Origin: Taeniopygia guttata
Taxonomy: Eukaryota; Chordata; Aves; Passeriformes; Estrildidae
NCBI RefSeq assembly: GCF_048771995.1
Contig: NC_133064.1
Coordinates: 28,127,001-28,191,000 of the forward strand
Length of the DNA: 64,000 bases
Direction of reading: 5' to 3'
Within the stretch, counting starts at the first letter, position 1. Every line of letters starts with the position of its first letter. Below the pieces are notes generated by a model. It saw only the letters and a program-made list of their open reading frames with translations. It had not been told where the DNA came from and searched no databases. This document shows, piece by piece, positions 1 through 64,000 of the stretch. A program made the position numbers and the translations under genes.

Positions 1-1384
1 ACTGAATGATGTTCCTGGCTGCTTCTGATCTGATCCCATAAGTGGTGACTGTCTGCTTAGCTGATTGTAGGATTTTCCAGTCATGGGGCTCCCAGATGGC
101 ATTCCCATTAGACACTATAACAGGACAAGCCAGGGAGCTGACCGCCTTCCAGTCACCGTCCAAAAGAGCATCCTTCACAACTGATGCCCATCGGGACTGC
201 AATGGATTTTTTAAAACTGCTGGGGATGCCAATTGCTGGCCAGTGGAAGGTTCCACTGGTGGAGCCTGACGATTTGAGAGGGTGGCAAGGCGGGCTATTT
301 CTTTCTGTAACATATTTGGTCTTTGTATCTTGTTCTGTGATCGCTTGTCCCTGCTGCAATTGACAACAGAAAGGTCTGGTTCTGAGTCATCAGAATCTGA
401 ACTCGGTGGGAGGGGGCAGCGTAGAGCTATCGTGGTGGAGTGAGAACCGGCATTTTCAGGGCTCTGCTCTGGTGTTGTTTGGGTGGCTACTTCTGCCATT
501 CCGCTAGCATTGGGGTGCCCAGCCCCTCCAAGCCGCGCCAGGCTGCTGGCCGCCGCCGCTGGCGGGTACCGGCGAGCCGCTCCTCTGCGTCTGCACGCAC
601 CCGCGGCAGCTGCCGCCGCTGCCGCAGCGGGGGGGCGAGGGGCCGGCGCCGCCTCGCTCCCGTCTCCGCCCTGGTCTCTGCCTTGATCTCCGCCCCTGAG
701 TTCCTCCTCCTGACTCAGCCCTGTTTCGTCACCAACTCCGCCTGCCTCCTCAGGTGTCTCCCCGCCTCCCGAGGGACCCGGGAGGGCCACTTCCTGGTCT
801 GCCTCACTCCGCGGAACCGCCGAGCTGCTAACATCCGCCGCTTGCGAGCACAATTCCGCTCCGGGCGCGGCCACATTTTTGCTTTGTCCCGCGCCGGCCG
901 GCCCTGTGCCGCCTGGCTCTGTGCTTCCCTCCAAACGAGCAACAACATCCCTGACAGAGGGGCTGACTGGAGCTTTCTGCCCTCGCACTGGCCGCATATT
1001 ACAAACATTAAAAAATTTTTCAACCCGAGATGGCTTTTGAGCTTCTATCTGTTCTGATGTGGACTGCTTGAATGCCTGAATTGCAGCTTCCGCTGCTTTT
1101 TTCTCCGCGGCCATGCTCTGTAAGGTATGTAAAACTTTCTTCCAAACACCTCCAAGCTCCAATAGTGTTTTCTTGTCTTTTCCGCCCTCTATGACTGCAT
1201 CCCAAAGCAGCTGCCCCTACTCTTGCCATTCGGTTTCACTAAAAATCAGCGAAGGTTTTTGCAGCTTGCCTTTGCTTCTTGCCCAAAGGACCAACTGTTC
1301 TAAATCGGCTTCTTTAACTTTTTCAGCTCTCTTTGAGACAATATGAAAGAGAAGCCGCATTGAAGCTTGCAGATCCCCATCCAT
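1..1384 (-). pseudogene. class II ERV gag (element X0), 5' part, one stop codon
   Basis: This is the retroviral structural polyprotein: matrix, a spacer rich in Pro, Ala and Gly, and the start of capsid. The ATG at 1384-1382 lies in a good context (ACCATGG) and the frame stays open to the window edge except for one TAG at 1219-1217, about 55 codons in. The N-terminal part is a helical, basic matrix-like segment. The middle (about 500-900) is Ala/Gly/Pro-rich and GC-rich. The last codons before position 1 contain WEPHDWKILQSAKQTVTTYG, which resembles the N-terminal capsid of betaretroviruses. It lies downstream of LTR-a1 and a primer binding site, so this is the 5' end of a provirus continuing to the left. 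The class II assignment rests on the capsid start and the Lys-tRNA-like primer site. Confidence 0.75.
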
Positions 1385-1797
1385 GGTGAACTTTCACACT
1401 CTCTTTCTGCACGCGGCTTACCTCCAAACCTTTGCGGGTTGCTCCGCTCTCGCTTTTCTTCGGCAAGGCAGCAACTCCGCTCCAGCTTCCCGGCCCCGGC
1501 CACGTCCACACCCGCCGTTCGGGTCTCTTGTGAACGCCGAGGTCTTCCCACTGCTCCAACGGACTCTCGCAAACAAACAACAATGCGAAGAGTCTTTTTC
1601 CTCCCGTTGGGAAACGGCCCAATTCAGAGTTTGGAGACTTCTGCTCCGTTCCACCTGATCTCCGTTCACAAAAAGTGAATTTGGGATCCCGGCCCCGTCA
1701 CCATGAGGCGATTTGGACCTGAATTTCTGTCGCGCGACTCAAACCCGACTGCCCGTTACTCTAAAAGTAATTTGGCAGCCTTTTCGGAGCCTCCTGA
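1385..1797 (-). other. 5' untranslated leader of element X0
   Basis: Between the primer binding site and the gag ATG there are about 410 bases with no convincing coding frame. This is the place and length expected for a retroviral leader with packaging signal and splice donor. I could not pick out a specific packaging structure. Confidence 0.5.
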
Positions 1798-1816
1798 GTC
1801 CCTGGTCCGGGCGCCA
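1798..1816 (-). other. primer binding site, Lys-tRNA-like
   Basis: Read on the minus strand the site begins TGGCGCCCG and ends CAGGGAC, directly after the LTR. It is close to the well-known lysine-tRNA type of retroviral primer site but has extra or changed bases in the centre, so the match is imperfect. Confidence 0.55.
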
Positions 1817-1817
1817 C

Positions 1818-2223
1818 TTAAAGCCAGGGAATCTCAGAAAAACGGAAAGCTGGACAAGACAAACGCACATCCAACCAATATGATTAATGCAACGTTCTCC
1901 GTTTATTCAAGATCAGGCGGTAGTTTATATAAGCTTCCACATAGTTTACAGAAACAAAGACACTCTAATTGGTAGGCTAACATTGTTTACCTTTTCCTTA
2001 AAACGGCCTACACTGTACACCATAAAACCTATACTAATTCACACCCAGACAAGCCAGTGGTCCCCACAACACCTTAAGACTATTTTCTATCTGCGCCACA
2101 AGCTCTGAATTTCTAACTGCGTCAGAGGCTTTGAAGGCCCCACCAGGCCTCAATCTGAGGCCTAGACTGGAGTAGCTCAACTTTCACAATTCATGTCCTC
2201 TTTCTCTCAAAAATGCTGCAACA
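1818..2223 (-). repeat. LTR-a copy 1 (5' LTR of element X0)
   Basis: Minus-strand LTR of about 406 bp, beginning TGTTGCAG on the minus strand and containing an AATAAACGGAGAA-type polyadenylation region near its 3' end. It matches the copies at 15480-15892, 28759-29155 and 41228-41640. It is the only copy in the window followed by a primer site and gag. Its right flank is the body of an LTR-c fragment, so it appears to have inserted into that LTR. Confidence 0.8.
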
Positions 2224-2440
2224 GATGAATGTTTTGGAAGGTTTTCATTCCGGATTTAGTGTGTATGGTGGTTTTTTTTTTTCTTTTTATCATAGTAGTA
2301 GTTTAATAAAGGTGGTTTTTTTCGTTTGTTATTAAGCTTGGCCCTGCTCTGCTCTGTTCTAGATCACATCTCAGAGCATTTATTTAGGAAGGTGCATTTT
2401 CATGGAGGCTCTGGCATTGCGCCAGCTTTGAACCATGACA
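2224..2440 (+). repeat. LTR-c 3' fragment
   Basis: This matches the last ~215 bases of the plus-strand LTR-c copies at 27693-27885 and 30602-30818, including the AATAAAGG polyadenylation region and the terminal AACCATGACA. The 5' 1.1 kb is missing, cut off by LTR-a1. Its right end abuts LTR-f sequence. Confidence 0.7.
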
Positions 2441-2630
2441 GTGAGATATATGCATATGCAACAGGGTATTGCTTTTAAGGGTTAATCCTTTGTTAGCGAG
2501 GCATGTTTCTATGGCAGAGTGCCAGACACCCAGAAATCCTTAATTCTTTACTTTTTATTGTCCTTTATTGTCATAACTCCGTCAAAATTCTTATTGCTCT
2601 ATTTTTTATTACAATTTTTTAAACTTTTTT
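2441..2630 (+). repeat. LTR-f copy 1, interior fragment left of P1
   Basis: It matches the 3' half of the full LTR-f at 23325-23951 (ATGCAACAGG..., then the TTTATTGTCC polyadenylation region). It is interrupted at 2630 by provirus P1 and resumes at 11502, so the LTR existed before P1 arrived. Confidence 0.75.
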
Positions 2631-2842
2631 TGTCGGAACTAAAAATGTCCCTCAGACATTTTTAGAGGTTCCAGGCCTTGGTCAGAAGCATTTTAGACCC
2701 TGGCAAGCAGCTGAAAACAGCTGTGATCTTGAGTTTGAACCATGGAATGAATTACCAACTTTGAAGGTGGAACAAGCAGTCACAGAGGGTTAGATGGTAT
2801 AGTAAAAGTAGTCACAAATTAGAGGGTAAAATTTTTTAGTAT

Positions 2843-2897
2843 TGTACAGGGGGGTTTTAACACCTGTACAGGGGGGTTTTACTTTGTACAGGGGGGT
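2843..2897 (+). repeat. three 21-bp repeats in LTR-d U3
   Basis: TGTACAGGGGGG recurs at 2843, 2864 and 2885 at exact 21-base spacing. It is the same in the 3' LTR. The solo copies 3 and 4 have one unit. Confidence 0.85.
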
Positions 2898-3119
2898 CAG
2901 GAGTTCTAAGATGTAGGAAAGTGGGCCTGAACCTGTTCTTCCTCCTTCTTCTTCCTTACCTCCATGTTCTTGGTGATGTTGGCATTTTTCTATTGGTTTA
3001 GGCTGGGGACACACTGTTCAACGTAGATGATAGATATTGGCACATTATTGTAAATATAGTACACGTAATTTCTGGTATATAATGTTTGTACCATCCCACT
3101 GAGGGGCAGAGCCCCGCAC

Positions 3120-3153
3120 GCTGCCCTGCAGGACAGACCTGCGGCAGGGCAGC
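3120..3153 (+). other. hairpin in LTR-d
   Basis: Ten-base arms GCTGCCCTGC and GCAGGGCAGC flank 14 bases that can pair further (AGG with CCT). It is also present at 11331-11364, 14581-14614 and 52387-52420. It lies between the TATA-like box and AATAAA, so it would be in the transcript R region. Confidence 0.75.
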
Positions 3154-3292
3154 AGAACATGTTATAGATAAGCAAGAATAAACAACCTTGAAACCAGCAC
3201 AGACGAACTATGGCTTCTTCTTTGGCAACGGGGCAGAAAGACAGAGACTTTCTACAATCTCGGAATCACCAATACCCACAGATTCCGACAAT

Positions 3293-3309
3293 TGGCGTCC
3301 CTGCGCGGG
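3293..3309 (+). other. primer binding site of P1
   Basis: TGGCGTCCCTGCGCGGG lies two bases after the LTR terminal CA, the expected position of a tRNA primer site. I do not recognise the matching tRNA. Confidence 0.5.
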
Positions 3310-3624
3310 CATCAGCAAGAAGAACAAGAAGAAACATCAAACAACCTCCAACCTTCATCAGCAGAGAAAAACAAAAAAATAAAGAAAGGAAGAGGAACAG
3401 AGCACAAATGCTCTCGGCAGATTCCGGGAGGAGAGGGAGCGGAAAGCTCAAGATAAGAACCTGACCTTCACCAAGACAGCTCGTCTGGAGGACAGGCAGG
3501 AGGAGGAAAACCAGAAGCGCGCCTGGGATTTCTCGCCTGTGACCTGCTGGACGATGAACAGTGCCATCTCCGGACTGACCTCGTGCTGACTCAGCTTTTG
3601 GTGAGAATGGTTGAAATTAAGAAC

Positions 3625-3926
3625 ATGGGGAAGGGGTGCTCCCAAGGACAAACAAAAAATTTTTTTCAGCCCTACAGGGCAAGACTTTTACCCATCTGGT
3701 AGAGATAGCCTTAAATGAGATGAAAGCTTTGTTATTGTGGGTGCAGTATAATCACTCGCACATAGATGTACATCTTTTGTTTGAGTTAAATTTTTGGCAA
3801 GAGATCAATAAGCAACTGTATTACCGAGCCACAGGAAAAAGAAAAAAAAAAAAAGATAAGACTGCCGCAAAAACTTTTGCCTTCAGCAAGGACAATAAGA
3901 GTCATTTTCACAACGCGGCTGTTTAG
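3625..3926 (+). pseudogene. P1 gag matrix fragment, frameshifted
   Basis: An ATG at 3625 opens a frame beginning MGKGCSQGQ, a plausible N-myristoylation signal, but it reaches a stop after about 20 codons. The homologous matrix sequence continues in another frame (LNEMKALLLWVQ, then FELNFWQEINKQLYY) up to 3926. The same helical matrix is present in provirus P2 at 41690-42170 (residues FEPAFWKDVNIRLYH), which supports the call and shows P1 and P2 are related class II elements. A lysine-rich run (3835-3870) follows. The frame breaks make it non-functional. Confidence 0.65.
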
Positions 3927-5392
3927 ACTAAACAGCTAAGGCTCCTATGGGAGCACAAGGAGGAAGATGGCCCAGCCAGCAGCTTCGGGCAATTTTCCTC
4001 ACCAGGGGAAGCGAATTGCCTCCCGATGAGGATCAGGGGGGGTGGTGTCTCATCATGTCCTGTGTCTGCGGGTTCACACTATTCCTCAAGACTCCTCAAA
4101 TCTCAATTTCTAAGCTCCTCAGCTGCAGAAAATCCCCAGACAGTGAGAGATAAGCCAGGCACAGACGCAGCCCTCGGTGGGGGAAAGGACTGGCCATTGC
4201 CCGAGTCCGAACCCACAGTGGGGGGGCAGCGGCGCCCGCGGCTCCTGGGGGGAGGGGGCAGTCGTGAGTGCAGAGCGGAGGGAAAAGTGAGAAAGAGGAG
4301 AGAACTCTCGCAGCTGCGCGGGTGGGGAGTTCAAAACAGCCCGCGGTGCAGGCGAGAGGGGGGGGGCAGTGGGAACCACGCAGACGCAGGAGGCGGCGGA
4401 AGCGCGGGTGTGGCGGTCAGACGCCCGGAGCGCCCGGTGATGCGTTCCATGACGAGGGTCCGTGAAACCGCAAAAGCGATGCGCGGGGAATAGCTCCCAA
4501 TTCGCAGCGGCGGCGCTGGCCAGGCCAGCGGCTGGACGGAGAGCGGGACTCTCCTGTCGCCGCGGCGATGGCAGCGCCCATGCGCGAGATGGTAGAGCAA
4601 ACCCGGAAGTCGGGGCGGGGATCTCTTGCATTTCGAACGCACGGGCACGGGCGCAGACGGCGTCGGGGGCGGCGGTGGCCGCCAGCCAGCCGTCCGCAGA
4701 CTGCGCGGTGGCCGCGGGGGGAGACCCGAGCGGCGCGGGGCCGGGCGGGACGCGGCGCGGGGCTGCAGCAGCACGGAACGCGGCGGCGCGCGCTGATGAC
4801 GTAAGCAGAGCGCCGAATCGCGCTGGGACCGGCAGCTCGGGGGACGGCGCGGGCCGACCCAGAGCGAAAACCGAGGCAGCGCCAGGCCTGACAGAGAGAA
4901 TGGGGGGGGGAACGTTCCCGAGGAACGGCCGCGCGGAGCCGGTGCAGGCGGGCGCGGTTGGTGCGGGGATTCCTTCCCTTGTTCCCATGGCGACACAGAC
5001 AGAGAGGCTGCGCATGCGTTTGCGAGAGTTAAAAGCGAACGCGGAAGTGGCTGAGAATGTGGGTGCTGAGTTTGGAGAGGATGCAGGCACAAGTTCGGCA
5101 CAGCTGACAGCGGGTGTGAGCAGGAAGGGAGAGCAAAAGAGAGGGGCGCAGCCATCCTAACGCAGGCAGAAGCGGGGTTTGACTGCACCAGAAATGCTCC
5201 CAGTGCTCTCATGCCGGTGCAGATGGGGGCTGAGCGGAGCCAAGGCAGGGATTCCTTTGATCACCCTTCTCCACAGCAGGTTTCCTTTCAGCAGCAGCGG
5301 CAAACAAAAAATCACAACAGCCACAGCAAACAACAAGCAGCAAACATCCTACAGCAATGCTGAGAGATGAGTCTCCCAACTTTCACCCTGAA
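3927..5392 (+). pseudogene. P1 gag spacer region, GC-rich, degraded
   Basis: About 1.4 kb rich in G and C that sits where gag should continue. The longest sense frame (4462-5160) is Ala/Gly/Arg-rich with no recognisable domain, and the end (5280-5370) is Gln/Ser-rich when read in another frame. The equivalent part of P2 gag is also a low-complexity Gly/Pro/Arg spacer. Long antisense frames here (4119-5090, 4331-5212) are Pro/Ala-rich and I regard them as composition artefacts. No capsid major homology region is present. Assignment rests on position and composition only. Confidence 0.4.
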
Positions 5393-7499
5393 ATGAAATT
5401 CCATCAGTCAGTCGCTTTTTGAAAACCAGTCAACACAAGGCCTTTTTCAAATCTCCCCAATGTTTCTAAACACTAACCCCAGATTTTCAGCTAGGTCACA
5501 GAATTGATCGAGCAGACACGCCCAGCCGGTGTGATGATAAGTAATGATTGTGGAACACAATGTGAAAAAGAGATATCATAATCAAAATTGATATAGAGAA
5601 TTTAATAGCATGAAATGTTAGTAATTTATTATATTAAGGTTTAAGTTAGGTTGCATTTTAACGTTTTATTAGTGATAGAATTGATTTTTATATAGTTGGT
5701 TTGCGTTTAAGTTAAGTATTGTTTAATTAGAGTATATCACTTTAAGTTTATTTTAGGTTTGGGCCCTGAAGAAGTTAAGTTTATAAAGGTTTAATTGATA
5801 ATGGATTTATATATTGTTAATTTGATACATATGGATTTCATAAAGTTAATATAATTTAGGGATTCTTTATTAAGATTGTTATATATTGAGTTTAAGTACT
5901 ATTTAATTCAAAAATTATTTTAAGTTTTTCAAAGGTCAAGTTTATTTAGCAGCAAAGTTTAGTTGTTTTTCTTTGAGGATGAGAAGGTTTTGTCTGAAAC
6001 AGTTCACAAAGTAATAATGAACATTGATTTAAGGAGAAGTTACTGGATTTATTGGATTTATTGGATTCTTGGTTTTGTTTTAGTATTTTCTGTTTTATTA
6101 TAAGTTTATCAGTATATAAGAGTTGTAAAGGAATTTATTTTGAGTTTTCTGAGATTGACTTTATTGTTTAAAAACCAGTTTTATAGTCTGTCATTTCTTC
6201 GTATAGTGATACAAAGGCATTTGTTTTCAAATCCTTTATTTTTAACTATTTAAGTGTTCTATAAATGTTATTGTTAAGAAATTTTATCATGTTATCAGGT
6301 GAAGATTTGTGCTTTGTTTTTTCATAGTGAATTCTCGTATGTTTTATTATTGTTTATGTGATCTTATCCAGGTTACATGACAGTTCTGAAGTCTCATTTT
6401 GAATTTTAACTGTATTGTGCATTTTTCTAGGTGAACTTCCTGATTCGTTTTTATATCTCTTGTGAGTGGAATCATTGCATTTCTATTTTTCATCATTCTC
6501 AAATGTTTTTCAGAAAATCTCAGAGAGAGGTGCCTGAAGCATTCTGACAACCTCTTGCCATTGTTAATCTTATGATTTCTTCAATTGGCATCCTTTTCCT
6601 TCAAAAGAGTTTCAAGAAAAATGAATCTTTGTGTCATTTGACCAGTTTATCGGTTTGAACTTCAAGTGTTTATTTTATAAGAAAATGTTATAATAGGTTG
6701 TTATGTTTTAAGTATTATATATGTATTATTGGTATAAGTTTTGTTTTATATAATATGTTAAGGGACATCTCTCCAGTTTAAAGTTTGGGTCCTGGCCAGA
6801 CCCTGATTTTAACTTGGACAGATGAGTTTGCCAGCAAAATTCAGAGGTTTCTGCACAAAAATGAATGATATGCAGGTCATTTTTGACCCATCAATTTGAT
6901 TCTACAAATGTTACAGCTGACACAGCTTTGAGGTGAAACTTGCCAGCCTTGCCCGGGAAAGGATGCCAAGGATTTTCACTGAAAACAAATGTTTCAGCTG
7001 TTTGCAGACTCTGAACTGCTGTCACAAGGTTTCTAATGATCGTGCTTTGTTCATTTTTATATATGCTATTTAGAATATCTTTCTTTTGAATTTTCTTGAA
7101 TTGTTATCGATTTTGATAAGTTTTATGCATTTTATTATTGAGATATTTTGTCTTGTTCTATATTATGGTTTATATTTCAACTTTCTTGTTTCAAAAGAGA
7201 AGAAGAGAAAGAGAGAAAAAAGAAAAAAGGAAAAAGAAAAAAGAAAAGGAGTGAAGAAGTGCCTAAAATAAGGCTGAAATGAGGTTGAAGATTTTGTATG
7301 TTTTAATCTCTTGATATAATTATTTTGTAGACTTGATTTTGCTGATCATTGAGAAAAATATGAGGAGAGTGCTAGACACTGGACAGATAAAATTGAGAAA
7401 AAAAAAAAATCGTTCAAATAAGTAGCTTTGAGCAAGGATTTTGTTAATGTTTCCACAGAAGTTGAAAGTGGGGTTTTTTAGTTTGCAGACCCTCAAAAA
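5393..7499 (+). other. AT-rich, C-poor segment replacing capsid to RT in P1
   Basis: From about 5580 to 7300 the plus strand is strongly AT-rich and notably poor in C, with no open frame longer than about 70 codons and no retroviral motif. A purine-rich tract lies at 7198-7260. In P2 this interval encodes capsid, nucleocapsid, dUTPase, protease and RT. The origin of the segment is unknown to me. Confidence 0.6.
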
Positions 7500-8145
7500 C
7501 AATTCTTACAGATTTAGAGATGGGAGCTCAGATCATTATTGTGGCAGAGACCAGATTGCTGACAATGTCAGGGAAAGATTTCTTAATCATTCATTTACAT
7601 TTAAAGAAGAAATATTTTGAGTGGACAATCCAAAGTCACAAGATTTTTCAATCACGTTGTTAGGGCATTCAGAAGTTTGCACAGTTCGTTTTCCAACACA
7701 CAAAATGTTAAATGTAAAAGTGAGTTTCAGGGAAAAAACAAAAAAGAAGCCAAGAACCAATGGAAGAAATGACAGTATTCACTGATGGTTTGGGAAAAAC
7801 TCACAAATCAGTGGTCACATGGAAAAATCAAAAAACAGGGAAATGGGAATCAGGTATCACAATGGTACAAAGTTCACCACAAGTTAAAAAATTGGTAACA
7901 ATAGTCAGGGTTTTTCAGTTATTTCAGGAACCCTCAATCTAATCACAAGTTCAGTATATGTTGCAAATGTGGTCAAACAAGTAGAGAAATCGCTTTTAAA
8001 ACATACAGACAAGGAAATTTTATATTCATATCTATTATGCATGAAAATAATCCTAGAAAAACAGAGAACATTAATAAACACATCAGAATGCATTCTTCAC
8101 CTCCGGGGTTTTTAGTAAAAGGGAATGCTCATGTAAATAGACTCA
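7500..8145 (+). pseudogene. P1 pol: RT end and RNase H, degraded
   Basis: Translation in mixed frames aligns with P2 RNase H (35023-35640 on the minus strand). The frame at 7760 has VFTDGLGKTHKSVVTWKN, which carries the first RNase H aspartate, where P2 has FTDGSGKTHKSV. The acidic residue expected in the QIVELAAV helix of P2 is replaced (QVKKLVTI), so a catalytic Glu is lost. The downstream frame at 8037 includes the C-terminal handle region (HIRMHSSPPGFL in P1, HIRAHSSLPGFL in P2). Several stops and at least one frameshift separate the parts. Inactive. Confidence 0.75.
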
Positions 8146-8915
8146 CAATACCCATTTTGCAGACACTGCCAGACATTCTTGAGCAGGCAAAATTGAGCCA
8201 TGCATGTTTTCACAAAAATGCACAGGCATTGATGGGAACCTTTCACCCTTCTGAAAGTCAGACAAAGGAAATCTGCTTGCCAGAGAACCAGTTTGTGCAA
8301 TCTTCTGTATTTACAGGAGTGGTCGATCTGAAAGGTTTGTAAAAGCCTTCAGCTGTGGCAAGCTGATGTCACAAAATACCCATCTTTTGAGAGGCTCGAA
8401 AATATCCATATTTCAATTGATACATTTTTAGGGGCGATTTTTGCATCATTATATACAGGGGAGACCACAGAACATACTTGCAGACATTTTTTATAAGCAT
8501 TTACATCATTAGGAGTGCAACAAGAAATAGAAACAGATAATGGTCCAATTTACACAAGCAAGGTGCTTGACAAATTTTTGAAAAAACAGAGAGTCAAACA
8601 TATTTTCAATGTTCTTCATTCTCCCTCAGGTCAAGCAAGCAAAGAACACATCACACCCTGAAATCCACTTGGATGGAAAGAAAAGGGAGGAGGCAGGGTT
8701 GAACAAATGTGTTGAATTTTTTAAATGGTTTTTTCTCAGAGCCCACTCTACTAATTGTCAGATATGTTACAAACAGCCCACAGAAAAAACTAAGGGAAAA
8801 TCCTTTCGTTTTAATCAGAAGTCCAGAGTCAGGACAGATTGAAGGTTCATTTACATTAATAACTTGGGGCGAGGGTTTCGCTTGTGTTTCTATAGGACGA
8901 GGACTGAAGTGAATG
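8146..8915 (+). pseudogene. P1 pol: integrase, degraded
   Basis: The zinc-binding region (SHACFHKNAQALM, about 8195-8235) is followed by a core with LQLWQADVTKYPSF (about 8350) carrying the first catalytic Asp, and ETDNGPIYTSKVLDKFL (about 8530-8580) with the second. The C-terminal domain reads SPESGQIEGSFTLITWGEGF in the 8709 frame. Stops fall within the core and the conserved third acidic region. Family knowledge: this is the class II (beta/alpha) integrase type. P2 has the same gene at 34290-35022. Confidence 0.75.
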
Positions 8916-10140
8916 CCAGCAAAGCACATGTAACCTTATCGGGTGCAGACGCCAGTGGACCTGGACCCGAGAAGCAGAGAAGCAAGCACGCAGATGAAGG
9001 CAGACAACAACGCTGCTGACGTCTCGTCGGACAATGATTGATCACCCAGAGACTTGGGGTTTTTTCTGGGAAATCAAGTGTTGTTTGGGTGTTGCTGCAT
9101 TACGGGGTTTCTCACAGAGGGTGGGGGCATGGACATGGGATTCAGACAGATAGTGTTCATGTGCTTCATTCTTTCACCTGTTGCCTTGGGCAACAGGACA
9201 GACTTTCCCATGAGACAACCAAGGGAAAATGTGTGGGAGACTTTGGCAAAAGCAGCAGGTCTGGACAGCATTTGCCTGACCCATTCGAAACCAGAGAAAC
9301 CATTTTCAACATGCTTGGTAGGTGTGCCAGTGGAGGGATGGTCAGTCCCAGGGGACATCCTTCCAGGAGTTCTGAAGTTTCTTTCAGACCCTGTGGAGGG
9401 ATGACATGTTTGGACACAGTTCCTTCCTGTGGCTCACTTTGAACCTCTGGATTTGGACATTTTGGGTCAACAAAAATGAAATGGTGCATCAAATTTAATT
9501 CATCAGGAGTGGCAAAGACAGATAATCATACAATAGATGTCACTCCGAATCAGCCTTTTTATAAAAATGCGTCATCTTGGTGCAATCATACCAAAATGAC
9601 AAGCAAACCATCCCTTCAACATCCAGCCACTTTACCGAAGGGAATGTTTTTCATTTGCGGGGACAGAATTTGGCCTGCTATCCCTGCAAAAATCAAGGGT
9701 GGTCCATGCAGCATTGAAAGATCTTTTGTTAACACACAGCATGACCTTGATAAGAGAGCAAGGAGAAAAAAATCTGATGAATGAAGCGATCCAAATTGTG
9801 ACAATGATAATGTTAATACCAAGAAAAAAGGCTCGGAAAAACTGAGTGGTTCTACTTTCACAGCAGGTGGCATCAAAAAGAGCCTTGGTGCAGTTGGATC
9901 AAAAGAGATTGTGGGCAGAGTAAAGATGCCCATGTCATTTCTTTTGCATCGAATGATTTGTTAGCTAGCAGTGAGAAATGAGAACAAAACAGTAATTGAA
10001 CATCTATTGTAAACACATGGACACACGAGTGAAAATTTAAAGAGATATCAGAGGACCAAACACACCTGGAGAAAAATTAAATCATAGGTAGATGGTGCGT
10101 TCAATTTGTTTCACCTTTCACAGTTGTAGAAAAAAGATTT
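8916..10140 (+). pseudogene. P1 env surface subunit, degraded
   Basis: Fragments in three frames line up with the P2 surface subunit (33425-34290, minus). Examples are the 9054 frame with a hydrophobic leader (IVFMCFILSPVALG), and the 9476 frame with cysteine-containing stretches and FFICGDRIWPAIPA, which occurs in the same place in P2. Stops and frameshifts are frequent. It would have been the receptor-binding part of the envelope. No function remains. Confidence 0.7.
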
Positions 10141-10149
10141 TGAAAATAG

Positions 10150-11004
10150 TTGTATGTAATTATAAGATATTGTAATTCTTCTAATGTTTGTGCTGTCCTT
10201 GCCTCAGTGCATGGGGCAGACCATGGACAAAGTTGTCAAAGAGATGATCTTGATTCAAAAAGGAAAGGATCCCTTGAACAATATAGTTCAAATTATGATG
10301 ATGATGTTTCTACCTGGGACAAGTCTCGGAGAATTGCAGTAGCAATTTTCTCACCCCAAGCAGCATCAGGGGCGGCCTTGACACAATTGGATCATATAGC
10401 ATGTTGGTTGAGGAAACACAGTCGTGCCATTTCGTTTGCACTGAGTGACATTTTAACAGACATCAACAGTGCAAGGCAAGCAGTGCTTCAAAACAGGGCG
10501 GCAATTGATTATTTGCTGCTGACACATGGGCACGGATGTGAGGAATTTGAGGGGATGTGCTGCATGAACTTGTCCGATCATTCAAAATCTATTCATAAAA
10601 ATATAAAACAAATACAAAATAGTATTAGCAAATTGAACAAAGTTACAGGGTTCTGATGGGATGACTTGTTTAGCTTTTTTGATATCTCACCATTGTAGAA
10701 AGAACTTTTGAAAATAGCATTTTATATTCTTATAAGGCTTGTAGTTCTTCTGCTTGTTCTACCATGCATTTTCGTGTGTATTCGAAGGACCTTGAACAGC
10801 ATGATAAAGCGGGTGTTTCTGGTTCAAACAGAGAGGGGAGATGTCGGAACTCAAAATGTCCCTCAGACATTTTTAGAGGTTCCAGGCCTTGGTCAGAAGC
10901 ATTTTAGACCCTGGCAAGCAGCTGAAAACAGCTGTGATCTTGAGTTTGAACCATGGAATGAATTACCAACTTTGAAGGTGGAACAAGCAGTCACAGAGGG
11001 TTAG
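10150..11004 (+). pseudogene. P1 env transmembrane subunit with tail reading into the 3' LTR
   Basis: A 168-codon frame (10150-10656) covers a fusion-subunit ectodomain: a heptad-like helix, the conserved loop with a CX6CC cysteine motif (CEEFEGMCC) and a second helix. After a short break at about 10656-10707 a second frame (10708-11004) encodes a membrane anchor (ILIRLVVLLLVLPCIFVCI), a basic cytoplasmic stretch and about 55 residues translated from the U3 of the 3' LTR, ending at the TAG at 11002-11004. The CX6CC type of transmembrane protein is known from alpha-, gamma- and type D retroviruses. The P2 env has the same layout. It is not functional because of the break and the damaged surface subunit. 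Confidence 0.8.
10829..10841 (+). other. polypurine tract of P1
   Basis: CAGAGAGGGGAGA lies immediately before the TG of the 3' LTR, the plus-strand primer position. Confidence 0.75.
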
Positions 11005-11501
11005 ATGGTATAGTAAAAGTAGTCACAAATTAGAGGGTAAAATTTTTTAGTATTGTACAGGGGGGTTTTAACACCTGTACAGGGGGGTTTTACTTTGTAC
11101 AGGGGGGTCAGGAGTTCTAAGATGGAGGAAAGTGGGCCTGAACCTGTTCTTCCTCCTTCTTCTTCCTTACCTCCATGTTCTTGGTGATGTTGGCATTTTT
11201 CTATTGGTTTAGGCTGGGGACACACTGTTCAACGTAGATGATAGATATTGGCACATTATTGTAAATATAGTACACGTAATTTCTGGTATATAATGTTTGT
11301 ACCATCCCACTGAGGGGCAGAGCCCCGCACGCTGCCCTGCAGGACAGACCTGCGGCAGGGCAGCAGAACATGTTATAGATAAGCAAAAATAAACAACCTT
11401 GAAACCAGCACAGACGAACTATGGCTTCTTCTTTGGCAACGGGGCAGAAAGACAGAGACTTTCTACAATCTCGGAATCACCAATACCCACAGATTCCGAC
11501 A
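10842..11501 (+). repeat. LTR-d copy 2 (3' LTR of P1)
   Basis: 660 bp and identical to the 5' LTR except for three substitutions found by eye. The env reading frame ends inside it at 11004. The hairpin is at 11331-11364. Confidence 0.9.
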
Positions 11502-11558
11502 TTTTTTATTACTATTAAATGTTTAAAAATTTAAAACAAGTGATTGGTGTTTTTCACA
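11502..11558 (+). repeat. LTR-f copy 1, 3' end right of P1
   Basis: TTTTTTATTACTATTAAATG... ending GTTTTTCACA matches the last ~57 bases of LTR-f copies 2 and 3. It continues the fragment at 2441-2630 across provirus P1. No primer site follows it, so this LTR-f was probably solo or a 3' LTR. Confidence 0.75.
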
Positions 11559-11784
11559 ACCTTCCCACATCAAGGCACAGCAGCTGGGCCGGAGCCATTC
11601 GATATGTGCTTTTCCCAGCTCATTGTGGTCAACAGTGGCTTGGGCTGGAGTGGGGTGTCTCTACTCCACTTCTGCTGGCATGATGTCCCTGGTTTTGGAA
11701 AAGCAGCTGTGGAATTCACCCTCAAGGCAACTCAAAGATTTCTACTGCAGCTTCTCAGAGCCTAGAAAGAAAAAAGCTAAAAAG
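11559..11784. other. unassigned sequence
   Basis: 226 bases between LTR-f1 and LTR-n1. A 73-codon plus frame (11544-11765) crosses it but matches nothing I recognise and starts inside the LTR. It may be older single-copy or unrecognised repeat sequence. Confidence 0.4.
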
Positions 11785-12233
11785 TGTCAGGAAAACTAAT
11801 CCACAAATAGCAGAGGTTTATGTCCAAAAAGAAGACAGAGGAGTCCTACAAATTTATTCGAATCCAGGGAAAAAGTCCACTGGTGCACATGCCCACGAGG
11901 TCATCTCTCTCTCAGAGTTTAGGAGGGTACAGCCTCATTTTATCCTTAACTCCCAGCTGCATGTTGCCCTCCTTATTTCCCCATCGGCTGAGGTACTAGG
12001 AAGGGACAGCCTTCTCAAACCACCTACCACATATTTCTCATTGAACCTGTCATTTTACCCCAAAATTCAGAAACTCAAGCCTGTGCAGACCCACTTGACT
12101 GTTTCAGGAGCCAAGATGTCTGGGCTCTGCAATAAACCTGCTGCCCAAAGTTAGTAGAGCCATTAAGACCCATTTAAAAGATGTTAACATCCATACATTC
12201 ACCCATCAAATTGTTTGTAAAGACATTAGCACA
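11785..12233 (-). repeat. LTR-n copy 1
   Basis: Minus-strand LTR, TGTGCTAATG...TTTTCCTGACA, about 449 bp, matching the split copy at 28457-28758 plus 29162-29350. On the minus strand it is preceded by a purine-rich stretch (12234-12254, TTTTGAGAGGGAAGATG), the layout of a 3' LTR. It could be the 3' LTR of X2, whose 5' LTR is the split copy, but most of the X2 body between them is missing. Confidence 0.65.
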
Positions 12234-12725
12234 CATCTTCCCTCTCAAAAGGAAAGAATAACCTTGGCCTGAACAAAGACCAAGCAGCAAATACAACGTG
12301 GCAAAATCACTTGACAGCACAGCATAAATGGTTAAGAAAGCATTCCTTTATTTGGTAGCGGAAGCATGCTGAATGGCTGGATTACATTTGGGAACAGGCA
12401 TGATGGGGGACCCCTGCAACTGTCATCCGCTGAAACCATGGAATAGGGGGCTGTTGTAGGGAGGTGACACATGACTCTCAAAACCAGATCCAAGATTACT
12501 GCTCATGCTCTAAAAAGACACATCTGAGAAGGGCCCATGCTAAAAAGTTCCTGGAACATGCAAACTAGTTTGGGGAAATGTTTGAATACGTAGAATGGTT
12601 TATGAATATGTATTTGACCGATGCAATAGAGAGGGTGTATAAGAGTTGCTATTGTGAGCCAGTATGTCTCTGGCTACAGCTACACACCCAGCGCTGTTAC
12701 TTTTGCTTTATTGATTTTGTCCCCT
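12234..12725. other. unassigned, possible retroviral remnant
   Basis: The purine tract beside LTR-n1 is followed by about 470 bases with no frame I can assign. The part at 12456-12720 (GGGTGTATAAGAG near 12633, then TTTGCTTTATTGATT near 12702) has LTR-like promoter and polyadenylation features but I see no second copy. Confidence 0.35.
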
Positions 12726-13017
12726 TGTCGTTATAGGACACGTGAAAGCACAACACGAGCCACCTGCTATTTTGCAAGGTAAAAGAGAGAGTTTATTTTC
12801 TGACTCCAACTTTTATACTTTTCCAAAGGTGACAGTGGATTGGAGAGTGAATGGGCCACCTCTCCAAAGACATTGGACAAACCACTAGTACATCAAGTTT
12901 CTCCACCCCCATGAAGGAATGCAAAACAATATGTTATTTAAAGAAATTGTGTGGGAAAGTTTTCCAACAGAATGTAAACTCAGAAGGCTTTAGAAAAACT
13001 TAAGAATCAGGGCGACA
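12726..13017 (-). repeat. LTR-e copy 1, short LTR
   Basis: 292 bp, the reverse complement of the copy at 20477-20767. Plus-strand ends are TGTCGTTATAGG and GGGCGACA. No matching duplication is visible at its flanks, so one side may have been rearranged. Confidence 0.75.
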
Positions 13018-13068
13018 GCGCACCTGCCGCAGCCGCCCAGCACACCCCGCACGGTGTGCACTGCAACA
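13018..13068. other. short GC-rich unassigned stretch
   Basis: 51 bases between LTR-e1 and the truncated LTR-f2. Nothing recognised. Confidence 0.4.
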
Positions 13069-13181
13069 TTTTCCTTTATTGTCCTAACTCTGATTGTCCA
13101 AATTCTTATTACTCTATTTTTATAACATTTTTTTACTATTAAACTTTTAAAATTTTCAAACAAGTGATGGCATTTTTCACA
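13069..13181 (+). repeat. LTR-f copy 2, 3' end (5' LTR remnant of X1)
   Basis: This matches the last 113 bases of LTR-f3 and ends in CATTTTTCACA. It is followed by a primer-site-like TGGTGCTGAAACCC at 13185-13198, so it is the remnant of the 5' LTR of class I element X1. Confidence 0.7.
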
Positions 13182-13824
13182 ATTTGGTGCTGAAACCCAC
13201 GAAGCAACACCTCTCTGCTGGGGCTCCAGGGGATTCTGAGTGGGGGAGGCGCACCCCGCCCAGTTGGCAGCCCCGCCCTGTTTCTTCTCGGTGACCGACA
13301 GATGCAAGTTGCAACCAGTGGACAAAAAGAGACAATAAAATAAAGGAAAGGGAAAAGATTCCCTAAAACCATGGTAAGTGGCCCCTAAGACTAAAGTGTG
13401 CAAAAAGACCTGAGGATAAAGGATAGGTGAGTATTTGTTTGGATGGGGCAGATAAAGGGAGGGATGAATGTGTGTGAAGGAGAGGTGGGCTGGTTATCCC
13501 AGACCTGCCAAGTGATTGTGGTAGCCTCCCATGCTGCGGTTTCATCTTTTCGCGAGAAAAGCAGCCAGTAAAGAGACAAAGCGAATGATAAAAAGAGTGA
13601 GAGAACCACCCCCTCCCCCCTGGGGAAACTGAGACAGAATAAAATAAAGTAAAAACTGTAGAAGGGGCCCCTAAAAATTCTGCTGTGTTGAGGGATGAGA
13701 ATGCCCGAGAGCATCCAGGATTAAACCTGCTGGGTTGAGGGATTGATATTCCCAAGAACATCCAGGGTCGAGCAAAATTCTGACGGATTGAGGATAATGC
13801 CCAAGACAATCTGGGGTTGGAAAA
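13182..13824 (+). other. X1 primer site and leader with ~50-bp degenerate repeats
   Basis: The primer-like site at 13185-13198 is followed by an untranslated-looking leader. ATGGTAAGTGG near 13373 could be a splice donor. Three diverged repeats starting at 13681, 13728 and 13781, each with GGTTGAGGGAT- and ATCCAGG-like cores, end at LTR-h3, and a fourth resumes beyond it at 14138. No gag frame is seen. Confidence 0.5.
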
Positions 13825-14185
13825 TGACGCTGTTGAGTCAGGGATGGAAATGAAGAGACTCGGTTCAGAAGGCAAAGAATAATCTTTGATACAGGAAGTG
13901 CGTTCCTTTTGTAGCCAGGATCACTAAGGTGAAATATGATTGGTCTCAAAGTGAAAACCTTTCACACCATTGGTGCACTATGAATAGCACACTGTGGTAG
14001 AACATATCTATAAACAATATTAACAGAAAGAGAGAAAATAATTTTTTTCATTCCTTCTCCTAACTTTCCTAGGCTAGGCCTGGAAGAATTCTCTCTCTTT
14101 TCTCTCTGACTGAACTGAGAATACCAACAGGACAACACAGCTGGATTGAGGGATATCCATGAGAACCCGGACTGGCCAGTAACAC
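13681..14185 (+). repeat. ~50-bp degenerate leader repeats, split by LTR-h3
   Basis: Units start at 13681, 13728, 13781 and 14138 (the last directly after the solo LTR). Spacings are 47 and 53 bases, and about 46 for the last when the LTR and one 6-bp duplication are removed. Confidence 0.65.
13825..14129 (-). repeat. LTR-h copy 3, solo, in X1 leader
   Basis: 305 bp, a diverged copy of the P3 LTRs (45038-45349 and 48753-49064). The flanks GGAAAA (13819-13824) and GGACAA (14130-14135) agree at 5 of 6 bases, as for a decayed 6-bp target duplication. The X1 leader repeat resumes directly after it. Confidence 0.75.
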
Positions 14186-14443
14186 CTCAAATTGTAACAG
14201 GTGATTTGAAAGTAAAAGATACCTTATTGTTGTCTTGTTGTGTGTGGGAGTGAGTCACACACAAAATCAGCCTCAGCTTCCTGGGCGGGTGGGGACTGTG
14301 GCAGAAGTGTGTAAGTGACCTGCAAATAAGCCATTGCTCCCCTGGCTGTGGAGGGGGCCATGGTTAAAGAGTGTGAGTGACATGCAGACAGGCTCAGAGG
14401 TGAACTGGCACCAGAGGCAACCAAAATCAGGGCACTTCCCGGA
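14130..14443 (+). other. X1 leader continuation, no gene seen
   Basis: It contains the fourth ~50-bp repeat (14138-14185). The remainder has no frame I can assign. Confidence 0.4.
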
Positions 14444-15058
14444 TGTCGGAATCGGCAGGTATTGATGATTCTGAGATTGTATAAAGTCTCTGTCTTTCTG
14501 CCCTGTTGCCAAAGAAGAAGCCATAATTCATCTGTGCTGTTTTCAAGGTTGTTTATTCTTGCTTATCTCTAACATGTTCTGCTGCCCTGCCGCAGGTCTG
14601 TCCTGCAGGGCAGCGTGCGGGGCTCTGCCCCCAGTGGGATGTTACAAACATTATATACCAGAAACTATGTGTGCTATATTTACAATAATGTGCCAATATC
14701 TATCATCTACGTTGAACAGTGTGTCCCCAGCCTAAACCAATAGAAAAATGCCAACACCACAGTGAAACATGGAGGGCATGAAGAAGGAGAAAAAGGACAA
14801 GACACACCCAATTTCCTCCATCTTGTCCCCTTTGAACCCCTAATCTAGAAACCTAAAATTTTACTTTTGCACCCGTGCCACACAATTATTACTCATATCA
14901 AACACTCCGAGCTTGTAATTCATCCTGTAAGATTGAAAACTCTTTTCCATGGACAGAGATCAGAGACAGTGTCTCTTGGGGCTCTGTACAGGGGGGTTTC
15001 TGACCCCCTGCCAGGGTCCCAGGCTCTCCAGGGCAGCCAGAGGGAAGCTGGGCGGTAC
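14444..15058 (-). repeat. LTR-d copy 3, solo
   Basis: Minus-strand LTR about 615 bp long of the LTR-d subtype also seen at 52250-52869 (single TGTACAGGGGGG instead of three). The plus-strand left end is TGTCGGAATCGG. The right end (U3 start) is diverged, so the boundary is approximate. The hairpin is at 14581-14614. Confidence 0.75.
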
Positions 15059-15479
15059 TGAAGCCCAAAGAGGCTGAACCCAAAGCAAGAGGGGCTACAA
15101 TATCGTAGGACCTTTTCGTACCGCGGCTGCGAGGGGTAGTTGTGTGACCCATTCCTCAAGGTAGGGGGGGTGGAGAGTCTAGATCAGGCAAGGTGCAGAG
15201 GTCTGAACCCCTGACTCTGAAGCTATCTCTAGGGAAGAGGGATAGCCAAACCTCCGGAAGGTGGAAAGGGTCACTGTGGGGGCCTACACGTATCCGTGAT
15301 TCTCTGGCAACAGGAATTTACTTTGTGTAAGTCTAAAAGGTTTGCTAATGTTTCCTTCCTCTGCCCAATAAAATAAAGGGAAATGTACGGAGTGCCGAAC
15401 CTAGGTCAGTGGGGAAAACTTAAGGGTGTCGGTACTTAAGGTTCTGGGGTGTCGAATAAAACCTTACACAGTCCAGGTG
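15059..15479. other. unassigned, leader- or LTR-like
   Basis: About 420 bases with AATAAAATAAAGG (15368) and GAATAAAACC (15454), which resemble polyadenylation regions of an LTR. I see no second copy in the window and no coding frame. Confidence 0.35.
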
Positions 15480-15892
15480 TGTTGCAGAATTTCTGAGAGA
15501 GAGAGGACATGATTTATGTCTGGAATGAGATTTGAGCTACTCCAGCCTAGGCCTCAGATATGCGCCTTGTGAGGCCTTGAAAGCCTATGACGCAGTAAGA
15601 AAAAGAGCTTGTGGCACAGTTAGAAACTATATTAAGGTGTGGATGTGAAGCACTGGGTTTTCTGGGTGTGAATTAGTATAGGTTTATAGTGTGGACTTTA
15701 GTCTACCTTAAGACAAAGACAAACAATGTTAGGTTGCCAATGAGAATTCCTTTGTAAACTGTAAACTATATTGAAGTGTATATAAACTGCCATCTTCTAA
15801 CTAATAAACGGAGAACACTTGATTGACCACATTGGCCTGATCTGTGTTTGTCCTGTCCAGTTTTCCTGTCTTACGAGGTCCCTGGCTTTGCA
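15480..15892 (+). repeat. LTR-a copy 2, solo
   Basis: 413 bp, TGTTGCAGAATT...GGCTTTGCA. The flanks share GGTG (15476-15479 and 15893-15896). The match becomes CAGGTG if the last two LTR bases are counted as flank, so the duplication is 4-6 bp. Confidence 0.8.
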
Positions 15893-16282
15893 GGTGGGTG
15901 AGACACAAGAACCAAAAGCTCGGCTAAGCAGGAGTCGAGAAGTATGAATTAACAGGCCTGAGGGTGTGAATGTGTGTGAGAAGTAAAGTGAGTAAATGTA
16001 GATGAATGAAAGTATATGTAATGTAGATTGTTTAAGCTTCACTTTATCTCCTTGGAGGGAGGTGTATTGTATTGAATAGTATTGTGAGAGAAAGGATTTT
16101 TTGTGTGGGTGGCTGGAAGAAGGTGGCATTCAGGTTGTTAGAGAAAGTGGGAAACAGAGGCAGAGGACGAATAGATAAGATCTTGGAAAATGGGACAGAA
16201 AACCAGTAAGTTGGATACAGGAAAGAAAAAAAAATGGAGTAAAAGGGTACCTTTTGGGAGTTATGTTCGCTAACAGGGATAC
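15893..16282 (+). other. unassigned stretch upstream of a pol fragment
   Basis: About 390 bases without a clear frame. Its last part may be decayed pol leading into the RNase H fragment. Confidence 0.35.
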
Positions 16283-17181
16283 AAATCCTTGTACAAGTAG
16301 AAAATACAGGGTATGCAGTAGTTGATGGGAAAAACATGCAAACTATTGAAAAAGAAATATTAACCTTAAACTGCTCAGCTCAAACTTGTGAATTATATGC
16401 TCTAAAAGGAGCACTGGAATATTTAGCACACAAGAAAGGAACCATATATACTGATTCATGGTATGCCTTTGGAGTAGTACATACTTCTGGAAAAAAAAAA
16501 AATGGGAAGAAAAGGGATTACTTAATTCAAGAGGAAAGGGCTTAGTACATGAGGGACTGAGAGGTTTTAGAGGCATTAAAATTACCTGAAAAGATGGCTA
16601 TAATACATATTAAGGGGCACCAAAAGGGAATGAGCCCAGAAATAAGAGGAAATAATTTGGCATATCAAGAAGCTAAAGATGCAGCAGAAAATGGGGCCGA
16701 AAGAGTTATATTAATTTTAACTCCAAATAAGGAGAAATTGGAAATTCCAAAGTTTAGTGAAGCAGAGGAAAAAGAATTAAGCAAGATAGGAGGAGAGCAA
16801 GATGAATCTGGGAAATGGAAACTTCCTGATGGATGACAATTGCTTAATAAAACACTTACTAGGAAAAATTAGAAGACATGCATCAGAAAACCCATTTGGA
16901 GTACTCAGGCTTTGTGTGATCATTTTTTTAAGGAACTATGGGGATTGAGATTTTTAGATTATTAAAACAAGTAACTGAATTATATACAACTTGCCAATGG
17001 GTAAATAAAAAGGTGATGAGAAAAACAGCATTAGGAGGTTGTGAGTTAGCTCTCTGACCATTTCAAAGTATCCAACTAGAAGTTTAGATTTGTCAGGCTC
17101 TAAATTTATTTGTAAATTCAAAAAAAAAAAACAACATATAATCCAGAAGAAAGAGAATATGCTGCATGCTGGGTGGGAGAT
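16283..17181 (+). pseudogene. class I ERV pol fragment: RNase H to integrase N-terminus
   Basis: Frames at 16336 and 16594 align with the X4 and X3 RNase H. They share SAQTCELYALKGALEYL (helix with the catalytic Glu), IYTDSWYAFGVVHT (catalytic Asp) and IIHIKGHQKGMSPEIRGNNL (C-terminal part). The linker to integrase (GKWKLPDG) and a decayed zinc-binding region follow, up to the inserted LTR-c1. A poly-A slip near 16495 and several stops break the frame. The fragment is closest to X3 (31070-32284). Confidence 0.75.
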
Positions 17182-18538
17182 TGTCATGGTTTGACGCCGG
17201 CGCAATGCCAGTGTCCCCATGAAAATATACTTTTTAAAATGCGTGCTGTGACATGTGATCAGGAACAGAGTAGAGCAGGCTTAAGCTTAGAAATAAAGGA
17301 GAAAGAAATTTATTAAGTTATTACTATGATAGAAGACACACACTAAATCTAGAATGAAAACCTTCTAAAACATTCTTCCTCTCCCTACTCAAACTCTAAC
17401 AAACGACAGTGAGACACAACTTGGATTCTCAATCAAGTCATCACTCTTCAAATAATCAATACTTAGTCTATTAAGGGAGAGAGGAGTCTCTCTTATACTA
17501 CAGACCCCCAGGAAACACAGTTGTCACCTCTTGTGTTTCCATGTTACACATGGCACCGCCAGGAGAAAATCTGTCAGTGTGACACTCTCTTCCACGCCAC
17601 AGTGCTCTCACCACTGTGCATGGACATACTGCTTATAAAGCTGCTTTAAGGATGCTTTGCTAAGGACTAAAAGAAACAACAGTTCCGTTTCTCATTTTGG
17701 GGCCACAGTCCCCTCCATTTTCTTCTTCCCCTGGGGCTGAGGGTGCAAACAGTTATTTTTCTTCTTGAAGTCAGAGGGTATTATTACACTCTCTTCAGCT
17801 TTTTCTGTTCACTCTATTTTTGTACTGGTAGTTGCTGAAATAGGTTTCCTGGCTCACTATTGCATCTCTCTAAAAATGTAGTCTCTGTTGTAGGAGAAAC
17901 TGGTTTGGTTTATGGCTAACAAGAAAAGTCTAGTCAAAAGCTACTCCATCATCTCCTTCTAACCTTCTTTTCTTAACATCTCAGGTCTTAGACTGTCTCT
18001 CTTTTCTTTCAAATTGAGGAGGAGTAATATTTTATAAAGTTTTTATTTCTCAGGAAAGGGTTAAAAGTCTCGGACTCTCTGGACTGCTGAAATCTCTCTC
18101 GGCCTAGGACTCTAACTCTTACAGCTGGGCACTTCCCCCTCCCTTTCTCTTTGTCTTCTGCTGGCAAATTTCTATGTGCTTTCAGGCTCTGTCTCTTTCT
18201 CTCTGGGTGGCGGGGAACAAAGACGTCTCAGATTTTCTCTACTCTTCTGTTTGCAGGAGCTGGCCCGGTTCCAGTCCCTTCACACCCTGGCCTACCTCTC
18301 TTAGGCCGCATGGCTTCACCTCCCCCACCCAGCCCATGGCTGGGCAGGGGAGAGTCTGCGCTCTCCGATGACTGGAACCAAAGAGACAGTTCTAATAGTT
18401 CTTGCTTTTAACCCCCTGTGTTCTCAGAGGCGTGTCCATGCCTTCAGTAGTCACTCCAAGTGTCAATCTCTAAACCTGACTACTGATTAGTTTGACCCTA
18501 TTTCCTGAGAAAATTCACTTCCGTGTCAAACCACGACA
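17182..18538 (-). repeat. LTR-c copy 1, solo
   Basis: 1,357 bp, TGTCATGGTTTGAC...GTCAAACCACGACA on the plus strand. It is the reverse complement of copies 2 and 3. The flanks GAGAT (17177-17181) and GAAAT (18539-18543) agree at 4 of 5 bases. Confidence 0.8.
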
Positions 18539-18887
18539 GAAATCTAAGGAGAATAAAATTTTTTAAAATATCAGAAATTCCCCCAAGACAAAGCAAGAAA
18601 AGAAAAGGGCTGGAAACAAGAGGAAAAAAAGGAGAGAAGGAAAGAAAAGGATTGGAATCCTTTGCAAGTATTGCCTCCTCCGTTACTGCTTGTTCCCCCA
18701 CTCTTCGCGGCTGCACCGCTCCCCCACCCCTGTCACGACTTCAGTTTTGCTGCTTGTGGCTGCACTGCTGGTCCCGTCGGTCCCGGCAGTCCCCTCCTGC
18801 AGCTGTGCCCGCTGTCCCATCCCCGGCTGCTCTACCCATGCTGGGCGTCGCCACTGCTGCCAGGGCCGGTCCACCTGCTTTTGTTTG
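18539..18887 (+). other. gag-like or leader fragment, unassigned
   Basis: A Lys/Glu/Arg-rich frame (from 18523) turns into a Pro/Ala/Ser-rich, GC-rich stretch that is cut by LTR-g1. This composition suits a retroviral gag spacer but no motif proves it. Confidence 0.35.
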
Positions 18888-19482
18888 TGTTATAAATGAA
18901 AATTTGTCCAGCCAAATTAATATGAAAAATAAAATATTTATTTTACAATCAAATTTCATCTAGCCAGCCACAAGGAAAGAACAGAGCCGAGCCCGGGGTC
19001 AGCCCTGGGTGTGCAACAAGGAGTCAGCCTCATCAGAGGTTTTCCTCCATGCCCACACACCTCCATCCTGGCACAAGCGAGTTTTATAGGGAAAATTCTG
19101 CCTGAGGCCAAGATTTTTGCAATCAGTCCTTTCTTCTATTCAGAGTCCATATGTTAATAATTCAGTGTCCGGAGTTGTTGAATCCCGTGATGGAATTTAC
19201 GGGAACGCTGCATTCACATGTATCTGTCCGGGGATCTCCAAGATATCCATCTCGGGTCGTTCACGCGATGATCAGCGCCTGGGGTCTCCCGCAGCTTTGC
19301 AGACATGGCCCATCTCCTGGCAAGCCGTATCTTCTTACTTGTAAATTAGTTTCCAATATACACCCGGTTTCGGAGGGGAGAAGGGGGGGGAGGCTAGTAC
19401 AAACGAGGTATAATCTAACAAGTATTTAACATTATATATTCCATACAAGGAATGGCGCAAATTATGTTTATTACCCATAACA
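18888..19482 (-). repeat. LTR-g copy 1, solo
   Basis: 595 bp, matching the P4 LTRs. On the minus strand it reads TGTTATGGG...TTTATAACA, with CCCTATAAAA as promoter and AATAAA near the 3' end. The flanks GTTTG (18883-18887) and GTCTG (19483-19487) agree at 4 of 5 bases. Confidence 0.85.
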
Positions 19483-20060
19483 GTCTGCACCGGGAGCTGC
19501 CGCCATGAGCCATGTGCGGGCCATCGACTCCCCAGTTTGGTTTCCACCAGAAGACCCCCCCTTCCTTTGGCGGTTCTGGCAGCAGACCCCGCCTTCATCT
19601 TGGAGGACCAAGTTTCTTCACTAACTCCTCCCCTCAAATGAATTGCGGATAAAAAAATTCAAGCTCCACAACTTGTAAAAGTTGGAAAGCTGGTATGTTT
19701 ATTGCAGTGCTGGATGCATGTGGTGATTGTTCCCCTTCAAAAGACATGTGGGCCCCTGAGAACTCCCGATCCTTTTTTAGTCTTCCTTCTAGTACATATG
19801 CATAGAATTTCACAATAGGTTCATGAATATTCATTATACTGGTTTCGTGTTACAGCTTGCAATTAGTCCTTGTACAGAGAACAGTCTTTGTACAGAGAAC
19901 TCTCTGGTCACTTTTTTCATCTCCTGTAGACTCAGCTTTGGATTTTGTTCTCTTCATTTCAAAGTTCAAGGGGCTTCTCTTATCTCTTCAGCCTGGTAAT
20001 TCGCATTCTTTCTCCTTCTTTGAAGCAGTTTTTACAAGTGCAGCAGAGCTAGCAGACTAA
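19483..20060. other. gag-like remnant followed by a possible unrecognised LTR
   Basis: 19483-19620 continues the GC-rich sequence seen left of LTR-g1. 19640-20060 contains, on the minus strand, an AATAAAC polyadenylation-like site near its left end and could be another LTR. No second copy lies in the window to fix its borders. Confidence 0.35.
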
Positions 20061-20476
20061 ACAGCATATTTTACCTATGCTAGCAAGCTACTAATAATTC
20101 AAAGCAGCACATTTCACCTAAATCCAAATGGATTTCTACCCTGTTAAATTTATCCTGTAAAATACCCTGTTTCACAAACTCCTTCCTGCCCTGGGTCACA
20201 TTCCCTTGATAATGGAAGATGTTTTTCTCGAGATAATAAAGGGAATAAAAGAGGCGGCACCCTGAAGGCAAAATGCTAAAAAGGCTTGCATTCCAAAAAT
20301 GTCTATTTTTACTGTGGGGTCAAAGGGCATTATAGGAGAAATTGTCCTAATCAAATAAAAGATCTGCAAATCTTCCGAGAGATGGGCACAGAGGAAGAAT
20401 AGGGAAGTCATAAGCTCTATTTTTTGGGGGGGATAAATGCCATCTGGAGCCTGTGATAGCTTTAAAAGTGGGTGTT
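20061..20476 (+). pseudogene. X1 gag capsid end and nucleocapsid, degraded
   Basis: A decayed frame includes a class I style zinc knuckle at about 20300-20345, reading YFYCGVKGHYRRNC. The first cysteine is replaced by tyrosine (TGT to TAT), while the remaining Cys, His and Cys are kept at the C-x4-H-x4-C spacing. The single knuckle agrees with gamma-type gag. The upstream part has stops. LTR-e2 is inserted between this and protease. Confidence 0.65.
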
Positions 20477-20767
20477 TGTCGCCCTGATTCTTGAGTTTTC
20501 TAAAGCCTTCTGAGTTTACATTCTATTGGGAAACTTTCCCACACAGTTTCTGTAAATAACGTGTTGTTTTACATTCCTTCGTGGGGGTGGAGAGACTTAA
20601 TATACTAGTGCTTTATCCAATGTCTTTGGAGAGGTAGCCCATTCACTCTCCAATCCACTGTCACCTTTGGAAAAGTATAAAAGTTGGAGTCAGAAAATAA
20701 ACTTTCTCTTTTACCTTGCAAAGTGGCAAGTGGCTCGAGTTGTGCATTCTCGTGTCCTATAGCGACA
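20477..20767 (+). repeat. LTR-e copy 2, solo, between X1 nucleocapsid and protease
   Basis: 291 bp, TGTCGCCCTGATT...TATAGCGACA, with GTATAAAAG as promoter and AATAAAC near the 3' end. It has a perfect 6-bp duplication GGTGTT at 20471-20476 and 20768-20773. Its 6-bp site and short length suggest class II. Confidence 0.92.
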
Positions 20768-21050
20768 GGTGTTCAAGAAGAAAAATTAGAATTTGTGGTA
20801 GAAAGAACCTGCTTGTTAAATATTCCAAAAAGTTATAGTGTAAGCAAGGATACTGTAAAAATAACAGGAGCAAAAGGAGAGAGTTTCATCGTTCCTGTCA
20901 TTAAAGATGTGGTAATTGAGGTAAAAACTAGAATTTAGATAAGCAATGTCTTCTTAGTCCCTGGGGCAGGTAGCAACCCTTTGGGAAGAGACTTACAAGC
21001 AAATCATACCAGAAGAAATGAAAATGCACTTTGTAAAACCAGAGGTAACA
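20768..21050 (+). pseudogene. X1 protease region, degraded
   Basis: The frame VQEEKLEFVVERTCLLNIP lies where the aspartic protease of a class I pol begins, but the Asp-Thr/Ser-Gly active site is not seen. The flap-like stretch VKITGAKGESFIVPV and the C-terminal NPLGRDL, matching LLGRDL and IGRDL in X2 and P4, support the call. A stop follows VKTRI at 20936. Inactive. Confidence 0.55.
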
Positions 21051-21639
21051 TTTTTTTGACACTTAATAAGTAAGAGTAGCCAGAAGCTCAACCCTGAGAG
21101 AATTGCAAGAATTTTATCTCTTCTCCCTCCCTCTTCAAAGAGAGAAATTAAAAAAAAAAAACAACAAAAAACCAACCAACAAAACAAACCACAAAGGAGG
21201 AAGAGAGGGACCAGCACTAGAGAGATCAAAGCAGAGATAGCTGGCTATACAAACCTCACAAAATTGTTTATTTTTTTTTAAATAGCAAGATTTTTTTCTT
21301 TTCTTTCTTTTTTTTTTTTTTGTTGTTGTTGTTGTTAAGAAGATGCTTTTGTTCTGAGGAATGTGTCAGTAAAGCTAAAACAGTTAAATGTTACCCAAAA
21401 AGTAAAAAGCAAGAGATGTTATACATCTTGTGCTAAAATTGGCCTAGCCTTTCTTGATTAATTAATTGTAGCTCACAGAAAAAAAGAATTTGCCTCTGCA
21501 GCTATTAACACAGCAGGGTACAAGAAGAGGCGGCTGTGGAAAAAGCTTTTAGCTAAACCCAGAAAGTTTTGAAGAAAGCTAATGGTAAAAGTTAATGCAG
21601 TATTTTCTTTCTTTTATCATTGTGTTATTAAGAAGTCCT
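21051..21639 (+). other. X1 pol remainder, mostly lost
   Basis: RT and most of integrase are missing. The segment holds A-rich (21150) and T-rich (21270-21335) low-complexity runs and short decayed frames. Confidence 0.4.
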
Positions 21640-22060
21640 TTCCAGGTACTACTGAAGCAGCAATCCGAACCACGGAAAGAGGGTGAATTCATGCCAGCAA
21701 AATCAAAGGGCTTGTGAAGAAACTTGAGGAATAGACTATCACATCTAAACTGAGTGATACCAAATTGACTTTCAACTGGGACTGGGTGGTAGTTGTTTGG
21801 GAAGACCCAAATGAGCCAAGGAATGTAAATAAATCACACCAAATTGTGGCAAAGCTTACATCATTGGTTTCAAGTACTACCTGAATAAGACCTGAGACGC
21901 CTCTAACATCTCCCTGGAGGAGGAATACTTCCACTTCAAACGGGAGGATCAGGACTGTTTTTGAAAAAGAGTTCTTATATTCTGGCCTTAGCCTGTGATT
22001 TGTACAGGGAAGAGGGGGAATTACCATTTTCATCAGTGCCATACTGTATACTTTATTTGA
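21640..22060 (+). pseudogene. X1 integrase C-terminus and following ORF, degraded
   Basis: About 21660-21720 matches the last residues of X3 integrase (ERGW-HASRIKGPVE in X3 against a stop-bearing copy here). The next ~270 bases match the open 105-codon ORF of X3 at 50387-50704 (GGE-WDDPN, then the EYL-Y-GL-L-FV area), but with stops. This shows that ORF position is shared by two elements. Confidence 0.55.
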
Positions 22061-22439
22061 ATCAAACCAATACTGGACATGTTAGCTGGGGTATAAATAA
22101 ATGTTTAAATTGTGTAAATAACTAGTATTATAGTTCACAAAATCTATACTCTCATTGCAGGAAGTGTTAAGTACTAAATCTATCCTATCCAGACAGAACC
22201 CAAAACAACTGGAGTAATGACTTTGTTTTGTGAATGGAAATTATTAGTGCCTGTTTAATGAGAGATACCTGAGGAATGGTAGAAAATCACAGTTCAAGAA
22301 TGTCAAAAATTATTTGCTGAAAAATTAGTAAAAAAGAAGTGACAAAAGAAAAAGAGGGCAAGCCTGGATTGACCACTATACTTGCCACCAAGAAGATCAC
22401 ATATACCTGCTATGGGAAGCAATTCCATAGGCAGGGGAG

Positions 22440-22988
22440 GTGGGGGTAAAAGCCATACCATACCTCTGTTATTCCTGTTTCTGTCACTCATTTGTTGTTG
22501 TTTCCCTTTTGGGATACCAGCAAGATCGTGTGACAAATGTTACCGAAAGTATTAATGGAAAGAAACCAAAGTTCCTTTTTGTTACACACACCCATGTCAA
22601 CAGCCACTGTTATAACCCATTCAAATTAAGTACCTGCAGGAAAAAGGGGGAAAATTATTACATTACAAAAAACTTAGGAAAGAGTAGTAATACTTGGGGC
22701 ATGGAATGTCCACAAGGAGAGAGATGGATTTGTTTTACATTTGATCTTAGAGATATAATCCAAGATTTGGTAAAAAAGCAATTAGTACACAAAGCAGTAA
22801 AACCAGCACAACAATCTAACTTTGTATTAACCCCAAATTATATGCTGAATCATATTATAAGTCTCCAAGCAGTTATAGAGAAGATAAACAAAGCTGCTCA
22901 GGCATTGGAATTAATATCGAGTCAGCAAAGCCAAACAAAAACTGTAGTGTATCAGAATAGGTTAGCTTTAGACTATTTATTGGCTTAA
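22440..22988 (+). pseudogene. X1 env, surface start joined to transmembrane helix by deletion
   Basis: The 182-codon open frame begins with a hydrophobic leader ([19 protein letters not shown]), continues with N-glycosylation-like NVTESIN and a Cys-bearing surface segment ([12 protein letters not shown]). It then passes straight into a helical heptad region and the start of the conserved transmembrane loop ([11 protein letters not shown]), ending at TAA 22986-22988. The surface C-terminus, cleavage site and fusion peptide are absent, so an internal deletion removed them. The cysteine loop and anchor lie beyond the stop and are decayed. Non-functional class I env. Confidence 0.65.
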
Positions 22989-23324
22989 GAAGGGAGTGTT
23001 TCTGGAATGTTTAATATATCAAATTGTTGAAAATAGATGACAACAGGGAGGTCATCCTGGAAAAAGCAAAAGATATCAGAAAAATAACCCAGGTACCAGT
23101 CCAAAATTGGAAAGAAATGTTAAGAAAATAGCAGGCAAGGTAATATATTTGGGATAGGATGGTGGAAGAAAGCAGGAATCTTCCTTTTATGTGTTACAAC
23201 TGTTTTGATGTTTCTTTCTTGTTTAATCCCATATTTTATTTGATTACCAGCATAGCCCAAAGAATGCAAGTGGACAAGAAATATTGCTCAAGCCAAATGG
23301 TTTATAAAGAATAAGAGGGAGGAT
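22989..23324 (+). other. X1 env end and polypurine tract
   Basis: Decayed transmembrane sequence ends in GAATAAGAGGGAGGAT (23309-23324), a polypurine tract directly before the TG of LTR-f3. Confidence 0.6.
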
Positions 23325-23951
23325 TGTGAAAAATGCATATTAAATGATTGGCTCTTGGCAAATATTAAATTGAGTAGTATATGTGTTATGTTGCAAAGTT
23401 ATTTTGTAGTGCTGTATTAACCTTTTTTAAGTAGTGTGGTAGATAACTTTAGGTTATAAAATAATGTTAAAATATAAACTATTTGATGTAAGATAGTTTT
23501 TTAAACTAGCTCAAGAAAGGGATGAGTTAATCAAGAAATTCTTCACACAGGGATAACATCAACAAGACACCTAAAGAGTTACTGCCTCCTTATCAGAAAA
23601 GGCAAACATTCCTCCACCTCCTCTCCATCTTTAAGGAGCCACCAGGATCAAGGGGAAGAAGTTGACAATAACCAGACAACACCCTTTGTTGGAAAAGAAT
23701 TTATATATCATGTATGAAATATATGAATATGCAACAGGCTGCTGCTTTTAAGGGTTAATCTTTTGTTAGTGTGTGTGCTTTCAGGGCTTACTTGCCCTAG
23801 GAAGGCACCCAGACTCTCCGTATTTATTTTTTTTTCTTGTCCTTTATTGTCCTAACTCTTATTGTCCAAATTCTTATTACTCTATTTTTATAACCATTTT
23901 ATTACTATGAAACTTTTAAAATTTTAAAACAAGTGATTGGCATTTTTCACA
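23325..23951 (+). repeat. LTR-f copy 3 (3' LTR of X1)
   Basis: 627 bp, TGTGAAAAATGC...GCATTTTTCACA. The ends form an inverted repeat of about 10 bp. It is preceded by a polypurine tract and followed by the broken RT of X2, so X1 inserted into X2. Confidence 0.88.
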
Positions 23952-23956
23952 GCAGT

Positions 23957-24729
23957 ATCCCAACAACCATAAAAACTGCCGTAACTCCTTTTTTGCTGGG
24001 GTAATGGTACTTGTTAAACTCCTTGTATTCTGTCTGGATCAATACACTGCAACCCTCCAGTCAAAATGTGTCCCAAATATTTGACCTCTTTCTCTACCAA
24101 CTGTGCCTTCTTTTCAGACACTCAAAGTCCTTTTTTAGCAAGAAAATTAAACAGCTTTACAGTAGCCTCTTCAACCAACTTTTCCTGCTGCCCTGATAAA
24201 AGCAAATCATCCATATACTGCAATGACCTAACTCCTGTGAGGGTGGAGTAAATTTCCTTAATATTTTCTGCAAAGCTTGCCCAAACAAAACATGCGACTC
24301 AGCATATCCCTGCAGAAGAGCTGTGCATGTCAATTGTTACTTTACCATTTTTCCTCCTTCGTCCTGTTCCCACTTAAAGGCATAGTACTGTTTACTATCA
24401 TCTGTAATCGGACACCCCCAGAAATCATCCTTCAAATCCAGTACTGAATAATACTGATGTGAAGAACGGATGTGATTCAGGATTGTATAGGGATCTGGAA
24501 CTGTGGGATGCCTTGATTTGACAATTTCATTTCTTATTCTTAAGTCCTGTACCATTCTGTAGGTTCCATCTGCTTTCTTAACTGCCAGGATAAGGGTGTT
24601 ATAGGGAGACATACATGGCTCCAAGAGACCTGCCTTTAGCAGGGACTCAATGACAGGCTGTAACCCCTTCTTTGCCTCCCTTGAAAGAGGGTATTGCTTT
24701 TTAAACACCACTTGTCCTGGTTGTTTCAA
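23957..24729 (-). pseudogene. X2 RT fragment
   Basis: The first 130 codons (24729-24337) are open and contain the N-terminal fingers and palm: QYPLSREAKKGLQPVIE, LILAVKKADGTYRMVQDLR and YSVLDLKDDFWGCP (first catalytic Asp region). Beyond 24337 the homology continues with stops. The region of the second active-site motif (about 24200) reads YMDDLL in a shifted frame. The gene ends at 23957 against the LTR of X1. A gamma-type RT, inactive. Confidence 0.8.
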
Positions 24730-24739
24730 AGTAATTTGG

Positions 24740-25230
24740 AGAGGCTCTGTGTCTAGTTTTCCATATTTCCCTGGGGCGGGCTGCCCACACTTCCAGATTT
24801 ATTTCAGCATAAGCTTTCTCAGAAATTTTACACAAAGATATCACCGTGTTGGACTCCGCTTCATTTTTTACAATACTAATCTGCATTCCCACTATAGCCA
24901 TCAAATCCCTTCCCAGTAAATTACAATCACAATTAGGAACAAACAGGAATTAATGCATTTCAAACCTGTCTCCCACATCTATTAATAGGGGTTGAATAAA
25001 ATGCACTCATTCAACCTTCCCACTCACTTCTTGAACAACCAATGATCTTTTTGAAAATTTCCCCCCCTTAGGTATAACATTCAAGGTGAACTGAGAGGCC
25101 CCTGTGTCTACCAGAAAACACACCTCTTCTTGATCCGTACGCACCTTAAAAGTTATTAAGGGCTCTAGAGTGGTGGGTCCTTGATATAATGGAAGCCTCT
25201 GACACCCCTAACAACCCATTTCCATTATCC
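24740..25230 (-). pseudogene. X2 protease with intact active-site motif, stop-bearing
   Basis: VCFLVDTGASQFTLNV at about 25125-25075 carries the Asp-Thr-Gly active site of a retroviral aspartic protease. The flap region has a stop (about 25000) and a further stop precedes the C-terminal CNLLGRDLMAIVG. It runs into RT. Family knowledge: this enzyme cleaves Gag-Pol. Two stops make this copy dead. Confidence 0.75.
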
Positions 25231-25792
25231 TCTGGACTTTCTTCTCCTGAAGGTCCAGCTGTCTTTGCGGACGCTCCCTTTTCCAATGCCTTTCTGCCTG
25301 TCAGACGGCGCACTTGTTTCTCCCCAACCGCTGTTAGAGTTGGCTTTCCCCGGCCGAGGAGGGAATGCCTTTGCCACTTCCTTGTGGCCAACCCCATCCC
25401 CTCTGTCCCGAGGGACCCCTTGGACCCTGTGTTTTATTTCTCCGGGGCTGCAAAAACTCCGTCATCATCTTTGCCTTATCTTTAACCTTTTCCTCATCTC
25501 TTCTTACATATATCTGCTGTGTTTTTCTAACCAATTCCTCCAGAGGCTTATTTTGCCACTCTTCATCTTTCTGTACTCCTTTCCTTAAAGCAGACCAGGC
25601 CTTGGTAACAAATTGTACCTTCAGCAATGTGTCAAAGGCTGGCCCCTCAGGATCCATCCCCCTGTGCTTGCACAAGGCATCACTAATCCTTTCCAGCCCA
25701 TGAGAATGGCTTTCATGTTTATCCTGTTCTAACGACATAGCCTTAGCTATGTTTTTATTTCTGGGAGTGGCTGATTTAATTGCCCTAATCAA
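25231..25792 (-). pseudogene. X2 gag capsid end and nucleocapsid
   Basis: The 153-codon frame (25792-25334) has the capsid C-terminal and basic spacer (FVTKAWSALRKGVQKDEEW, then FLQPRRNKTQ and Gly/Pro/Arg-rich RNA-binding sequence). The following zinc knuckle (about 25270-25315) is decayed: the second Cys is a stop codon (TGA) and the fourth ligand is Arg, while the first Cys and the His remain. Gamma-type gag. Confidence 0.65.
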
Positions 25793-26508
25793 ATAAGCAC
25801 GGTAGTGGCAGAGGCAAGCTAGACTGGCCTGATTATTTGGGTCCCACTAGGGGTCAGGCTGGGGGATGGCATAATCCACTGTAGATACATTAGGTCCAGC
25901 CCCGCCTGCTGCTTGTGGATGTTCATCCTCCCACAACTGCTGAGCTTTCTGCAAAATCATTTGTTTCTCTGATGACCCAAAAGAAAATCCCAGCCCTTCC
26001 ATGTATAATCTGCATTTCCAAAATATTCCTCTATCTTTTCCCCCACCCCTATGGGATCATCCAAATATGGGGGTAATTCTTTTTTCAACCCTCTTATATC
26101 CTGGGTAATAAGTGGTACAATTACAAATCCAAACCTTCCCCCTTGACCCCCCAAAGGAACTTGGTGGAGAGGCATCTGGTGTACCCCTGTCTGTTGGGGG
26201 GCTTCTGATGTTCTAAACTGAGTTCCTCTTCTAGTTCTAGGGGGAGATACAATATGCTACTCCCCTCCTCCTACACCATCAATATTCTCAGGTGGGGCCA
26301 TAGGAACAGCATTTCCCTGGTCCCCTTGCTCCGGGAGTTGAGGATACAGGGGACCTGCAGCTGGCCCTGGGTCATCTGGCAACACTGCAGGACAAGACTG
26401 GGGAAGGCGCTGAAAAACATCCCAATCCTCACCATTTTCCTCTTCCTCCCCTTTTTCCTCTTCCTCCATTTTTCTTAGTACATAGATTGCTCCTGTCATT
26501 TCTCTAAT
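25793..26508 (-). pseudogene. X2 gag p12-like and capsid N-terminal region
   Basis: Frame 26514-26257 is Glu/Pro-rich (p12-like spacer: RKMEEEEKGEEEENGEDWD, then a Pro/Ala-rich stretch). Frame 26175-25957 has a typical capsid start (PLHQVPLGGQGGRFGFVIVP followed by LITQDIRGLKKELPPYLDDP). A stop and frameshift separate them. LTR-c2 lies immediately upstream. Confidence 0.65.
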
Positions 26509-27885
26509 TGTCATGGTTTGACAGGGAAGTGAATTTTCTCAGGAAGTTGGGGTCAAACCAATCAGTGGTCAGGTTTGGATACTGGCATTTGGAGTGACCA
26601 CTGAATGCATGGACACACCTCTGAGAACACAGGGGGTTAAAAGCAAGAACTCTTAGGAGAACTGTCTCTTTGGTTCCGGTCAGAGTGCAGTGCAGACCTC
26701 CCCTGCCCAGCCACAGGTTGGGTAGGGGAGGGGAAGCCATGCGGCCTGGGAGAGGTTGTTCCAGGGTGTGAAGGGACTGGAACCGGGTTGGTCCCTGTGG
26801 ACGGAAGGGTGGAGACAATCTGAGATGTCTTTTTTCCCCTCCCCCCCCCCTCCCCCCCCCCCCCCCGAGGGAGAGAGAGTGAAAGAGACAGAGACTGAGC
26901 AGCAGTACACCAGCGGGATGGGGGGGGGGGGGTGCCCAGTAGTGGGAGTTGGAGTTCTGGGCAGAGATTTCAGCCGTTCTGGGAGTCCGAGACTTTTAAC
27001 CCGTTCTTGGATAATGAAAGCTTTGTGAAATGCTACTTCTTCTGAATTTGAAAGAGAAAAGAGACAGTCTGGAACCTGAGATGTCAGAAGAAGATGGAGA
27101 AAAGAATCCTAGGTGGGAGGATATTGGCTGGACTTTTCTTGTATAGCCATAGACTGAACCAATTTCTCCTGCAACAGAGACTGCATTTTTAGGGGGATGC
27201 AATGGTGAGCCAAGAGACCTGCTTCAGCGACTGCCAGCACAAGAATGGAGTGAACAGAGAAAAAGTTGAGGAGGGTGTGGTGGTGCCCTCTGTCTTCGGG
27301 GAAGAAGATCTCTGTTCTCAAGACCCTTGGCCCCAGGGGAGAAGAAAATGGGAGGGACTGTTGTCCCAAAAAAGGAGAAACTGTTGTTCTTTGGTCCTTT
27401 GCAAAGCATCCTTGAAAAGAAGCCCTATGAGCAGTTTCAGTCCATGCATGGTGGTGAGAGCACTGTGACATGGAAAGGAGGGTGTCACACTGGCAGATTT
27501 TCTCCGGGCAGTTGCCATGTGTGACACCAAAACACAAAAGGTTGCAACTGTGTTTCCTGGGGGTCTATGGTACATGAGAGACTCCTCTCTTGCTTGATGA
27601 ACTAAGTATTGATTATCTGAAGGGTGGTAACTTGATTGAGGGTCCAAGTTGTGTCTCACTGGGTTTTGGTGGAAATTGGGTGGGGGAGGAGGAATGTTTT
27701 GGAAGGTTTTCATCCTGAATCCTGTATGTTCCTTTTATTGTAGTTGTAGGGTAATAAAGTTTTTTTCCTCTGTTTTTAAGCTTGGACCTGCTCTGGTCTG
27801 TTCCTGATTGCATCTCACAGCACTCATTTGGGGAGGGTGTATTTTCATGGGGACACTGGCATTGCACCAGGGTCAAACAATGGCA
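26509..27885 (+). repeat. LTR-c copy 2, solo, inside X2 gag
   Basis: 1,377 bp with a perfect 5-bp duplication CTAAT (26504-26508 and 27886-27890). It contains poly-C and poly-G runs at 26838-26868 and 26921-26932, and an AATAAAG site near 27752. Its 3' terminus is slightly mutated (CAAACAATGGCA). Confidence 0.92.
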
Positions 27886-27890
27886 CTAAT

Positions 27891-28150
27891 CCATATCAAT
27901 CCACATTCCATTTCAATCCATCCTTTCCAATTCTCCTCTAAATACCTCCACAAAATTTTACACAAATGAATTCTATCTGTTCCATAAGGTGGTCATATAA
28001 GCCCCTTTGGCAACTTATACTCTGACCACACAAAATAACAATATTTTACCATGATCTCCATAGTTACCTCTGGGTGAATGTACAATCTGTTCTAAGACCT
28101 CAGCATTCTTCCCAAGGGACTCTCTGAGGGTATTATGGGATCTTCATCCC
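27891..28150 (-). pseudogene. X2 gag matrix fragment
   Basis: Minus-strand translation gives a decayed matrix with a Trp-rich helix (WRYLEENWKGWIEMECG) immediately upstream of the LTR-c2 insertion. Position and composition agree with gamma-type matrix. No intact start is seen. Confidence 0.5.
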
Positions 28151-28456
28151 TTTTACCAGGGCCCCTTCCCAGATTTACCCTTTGCTACCCTCCATGGGTG
28201 CCCTCCTAGGTTTGCTCCCCGAAGATCCCATATTACTCACCAGTGAGATGTTCAGTGTTCCTTCCCTGTGGTCTCTTCAAGGACCCCCCTGCTCTGCCAC
28301 TGTCTGTCTCCTGGACAGTCTCGGGAACCCAATCAATCACCCGGAGCAGGCTGCCACCAAGAGGAGCTGATCACCCAAACTGGGTGAGGCACGCCTCTAT
28401 CTCCGCTCACTGCCCACCGCCCTGGATGGTGGAATTATCCCAGAGGAGCCCGCAGT
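28151..28456 (-). other. X2 leader and primer site region
   Basis: GC-rich, non-coding, between LTR-n2 and gag. The bases just after the LTR do not form a clear tRNA primer match (a TGGGAT lies about 15 bases in). Confidence 0.45.
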
Positions 28457-29350
28457 TGCTAGGAAAATTATTCCACAAACATCAGAGGTTTATGTCCAAA
28501 AAGGTGACAGAAGAGTCCTTTTACTTTATTCAAATAAAGGGAGAGGCCATAGGGCATTCCCTTGGAGTCTCTTAAATTTTTGGAGCACACAGCCTCCTTT
28601 TTATTCTAATTTCCCGGCTGCATTTCCCTTCTCTCTTTCCCCATTGGCTGAGGTACTTGAGAGGTACAGACTTCCCAATATGCCTGATACCAAAGATTTC
28701 CTTCTAATGTATAACCCTCCCTTTTAATTTTTAATTCTTATGGAATTTAGGGTTTTCCTGTTGTAGGACATGATTTGTATTTGGAATAAGGATTGAGCTA
28801 CCCTTATACTAGGCCTCAGATAAGCGGCCTTGGTGAGGCCTGCAAAGCCTTTGGCGTAGCAAGAAATTAGTTGTGGCACAGTTAGAAATTACTTTAGGGT
28901 AACCACGGTGTTAATAGGCTTTCTGGGTGTAAATTAGTGTAGGACTGCAGTGTGTAACTCTTGCCACCTTGAGATGGGGACAAACAATGTTTGCTAACCA
29001 ATGATAGCATGTTCACAACTTGTAAACTATGTAGAAGTGTATATAAACTGCCATCTTTTAGGCAATAAATGGAGAATGTAGCTTTAACCATATTGGCTCG
29101 GTCTGCATCTTGTCCAGTCCAGCTCCCCCTGTATTATAAGAAGTCCCTTGCTTCTTTTTCCCCCATTGTTTCTTTCATCTTTCAATGCCTAATGTCATTT
29201 ATCAGAAAATCTAAAGTTTATTTGTAAAAGCAAATATCTTTTTCTGTTCATCAATCAGTGGAATCCTTCCCATTGTTTCTTTTATCTCTCAGTGCTAGTT
29301 TTATCTACCAGCAGACCCACAGCTTGTTTGTAAAGACAAATCCTCTATTC
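28457..29350 (-). repeat. LTR-n copy 2 (5' LTR of X2), split by LTR-a3
   Basis: The parts 28457-28758 and 29162-29350 match LTR-n1 (shared blocks CAGAGGTTTATGTCC and TTGTTTGTAAAGACA). The centre is occupied by LTR-a3. The right border with X3 pol is placed at about 29350 by where the pol frame resumes. Confidence 0.7.
28759..29155 (+). repeat. LTR-a copy 3, solo, inside LTR-n2
   Basis: 397 bp, TGTTGTAGGACATG... to CCCTTGCTTCT. TTTTCC occurs at both flanks (28753-28758 and 29156-29161), a 6-bp duplication. Confidence 0.85.
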
Positions 29351-29413
29351 CTCTCAGCAGCTACTGCCATCCTAGTAGAGGAGAGTTGTAAACTTACTTT
29401 TGGAACTAATTGT
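29351..29413 (+). pseudogene. X3 pol piece 1, RT connection
   Basis: LSAATAILVEESCKLTFG aligns with VAAALLLEETNRITFNG of X4. It is cut by LTR-c3 in mid-frame. Short but collinear with piece 2. Confidence 0.7.
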
Positions 29414-30818
29414 TGTCATGGTTTGACTCGGGAAGAGAATTTTTTTTAGAAGGAAGAGGTTCATCCAGTCAGGGGTCAGGTTTAGATACTGACACTTGGG
29501 GTGACCAATTGAAGGTGGACACGCCTCTGAGAACACAGAGGGGTTAAAAGCGGAATTCCCAGGAGGACTCGTCCTTCTTTGGTTCCGGTCACCGCATGGG
29601 ACGGATCTCTCCCCTGCCCAGCCCGGGCTGGGTGGGGGAGGGGAGCCATGCGGCCTGCAGAGGTAGGCCAGGAGGTAAAGGATCGGAACCGGCTGGGTCA
29701 GCTCCTGCGGATGGAAGGGTGGAGAACATCTGGGATGTTTTTGTTCCCCCTCCCCTAAGCCAGAGGGAAAAGAGATAGAGAGCCAGCAGACACCTAGAAG
29801 TTTGCCGGCGGAGGAGAAGGAGAAGGGGGGGGGAAGATGCCCAGCGTGGGAGACTAGAGAAAGAGTCCTGGGCTGAGATTGCAGCCGTCCGGGGAGTCCG
29901 GGAATTTTAACCCTTTCCTGTGAAATGAAGGCTTTATGAAATATTACTCCTCCTGAATTTGAAGAAAAGAGAGACAGCTTGAAACCTCAGATGTTCAGAG
30001 AAGAAGGTTGGGGGCAGATGATAGAGTGGCTTTTGGCTGGACTCTGCTTGTTTACCATAGACTGAACCACTCTTTCTTTCAAGAGGGGCTGCATTTTAGG
30101 GGGATGCATTGGTGAGCCAAGAGACCTTCTGCAGCAACTACCAGTTTTGGAGTGGACAGAGAGAGAGCTGAGGAGGGTGTGAGGATGCCCTCCATCTTCA
30201 GGAAGAAGAGAAGGCGATCTCTGTCTTTTGGACCCTCGGCCCCAGGGGAAAATGGGGGGGACTCTAGTCCCGAATTGTGATACTGGACTGTTGTTCCTGG
30301 TGGTCCTTGGCAAAGCATCCTTAAAGGGGCCCTATAAGCAGTCTCTGTCCATGCACGGTGGTGAGAGCACTGTGACATGGAGAGGAGAGTGTCACACTGG
30401 CCTGGTGTGTCTGGGCGGTGCCACGTGTGACATTGGAAACACAAGAGGTGGCAGTTGTGTTTCCTGGGGGTCTATGGTTGCAAGGGGGACTCCTCTCTTC
30501 CCCGATGGACTCAGTATTGATTATATTGAAGGGTGAAAACTTGATTAAGGATCCAAATGGGTCTCGCTGGGGTTTGGTGGAGTTGGGTGGAGGGAGGAGA
30601 AATGTTTTGGAAGGTTTTCATTTCGAATTTTGTGTGGTTTTTTTTTTCTTTCCTTTCTTTTCTTTTTATAGTAGTAGTAGTAGTAGTGTAATAAAGCTTT
30701 TTCCTTTGTTATTAAGTTTGGCCTGCTTTGCTCTGTCCTTGATCACATTTCACAGCATTTGATTGGTAAGTTGTATTTTCATGGGGCGCTGGCATTGTGC
30801 CAGCGTCAAACCATGACA
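29414..30818 (+). repeat. LTR-c copy 3, solo, inside X3 pol
   Basis: 1,405 bp with perfect 14-bp terminal inverted repeats (TGTCATGGTTTGAC and GTCAAACCATGACA) and a perfect 5-bp duplication ATTGT (29409-29413 and 30819-30823). A repeated GTAGTAGTAGTA run and AATAAAGC lie near the 3' end. Confidence 0.95.
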
Positions 30819-30823
30819 ATTGT

Positions 30824-31435
30824 TTACACACCTCATGCAGTCCGAAATGTATTAAATCAAAAAGCTGAAAAATGGTTAACACATACCAGGATGTTATATT
30901 ATGAAGCAAATCTGATAAACAGTGATGACTTGATGCTGGAGGTAGATAAAAGTCTGAACTCAGCACAATTTTTATATGGAGAACCAAAGAGTGACTTAAC
31001 ACAGACTTGTTTAGAAGTTATACAGTACCAAACTAAAGATCAGAAAGATCTAGCAGAACAGGCCCTCCCAGAAGGAGAAAAAATATATTTTGATGGTTCA
31101 TCCAGATGCTTACAAGGAAAAAGGATGTCAAGGATATGCTTTAGTCGATGGGTAAAATATGCAAACCATTGAAAAAGGAAAATTACCTTCAAATTGGTCT
31201 GCTCAATCTTCTGAATTATATGCTCTAAAGAGAGCACTGAAGTATGCCTTTGGGGTAGGACACACTGCTGGAAAAATTTGGGAAGAAAGGCAGTTACTAA
31301 ATTTAAAAGGAAGAGGGCTGATTCATGAAGGACCCATTCTAGAGGTTTTAGAAGCATTAAAATTGCCTGAAGAAATAATGGTAATACATGTCAAAGGACA
31401 ACAAAAAGGAATGACCCAAGAAATAAGAGGGAATA
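30824..31435 (+). pseudogene. X3 pol piece 2, RT connection to RNase H
   Basis: The open frame (30759-31172) contains YTPHAVRNVLNQKAEKWLTH and EKIYFDGSSRCLQGKR. The latter is the start of RNase H with its first catalytic Asp (FDGSS). A frameshift near 31140 moves on to SAQSSELYALKRALKYAFGV, which retains the Glu-bearing helix but lacks the segment with the next catalytic Asp (IYTDSRYAFG in X4), so a short deletion removed it. It ends in QQKGMTQEIRGN at LTR-q. Confidence 0.8.
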
Positions 31436-31880
31436 TGTAGGAATGTGCCCCCTGTTGATGGGGTAAACAAGTTACCATTTGTCTCCTGAAAAAGGAAAAA
31501 AGCCCATAAGTTTTTCTCCTCAATGTGGTTAAAAGACATCTCATAGGACCTTAGAGACTTCACCTCAAACTTAAGGATAGCCAATTGGACAGAAGCCAAA
31601 AAGTCCCACCTAAGCAATTCAGTGGAAAAAGAAGAGAACAAAAGATGTAATTGCTTTTGTGAAGTGTTTTAGCAGGAGCAAGAACCTCTTGCCCTGGCTC
31701 GGTTTTTCTCTGTAATTTTTTTCTTTGTTATTTTTACCTTTTATTAAAACTTTTCTGTTTCCAACACTACCTCAGAAGCCATCCAGCTACTTTTATGCCA
31801 TCTGAGGTAGCTGAGCTATCTTGGGTGTAATACTTATCTCTGAGAGCTTATGAGACCTGGCTCAAAGAGACCAAGTATTA
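31436..31880 (+). repeat. LTR-q, solo, inside X3 RNase H
   Basis: 445 bp, TGTAGGAATGTG...CCAAGTATTA, with TTTTATTAAAAC as a polyadenylation-like site. It has a perfect 6-bp duplication GGAATA (31430-31435 and 31881-31886). It is the only copy in the window; its borders come from the duplication and the resumed pol homology. The 3' end is TA rather than CA. Confidence 0.82.
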
Positions 31881-32284
31881 GGAATAATTTCGCAAATCAA
31901 GAGGCTAGAAATGCAGCAGAAAATGGGAGTGAAAAAGTTACATTAATTTTGACTCCAAGCAAGAAAAAACTGTAAATTCCAAAATTTAATGATGCAGAAG
32001 AGAAGGAGTTAAGTAAAAGAGGGGCAGAGCAAGATCAATCTGAGAAATGGAAACACTCTGATGGGAGGCAATTACTCAATAAGCCCCTTACTAAGAAAAT
32101 ATTAGAAGACATACATCAAAAGACTCATTGGAGCGCTCAAGTTTTGTGTGATCACTTTTAAAGGAATTATGGATGCATTGGGATTTTTGGATTAGCAAAG
32201 TGAGTAACTGAGAGATGTATAACTTGCCAAAGGGTAAATAAAAAAATTATGAGAAAAACAACACCAGGAGGTGGTGAGTTAGCC
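31881..32284 (+). pseudogene. X3 pol piece 3, RNase H end and integrase zinc domain
   Basis: It aligns with X1-region pol 16660-17060 and X4 63150-63560: NNFANQEARNAAENGSEKVT, then the GKWK-like linker and a decayed His-His-Cys-Cys region (about 32110-32250, His residues in IHQKTHW). Several stops. It ends at the P2 integration site, TTAGCC. Confidence 0.75.
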
Positions 32285-32901
32285 TGTCGGAGTCACTTGG
32301 CAAGACCCCAACAGTGTGAAAGTCCTTTTATCCCTAGCCCGGCCGCTGAAGAAAAGGTCTGGAATGCGTGAAGCCGAGTTTTCAAGGTTGTTTATTTTTT
32401 TCTTATCTATAATAGTTTCTCTCTGACCTGCCGAGGTTCAGCTAGTACAGAAGCCATGGCAGTCTCCTTCCAGCCCGAAGCGTCTCCCACATTATATACC
32501 CAAAATTACCTGTACCATGTTTACAGGTCCCGTAACAATACCTAAAATCTTCGTTGGACAGTGTGTTCCTATAGACCAGTAGAAAAGTGTCACTATCACA
32601 CCGAAGCATGGAGGACAAGGAGAACAAGAAGAAGGTTGGGACACGCCCAAATCCCTCCATCTTGTCCCCTGAATTACATTCTAAAAACATCCCAAAATTC
32701 TACTTTTCCACCCTGTGTCAATTCCTCTATTACACTACTCAAACCCTTTTGTCTTGCAATTCCTCATATAAGGTTGGCATCCTCTCCCATGGGCTAAAAT
32801 CAAAGCCACAGGTGGTTTTGACTTGCTGCCAAGGTTCCTGGGCTCTTTGCCAGGGTCTCAAGTCATCCAGGGCAGCCAGAGGGATGCTCTGGACTCTGAC
32901 A
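32285..32901 (-). repeat. LTR-b copy 1 (3' LTR of P2)
   Basis: 617 bp. It begins TGTCAGAGTCC on the minus strand after the polypurine tract GAAAGGGGAGA (32902-32912) and ends GTGACTCCGACA. The U3 start encodes the last ~50 residues of the env frame. It is distantly similar to LTR-d in the U3 terminus. Confidence 0.92.
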
Positions 32902-33424
32902 TCTCCCCTTTCTCGTTGCACCAAAAACACCTCTCTGGCAGCCCTGTTCATGGCCCGCCGCATGCATTGAAAAAGGCATGGCAAAACGAGAAGAATTACA
33001 AGCCCCACTAAAACATAAAAAGCCATTTTCAAAAGTTCCCTCCACAATCGTGAGAGGTCAAAAACTCAAACAAATCATTCAACCAAGACCCAGTAACTTC
33101 TCCAAGTTTGTCTATACCTTCTTGCAATTGCTTTATGTTTTCATGGATCGATTTTGAATCATCTGACAAGTTCATGCAGCACATCCCTTCAAATTCTTCA
33201 CACCCGTGCCCGTGCATCAGCAATCAATAATCAATTGCTGCTGTGTTCTGAATAGTCACCCATCTTACACTGTTGACATCTGTTAACATGTCACTCAGTT
33301 CAAGAGAGATGGCACGAGCGTGCTTGCTCAACCAACACCCCATTCGGTCCAATTGAGTCAAGGCTACCCCAATGCTGTTTGTGGCGAGAATATTGCAGCC
33401 ACAATCCTCTGAGACTTGTTCCAT
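32739..33424 (-). pseudogene. P2 env transmembrane subunit with tail reading into U3
   Basis: Frame 33424-33224 covers the N-terminal helix (ALTQLDRMGCWLSKHARAIS and on) up to a stop at the beginning of the conserved loop. Frame 33223-33029 continues with the CX6CC motif (CEEFEGMCC) and the second helix. Frame 33047-32739 has a membrane anchor (MAFYVLVGLVILLVLPCLFQ), a basic cytoplasmic stretch (RRAMNRAAREVFLVQRER) and about 50 further residues encoded by the LTR, ending at a stop at 32739. Its layout and tail (PLAALDDL, PWERMPTL) parallel P1 (PWNELPTL). Broken by at least two stops. Confidence 0.82.
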
Positions 33425-34290
33425 GTATAAACACTATCATCACACTTTGGATCATATTTTTTAATATTTCTTTTCCCCCTACGTTTTTTCTCTCTAAAGA
33501 TTCTCAAATTGGGTGTTAGCAATGAGAGTTTTCCAATGCTGCATGGACTGCCTGTGACATTCGCAGGGATAGCAGGCCAAATCCTGTCCCCACAAATGAA
33601 AAAGATTCCTTGTGGCAATTGCACTGGGACTTGGTGGGATGGTCTGTTTGACACCTTGGTGTAATTACACCAAGAGGCATTTCTATAAATAAAATGGTTT
33701 GGGGTGACATCTATCATTTTTTTCTTTGCTTGTGTCACTCCTGAAATGCCAAATTCTATACAAAAATTCATTGTCACTGAACCAAGAATTTCCAATTACT
33801 GAGGTTCAAAAGGAGCCACTGGGAGAAATTGTATCCAAACCGCCCATCCATCCAACAGGATTTGAAATGACCTGCGAAACCTTTGGAGGGATGTTCTTTG
33901 GAATTGGCCATTCACTCACTGGCAAGCCCACCAGACATGTTGAAAACGTTTTTTTTGGTCTTGAATGTGTCAAGCAGGTGGTGTGCAAACCTGCTGCATT
34001 GGCCAAAGTTTCCCAAACACTTTATTTTGGTTGAACCATGGGCAAGTCTGCCGAATTACCCAAGGCAATGGAATTGCCTAAGGCAATTGACAATAGAATG
34101 AAACACAAAAACAACATTTTGACTTTGCAATGCAATGACACCCAAGTCCCAAAATTCTTGATTGAAGAGATGCTTGTGGATGTCTGCTCACATCTACGTG
34201 CTTGCCACTTTGCTTTCAGATTCAGTGTCTGCTTGCATCTGAGTCTGATAAGGTTTCACGTATCTCGCTGAAACTCACTTCGGTCCTCGC
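33425..34290 (-). pseudogene. P2 env surface subunit, degraded
   Basis: Frame 33795-33364 includes Cys-rich and Asn-glycosylation-like sequence, FFICGDRIWPAIPANVTGSP and a basic cluster REKKRRGKR (about 33480) of the kind cut by furin-like proteases between the two env subunits. Upstream, frame 34006-33806 (ANAAGLHTTCLTHS) matches P1 (AKAAGLDSICLTHS). Stops separate the frames. Together with the CX6CC partner this is an alpha/gamma-like env behind a beta-like pol. Confidence 0.72.
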
Positions 34291-35022
34291 CCTGTGGAGA
34301 CACAAGTAAAACCCTTGCCCCAAGTTATTAATTTGAAAGGCCCTTCAATTTGCCCCGATTCTGGATTTTTGATCAAAACTAAAGGATTGTCCTTAGTTTT
34401 GCATGTGTACTGTTTGAAAAATGCCTGAAAATTGGTGGAGTGGGCTCTAAAAAGGAGCTGTTTAGAAAGTTCAGCATGTAGAAAGCCTTGTTAAACCGGA
34501 TGTGAGGTGTTGTCTCTGCCTCCCCCCTTTTCTGTTTATCCAAAAGGGATTTCAGGGTGTGATGTGTTCTTTCAATGATTGCTTGACCTGTAGGAGAGTG
34601 GGGAATACCAAGTGTGTCTGCCTCCCCATCTTTTCAAAAACTTGTCAAGGACCTTCCCTTTATAAGTTGGACCATTGTCTGTTTTTATTTCTTGAGGCAC
34701 TCCCAATTATGCAAATGATTGTAAAAATGTCGACAGGCATGTTGTACAGTTTCTCCTGGGTGCAACAATGCAAAAATTGCTCCCAAAAAAGTATCAACTG
34801 AGACATTAACGTTTTTGAGCTTCCCAAAAGGTGGGTATTTTGTGACGTCAGTTTGCCACAACTGGAGGCTTTGCAATCCTCTTGGATTGACAACTTCCGT
34901 AGATGCAGGTGGTTGCACAAACTGACAGTCTGGACAAGCACTAATGATTTCCCTTGCTTGGCTTTTGGAAATGTGAAAGGATTACATCAGTGCTCATGCA
35001 TTCTGATGAAAAAATGCATGGC
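34291..35022 (-). pseudogene. P2 pol: integrase, degraded
   Basis: This contains a remnant of the zinc domain and a core with KTDNGPTYKGKVLDK (about 34690-34645) that holds the second catalytic Asp. The C-terminal part is NPESGQIEGPFKLITWGKGF (about 34365-34310), very similar to P1. Frames 34941-34660 and 34918-34685 are shadows of the same region in two frames, reflecting frameshifts. Class II integrase, inactive. Confidence 0.75.
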
Positions 35023-35463
35023 TCAATTTTGCTTGCTCAAAAATGTCTGGCAAATTCTGTTAAATGGGCATAGTTTGTCTGCATGAGCATTTCCTTCTGC
35101 CAAAAACCCTGGAAGAGAGGAATGTGCTCTGATGTGGGCCACAAAGTATTTATGTTTTCTGTTCTCTAGTAATGTTTTCATGCATAGTAAATATGAATAT
35201 AAAATTTCATTGTTTGTCTCTCTCAAAAGTGAACCTTCCAGTCTTTTGACCACATTCGCAACATAAGCTGAATCTGTGATCAAATTGAAGGGTTGCTGAA
35301 ATATTTCAAAAGCTCTGGTCACTGCTGCCAATTCTACAATTTGTGGTGAACCCTGCACAATTTTTATGCTTGATTCCCATTCCCCTGTATTTGAGTTTTG
35401 ACACGTGATGACTGATTTGTGAGTTTTTCCTGAACCATCAGTAAACACAGGTATTGCATCCAA
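35023..35463 (-). pseudogene. P2 pol: RNase H, open frame
   Basis: The 146-codon open frame carries PVFTDGSGKTHKSV (first Asp), SPQIVELAAVTRAFEIF (Glu helix), LITDSAYVANVV (second Asp) and HIRAHSSLPGFLAEGNAHAD (final acidic site). All four catalytic acids are therefore in place. It is separated from RT by a stop at the start and runs into decayed integrase. It removes the RNA strand during reverse transcription. This is the best-kept P2 domain. Confidence 0.82.
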
Positions 35464-36323
35464 TGGTTCCTCACTTATTTACGGCTTTTCCCTAAAACTT
35501 ATTTTGGCATTTAGTAATCTATGTTTTGGAAGGTGAATTGAACAAACACCTGGGTATTCTAACAATGCAATTTGTAAATCTTTTTACTTCTGCGATGCCC
35601 AATCAAAATATTGTTTTTTCAAGGGTAGATAGATTGTTGAGAAGTCTTTGCCTGCCACTGTCAGCAACCGTGTCCTTGCTTTTATGATAATTTGAGCTGT
35701 CATCTCCAGGTCCGTGAGAATTGTTTTTGGCAATCTGTAAGGTAAAAAAAATCCACTCTATGATCAAGAGAGGATCTCTTTGTGATGAGTTCCACTGAAA
35801 AATCAAGCCATACAACTGTATTTTTTCCCCAACACTGCTAGATAAAAAGGCAGTGAGGTCACAAAACGATGTGCTTGTTTTTGTTTAATGATGTCTGCAA
35901 TCCTTTCAAGGGTTTTCTGTGCTTCTGGTGTGAGCATCCTGGGAGATTTAATATTGTTGTCTCCTCTTAAAAGTTTGAACAGCAATTCAAGATCATCATT
36001 CATGATTCCTAAAATTGGCCTCATCCAGTTGATCTCTCCTAGAAGTTGTTGCACATCCTGTAGGTTGTTGATCTCTGAATTAATTTCTATTTTTTTGCGG
36101 TCTGATGGTCTGCGCCGTGATCTTCCATCCCAAGTATTTACATAATGCAATTTCTTGAATTTTTGAAGTGCTAATTTCCAGTCCTGCCTTTTACACTTCT
36201 GCAAACACACAGTCACGAACCTTTTGTAGTTCCTGTTGTGTCGGTGCTGCAATGAGCAAATCCATATAATGAATGATTTTTGTTCCTGGATATTTTTCTC
36301 GTGCTGGAGACAAAGCTCGAGCC
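35464..36323 (-). pseudogene. P2 pol: RT palm end, thumb and connection
   Basis: Frame 36429-35803 starts in LTR-m and then gives RT thumb sequence (QLLGEINWMRPILGI and PEAQKTLERI). The active-site region (about 36280-36255) reads YMDLLIAA in a shifted frame, so the second Asp of the YxDD motif is lost. A further fragment continues to 35464. Inactive. Confidence 0.75.
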
Positions 36324-36329
36324 ATGTAC

Positions 36330-37340
36330 TATTGTAAATGCAGGCGAACCCAATGGGAAGAAATGACAATGTTTGACTCAGTTCAGAAGGCTGAATGATT
36401 TCTTTATTATAACTATGGCTAAAATACATTAATATACTATATAAAAGGGAAGAGACTAAAACTACATACTACTTTCTCTAACTTTAACTCTAACACAACT
36501 CGTGACCTTGTCGCGAGAGTCCAGACACAGGTGGATTGGATTGGCCATCAGGCTCAAACAATCCTCACCAGAATCCAATCAAGTACTCACTCCAGGTAAA
36601 CAATTCTCCAAACACATTCCACATAGGAAAAACAAGGAGCAGAAATAGAAATTATTTTCTCTTTCATTTCTCTCTGCTGTATTGTGTTATTGAGTTTGTT
36701 CAGTTTGTTAAGTGGTTTAGTCCTGCACCCCCTTGTGCAGGTCCTGCCCTCCCTTGCCTCCTCCCATCCCTATGTCAATCCTCCTTTCTCTTCTCCCCTG
36801 AAATGTCACCCTTCTGTAGACCCCGCCCCTGGACCCTTCCTTTCTTTCTGGAAGGTTCTACCTGGGACGTTGAGTGATAGGCCAGACAGCCAGGTCTCCT
36901 CCTACCCTCTTTCCCCATTGGTGTTCCTTCATGTATGTTACCCTGATTTCCACACCCCTGTTTGATCTCATTGGCCCACTGTAGGGCCATCCCCTGGTTA
37001 CCACCCACTGTTATAAGCCTGTGCAAAAGGCTGCTCGAGGTTTTTGCAGACAGTTTACCCTCCGACCCAGGTGGCTCTTCTGAGCTGCCATATAAAGTTG
37101 GATTACAAACCCCTGCAAGAGATGACTCCTTGCCTTTGTCATCGTCGCCAAGGTCTCCCTGAGGCTCAGGAATTCCGAACCCAAAGCTGTCGTCTTTACC
37201 TCCTGAGGATTGGGAAGGTGGCCAGTGCTGACCTCGGTGTCCAGCCGAGCCGGGCAGGCATTTTCCAGGACAGACACCGCAGCATCTCTCTGTGCACCTT
37301 TATGAAAAATCCTGAGAGGGAGAGAAATATGCTTGCTACA
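36330..37340 (-). repeat. LTR-m, solo, inside P2 RT
   Basis: 1,011-bp insertion with a perfect 6-bp duplication ATGTAC (36324-36329 and 37341-37346). On the minus strand it begins TGTAGCAAGC and ends TTTACAATA. Its 3' part has a TATA-like TTTTATATAG and AATAAAG, and shows partial likeness to LTR-h near the end (TTCAGAAGGCTG on the plus strand). The P2 RT frame resumes on each side. Confidence 0.85.
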
Positions 37341-37830
37341 ATGTACCGTTGGCAAATGCTTGGCGAGTTTTTGAGGCCTTGTGGAAGAACAGTCCAATGG
37401 TATCTTTGCAGAGGCTCCTGTCTATTGATGCTTGGGACGGGGAATGCAAGTTGAGGAGCATCATCTGGATGGAGTGGAATGATGAAAAACAATCTTTGAG
37501 ATCAATGACCACAAGTGGCCAATCTCTCGGAATCATTGAGAGAGAGAAGTGAAGTGGTCCCATGTCCTCAAGGACTTAGTTGATTTTTCTAGGTCATGAA
37601 GCAATCTCTATGAGCCTGAAGCCTTTTTACGAATGACGAACACTGGAGAATTCCAGGGACTGTTCGTCAACTTGATGTGTCCCTTTTCAAGTTGTTCTTT
37701 GACCAAGTTTTTCAGAGCACTCAATTTCTTTTGCTCAAAGGGCCACTGATCCACCCAGACAGGATTGTCTGTCTTCCAGGTCAGTTTCAGAGTGGTGATT
37801 GTCGCAGTGACCCCAACTAAAAATCCACTT
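37341..37830 (-). pseudogene. P2 pol: RT fingers and palm
   Basis: [20 protein letters not shown] and [18 protein letters not shown] are the classic N-terminal RT motifs of beta-type viruses. [11 protein letters not shown], split over two frames at about 37505, holds the first catalytic Asp. [20 protein letters not shown] follows and is interrupted by LTR-m. At least two frameshifts and a stop are present. Confidence 0.8.
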
Positions 37831-38716
37831 CCAGTTTCATGCCCCATTGTGCCAAGAGGTCTCTTCCCCAAACTGTGATGCGCTTTTCCACAACAAAAGG
37901 ACAAATGATTGCTGTTTTCCCTCCTGGTCCTGAGACGACAATTGCATTTGCACTCTGCAGACATATGGAGCTTCCTCCTATGCCTGAGAGAGAACCCAAG
38001 GGTGGAATTAACTTCCATTCCTGGGGCCAAAATATATATGATATCACTGTAACATCAGCCCCTGTGTCAAGCATCCCTTGGATGATGATTGATTTTTCAC
38101 CATATGTCAATTGACAGGCGACGATGGGTCGATCTCGACCTATGTGCTTCACCCAGGAAGCATGAACTTCCACATGGTTGCCAGAAGGAAAGTCCTGATA
38201 ATCAAACACTGGCATAACTTGTTCCCCTGCATGAGGTGGTAAAGCAATAGCTTTAGCTATTGGGGTATTTTCTGGAATGATCAATGGTGGTCGAAGAGGC
38301 TTAGCTAAAACTGTCAGCTCTTCATTGTGATTTGCTGAGATTATTGAAGGATAAATGATGAGTCCAAAGATGCTGCTTCTATCTTTGCCTATTATTAAAA
38401 AGTCTTGTCTCTTCAACGCTGTTCCAGTGACACCTGTGTGTATCACTGCATGATTTTCATCCATGAAGCATGTCATTTTGGAAGCTGCCAGGACGCACTG
38501 TGCTCCTGGTGGCAACAACTCTGGATCACTGGGGATCCTGCTGATTGTCCTGCTGAGGGAATCTGCGTGATGCTTTCCAATAGTTGTCCTGGTTGTGGAA
38601 TCTGAGTCTGAGCCATCACCATAACTTGTGTCATCACACGCTGATGATTCGTGCTCTTCTTTGAGTTTCCTGGATGAGGTAAAGGTCTTCCATCTATGTC
38701 TGTCTGGGAATAGCAT
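37817..38716 (-). pseudogene. P2 dUTPase-like domain and protease, 299 open codons
   Basis: Residues ~70-185 resemble a retroviral dUTPase in the protease frame (IHTGVTGTAL, FGLIIYPSIISANHNEELTV, then PLIIPENTPIAKAIALPPH). This enzyme keeps dUTP out of the new DNA and is a mark of betaretroviruses. Residues ~210-299 are aspartic protease: [14 protein letters not shown] with the Asp-Thr-Gly site, the GIGGSS flap and [12 protein letters not shown] at the end. It overlaps the nucleocapsid frame upstream by ribosomal-frameshift geometry. The frame is open, but surrounding gag and RT are broken. The dUTPase signature residues look diverged. Confidence 0.8.
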
Positions 38717-38726
38717 TCACTCAGGA

Positions 38727-39020
38727 GATGCTTTCCTATTCTGCATTTTTGACAAATGTCTGTTGACTGCCCAGTCATTGCTTTGGGCAATTTCTCTTGA
38801 AATGTCCATGGGCCCCACACTTGTAGCACTGTCCCTCTGATTTACTTTTCTTTTGAAGTGTCGAGAGAACCTCTTTGATGTTCTCATTTGGTGCCTGAAT
38901 GATTTTCCCCATTTCTTCTCCAACAATGGACACAACCTGTTGAGGTGTTCCCACCTTGCTGCACTCTTCCACTATCTCCGCCAGAGAAAGTTGGACTGGC
39001 ATTGCGTTGAGGACTTGGCT
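38727..39020 (-). pseudogene. P2 gag nucleocapsid, two zinc knuckles
   Basis: The first knuckle CYKCGAHGHFKRNC (about 38835-38790) is intact. The second, CQKCRIGKHLLSEC (about 38765-38720), keeps the Cys-His-Cys spacing but lies in another frame (38829-38473), so a frameshift falls between them. Two knuckles are normal for class II viruses. The domain packages genomic RNA. Confidence 0.82.
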
Positions 39021-40420
39021 TCACTCTGGGTTAGAATTTGGAAGTGCAAGGCTTCGGAGCAAATGTGGTTTCACTGCCTCCTCAGTCACTTGTCTGTCCA
39101 CTGCTTGTGTGAGTAGGTCAGTGAATGAGGAAAAAGGTTCAGAAGGACCTTGCTTAATGTCTGTATAAATGGCATCCTGAATTTCTGCTGGTGCAATCTG
39201 TATGATTGCTCTTCTTGCGGCCTCTTTGATGTCGCTCAGCACCTCTCATGGAAGTCATGCTGCTTGTTGAGCTGGATTATCATCTGGAGGATCACCTGAC
39301 AATTGTGCCACAGTGAAAGCTGCATTTGGTCCGCCCTGGTATCTGGTTCTCAGCTCAGCAAGAGCTCTTCTCCATTTTGTGTCCCACATGATATCAGTGT
39401 ATCAGTGAGAATCATCGAAACGAGGGATCTGATATCATATGGTGTCCTATATATATTGAAAGTACTTTTTAGCAATTGTTTGAAATATGAGGATCCAAGA
39501 CCATTATCTCTTATCGCTTTGATCAGGTCTTTGACAACTTCATGTTGCAATCATTCTCATCTTGGATTTTTTCCCTGTGCATCATAGTTCACAGGCATAG
39601 CAATGTCCCTTATACAAGTCATGTGGAAATCCTTATCTTTCAATGCCTTTTTCCGGATTTCCATCCAATCTGTCATTGGAAGTGATCTAGGTATTTGTAA
39701 TTCCTTAACTATCTGGTTGAAAAATGCAGTTAACTGTTGTTCTTGCTGTGGTACAGCAACCTGTTTCATCCTGGGATCTGCTGGCATCAGTTCAAAAGAT
39801 GTTGACAATTGTGATGTTTTCCTTGATCTTAGATGAGGAGCAGTAGGAACATCTGCAGCTGGAGGCAAAGCAATGCTGCTTTGCATTGGATGAAAAGTCT
39901 GTGAAATTTGAGTCACCAAATCTGGACAAGACTTTAGGGCTGAATCAATATAGTGTAAAAGAAGCTGTCTCACGACATCCCCTGATATCAGACTTGACAG
40001 GTCCAGACGAGACTTCAAAGCTGCATCAATATATTGCAAAAGAGACTGTCTCACAGCATCCCTTGATTTCCAGGTTGACTGTCTTTGGCAATATGAGCCA
40101 GCAGTTCTTGATGCTGAAACCATCCAGGATGGAATACATTCTGAAGCAGTTATGCGTATTATGTCATCCTGTTGCTGCTCTTCAGTAGAACTGTCTTGAG
40201 CCTCATCACTTTCAGAAGCTGACGATTGTTCCATTTGCTGCAGAGGACAGGCCTTTTCTGAAGTAGTTTTTCTTTTGTAAAAAAATCGGAAAATACTGCT
40301 GTAATTTTTGTTGCAATGTTGCAGCCTCGCCACCAGGTGGCGCTGTTGTCCGTGGCCTTGTTGCCTCCCGTGGCAACCGGGACTGGGTGATGCCTTGAGA
40401 CACGTCTCTGTCCACACCAC
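39021..40420 (-). pseudogene. P2 gag spacer and capsid
   Basis: The open frame 40420-39557 (287 codons) includes an acidic region and an 81-bp tandem duplication (39899-40060). It ends in capsid-like helices (FFNQIVKELQIPRSLPMTDW is spacer). The capsid continues in frame 39550-39350 (LGSSYFKQLLKSTFN) and 39242-39021 with the major homology region QGPSEPFSSFTDLL. Two frame changes and stops separate the three parts. The capsid is the shell protein of the core. Confidence 0.75.
39899..40060 (-). repeat. 81-bp tandem duplication in P2 gag
   Basis: Two in-frame 27-codon units: DAVRQSLLQYIDAALKS followed by 10 residues, then DVVRQLLLHYIDSALKS followed by 10. The second is diverged, so the duplication is not recent. 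Confidence 0.8.
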
Positions 40421-41221
40421 ACGTCGTCTTTGCCCGCGACGTCACTGGGGTGTGGAAAGGAACACCCCAATCATGGCCACGCCCCGCCTCTGCTCGTTTC
40501 GGCGTAACCGTGCCCTCGGGAACGCCTTCCTCCTCTCCATCGCTGGCGCTCACGTGGCCTTGATCCCACTCTGGGTCCGCCCCGCCTTCTTCCTCCTCGG
40601 AACTGACCCCCCTGGGTCCCATGGTTACGTCCCGCCCGGGCTTCCAGTGCATCAACGAGACAAGAGAGTATTTTCCCCGTATCTTTTTCCCGATCTGACG
40701 TCATCAACGCGCGCCCACGGACCGTTGCCGGTACTCCGACCGTGTCCGTGCGTCCCACGCCCTCCGGTTCTGCACGACTCGGTCCTCCCGCCACCCTCTG
40801 CCTAGCGCCACTCGGTTCCTCGCCCGTCGCCGCCTCGGGCGATTGGCCAGTGTCTGCCGCTGCAGTATCCCTCGCGCAAGTATCCCCCACGCGCCCCTCT
40901 GCTCCCGTCATCACAGACGCCACTTCTCCAACACCAATGGTCTCCCCTGCCAGCCCTGTGGTATTCTCGGGTTGCCGCAACTTCCCGAGAGGCTGTTCTC
41001 GAACTTCCCCCGCAACTCGGTTCCACCCCTGCTGTTTCCAGCGCTGTTTGCGTTTGTCTCTCCCCCCCCCCCCCGCTCCCCCCCCGCCTCCCCACCCGTA
41101 TCCCTGGGAAAGGAGGTGTGGGGGGTTCTGGCTGCGAGGTAGGATTTGCCATTGGTGTCTTTGACTCAGGCGAACACGCCTCGAAAGATGCAAAATCCCA
41201 ATCCTCTAATTCGCTGGGAAA
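40421..41221 (-). pseudogene. P2 gag Gly/Pro/Arg-rich spacer
   Basis: Two overlapping frames (41193-40471 and 41152-40802) cover a GC-rich region with a poly-G run (41070-41090). Sense translation gives PTSQPEPPTPPFPG followed by Gly/Arg/Glu-rich sequence. Which frame was the original is not certain because the G run allows slippage. It sits between matrix and capsid, as in X0 and P3. Confidence 0.55.
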
Positions 41222-41227
41222 TATACC

Positions 41228-41640
41228 TGTAAGCCAAGGAATCTCAGAAAACGGGAAGCTGGACAGGACAAACGCAGATCCGAACCAATGTGGTTAATCA
41301 AACGTTCTCCCTTTATTTGAGATAAGATGGTAGTTTATATAAGCTTCTACATAGTTTACAGATTACAAAGGCACTCTGATTGGCAAGCTAACATTGTTTA
41401 TCTTTTCTTTAAGGTGGCCAAACTTTTCACACTGCAGCTCTACTCTAATTCATGCTCGGATAGCTCATTACTTTGTAGTTACCTTAACAGAATTTCTGAC
41501 TGCGCTACAACTGAATTCTCACTGCATCAAAGGCTTTGAGGCCCCATCAAGGCCACTTATCAGGGCTTAGTCTGAGTGGGTAGCTCAAACCTCATTCCAA
41601 ACATAAATCATGACCTCTCTCTCTCAGAAATTCTGTAACA
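41228..41640 (-). repeat. LTR-a copy 4, solo, inside P2 gag
   Basis: 413 bp, TGTTACAGAATT...TTGGCTTACA on the minus strand, with a perfect 6-bp duplication TATACC (41222-41227 and 41641-41646). It fixes the length and class of the LTR-a family. Confidence 0.95.
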
Positions 41641-41689
41641 TATACCTAATTTTAACTTTCCTGGTATTAACTGGGGTGTTTGAGGAGAC

Positions 41690-42170
41690 TCACTGGTTGA
41701 TGATGCCCCCTGCACCTCTTTGATAGGTGTCAGGTCCTGTTCCGCCCCGAATTTTCAGGGCTGTCTGCCACCTGCAGTTCGCAGGGCAGTCCCTGCCCCC
41801 CCTCTTTGGTGGGCGTATCCCTCGTCTGCCGTTTGCAAGACGGAATTTTTCCAATCCCCCGGTGGGTGTAAGTCCCGCGTGTTTTCTGTTTGAAATTGCT
41901 TCTAGCATGGTTCTCACTGGAGTGAGGAGTTTCACAGCTGTTTTGTCTTTTTGTGTTGCCAAATGATATAATCGTATATTAACATCTTTCCAAAATGCTG
42001 GCTCAAAAATCACATGGGTCTCAGTGTGTGGGTAATTAGAACGGACCCATTGCAAAAGATCTTTGAGTTCCCTGTCGTCTAAGGTCACAAGATAAGTGGC
42101 CGCCACATTCCTTAGAGTGGATAAGATATTAAGTTGGTCCTGGGAACAAGCCCCCCCCCCCCCCCCCCAT
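41690..42170 (-). pseudogene. P2 gag matrix, frame broken by a poly-G run after the ATG
   Basis: The ATG at 42170-42168 is followed directly by 17 further G (plus strand C run 42151-42168). In the present length the frame reads poly-Gly and stops within about 15 codons. The homologous matrix is open in another frame from 42106 (MAATYLVTLDDRELKDLLQW and FEPAFWKDVNIRLYHLATQK). P1 has MGKGCSQ at the same place and P2 has the codons for Cys-Ser-Gln after the G run. A change in G number therefore broke the gene. Confidence 0.75.
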
Positions 42171-42428
42171 GTTCTTAATTTTGACCGGTCTCACAAATAG
42201 CTGTGTCGTCTGCAAAATCGGTCCAGATGCTTTTCCTGGTCTCTGGCCAGCAGATAACAGGTGGAGAACACCCAGGGCCCTTGGATTTTCTCCTTTCTGG
42301 GTTGAGTTTGAAGAAGCTTGGTCTCTGCAGGGGTTCAGGCTGTTCTCTTCAGGAGGTTTTCTTCTCGGGCTAGGGTCTGATGTTCAGCACAACTGGTGAG
42401 CTAATGCCTGACCAGGGACCACAAAAGC
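42171..42428 (-). other. P2 leader and primer site region
   Basis: About 258 bases of untranslated leader. TGGTCCCTGGTCAGG begins about 8 bases after the LTR and may be the primer site. I do not recognise the tRNA. Confidence 0.45.
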
Positions 42429-43041
42429 TGTCGGGGTCACTTGGCAAGACCCCAACAGTGTGAAAGTCCTTTTATCCCTAGCCCGGCCGCTGAAGGAAAG
42501 GTCTGGAATGCGTGAAGCCGAGTTTTCAAGGTTGTTTATTTTTTCTTATCTATAATAGTTTCTCTCTGACCTGCCGAGGTTCAGCTAGTACAGAAGCCAT
42601 GGCAGTCTCCTTCCAGCCTGAAGCGTCTCCCACATTATATACCCAAAATTACCTGTACCATGTTTACAGGTCCTGTACCAATACCTAAAATCTTCGTTGG
42701 ACAGTGTGTTCCTATAGACCAGTAGAAAAGTGTCACTATCACACCGAAGCATGAAGGACGAGAACAAGAAGAAGGTTGGGACACGCCCAAATCCCTCCAT
42801 CTTGTCCCCTGAATTACATTCTAAAAACATCCCAAAATTCTACTTTTCCACCCTGTGTCAATTCCTCTATTACACTACTCAAACCCTTTTGTCTTGCAAT
42901 TCCTCTTATAAGGTTGGCAGCCTCTCCCATGGGCTAAAATCGAAGCCACAGGCATTTTTGACTTGATGCCAAGGTTCCTGGGCTCTTTGCCAGGGTCTCG
43001 AGTCATCCAGGGCAGCCAGAGGGATGCTCTGGACTCCGACA
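42429..43041 (-). repeat. LTR-b copy 2 (5' LTR of P2)
   Basis: 613 bp, TGTCGGAGTCC...GTGACCCCGACA on the minus strand. Collinear with copy 1, with scattered substitutions and a 3-6 base indel near 42755. Confidence 0.93.
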
Positions 43042-43126
43042 TTAGCCCTGTGACGGTTTCAAAGCATCCAAGTGAACTTTACTGAACTTCCCCAAGTGCA
43101 GAGATGGAAGTTTTTTCTAGCAATAG
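43042..43126 (+). pseudogene. X3 pol piece 4, integrase core start
   Basis: FQSIQVNFTELPQVQRWK aligns with FSNIQVDFTELPKVGRYK of X4. The catalytic Asp of this motif is Asn here (VNF in place of VDF). It is bounded by P2 on the left and the 3' end of CR1 on the right. Confidence 0.8.
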
Positions 43127-44245
43127 TAGAATTACAGAATCACGTAATCACTAGGTTGGAAGATACCTTCAAGATAATCGAGTTCAGCCCATGCCATAAC
43201 ACCTCAACTAAATCATGGCACTGAGTGCCACATCCAATATTTTTTTAAACACATCCAGGGATGGTGACTCCACCACCTCCCCAGGCAGACCATTCCAGTA
43301 CTTTATCACTCTTTTTGTAAAAAACTTTTCCCTAATATCCAACCTATATTTCCCTTGCTGCAGCTTAAGACTGTGTTCTCTCGTTCTGTCAGTTGCTGCC
43401 TGGAGAAAGAGAGAGACCAACCCCCACCTGACTACAAACACCTTTCAAGAAGTTGTAGAGAGTGATAAGGTCACCTCTGAGTCTCCTTTTCTCAAAACTA
43501 AACAACCCCAGCTCCCTCAGTCATTTGTCATAGGGCTTGTGTTCCAAGCCCCTCACCAGCCTTGTTGTCCTCCTCTGGACAGGCTCAAGCATCTCAATGC
43601 CCTTCCTAAACTGAGGGGCCCAGAACTGGACACAGTTCTCAAGGTGTGGTCTCACCAGTTCCAAGGACAGGGGAAGAATTACCTTCCTGGTCCTGCTGGC
43701 CACACTATTCCTGATACAAGCCAGGATGCCACCTGCCTTCTTGGCCACCAGGGCACACTGCTGGGTCATGTTCAGCTGGCTGTTGACCAGTACCCCCAGG
43801 TCCCTTTCCGCCTGGGCACTGTCCAGCCACACTGTCCTCAGCCTATAACGTTGTAGGGGGTTATTGTGGCGAAAATGAAGGACTCAGCACTTGGACTTAT
43901 TAAACTTCATCTTATTGGACACTGCCCATCCATCCACGCATCCATCCATCTGTTCCAAGTCTCTCTACAAAGCCCTCTTACCTTCCACCAGATCAATACA
44001 CACTCGCAGCTTAGCGTCATCTACAAATTTACTAATGAAAGACTCAATACCCTCATCCATTTCATCAATAAAAATATTGAAAAGAACTGGCCCCAGCACA
44101 GACCCGTGAGGGACACCACTAGTGACTGGCCTCCAGCTGGGATGCAGCACCATTCGCCACCACTCTCTGGGCCCAGCCATCCAGCAAGTGCAGAGTGCTC
44201 CTGTCCAAGCCATGGACTGACAGCTTTTCCAGGAGTATGCTGTGG
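43127..44245 (-). pseudogene. CR1 ORF2 end: RT palm, C-terminal domain and 3' UTR
   Basis: Frame 44213-43965 carries [20 protein letters not shown] and [10 protein letters not shown], the latter holding the RT active site (VDD). Frames 43832-43521 ([21 protein letters not shown]) and 43441-43208 (IREKFFTKRVIKYWNGLPGE) are the well-known CR1 C-terminal region. Frameshifts at 43860-43960 and near 43480 break it. The untranslated end is 43127-43207. Confidence 0.88.
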
Positions 44246-44700
44246 TGATAGTAAAAGGGTTTTAAAATCATGGGGATTTAGGGTTAACAGGAAAATAAGC
44301 TTAGTAGGTCCTGGAAAAATAAATACCTTAAGCACATGAAGAACTAGTACTTGCTAGAACTGCACTATGTAGCTAGTACATGATAAATGATATAACTGTT
44401 AGATGTGACGATTGTTTAGTAATTAAATATAATTACTGTTTAATCAGAAAGAATAATCATGAGAAACTGTGGTCATGGACCTAAGAAAGATCACGATAAA
44501 CTCATGCCAATGTATGCAATAGAACAATATAAGTTTAGTAATTAATGTGTAAGTTATATAACGATAGAATATAAAATACGTTCAGCTTGAAAGCCATGGC
44601 AGAGTCAGATTTGGGTTTGTACCCCGACTCCCAGAGCTCTTAATAAAAGCACCTGCATATAATCATATCCCGTGATAATGTGTGTTTCTGAACGCTAACA
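44246..44700 (+). repeat. LTR-i, solo, inside CR1
   Basis: 455 bp, TGATAGTAAAAGGG...AACGCTAACA, with a perfect 4-bp duplication GTGG (44242-44245 and 44701-44704). It has an AATAAAAGC site at 44642, shortly after TGTACCCCGACTCC. The 4-bp site suggests class I. The CR1 RT frame resumes on both sides. Only copy in the window. Confidence 0.85.
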
Positions 44701-45037
44701 GTGGGAGACAGTGTCAAAGGCCTTGCTAAAGTCCAAATATACAACATCCACAGCCTTTCCTGCATCCACCAGGCAGGTCACTTGGGCATAAAAGGAGACC
44801 GGGTTGGTCAAACATGACCTACCACTCCTAAACCCATGCTGGCTGGTTCTGATATCCTGGCCATCCTGTAAGTGATGCATGATGGCACTCAATATAAAGT
44901 GTTCCATTACCTTACCTGGTACTGAGGTCAGGCTAACTGGTCTATAATTACCAGGATGCTCCATCCCACGCTTTTTATGGATGGACATCACATTGGCCAG
45001 CTTCCAGTCATCTGGAACCTTGCTGGTGAACCAGGAC
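44701..45037 (-). pseudogene. CR1 ORF2 middle: RT fingers and palm
   Basis: The 98-codon frame 44991-44695 carries NYRPVSLTSVPGKVMEHFIL, TSQHGFRSGRSCLTNPVSFY and DVVYLDFSKAFDTVSH, the core RT motifs with the first catalytic Asp. It is cut at the left by LTR-i and at the right by P3. Confidence 0.9.
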
Positions 45038-45349
45038 TGTCGCTGTCAAGGCAGGACCGGAATGAGAAGACTCTGATTCAGAAGGCTGCTGAGAGTAAAA
45101 CTCCGATTTATTCAAAATGCACTGCTCTTTTATACAGAGCTTCACAAAGGTTAAATCCATTGGTCCTAAAGTGAAAACAACCTACAACATTGGTTCAGCG
45201 TGCTTGACACACAGTGATAAAACTTAACTATAAACAATGTGAGAACAAGAGAGATAAAGAATTATTTACATTCCTTCCCAGCTCTTTCCCAGGCTTTTGC
45301 CTGGCTAGAAACTCTCAGTTTCTTTCTTTGACTGAATCTGAGACTTACA
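45038..45349 (-). repeat. LTR-h copy 1 (3' LTR of P3)
   Basis: 312 bp, TGTAAGTCTCAG...GACAGCGACA on the minus strand, with CTTTTATACAG-type promoter bases on the plus strand (read as TATAAAAG) and AATAAATCGG near the 3' end. Confidence 0.9.
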
Positions 45350-46063
45350 TTTCCACCTTTTTGTTTAAAGGAGGCGGTGTTTGTCAGAACACCTTGCAAA
45401 GAAGAGAACAAACACGACTCCGAGGTTCACTAGTTGATAATTCAAAACCCCCACTGGATGTTGGCTCAGAACAGTCAAAGAGATTCCAAGCTTATAATTT
45501 TCAAGGAATCAGTTACCAACTCTAAGATAGTAACAACTCACTGTCAGACTGTCAACGGACTGACAGTCCAACTTGTCAAAACCCATTTCCCAGTGTGAGT
45601 ATGACCTGACAGAAAAGAAGGTATTTACAACACGTGCACATACCCAAATCAGCCAAATTTGAATTTGACAAAATGAGTACACATCTCTTTGCCAGAGCTG
45701 CAAAGCCATTAGGCCTCTGGGATCTGTCCCAGCCACTAAGGTGCAGCAGGTTTGCCTTGATTGGCATTCATCAGAATTAGTTTTGCAAGGTGTGTGCACT
45801 TAATACAAAAACCATGCAAGGCTTTGCCTATGCAATCATGTCCTCAATGGACAGCTTGAGTGATGAAATCGAACTTAGGTCCAAACTACATCCTCAAGGC
45901 TTTCAAAACAATTGAGTGAAACTGAACCAATTCAGAAAGGACCAAATTCACAACACTTGAGAAACCTCTGAAATGCCATGAAATCTCTGAAATGCCATGG
46001 TCACAGCCTTAATTCAATCACTTGGGCTGAGGTTGATTCGTGGCTTCTCAGTACTTTGAGCTG
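45350..46063 (-). pseudogene. P3 pol remnant: integrase fragment
   Basis: Frame 45799-45509 includes PRGLMALQLWQRDVYSF, matching the integrase core start of P1 (LQLWQADVTKYPSF), with the first catalytic Asp retained. Upstream sequence (45800-46050) looks like a decayed zinc-binding domain. The remaining core is missing before the 3' LTR. No function. Confidence 0.6.
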
Positions 46064-47751
46064 TTAGTGAAAACACGCAGCTCTTTTTTTTTTTTTTTTT
46101 TTTGAAGAGCCAGCGAGCCAGCGGTGGACTCTAGGACCCAGCGATGCTTGGCAAGGCGGAGGACCTGGCCCCGTGGGCAAGGCCATGTGTCCCAAACCCA
46201 GCCGGCGGGAGCCAAAACTCTCTGCTGAGCCAATTGTTCCCCAGCCTCTCTTTGGTATTTCCTGGGACCCCTGAACTTGGGATCCCGGGGGCACTCTATG
46301 ACCACTGATAAATGAGTGACCTCTCCCAACCTCATACATCAGTGCACGCCCCCAAGAGATTCCGAGAAACTTAGAAATTCCTCTGAGCTTCTGCCCTTCC
46401 CCCACCCCGCCTAGCCATGGTTTCTTCCACAGCTCTTCGGCATCCCGCTCCGCAAACCACAAGAGCAGGACGCGCAGGGTGCGAGAAGCGGCTGTTTCCT
46501 CAGGAATATAGGATTTCATCCGGGCTCCGAGACTCACTGCACCACCCACGCCCGCCCAATACAAGGGGCTGCTCTCTTGTCCCCGAGTGTCTGTGCTGCT
46601 GCAGAATAAAACCGATCGCTGCACAGCTCCCTGACTTGCGGCCCCACTCCCCTCAGTCCCAGCTCTGAGACGAGCAGCAGTGATGCTGCTGCTGCCCAAG
46701 CCGGTGTCCTCCCCCGCCGGCTCCCCCTCGGAGGGGCAGAGTTCGGTACAGTCTGGAGGGGACGATGGGCTGGACTCATTGTCCAACACGGGGCTCTTGG
46801 CCACCAAATTGCAGGGCGGAACCGCGGCGCCCTGTGGGCGCCCCCCCCCCCCCATCCGTCTCGCGGGGCGGGCGCCGCGACTGCATCTCCCGGCGGGGCC
46901 GGGGGCGGCGGCGGCGGCTGCGGCGGCTCTTCCAGCCGGAACTCAGGAGGCAGCGCCGTGGCTGCGGCTGTTCCTCCCGGGAGTGACGCCAGTGGTTCCA
47001 GGTTGGGCGGAGTCACTGCTGCTGCTGCTGCCGGAGCAGCGGTGGGCGTGACAGTGAATTCCGTTGTCAGCAGGGGTGGCGCCTCCAGCGCGGGAGTCGG
47101 AATTCCTGCGGGTGGCAGTGGGCGTGCCAGGGGATGGACCAAAGGCTGCATCACCGGGTGCGCAGGCTCCATCAGCAAAGGAGTCGGAGGGGCGGCACCC
47201 ACCCCCGCTGCGCCCGGCGCCGCGGGCAGCGCTGGCCCCCCCCGCAAATGCAGTTTGGAAGGAGGGGGGGCAGCGGAGCCGCGGGCGGCGGCGGCTCTCG
47301 CCAGTTCGGGGCCGCCCCGTGCAGGCCATGCATTTTCGGGTGTGCCGAAGCTGGTAGCTGTGGCAAAGGCACCCCGGCCGCCTCGGGAGGGGCGGGCAGT
47401 GTTGGCGGTACCGTGCTCTGGGCAGGGTGTGCCCGCGCACCCAGCCGCCGCGCGGGCTGCGGTGCGGTCCGCCTCCGGGATCCCGAAATTCCTGCCTGTG
47501 TACAAGGTTATGTCGATGCCCGCCCAAATCACAGCCAGGTCAGACGCGCTGGCATTTCCTTCGCACATTCGCGCCATGAGACAGCGTCCAAGGTTGAGCC
47601 AGACCTTACGATCAAAGGGGAACGTGGGATTTACAGAAAATCCCCAGTCCCGGGCCCAACACAAAAGTCTGATCAGGTCCTTCTCAGAGAACCAAGCTCC
47701 GATAAGAGGGATGCTGGCTCACCAGGCAGTCAAGACAGCTTCCTTGACTGC
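46064..47751 (-). pseudogene. P3 gag, matrix remainder and Pro/Ala-rich spacer, frameshifted
   Basis: From the LTR-g2 border leftwards the matrix frame has a TGA at 47721-47719 and then stays open into frame 47664-46534: basic matrix (WARDWGFSVNPTFPFDRKVW) then a long Pro/Ala/Thr-rich spacer. At a run of 13-14 G (plus-strand C run near 46837-46850) the reading frame appears to shift to frame 46855-46064, which continues Gly/Ser-rich and ends in poly-Lys from the A run at 46083-46104. I see no capsid homology region, so the true capsid is probably deleted. Confidence 0.65.
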
Positions 47752-48346
47752 TGTTATGGGTAACAGACATAATTTGCGCCTTTCCTTATATGGAATATAT
47801 AATGTTAAATACTTGTTAGATTTACCTCGTTTGTACTAGCCTCCCCCCCCCTCCCTCCCCCCCCCCTTTTCCTCCCCTCAGAGACCGGGTGTATGTTAAG
47901 AAGCTAATTTACAAGTGAGAAGATACAGGTAGCCAGGCGCCAGACGATGGGCCATGCGAGAGACCCCAGGCGCTGATCATCGCGTGAACAACCCGAGATG
48001 GATATCTTGGAAATCCCCAGACAGATCCATGTGGATTCAACAAACTCCAGACACTGAATTATTAACATATGGACTCTGAATAGAAGAAAGGACTGATTGC
48101 AAAAATCTTGGCCTCAGGCGGAATTATCCCTATAAAACTTGCTTGTGCCAGGATGGAGGTGTGTGGGGCATAGAGGAAAACCTCTCCTGAGGCTGACTTC
48201 TTGTTGCACACCCAGGGCTGACCCCAGGCTTGGCACTGTTTTGGTTTTTTTCTTTTTTTTTTTCCTGTGGCTGGCTAGATAGAATTTGACCGCAAATAAA
48301 ACTGTTTTGTTTTTTAATTTGGCTGAATAAATTTTCATTTATAACA
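47752..48346 (+). repeat. LTR-g copy 2, solo, inside P3 gag start
   Basis: 595 bp, TGTTATGGG...TTTATAACA. It has a 4-bp duplication CTGC (47748-47751 and 48347-48350). Removing the LTR and one CTGC leaves the P3 gag frame continuous across the junction, which supports a 4-bp site. Confidence 0.9.
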
Positions 48347-48368
48347 CTGCCGATGGCTGGTTTCCCAT
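48347..48368 (-). pseudogene. P3 gag start codon and first codons
   Basis: The ATG at 48368-48366 opens MGNQPS, a plausible N-myristoylation signal for matrix, and is cut after seven codons by LTR-g2. The rest of matrix is on the other side of that LTR. Confidence 0.7.
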
Positions 48369-48752
48369 TTTTAGGAAACTTTTCCCTAGCAGATGTCAAC
48401 TTCAAGAGTCCGACAGTCCGCTATTCTAGGGAAAACCCGTCCCGCTCAGTTCCAGGCTCTTAAGAGCCAGTCCACGGTCCAACAGGACCCAGCCTTCTCC
48501 GGAAGGCGTAGACTTCCAGCGTTACCTTTCTTAAGAAGGCAGAGGTGTCCATTCACAGCCTCCAGGCTGTTGGCGTGGAACCGCGCCAGAGGAGACCCCC
48601 TGCAAGACGCTGAGGTTCAGGTCTGCTACCGAGGCCGCAATTCCACTTCAGGTCACCAGACCCTGTCACTTCAGGGCAGGGTGTGACCCCACGTCGGGAG
48701 TCACCAGACCCTGTTTTCAGGGTAAGGTGTCATCACGTCGGCAGTCACCAGA
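48369..48752 (-). other. P3 leader with tandem primer-site segments
   Basis: Starting at the LTR border the minus strand has TCTGGTGACTGCCGACGTGA, then 44 bases later TCTGGTGACTCCCGACGTGG, and 48 bases later TCTGGTGACC. The first is in the primer-site position (48734-48752). The tRNA is not identified by me. The rest of the leader is non-coding. Confidence 0.65.
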
Positions 48753-49064
48753 TGTCGCTGTCGAGGCAGGACCGGAATGAGAAGACTCTGATTCAGAAGG
48801 CTGCTGAGAGTAAAACTCCGCTTTATTCAAAATACACTGCTCTTTTATACAGAGCTTGGCAATGGTTAAATCCATTGGTCCTAAAGTGAAAACAATCTAG
48901 AACATTGGTTCAGAGTGCCTGACGCACAGTGATAGAACTTAACTATAAACAGTGTGAGAACAAGAGAGATAAAGAATTATTTACATTCTTTCCCAGCTCT
49001 TTCCCAGGCTTTTGCCTGGCTAGAAACTCTCAATTTCTTTCTTTGACTGAATCTGAGACCTACA
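48753..49064 (-). repeat. LTR-h copy 2 (5' LTR of P3)
   Basis: 312 bp, TGTAGGTCTCAG...GACAGCGACA. It differs from copy 1 at a modest number of bases (for example ACTTACA against ACCTACA at the U3 start). Confidence 0.92.
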
Positions 49065-49645
49065 CAGGACTGTTGGTAAATGATGGAGAGAGACTTCACA
49101 CGCTCATCTGCCAGCTCCCTCAACACCCTGGGATGGATCCCATCTGGTCCCATAGATTTATGAACATCCAAGTGGCTCAGCAGTTCTCTGACTGCCTCCT
49201 CCTGGATAACAGGGAGACCATTCTGTTCCCTGACACCATCTACCATCACAGGAGGACAGTTGTCCTGAGGACAAGCCATCTTCCTACTAAAGGCTGAGGC
49301 AAAGAAGGCTTTAAGCACTTGTGCCTTCTCCTCATCTGCAGTTACAAAGTTCCCTTCAACATCCAGTAGAGAACAAAGGTTGGTTTTACCCTTCCTTTTG
49401 CTGTTAATATATTTGTAAAACCATTTTTTATTCTTCTTCACAAAAGTTGCTAAATTAAGCTCAAACTGAGCTTTGGCCTCTGTCTTTCTTCTACATGCCA
49501 TAGCAACCCCCTTAAATACTTCCTGAGAGACCTGATCCTCCTTCCAAAGATGATATATCCTCTTTTTATTCCTAAATTCCTTCAAAATGTCATTGTCCAT
49601 CCAGGCTGGACGTTTGCCTCGTTGACCATTTAACTCATTCAGTAG
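49065..49645 (-). pseudogene. CR1 ORF2 5' piece: linker and RT start
   Basis: The open frame 49657-48977 covers WMDNDILKEFRNKKRIYHLW, FYKYINSKRKGKTNLCSLLD and KSMGPDGIHPRVLRELADE, the segment between endonuclease and RT of CR1 ORF2. The last codons before 49064 run into the P3 LTR. The 5' border with X3 integrase lies at about 49645. Confidence 0.88.
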
Positions 49646-50386
49646 AAGCTGTCCCAACTGTTAGAGCTACTGTTAATGTGGTATGTAAGACCCTTTTGGA
49701 ACAAATTTTTCTCAGGTATGGAATGGTTAACAAGATAGACTCAGATAGAGGAACACATTTTATGTCAAGAGTCTTACAGCAAATAACTCAAGCCCAGGGA
49801 ATAGAATAAGAATTACATACCCCGTGGTACCCACAGAGTTTGGGCCGGGTAGGGCGGATGAACCGGACTTTAAAAAGGACTTTAATTAAACTGATGATTG
49901 AAACCCAGATGTCATGGGTAAAGTTTTTGCCTTTGATCCTACTGAGCGTCCGGACACAACCCAGATCAGATCTGGTAGTGTCACCCTATGAAATGATGTT
50001 TGGGTTGCCCTTTTTGACCTGCCAACATGAAACTGCTACTTACAAAGAAGAGGAACTGAGTGTTAGAAAATATGTCACCACAATTGCAAGAACTCTTGAA
50101 AATTTGCAGGTGAAATGGATAATCCCTCAAACCGCACCATTAGAATTTAAGATTCATAGTGTCTACCTGGGAGAATGGGTATTGGTTAAAACATGGAAAG
50201 AACGATCTTTAACTCCACAATAGGAAGGTCCTTTTCAGGTAATGCTGACAACTGAAGCAGCAACCTGGACTAAGGAAAGAGGGTGGATCCACGCCAGCAG
50301 AATCAAAGGACCTGTGGAAAATCCTAAGGAGTGAACTATAACATTGATGCCAGGTGATACAAAATTGACTCTCAAGTGAAGATTGG
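49646..50386 (+). pseudogene. X3 pol piece 5, integrase core and C-terminus
   Basis: VRATVNVVCKTLLEQIF and KIDSDRGTHFMSRVLQQ carry the core with the second catalytic Asp. After a stop (about 49808), frame 49840-50223 has MNRTLKRTLIKLMIETQMSW, SVRTQPRSDLVVSPYEMMFG and LGEWVLVKTWKERSLTPQ (C-terminal domain). A TAG follows, then the terminal ERGWIHASRIKGPVENP. The conserved HTPWYPQSSGRVER-like helix has changes (SLGRVGRM), with the catalytic Glu replaced by Gly. Inactive. Confidence 0.82.
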
Positions 50387-50704
50387 GTGGTGAACTGGGA
50401 TGACCCAAATAATCTCCCAAGGATAACAGACAACTGGGAAGTAAGAAGAAGCTTATATGAGTGGTTTCAAGCACCCCCTAGAGAAACTCTAAGGAAACTC
50501 AGATACCCTCCCTGGGGAGGGATACTTCCTCTTCAAACCAGAGGATCTGGTTTATATAGACCTGAAACCCAGAGAATATTTGCTATAGCTTGTGATTTGT
50601 ATAAAGAAGATAATCCCTTATATCCTGACCTAAGGGTCAAATTGAAGCCACCCTCCATACCTGTGGATGTAACAGCCTGGTCTGAGAGCAAGAAAACTAG
50701 ATAA
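50387..50704 (+). CDS. unrecognised ORF after X3 integrase (105 codons)
   Basis: An open frame MVNWDDPNNLPRITDNWEVR..., ending SESKKTR. It is Trp/Pro/Arg-rich with no membrane segment, signal peptide or known motif. It begins about 60 bases after the end of integrase. A decayed relative lies at the same place in X1 (about 21780-22050). In class I viruses env usually starts near here, so it could be an env leader, but it lacks the expected hydrophobic signal. I do not know its function; whether it is translated is unknown. Confidence 0.4.
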   Translation: MVNWDDPNNLPRITDNWEVRRSLYEWFQAPPRETLRKLRYPPWGGILPLQTRGSGLYRPETQRIFAIACDLYKEDNPLYPDLRVKLKPPSIPVDVTAWSESKKTR

Positions 50705-51020
50705 GTTTCCCAGAATCAGCTTGTGAGTCTTTAGGGAGGTGAAGATAAACAATGGTAGCTTATTATTATAAACAACCTGCAGGTGTTGTTTTCTGACTGT
50801 TTTCTTGTTTTCCTCAAAGATTGTTTATAAGAAAGGTGGTTTTTTAAATTAGCCAATCAGGTGAAATGTATTGATTAATTGACCAATCAGGTCTATCTGT
50901 ATCAGAACAATGTATAAAAGAAGATCTGAAGTAAAGCTGTGCTATGCTGTGCAAACCAGTCTGTGTCATTTCTTACTCAGCAGTGATACATACCCACGCA
51001 CATACTGTGCCTTATAAACC
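50705..51020 (+). other. LTR-like promoter segment, possibly the X3 3' LTR
   Basis: Two CCAAT-type boxes (GCCAATCAGG near 50853 and GACCAATCAGG near 50881) are followed by GTATAAAAGAAG (50911) and then TAAAG and GTGC-rich sequence, the usual arrangement of a class I LTR. I cannot fix its ends and env is absent between integrase and here. Confidence 0.4.
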
Positions 51021-51229
51021 TGTCATGGTTTGGAATGGGAGGAAATCTGGGGAAGTGATGCAAAACTTCCAGCCAGTGGAAATTGCACATGCCTCTATGA
51101 AACACACATGTAAAAGACGAAAGAAACGTGGGAACTTCCTCTTTCCCTTCTTGCCAGGAGCGAGGTAACACGGCTGGGCAGCCCCTGCCATGGGGCCAGG
51201 CCGGCCGGCGCTGCCGCGGGGTTGGGCCC
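51021..51229 (+). repeat. LTR-p fragment (5' part)
   Basis: It begins TGTCATGGTTTGGAATG, similar only in its first 12 bases to LTR-c, and becomes GC-rich. It is interrupted by P4 at 51229. The GC-rich sequence right of P4 (59900-60267) may be its continuation. No second copy. Confidence 0.4.
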
Positions 51230-51847
51230 TGTTATAAATGAAAATTTGCCCAGCCAAACTAATATGAAAAATAAATTATTTATTTTGCAATCAAATTTTA
51301 TCTTAGCCAGCCACAAGGAAAGAACAGAGCCGAGCCCGGGGTCTGCCCTGGGTGTGCAACAAGGAGTCAGCCTCAGCAGAGGTTTTCCTCCATGCCCACA
51401 CACCTCCATCCTGGCACAAGCGACTTTTATAGGGAAAATTCCGCCTGAGGCCAAGATTTTTGCAATCAGTCCTTTCTTCTATTCAGAGTCCATATGTTAA
51501 TAATTCAGTGTCCAGTGTCCAGAGTTGTTGAATCCCGTGATGAAATTTATGGGAACACTGCATTCACATGTATCTGTCCGGGGATCTCCAAGATATCCAT
51601 CTTGGGTCGTTCACGCGATGATCAGCGCCTGGGGTCTCCCGCAGCTTCCAGACATGGCCCATCTCCTGGCGAGCTGTATCTTCTTACTTGTAAATTAGTT
51701 TCCAACATACACCCGGTCTCGGGGGGGGGGGGGGGGGGGGGGGGAGGCTAGTACAAACGAGGTATAAACGAGGTATAATCTAACAAGTATTTAACATTAT
51801 ATATTCCATATAAGGAAAGGCGCAAATTATGTCTATTACCCATAACA
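51230..51847 (-). repeat. LTR-g copy 3 (3' LTR of P4)
   Basis: 618 bp, longer than the others because of a 24-base G run (51721-51744, plus strand). It is preceded on the minus strand by the polypurine tract AGAAGGTGGGGGAT (51848-51861). Confidence 0.92.
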
Positions 51848-52249
51848 ATCCCCCACCTTCTATATTAACCCATTAATTTGCGCCCTAATTTCTACCTCTA
51901 CTGAATCCCAAGATTTCTTTATTATTATTCCCTTTCATTTATTACATGTGGAATTTCCTAGTAAATTTTATAGTTTTGTTCTCTACCCTTTATTCATCTT
52001 TCAAATTTTGCTAGGGCCTCAGCCGCCCTGCTATGAGGAATTTCTTCTCCCAGTGTCATTATTTTGGTACCTGATTTGTTTTTCCTAGGGCAGCTTCTGT
52101 CTTTTTACCCATTGCATTACCTGTTTCATCTTACTTTCTGGATCCATCCCTTCTGTCCTTGGTAAAACAGAACATCTTATCATACTGTAGACAAACCCTG
52201 TCGTCCTGGTCTCCTAAGAGGTCTAGGATGACTGGTTTAGTTTCCAGAG
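51848..52249 (-). pseudogene. P4 env remainder and 3' untranslated region
   Basis: After LTR-d4 a short env frame continues (LGDQDDRVCLQYDKMFCFTK) and stops at about 52131. The rest is A-rich and non-coding up to the polypurine tract. No transmembrane subunit, fusion peptide or CX6CC motif is seen, so this part of env is deleted. Confidence 0.55.
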
Positions 52250-52869
52250 TGTCGGAATCTGTGGGTATTGGTGATTCCGAGATTGTAGAAAATCTCTGTC
52301 TTTCTGCCCCGTTGCCAAAGAAGAAGCCATAATTCGTCTGTGCTGTTTTCAAGGTTGTTTATTCTTGCTTATCTATAACATGTTCTGCTGCCCTGCCGCA
52401 GGTCTGTCCTGCAGGGCAGCGTGCGGGGCTCTGCCCCTCAGTGGGATGGTACAAACATTATATACCAGAAACTACGTGTACTATATTTACAATAATGTGC
52501 CAATATCTATCATCTACGTTGAACAGTGTGTCCCCAGCCTAAACCAATAGAAAAATGCCAACACTACAGTGAAACATGGAGGGCATGAAGAAGGAGGAAA
52601 AGGACACAACACACCCAATTCCTCCATCTTGTCCTCTCTGAACTCCTAATCTAGAAACTTTAAATTTTACTTTTGCACCCGTGTCACACTTAATTATTAC
52701 TCTTATCAAACACTCAAAGCTTGTAATTCATCCTGTAAGATTGAAATCTCCTCTCCATGGACAGAGATCACAGACAGTGTCTCTCGGGGCTCTGTACAGG
52801 GGGGTTCCTGACCCCTGCCAGGGTCCCAGACCTGACAGGGCAGCCAGAGGGAAGCCCTGGATTCCCACA
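52250..52869 (-). repeat. LTR-d copy 4, solo, inside P4 env
   Basis: 620 bp, TGTGGGAATCC...GATTCCGACA on the minus strand. The flanks CCAGAG (52244-52249) and CTAGAG (52870-52875) agree at 5 of 6 bases. The hairpin is at 52387-52420. It is the single-G6 subtype, like copy 3. Confidence 0.88.
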
Positions 52870-53373
52870 CTAGAGGTACCCTGTTTTCATACTTTAGGTT
52901 ATTTCCCACCCAGAAGATTTTTCCCCTCATTACACATATATTAATTTCATTCGGATCATAACATATTGGTTTAGCTTGGAAAAAGGCAACAAAGACAGAT
53001 TCCTGCTTTCCCCCAACCCATACAGTGCGGTTACATTTGTTACAAACTGGAATTGAAACTTCCCTTGTGCTCCTTCGATGTAGTTTATGAGCTGACTGTC
53101 CGATTTCAAAGTATGTTTTTGATTTCCCTTTAAATTTGTACACCCCCTGTTGAGTGTTAGTGTCAAGACAACATTTATTAAGCTTACACCTGATGCAGTT
53201 CCATGAAGTAGGAGGTGATTCCTCTGGGTATCTGCCACCAGGTTCTCCCTTCCCAGGATTGGGGAGGTTACTGAGGCATGAGGCTAGGCTCAGGCTCGCC
53301 CAGACTAATCCCACTGCTAGGATCCCTCTGCCGTTCCCAGCGCCACTGGGGTCCGTCCAGCGGCGGGGTGAGC
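52870..53373 (-). pseudogene. P4 env surface subunit, N-terminal part
   Basis: A possible start at 53373 (MAHPAAGRTPVALG) is followed by stops. The open frame from 53314 has a hydrophobic leader (GLVWASLSLASCL) and a Cys-rich ectodomain: CIRCKLNKCC, then SIPVCNKCNRTVWVGG and KPICYDPNEINICVM. It runs into LTR-d4. Its Cys pattern and position after integrase support class I env, the receptor-binding part. Damaged. Confidence 0.65.
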
Positions 53374-54334
53374 CATCTTCTTGGCAGGAGGAATCTTTGT
53401 CTGTGGTTTTATACTAAGGCTGAGCCGCACACCTTTGTTTAAAATGCCTCACTGGTGTAGTCTGCACTGTGAGGTACGTTGTTCGACCTATGACACTCAA
53501 CAATAACAATTTTAGCTTTTGTTTGTAATTTCCCCCTTAATTCCTTCTGATATGAGAGGAAAAGAAGAAAAAAACCTAACACTTAGATTATTGAATCTAA
53601 TTAGAACAATCTTAGCCTTGTGGCTATTTACCAGAAAACGGCCAGTCAGGTCTTCCTCCTGCTCAACACACTTCCCAAACAACCCACTTTGTTTAATTCA
53701 ATAATGAACAGTTCAAACTTTATGACAGTATCTGCAAGGGAAATGTAGGAGAGGATAATAGTTACACTCTGGCATAGAACGCTTTATAGATGTGATCAGT
53801 TATTTACTTGGCCGCTTTAGGGTTATCTTCAAATCTCCAAGGGGGAGGTGATTTTCCACTCTGGTGCCTGGTTTTGGAGATCGACCTTTTTTTTTTTACC
53901 CTTGATGCATGTGTCCACCTTTTTTCTGCAGTTCGTATAGCAGTATCTGAAGCTAAAAGAACAAGAAAAGGTCCCTCCCATTGAGGCGTTAATGGGGCTT
54001 CCCGCCAGGTTTTCACAAGCACCCTGTCTCCAGGTTGTATTTTATGTATCGAGAAGCCAAGAGGGCTGTTTTGCATAATTACCCCCTGCTTTCACAATTC
54101 TTCGAGATTCTTATTTAATTCTACTAGATATGGTTGTATTTGTTTATCTTCTAATTTCGGATGCCCTACAGGCATACCATGGGTATAAGGCATGCCATAT
54201 AACATTTCAAAAGGTGAAAGTCCTGTCGGAATGAGGCATAGTTTTTATATTTAATAAGGCTAACGGGAGGCATTTTATCTATGACATTTTTGTTTCTAAC
54301 ATTAATTTTGTTAATTGGGCCTTTAGTGTTTGAT
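53374..54334 (-). pseudogene. P4 integrase C-terminal part, stop-bearing
   Basis: Frame 54076-53804 has IQPGDRVLVKTWREAPLTPQ and WEGPFLVLLASDTAIRTAEK, the SH3-like C-terminal domain. Between 54334 and 54077 the core continues with stops and frame changes. 53374-53803 has no assigned frame and would be the pol-env junction. Confidence 0.75.
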
Positions 54335-55165
54335 TCATATGCCTAAAGCATCTGCCAATAGCTTGATGATCTTTGATGTGAAATGTGTGCCCTGGCCCGA
54401 GTCAATGTAGCTTACTAACCCATAGCGTGGTATAATTTCTTCTAATACTGTTTGGGCTGTAGCCCGCGAGCTTGGGAAAGCTTCTACCCAGTGGGTTAGC
54501 TTTTCCACTATGACTAATAAGAATTTGTGTCTCCCGACCTTGGTTAGTTCAGTGAAATCTACCTGGATCCTTTCAAAAGGTCGGTAGGATGCTGGACGAC
54601 TCCCCATTAACCTTTTGGAGTTTGCACAATTTATTTTTTTGCAAGTTATACACCCTTGCACCTCTTGTTTAGCCAATTCATATATGCCTTTGCAGCCGAA
54701 GCATCTCAGGAATTGCTCTGCCAGAGCTTGGGCCCCCCAGTGTGTCTGTTGGTGTAATCTTTTTAAAATCTTCCTAGTGTATTCCTTTGACAACAATTCC
54801 CTCCCATCTGGTAACTTCCACTTACCTCCTTCTAACTGTACCCCGATCTTCTGATAAGCCTCTATCTCCGTTTCAGAGGGGTGTGGGGGGGGGAATTGTT
54901 GAGCGTCCCCTTTTTCAACCTCTGGGGCACTTACCTTTAGCAAAGCAGCGCTTTTTGCCTCTTTGTCTGCTAAATTGTTCCCCCGAGTCCTGAATTGCCT
55001 TCTGGTTTGGTGTCCTTTTACACGAACTATAGCATTAGCTTCTGGCCCTCTAATGGCTTTTAGGATTTGTTCAATTATTTCTTCATGAATCAATCCTTTT
55101 CCCCGTGTGTTTAGCAGACCTTTCTTCCCAGATTTTCCCAAAGGTGTGCACCACCCCAAATGCAT
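54335..55165 (-). pseudogene. P4 RNase H end and integrase, 276 open codons, catalytic Asp lost
   Basis: VRVKGHQTRRQFRTRGNNLA ends RNase H. GKWKLPDGRELLSKEYT is the linker. HQQTHWGAQALAEQF and GCITCKK hold the His-His-Cys-Cys zinc site. IQVDFTELTKVGRHKFLLVI has the first catalytic Asp. The second motif reads YIDSGQGTHFTS, where X3 and X4 have SDRGTHF, so the catalytic Asp is Gly and the next Arg is Gln. The frame is otherwise open to 54335. This missense change alone would inactivate strand transfer. Confidence 0.85.
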
Positions 55166-55434
55166 ATTTGGAATCAGTGAAAATTGTCCCCTTTTTCCCT
55201 TCTAAGTCTCAGCAAAGCCCTGTATGCTGCATACAGCTCACAGGCCTGAGCTGACCACCCTGCACTCAGGGGCCCAGATTCTACCCCCCCTCCCGTCCTC
55301 CCATCTATGACTGCATATCCCGACTTTCTTTTCCCGTCTATCACCCTGGCAGACCCATCCACAAACCATTTTTCCCCTTCTTCGAGTTCTTCTTCTTCTA
55401 AATCGGGTCGTATTTTGGTCTGTAATTCTACCAT
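55166..55434 (-). pseudogene. P4 RNase H, 86 open codons
   Basis: KWFVDGSARVIDGKRKSGYA (first Asp) and LSAGWSAQACELYAAYRALL (Glu helix) are present. The frame ends at KGDNFH where X4 continues IYTDSRYAFG. The next bases give TDSKYAFG in a shifted frame (about 55170-55150), so a frameshift separates it from the integrase frame. Confidence 0.82.
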
Positions 55435-55910
55435 TTCAGCACAGTCATGGGGAGGATCCCTTTGGACTGCCCCAAACAGAAACTGGGCAGGATTTTGTGC
55501 TGGGGTAGTTTTTAGCTCCAGGTCCTGGGGATGGATTAAAATAGCTTTTTATTTCGGGGGCCTGGCATCTGTCAGCCACTTGTCAGCTTTCTGCTGCAAG
55601 ATGCTTCTCACATTGTGAGGGGAGTAAATGGTTAATGAAGCCCCGAATGTTACCTTTTTGGCTTCTTCTACTTATATTGCTACTGCCTCAGTTGCTTGTA
55701 AGCAGGTGGGCCATCCCCTGCTGACAGGGTCCCGGAGTTTGGATAGATATCCAACTGGGTTTTTTTTTTTGGTCCCTGCCCAGTCCTGGGTCAGAACTCC
55801 GTGGGCAGTGTGGTTGCTCACATCTACAAAGAGCTGGAAGGGCCTTTTTTTTTTTTTAGGTAAGGGAGACTTAATACTGGAGCTGCCATGAGGGTTTCTT
55901 TTAATCCTCT
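55435..55910 (-). pseudogene. P4 RT connection domain, stop-bearing
   Basis: Aligned with X4: VGYLSKLRDPVSRGWPTCLQ and VRSILQQKADKWLTDAR are present, with several stops (about 55905, 55660 and 55590) and two A/T-run length changes (55761 and 55848 on the plus strand). Confidence 0.75.
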
Positions 55911-56951
55911 CTAGCTCTCTTCATGTTTTTTAGTCCACTTAAGTCTGTCGGTGGTAAATTTGTCATATAAAAACCTTACCTTTTCACTGTACCCTTCGAT
56001 CCATTGTCTGCAAAAGCCCAAAAGTCCCAGCAATTGCCTGAGTTCTCTTTTTGTCAGGGGAGGGGGCAATGCAATTATCTCTGCCACCCGGTCTGGGTCT
56101 AGTTTCTTTTTCCCCTTTGTCAGCCAATGCCCTAAGTATTTCACTTTAGGTTCAGTGAATTGTGATTTAGACTTCAAAACTTTTAACCCTCCTCCTCCCA
56201 GGAAATTTAACAGAGCTATAGTTCTAGTCCTTACTTTGTCCTCCTTAGAGCCAGCTACTAATAAGTCGTCTATATATTGCAATAGTTTGGTTCCCTGGAC
56301 TGGCACAAATTCGCTAAGCACCTTTTCCAGGGCCTGACAAAAGAGATTTGGTGAGTCCACAAACCCTTGAGGAAGAGAAGTCCATCTTAGTTGTTGCTTT
56401 CTATGTGTGTCTGGGTCCTCCCATTGGAAGGCAAAATAATCACGGCTTCCCTTAGCTAGAGGACAAGTCCAGAAGGCATCCTTTAGGTCGATCACACTAT
56501 ACCACCTGTCATCTGGGGACACATTATTTAGCAAAGTATATGGATTAGAGACCGTGGGAAACAGGGTTTTTGTTCTCTGATTTACTGCTCTTAGGTCTTG
56601 TACCAGCCGATAATTACCATCTGATTTTTGGACTGCCAATATAGGTGTATTATGTCTTGACATGCAGGGCTCTAAAGTGCCTCTTTTTATTAAATCCTCG
56701 ATTATTGGTTTCAATCCCTTCTTTCCATCTAGGGGGATGGGATACTGTTTTACCCTTATGGGGTGTTCTGGTCTCTCAATTTCAATGTGAATTGGTTCTA
56801 TGTCTAATTTTCCAGCTTCCCCCGGAATGTGCCAAACCCTGGGATCAATTTTCTTTTCATTCTCAGTAGTTAGGTTGTATAAACTTACCATGAGTTGTGA
56901 GTCCTTTGCAATTATACTTATTCCTAATATCACCATTAAATCCCTTCCCAA
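55911..56951 (-). pseudogene. P4 reverse transcriptase, 346 open codons
   Basis: Copies viral RNA to DNA. The frame starts in the protease end (GRDLMVILG) and runs through fingers (NTPILAVQKSDGNYRLVQDL), palm (WYSVIDLKDAFWTCPL with the first Asp, LPQGFVDSPNLFCQAL, and LLQYIDDLLVAGS with the paired Asp) and thumb (LRQLLGLLGFCRQWIEGYSE), stopping at 55911. All three catalytic acids are present. Connection and RNase H follow in broken frames, so no full pol protein can be made. Gamma-type by its YIDDLL and single-knuckle gag. Confidence 0.9.
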
Positions 56952-57243
56952 TAAATTGTATTCTGTTTCTTCTACTAATAAACATCCTCAACACAGATTT
57001 TATTATCAGATTCTATTTCTACATTTCTTAGGACGGGGGACTTGAAAGGGCTCCCCTTTAGCCCCAATCACAGTCATGAAATCCTTACCTTTGATACATC
57101 CAGGGGGCAGTCTTTGAACTGTGGTTCTTTCTGCTCCAGAATCAACTAAAAGGACCAGCTCCTGTTTTTGGGGTCCAACTTTTTAATTTTCTCAAGGGCT
57201 CTTCCGATGTCCGTGACCCCAAGTTATAAAGTCCCTGACACCT
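56952..57243 (-). pseudogene. P4 protease, broken, with DSG active site
   Basis: In mixed frames: LVLLVDSGAERTTVQRLPPG (about 57160-57100) with Asp-Ser-Gly rather than the commoner Asp-Thr-Gly, then the flap-like VIGAKGEPFQVP and the C-terminal LLGRDL-like end continuing into RT. A frameshift near 57045 separates the parts, and a stop separates it from nucleocapsid. Confidence 0.7.
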
Positions 57244-57667
57244 CTATTCTTCTTGAAAGGCCTTTTCATCCTTTATTTGTTTCTTACAATCCCTCTTGAG
57301 GTGTCCTTTCTTTTTACAGTAAAAACATTCAGGGGCACTTACCTGTTTGTTTTTCTTTTGGGTGTGTGCCGGCTTTCCCTGGGGCCTTTTGAGGTAGCTC
57401 TGGTTTTCATGTTGTTTGGGTGGTTTTACCTTCCCTGTATGGGAAGGCCGGGACTCTTTTAAATAGATCAGGTTTGTTCCTTTCATTATCGCTACCTTCT
57501 GTGTTTTCTCTTATCTTACACTGAGTTCTACTGGCGAAAGGAGATTTTTTTTTTTTTCCTTTTTTTTTCAGTGAGGAGCGTATGTGTGTTTGTCCCCGTG
57601 TTGTGTGAGATGGGGGGAGGGAAAGGTTGAGAATGTCTCGGTGTGTGTGCAGCTGATATTCCTGCAT
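57244..57667 (-). pseudogene. P4 gag nucleocapsid, single intact zinc knuckle
   Basis: Frame 57486-57244 is basic and contains PECFYCKKKGHLKRDCKKQ, a complete C-x2-C-x4-H-x4-C knuckle. One knuckle is normal for gamma-type gag. Upstream frame 57667-57407 is basic and may be the capsid end. A T/A run at 57548-57568 causes frame changes. Confidence 0.8.
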
Positions 57668-58515
57668 TAGGGGTAGGGCAGACCGATCTGGAGGGGGGGA
57701 GGGGGGGCGCTGCCGAGACTTGTGCTTTTGATGGAGGAACTTGGTATGGGGGTGGCAGCTGCCCCGTAATTACCTTGTAGCCAGTTGTCTTAATAGGGAA
57801 CAGCCGCGCGCTGGCATGTTCCTACAGTCTGGCATAATCTAGCTCTTCATTGTCTCACTCTCATTTTTGGCGCAAAATGCACAGCACAACTTTATATTGA
57901 CCAGAAACAAGACAAATTCGCTACCGATTTCCAAAAACCGTGGTCGAGAAGTGAAAAGCACTTAGATTTCAGCCCTGCAGAGTAGTAGCAGGAGCTTGTG
58001 CTGTTTTTAAAACTGCCGCCTGCAGGAACGGGTTTCCCCATGCCACGTGGCTGAGCAGTGACCAGCGCTGCCCACGCGTGTCAGGAAAGCCTGAGCCAGC
58101 TCCCCCGCTGCCTGTGTGTGGCAGAAAAGTCCGAGCCGTGTTCCCCCCCGCCTGTGTGTGGCAGGAAAGCCTGAGCCGTGCTTCCCCTGCCCCGTGTGTG
58201 GCAGGAAAGCCTGAGCCGGGCTCCCCCGCTGCCCGCGCTCCCCGCCGCCACCGCGAGCCGCCGCCGCCCCTGCCACTATGGGGGTAGGTCGGAGCCCCCT
58301 CTGCTTCCCCCTCCCGCCGCAGGGAAACTGAAGCCGCCCCTCAACTCTGTGAAGGGCAGGGGCAGGCAGAACCCCCCGCTCCCTCCGAGCCGGCACTGCC
58401 GCGTCTGCCGCGCGAATTTTAAAAACTGCAGAGGAACTCTGCCTGCAGCTGCACGGAGCTGCGCAGCCTTTTTAAACATTAACTTAAGGGGTATTTTACT
58501 GTTCCCTTGTCCCAT
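57668..58515 (-). pseudogene. P4 gag start and spacer with 40-bp repeats; capsid missing
   Basis: An ATG at 58515-58513 gives MGQGNSKIPLKLMFKKAAQL, a likely N-myristoylated matrix start. After about 25 codons a stop follows, and frames 58554-58276 and 58396-58007 cover a GC-rich region. At 58072-58230 four 40-bp repeats each carry a GGCTTTCCTGCC-like core. No capsid homology region lies between here and nucleocapsid, so most of gag seems deleted. Confidence 0.6.
58072..58230 (-). repeat. 40-bp minisatellite in P4 gag
   Basis: The block GGCAGGAAAGCCTGAGCC (plus strand) recurs with its AGGAAAGC core at 58083, 58123, 58163 and 58203, an exact 40-base period. One unit has base changes. Confidence 0.85.
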
Positions 58516-59303
58516 ATTTAAAGTTTTCTTACTGTATTCCAAGTCAGTGTCCACAAGTTGTTCCGAGAAGTCAGTTACCCGCGTGCTAAAATGTGTGTTT
58601 CAATCCTATCCCAAACTGAGTTTACCAAGTGTTCAAACCGGTCTTCTCCCGACCGAACCTTGCCAACCTAAATGACCACAGCGAACCGATCTGTGGGTTT
58701 TTTGGCTGGAAAATGAGTGAGCTCTCTTTTACCTGTTTTCCTGGGCTCCCCGAGCCCAGAGCCAGTGAGGTTACCAATTTCTCGAGTCCACGAGAACGTA
58801 CCTTCCCTCCCCCGACCCGTCCGTGGGTGGATCCCCTGTAAACTCCCAGAGTTTCAGGTCGTATGCGTGTTGTGAGTATACCCGAGTCCTTTCGCTTCCC
58901 CCTTAGCCGACCACGTCCCTCGCGGGCTAGTGGAACTGCGGTTTATTGGGGTCCTCACTCGCACCGTGGCTATGCCACGTCTCACTCAAGCACACACCCA
59001 CCCACGTGCCACCCAACCACGCAGTACTCACGGCTCCTTTTCCCGTGTGGATTCTTCGTGCACGTCGATTTTACGAGTGAAAAATTGCTGCAGCCTCGGA
59101 GATTTAGCTCCGAATTCCGAGAGCTCTGGGCCCGTTTATATCCTTTCCTTAATGTGGCTTTTTGGCTGCTTTTAGAATCGTGTTGGTTCCGTGGAGTTCC
59201 GCAGTCCTGTCCGGCTGCTGAAATCAGCAGGGCGCCGCCCGGATCCAGGATAGGGAACTCCCAGGATACCCCCAAACCAGGTCATGTAAGGGGTCACCAA
59301 GTT
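58516..59303 (-). other. P4 leader and primer site
   Basis: The minus strand continues from the LTR with AAC then TTGGTGACCCCTTACATGACC (59283-59301), in the primer-site position. The leader of about 790 bases has no convincing coding frame. I do not identify the tRNA. Confidence 0.6.
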
Positions 59304-59899
59304 TGTTATAAATGAAAATTTGTCCATCCAAAATAATATGGAAAATAAGATATTTATTTTGCAATCAAATTTTATCTAGCCAGCCACAAGGAAAGAACAG
59401 AGCCGAACCCGGGGTCGGCCCTGGGTGTGCAACAAGGAGTCAGCCTCATCAGAGATTTTCCTCCATGCCCACACACCTCCATCCTGGCACAAGCGAGTTT
59501 TATAGGGAAAATTCTGCCTGAGGCCAAGATTTTTGCAATCAGTCCTTTCTTCTATTCAGAGTCCATATGTGAATAATTCAGTGTCCGGAGTTGTTGAATC
59601 CCGTGATGGAATTTACGGGAACGCTGCATTCACATGTATCTGTCCGGGGATCTCCAAGATATCCATCTCGGGTCGTTCACGCGATGATCAGCGCCTGGGG
59701 TCTCCCGCAGCTTCTTTCCAGACATGGCCCATCTCCTGGCGAGCCGTATCTTCTTACTTGTAAATTAGTTTCCAACATACACCCGGTCTCGGAGGGGAGA
59801 AGGGGGGAGGCTAGTACAAACGAGGTATAATCTATCAAGTATTTAACATTATATATTCCATACAAGGAATGGCGCAAATTATGTTTATTACCCATAACA
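59304..59899 (-). repeat. LTR-g copy 4 (5' LTR of P4)
   Basis: 596 bp. TATA-like CCCTATAAAA and AATAAA are in the same places as in copies 1-3. It shows scattered differences from copy 3 plus the missing G run. Confidence 0.93.
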
Positions 59900-60267
59900 G
59901 GCCCTCTTCCCTGGGCCGCCTGTCGGCCTCCAACATCGGCTGCTGGGCAGGAAGAGGAGAGGTGCCGCGGGGCTGGATGGAGCCGGCCTTACTAACATCT
60001 GGCTGCTTACTACACCCTCCCGAAGTCCGAGGCCCAGCCAAGCCCACCAGGCCTTGGGAGCAGCCCCAGGCAGGTGCCGAGATTTTACCCCCGTGGAAGT
60101 TCCTGCAATCATCGGGCAGGGGGAAGGAGAAACCACCCCCCACCCCCACCCCTGGCGTGCTGCTGCTACTGAGTTCTAGCCTGGCTGATTCGATCCAAGC
60201 CGATTCCCCCAGCCACAGCTCCTGCCCACCCAGACCGACCGGGCTCCAGGCGAGATGTTAACCCTTT
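59900..60267. other. GC-rich sequence right of P4, unassigned
   Basis: It may be the continuation of LTR-p (51021-51229) across P4, since both are GC-rich and meet at the GGCCC duplication. The plus frame 59869-60261 is Pro/Ser-rich without motifs and starts in the LTR. Confidence 0.4.
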
Positions 60268-60405
60268 TGTTATGTGTAGTAGATATAATTCGCACCATTT
60301 CTAATATGATATATGTGATATTGAATATTTGTTAGAGTATGCATGTTTGTATTAGGATTCCCCCCACTCTCGCAGGCGAGACTGGGTGTATTTTGGAATA
60401 GGCCA
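60268..60405 (+). repeat. diverged LTR-g-like fragment (U3 start)
   Basis: TGTTATGTGTAGTAGATATAATTCGCACC and the following bases resemble the first ~130 bases of plus-strand LTR-g (TGTTATGGGTAATAAACATA... then ATAATTTGCGCC, and GACTGGGTGTATTTTGGA near the end). It is truncated where X4 RT begins. Confidence 0.5.
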
Positions 60406-60504
60406 AAATACACCTAGAAGAGCTCTTAATAGAATATCAGGTACAAACAGGGAATGTGCTGTTACAATATGTAGATGATCTGCTCATCGCGGGGAATAAT
60501 AAGG
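60406..60504 (+). pseudogene. X4 RT palm fragment with YVDD
   Basis: EELLIEYQVQTGNVLLQYVD continues to DLLIAGNNK, the second active-site motif of a gamma-type RT. It is cut four bases upstream of LTR-c4. Everything 5' of it (fingers, protease, gag) is missing. Confidence 0.75.
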
Positions 60505-61904
60505 TGTCATGGTTTGACATTGGCACAATGCCAATGCCCCCCATGAAAATGCAGTCTCTCAACTGAATGCTGTGAAATGCGATCGAGAGCAGAGCAAAGC
60601 AGGCCCAAGCTTAATAACAGGAAAAAAACTTTATTAAACTACTACCACTATTCTACTATAAAAGGGGGGGGGGGGAAGAAGAAAGAAAACACACAATTCA
60701 AAATGAAAACCTTCCAAAGCATTCCTCCTCCCACCACCCAACTCCAACAAACCGCAGTGAGAGACAATCTGGACCCCAATCATGTTTCCACCCTCCATAT
60801 AATCAACACCCAGTCCATCTGCAGGGAGAGAGGAGTCTCTCTTGTGCCACAGACGCCCCAAGAAACACAGGTGCCACATCCTGTGCTTCCATGTCACCAC
60901 ATGGCACCGCCCGGAGAAAAAAAGTTTGCCAGTGGTGACCCTCTCCTTTCCATGCACAGTGTTCTCACCACCAATGCATGGATGGACAGAATGCTTTTAG
61001 GATTTTTCCTTTCAAGAATGCCCTGCCAAGAGGGGAAAAAACAACAGTTCAGTTTTTCATTTTTGGGACCAACAGTCCCCCCCCATTTTCCCCTGGGGCC
61101 GAGGATCCACAAACAGAGATCTTCTTCTCTTCTTCCTCTCTGAAGACAGGGGGCACCACCACAAATCTCCTTAACTTTTCTCTGTTTGCTCTACTTCTGT
61201 CTTTTCCCAGCTGAAGCAGGTCTCTTGGGCTCACCAGCATCCTCCTAAAATACAGTCTCTCTTGGAGGAGAAGATCAGTTCAATCTGTGGCTACCAAGAA
61301 AAAGTCCAGCCAAAAGCCACTCCATCGTCTCCTCCCACCTAGAATTTCTCCTTCCAACATCCCAGGTCCCAGGCTGTCTCTCTTCCTCTCTTTTCAAACC
61401 AAGGAGGAGAAAAATTTCACAAAGCTTTCATTTCTCAGGAAGGGTTAAAAGTCCCAACTCCCAGAGATGGCTCGGTGCCCAGGCTCCAGCTCCCACAGCC
61501 CGGCTAGGCACCTTGCGGCCCCCCCCGCTCTTCTCCTTCCCCGCGGTGAACTGCTGGCAAAACCACCGCTGTCTCTTTCTCTCTCTTGGGAGAGAGAGAG
61601 ACTCTGGGGGGGAACGGAGACATCCCGGTTTTCTCCACCCTTCCATCTGCAGGGGGGTTCCAGTCCCTCCACCCTTGGGCCTACCTCCGAAGGCCACATG
61701 GCTTCTCCCCTCCCCCACCCAGCTCGTCGCTGGGCAGGGGAGAGTCCTGCACGGACCGCTGACCGGAACCCAAGAGAGCGAGTTCTCCTGGGAATTCTGC
61801 TTTTAACCCCTCTGTGTTCTCAGAGGCGTGTCTACCTTCAATTGGTCAATGTCCAAATTGACCTCTCCCTTCCGGAAAAATTCTTTTTCCGTGTCAAACC
61901 ACGA
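60505..61904 (-). repeat. LTR-c copy 4, solo, inside X4 RT
   Basis: About 1,400 bp, TGTCATGGTTTGAC...GTCAAACCACGA on the plus strand, in the same orientation as copy 1. The terminal CA seems lost and I could not confirm a 5-bp duplication. RT resumes at 61905. A G run lies at 60665-60676. Confidence 0.85.
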
Positions 61905-63070
61905 ATGTAAGAAAAGAAACCATTCGACTCCTAAACTTTCTTGCACAAAAGGGACTACGGGTATCACAAGAAAAGTTACAATTTGTGGAGTAAAAAGTGA
62001 AATATCTGGGACATTATCTGTTTAACGGCCAGAAGATATTAGATCCAGAGCGTATTAAAGGAATTCTGGAATTACCTATGCCTGTCACTAAGAGGCAAAT
62101 TCGGCAGGCATTAGGACTATTTGGGTATTGTAGGCAATGGATAGAGAACTACAGCTTTAAAGTTAAATTCTTATATGAACAACTGTCTAAAGACAAAATA
62201 CCCAAGTGGACTCCTCAGGATCAAGAGCAGTTTGCCAGTCTCAAAAGGGAGCTAAGTCAAGCACCAGTTTTAAGTCTCCCAGATTTAAAACGGCCATTCC
62301 ATTTATTTGTTAACATACACGAAGGAACGGCATTCGGAGTATTAACTCAGGAATGGGCCGGACAAAAGAAACCGGTGGCATACCTATCAAAGCTGTTGGA
62401 CCCTGTGAGCAGGGGTTGGCCGAGTTGTTTACAAATCATTGTTGCTGCTGCCCTATTACTTGAGGAAACAAATCGCATTACTTTTAATGGAGAAGTTATC
62501 TTATATGTGCCTCATAACATCAGGGGAGTGTTACAACAAAAAGCAGAAAAATGGCTTACAGATAGCCGATTATTAAAGTATGAGGGAATACTTATAGAAT
62601 CCCCTAAACTATCTTTAAAAACTATTGGAGCAGTTAACCCCGCTGAATTTTTGTACCCAGGAGAAGGTAATGAACCATTGCACAATTGTTTTCAAACAAT
62701 TGAACAACAAACACGCATTAGGTCAGACTTACAAGAAGAAGAACTACAATGTGGAGAAGTATTATTTATAGATGGGTCATCACGAATAGTGGAAGGTAAA
62801 CGATTGTCTGGATATGCCATCGTTAAGTTGGAAAAAGGAGAATTTAAGACAAGAGAATCAGGCCCCCTGAGTGCCAGCTGGTCGGCTCAAGCCTGTGAGC
62901 TATATGCATTGTGGAAAGCATTAGTGTCACTGAAGGGAAAGGATGGAACTATATATACAGACTCACGTTATGCGTTCGGAGTAGTACACACTTTTGGAAA
63001 AATATGGGAGGAAAGAGGATTTGTTAACTCACAGGGAAAAGAACTGATACACCCGGAATTAATTCGGTGA
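61905..63070 (+). pseudogene. X4 pol: RT thumb, connection and RNase H
   Basis: After LTR-c4 the frame reads VRKETIRLLNFLAQKG, has a TAA at 61991-61993, and is then open for 357 codons. It covers the thumb (RQALGLFGYCRQWIENYSFK), connection (ILYVPHNIRGVLQQKAEKWL) and RNase H with FIDGSSRIVEGKR (Asp), SAQACELYALWKALVSL (Glu) and IYTDSRYAFGVVHTFG (Asp). It ends at TGA 63068-63070. The RNase H catalytic residues seen are intact. This is the best reference copy for X3 and X1-region pol. Confidence 0.88.
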
Positions 63071-64000
63071 GTTCTGGGGGCATTGAAAATGCCAAATAAA
63101 ATAGCAGTTGTACATATAAAGGGACACCAGCGAGGTACAAGCTATCAAGTTAGGGGAAATAATGCAGCTGATACAGAAGCAAAACGAGTGGCAGGCAATT
63201 ATAATATAATTTTGACTATGCAACAAGTACCTGCTAGTAAAAATGTGAGTTTTGAGTCTGCAGAAAAAGAAAAACTAGAACAAATGGGAGCTAAGGAACA
63301 AGATAGGAAATACATATTGCCAGATGGGAGAGAAGTCTTGCCGAAGGGCATAGCACTTGAAATATTTTCAAAAATACACAGTAAAACACACTGGGGAACC
63401 CAGGTGTTAGTTGATCATTTCAATCAACAGTTTGCCTGTATAGGCGTATATAATATAGCAAAGACAGTCACGGCAGCCTGCGAGACCTGTCAAAAAGTTA
63501 ATCGAAACAACATAAAACAAAGACCTCTTGGAGGACGTTCCCCAGCATACAGACCTTTCTCAAATATACAAGTAGATTTTACTGAACTACCTAAGGTAGG
63601 GCGTTACAAATATTTATTAGTAATGGTAGATCACTTAACGCATTATGTTGAGGCTTTTCCTACCTCCAGGGCAACCGCTAACCAAGTCACTAAAGTGTTA
63701 CTTGAACACGTTATACCTCGATATGGAGTACCTGAAGTAATCAACTCGGACAGAGGAACACATTTTGTGTCAAAAATTGTTAGAGATCTGACAGAAAGCT
63801 TGGGTATTAAGTGGGAATACCATACACCATGACATCCCCAAAGTTCAGGAAAAGTTGAAAGGATGAATGGAGAAATTAAAACTATTTTGACTAAATTAAT
63901 GATAGAAACCAAATTATAATAGATTAAATGCCTACCCATGGCACTATTAATTCTCAGAACCAGACCCCGAGCAGATGTAGGAATATCAGCGTTTGAAATG
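63071..64000 (+). pseudogene. X4 pol: RNase H end and integrase, runs off the window
   Basis: 249 open codons (63083-63832): VVHIKGHQRGTSYQVRGNN, linker KYILPDGREVLPKG, zinc site (His in HSKTHWGTQVLVDHF, Cys in ACETCQK), first Asp in IQVDFTELPKVGRYK and second in VINSDRGTHFVSKIV. TGA at 63830-63832 replaces the Trp expected between HTP and HPQSSG. The frame continues with the third acidic residue (SGKVERMNGEI) to a TAA-TAG pair at 63917-63922 and on to the edge. Integrase joins viral DNA to the host; this copy is stopped but its catalytic triad is present in the sequence. Confidence 0.88.

Follow-up and report, generated by a model that had tools for sequence, protein, structure and literature searches.

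Non-autonomous ERVs are known from both birds and rodents, as exemplified by ART-CH in the chicken and ETn/MusD or VL30 in rodents. They retain LTRs and the leader and lack pol, and related pol-carrying elements are found in the same genome. ART-CH is termed an avian retrotransposon in PMC4607243. The order in which elements were active can be derived from insertions of one element into another, as in the TinT method, with CR1 lacking target duplications (PMC3014933). TinT has been applied to avian CR1 (PMC8665684). The avian W chromosome has been described as a refugium for ERVs (PMC8310711).

The locus described here is located in a window of 64,000 nucleotides (the whole stretch of DNA that was analysed) on contig C41. 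As in TinT, the order of activity is read from nested elements, and the CR1 has no diagnostic duplication. However, TinT needs genome-wide counts, whereas the order obtained from a single locus such as this is only partial. The density of ERVs and the concentration of some families on one contig are similar to the W refugium. What sets this case apart is that one old family (X3) is nearly confined to the contig. C41 is probably the W chromosome, as judged by its concentration of ERVs. One provirus of the locus, P3, belongs to a type that resembles ART-CH, ETn/MusD and VL30 in that LTRs and leader are kept, pol is missing and pol-carrying relatives are present in the same genome. It would differ from those elements in what its interior retains: the N-terminal part of gag, an A-run and a fragment of integrase.

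The X3 relic and its inserts

The host of the stack is X3, which we take to be a class I ERV, the label also given in an earlier, sequence-only reading of this DNA. Sequence comparison relates its pol to the other pol copies of the window that carry this label. As that reading had proposed, X3 is one element in five ordered pieces on the same (plus) strand. Piece A (29357–29413), recognised by translation, is presumably the pol stretch between RT and RNase H, and piece B (30819–31435), also pol, is presumably the RNase H region. Piece C (31881–32284) is the N-terminal part of the integrase, piece D (43042–43127) belongs to the integrase core, and piece E (49621–50703) extends from the core to the C terminus, followed by a frame that is env-like by position. 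Homology is recognisable from about 29357, not 29351, and position 50703 is near the end of the open frame, not a demonstrated end of the element. In Pfam, piece E matches rve (E=1.5e-6) with 28.8 bits, under the curated cut-off of 32.6, and piece C matches only zf-H3C2, below threshold. Piece B and the later two stretches of piece E have no Pfam match at E≤0.1. Rfam (gathering cut-offs) and ARAGORN searches found nothing in the whole window.

Three further pol copies of the window that are labelled class I match the pieces in one and the same order, one of these copies over B and C only. The joins between pieces were compared in eight X3-family loci, including X3 itself and another copy in the window, at 16.65 kb. 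The B/C and C/D joins are uninterrupted in all seven loci other than X3 (in L015 piece D is matched over its first 40 bases only), the D/E join is intact in all six where E was found, and the A/B join is intact in all four where A was found. In four relatives on the same contig as the window (L011–L014), A to E are all joined, and piece E of L012 has its own interruption further on. The uninterrupted relatives used here, for X3 as well as for P3, are other copies in the same genome, not orthologous sites. Among the best 40 of 64 candidates, 39 of the 41 match rows of X3 relatives are on C41. Piece A is only 57 bp long and has an unexplained duplication at its left boundary.

LTR-c3 (29414–30818), a solo LTR of 1405 bp flanked by ATTGT (5 bp, the ERVL-type length), separates pieces A and B. 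LTR-q (31436–31880; 445 bp), with GGAATA (6 bp) on both sides and ends TG..TA, separates B and C. Provirus P2 (32285–43041, minus strand; 10,757 bp), flanked by TTAGCC, separates C and D, and its LTRs are at 32285–32902 and 42428–43041. P2 contains zinc knuckle, protease, RT thumb, RNase H, Integrase_Zn and Avian_gp85 domains above the Pfam cut-off and an rve match below it. These gag-pro-pol-env domains, together with the LTR pair and the 6 bp duplication, identify P2 as a putative ERVK (class II) provirus. It is itself interrupted in pol by LTR-m (36330–37340; 1011 bp), with ATGTAC on the plus strand and ends TG..TA on the minus strand, and elsewhere by LTR-a4 (41228–41640; 413 bp; TATACC).

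The insert between D and E is a 5′-truncated element (43128–49620, minus strand) of about 2.0 kb net, with its 3′ end at 43128. This end is a degenerate ATTCTGTA-ATTCTA, and CR1 3′ ends carry ATTCTRTG-type repeats (PMC6523648). Its RVT_1 domain is split by LTR-i (44246–44700; 455 bp; GTGG, 4 bp, the ERV1-type length), with model positions 2–84 to the right and 100–156 to the left. The RVT_1 match, the repeat-type 3′ end and the 5′ truncation mark it as a CR1 LINE. Its flanks share only GT (2 bp). Integration of bird CR1 leaves no recognisable target duplication (PMC3014933), although a 5 bp duplication has been reported for a CR1-F of the chicken (PMC2734521). As there is no diagnostic duplication, it is the uninterrupted relatives that support insertion of the CR1. 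A deletion of six X3 codons by the CR1 was considered and rejected, since piece E starts at 49621, not 49642. Provirus P3 (45038–49064, minus strand), flanked by CAGGAC, is also located in the CR1, and P3 contains LTR-g2 (47752–48346; 595 bp; CTGC, 4 bp) near the gag start. The LTR-g2 site is uninterrupted in all seven P3-type loci compared.

Exact target duplications of 4–6 bp are present at all eight LTR-type inserts, including the six that the sequence-only reading had named along with the CR1 (LTR-c3, LTR-q, P2, LTR-i, P3 and LTR-g2). Their lengths agree with the rule of 4, 5 and 6 bp for ERV1, ERVL and ERVK in PMC6523648. Termini other than TG..CA also occur according to that source, and the TA end of LTR-q and LTR-m was admitted post hoc, after being seen. 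When both boundaries were allowed to move within 25 bases, 2000 first-order random flank pairs per insert gave probabilities of 0.0015 to 0.0755 for one or more fits at an insert, and the product of these probabilities is about 5e-16. Shifting the boundaries by up to 40 bases gives identical flanks in 0 to 36 of 6560 placements. The joined short flanks are readable in one frame at eight of the nine sites, with a stop codon at the P2 site; at the LTR-c3 site the reading frames of pieces A and B differ. The nesting gives the order X3, CR1, P3 and LTR-g2, four levels deep, and on another branch X3, P2 and then LTR-m or LTR-a4, both as proposed earlier.

Relative ages on separate branches

P2 and the CR1 with P3 are separate inserts in X3, and nesting therefore sets no order between P2 and the CR1 or P3. 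The sequence-only reading had nonetheless placed the CR1 and P2 before P3, with LTR-g activity last. The position of P3 one level deeper than P2 seems to favor this timetable, but nesting level gives no order between separate branches, and the LTR pairs point in the opposite direction. In P3, 16 of 312 sites differ between the LTRs (45038–45349 and 48753–49064, minus strand; K2P 0.0534, se 0.0136), or 5.3%, compared to 15 of 613 sites in P2 (K2P 0.0249, se 0.0065), or 2.5%. This suggests that P3 is older than P2, at a Fisher p of 0.051. The P3 distance is perhaps inflated, as its right LTR is equally close to other loci and to its partner.

LTR-g activity as the last event is not supported either. 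LTR-g2 shows a K2P distance of 12% to the three other LTR-g copies in the window and is a separate, divergent subfamily. Its distance to those copies was rejected as a measure of age, because 12% is more than the P3 LTR pair allows, and the family consensus that had been recommended for dating is unsuitable. Copies of LTR-g2 in the genome reach 96% at best among the matches listed (best 40 of 1233 candidates), whereas the first 287 bases of LTR-c3 are found at 97–99% in 39 non-self rows (best 40 of 1743 candidates). LTR-c3 is therefore probably younger than LTR-g2, and it is probably among the youngest inserts. A full timetable with P2 before P3 and LTR-g last is thus unlikely. The locus had also been called a dated record, which holds for rough bounds only.

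The P3 lineage

P3 is 4027 bp long with LTR-g2 and about 3.43 kb without it. It has an LTR pair and the 6 bp duplication of ERVK (class II), but capsid, dUTPase and reverse transcriptase were not found in it: the parts of L031, a pol-carrying relative, matched only the N-terminal gag part when used as queries (E≤1e-4). From its sequence, P3 would be described as an ERVK derivative, not a full member. Its chimeric interior consists of the N-terminal gag part, a GC-rich tail, an A-run (46086–46104, minus strand) and an integrase fragment, which has a weak match to P2 (E=0.003). The gag stretch has no Pfam match at E≤0.1, and a duplication scan of the GC-rich part gave no further solo LTR.

Internal deletions are common in ERVs, and P3 could in principle be an ordinary provirus that lost pol by a private deletion after insertion. 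This is very improbable, as 34 non-self rows (21 on C41) span almost the whole of a 701 bp stretch around the A-run and across the unusual joint (best 40 of 69 candidates), and the seven P3-type loci compared have their interior parts in the same order as P3. Not all of these are independent: L024 and L027 have flanking sequence in common, so some of the P3-type rows on C27 and C31 do not represent separate insertions. P3 instead belongs to an amplified lineage of about 3.5 kb, with the same deleted interior in many insertions. Because the P3-type loci have their LTR in common with the pol-carrying relatives L030 and L031, the lineage was presumably mobilised in trans by helper enzymes. It is likely that this lineage has a fixed chimeric interior and lacks capsid, dUTPase and reverse transcriptase, that pol-carrying relatives with the same LTR amplified it over a long time, mostly on one ERV-rich chromosome, and that the locus orders it relative to the CR1 and another ERV. 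A search of titles and the starts of abstracts, mostly outside the subscription literature, found no description of such a lineage.

Serial insertion and its implications

Repeat-rich chromosomes are hard to assemble and the elements concerned have many other copies, but joining of the pieces by assembly error or rearrangement is extremely unlikely, given that each of the eight LTR-type inserts has an exact duplication, that uninterrupted relatives show the same part order, that the window contains no N, and that the full junctions left of LTR-c3, on both sides of LTR-g2, left of P2 and right of P3 are found at the window only among the matches listed (best 40 of 1743, 1233, 1898 and 1854 candidates, respectively). 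The stack was almost certainly produced by serial germline insertions, in which retroelements landed inside earlier ones on a chromosome that is rich in ERVs and probably does not recombine. X3 would have inserted first and then decayed, and LTR-c3, LTR-q, P2 and the 5′-truncated CR1 would each have inserted into it. LTR-i and P3 would then have entered the CR1, LTR-g2 would have entered P3, and LTR-m and LTR-a4 would have entered P2. The solo LTRs may derive from proviruses whose interiors were removed by recombination between their two LTRs, and low recombination may have preserved the stack. P3 probably arrived already without reverse transcriptase, having been copied by the enzymes of a same-LTR, pol-carrying relative.

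The nested stack itself is ordinary for such chromosomes. The near-confinement of X3 to C41 and the P3 lineage without detected reverse transcriptase are additions to the sequence-only reading. The locus illustrates cleanly the power and the limit of nesting for ordering ERV activity: LTR-pair dates are needed to compare separate branches, and the distance to a consensus can be misleading for a copy of a divergent subfamily. If C41 is the W chromosome, the restriction of the old X3 family almost entirely to it shows the W preserving ERV interiors that are rare in the rest of the genome. If it is mobilised in trans, the P3 lineage would be a natural avian example of a retrovirus system that depends on a helper.

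Organization of the insertion stack

The host of the stack is X3, a putative class I pol/env relic on the plus strand, divided into pieces A (29357-29413), B (30819-31435), C (31881-32284), D (43042-43127) and E (49621-50703). The five pieces are collinear with three other pol copies in the window, at 53.9-55.6 kb (minus strand), at 62.5-64.0 kb (plus strand) and at 16.3-17.05 kb, the last matching pieces B and C only. A search of the genome (G000; 1.14 Gb in 41 contigs, with the window at G000:C41:28127001-28191000) with piece C finds 41 match rows (best 40 of 64 candidates), of which 39 are on contig C41, and the closest non-self match is 85% identical.

Seven other X3-family loci were fetched, including the window's own copy at 16.65 kb. 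The sequence is contiguous from A to E in four of them (L011-L014, with piece E of L012 broken further on), across B/C and C/D in all seven (in L015 the match to piece D covers its first 40 bases only), and across D/E in all six where E is found. These uninterrupted loci are unoccupied relatives, rather than orthologous empty sites. The interval that separates an LTR-a copy from X3's left end (29162-29356) holds two similar stretches of ~95 bp in tandem, as judged by eye and from one translated match. RT-like matches are found elsewhere in the window, none of them adjoining this end.

Eight inserts have exact target duplications next to their ends. In X3, these are the solo LTR LTR-c3 (ATTGT), LTR-q (GGAATA) and the provirus P2 (TTAGCC), which carries an Avian_gp85 domain; P2 contains LTR-m (ATGTAC) and LTR-a4 (TATACC). 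The CR1 element, also in X3 (43128-49620, minus strand, ~2.0 kb net), contains LTR-i (GTGG) and the provirus P3 (CAGGAC), and P3 contains LTR-g2 (CTGC). LTR-q and LTR-m have a terminal TA in place of CA. When each boundary is allowed to move within 25 bases, the probability of a chance fit is 0.0015-0.0755 for a single insert, highest for the two with a 4 bp duplication. Of 6560 placements with shifted boundaries, 0 to 36 had identical flanks. The CR1 is flanked by GT only, which fits the integration of bird CR1 with no recognisable duplication described in PMC3014933; a 5 bp duplication is recorded for a chicken CR1-F in PMC2734521. LTR-i interrupts the RVT_1 domain of the CR1, leaving model positions 2-84 and 100-156 on opposite sides of the insert.

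The joined ~30-base flanks are readable in one frame at eight of the nine insertion sites, with a stop codon at the P2 site; at the LTR-c3 site the frame differs between the two sides. At the P3, LTR-g2, LTR-m and LTR-a4 sites the frame carries little weight, because more than one can be open over such a short stretch or the frame is identified only tentatively. The stack described by the sequence-only reading is correct in nearly every detail.

From its size (33.8 Mb, compared to 82.2 Mb for C40) and its concentration of ERVs, we infer that C41 is the W chromosome. The presence of a CR1, the types of LTR and the Avian_gp85 domain of P2 indicate a bird genome. The stack is ordinary in kind: seven examples of nested LTR elements are reported from chicken (PMC5006616), and the role of avian W chromosomes as ERV refugia is known (PMC8310711).

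Order and ages of the insertions

Nesting shows that LTR-c3, LTR-q, P2 and CR1 arrived after X3, that LTR-i and P3 followed CR1, that LTR-g2 followed P3, and that LTR-m and LTR-a4 followed P2. P2 is left unordered relative to both CR1 and P3. The proposed timetable (X3, then CR1 and P2, then P3, then LTR-g) is right as a partial order and, in full, wrong or unproven.

The placement of P2 before P3 runs against the LTR pairs, which show 15 differences over 613 sites for P2 (K2P 0.0249, se 0.0065) and 16 over 312 for P3 (0.0534, se 0.0136; Fisher p=0.051, z=1.89). The non-CpG distances are 0.0174 and 0.0448, respectively. Under the rates that PMC2946954 quotes for avian introns (2.0-3.9e-9 per site per year), P2 would be about 3.2-6.2 My old and P3 6.8-13.3 My, with overlapping 95% ranges. 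The left LTR of P2 is nearest its own partner (97% vs 92%). The right LTR of P3 is up to 96% identical to LTRs elsewhere and 95% to its partner, and conversion from other copies could therefore have inflated the P3 distance. W-linked substitution rates may also be lower.

LTR-g activity had been placed last. The closest genomic copies of LTR-g2 are 96% identical (best 40 of 1233 candidates), whereas for LTR-c3 the 39 non-self rows listed are 97-99% identical over its first 287 bases (best 40 of 1743 candidates). The window's three other long copies of LTR-c are at K2P 0.28-0.34 from LTR-c3. Its close matches in the genome, set against this distance, place it in a young subfamily, and it probably postdates P3 and perhaps also P2. 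Comparison with its family does not date LTR-g2: its K2P to the window's three further LTR-g copies, themselves 0.026-0.058 apart, is 0.117-0.129 with gaps excluded, and as it lies within P3, most of this ~12% divergence predates its insertion if the P3 pair is a fair clock. In the search with LTR-g2 (47752-48346), 32 of 41 rows are on C41, and at least 12 pairs are spaced by ~9.2 kb, 10 of these pairs being on C41 (best 40 of 1233 candidates).

The P3-type lineage

P3 (45038-49064) is not an ordinary provirus but a member of an amplified lineage of ~3.5 kb, in which capsid, dUTPase and reverse transcriptase were not detected. Its interior includes the N-terminal part of gag, a GC-rich tail, an A-run and a weak remnant of integrase. 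A 701 bp query across the interior joint finds 42 match rows (best 40 of 69 candidates); besides P3, 34 cover it nearly completely, 21 on C41 and 13 on C27, C31 and C37. The order of the interior parts is common to all seven P3-type loci fetched (L023-L029, chosen rather than randomly sampled), with extra sequence at two places in L026. The sequence retrieved for L025 is cut off within the 5′ LTR, and for L026 it stops in the leader; for the five loci with both LTRs, the pair K2P (approximate boundaries) is 0.0195 (L023), 0.0065 (L024), 0.0065 (L027), 0.051 (L028) and 0.084 (L029, the most diverged of the seven). L024 and L027 have flanks in common, as would be expected if a single insertion had been duplicated. 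Their contigs, C27 and C31, hold more P3-type copies with similar scores, which may reflect either the duplication of segments between small chromosomes or an artefact of assembly.

Two longer loci, L030 and L031, picked for LTR matches 6-7 kb apart, share their LTR with P3 and have a longer, different interior. In L031, Gag_p24 and integrase domains score above the cut-off, and dUTPase and RVT_1 give sub-threshold matches. Eight parts of L031 were compared with L030, and all of them match. Among these parts, P3-type loci match the gag N terminus at E<=1e-4 and, except for P3 itself, the N-terminal part of integrase; the others have no P3-type match at this level, save one short match in L029. 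L030 and L031 are possible helpers of the lineage. The simplest reading is that P3-type elements would lack reverse transcriptase as a lineage and have been copied in trans.
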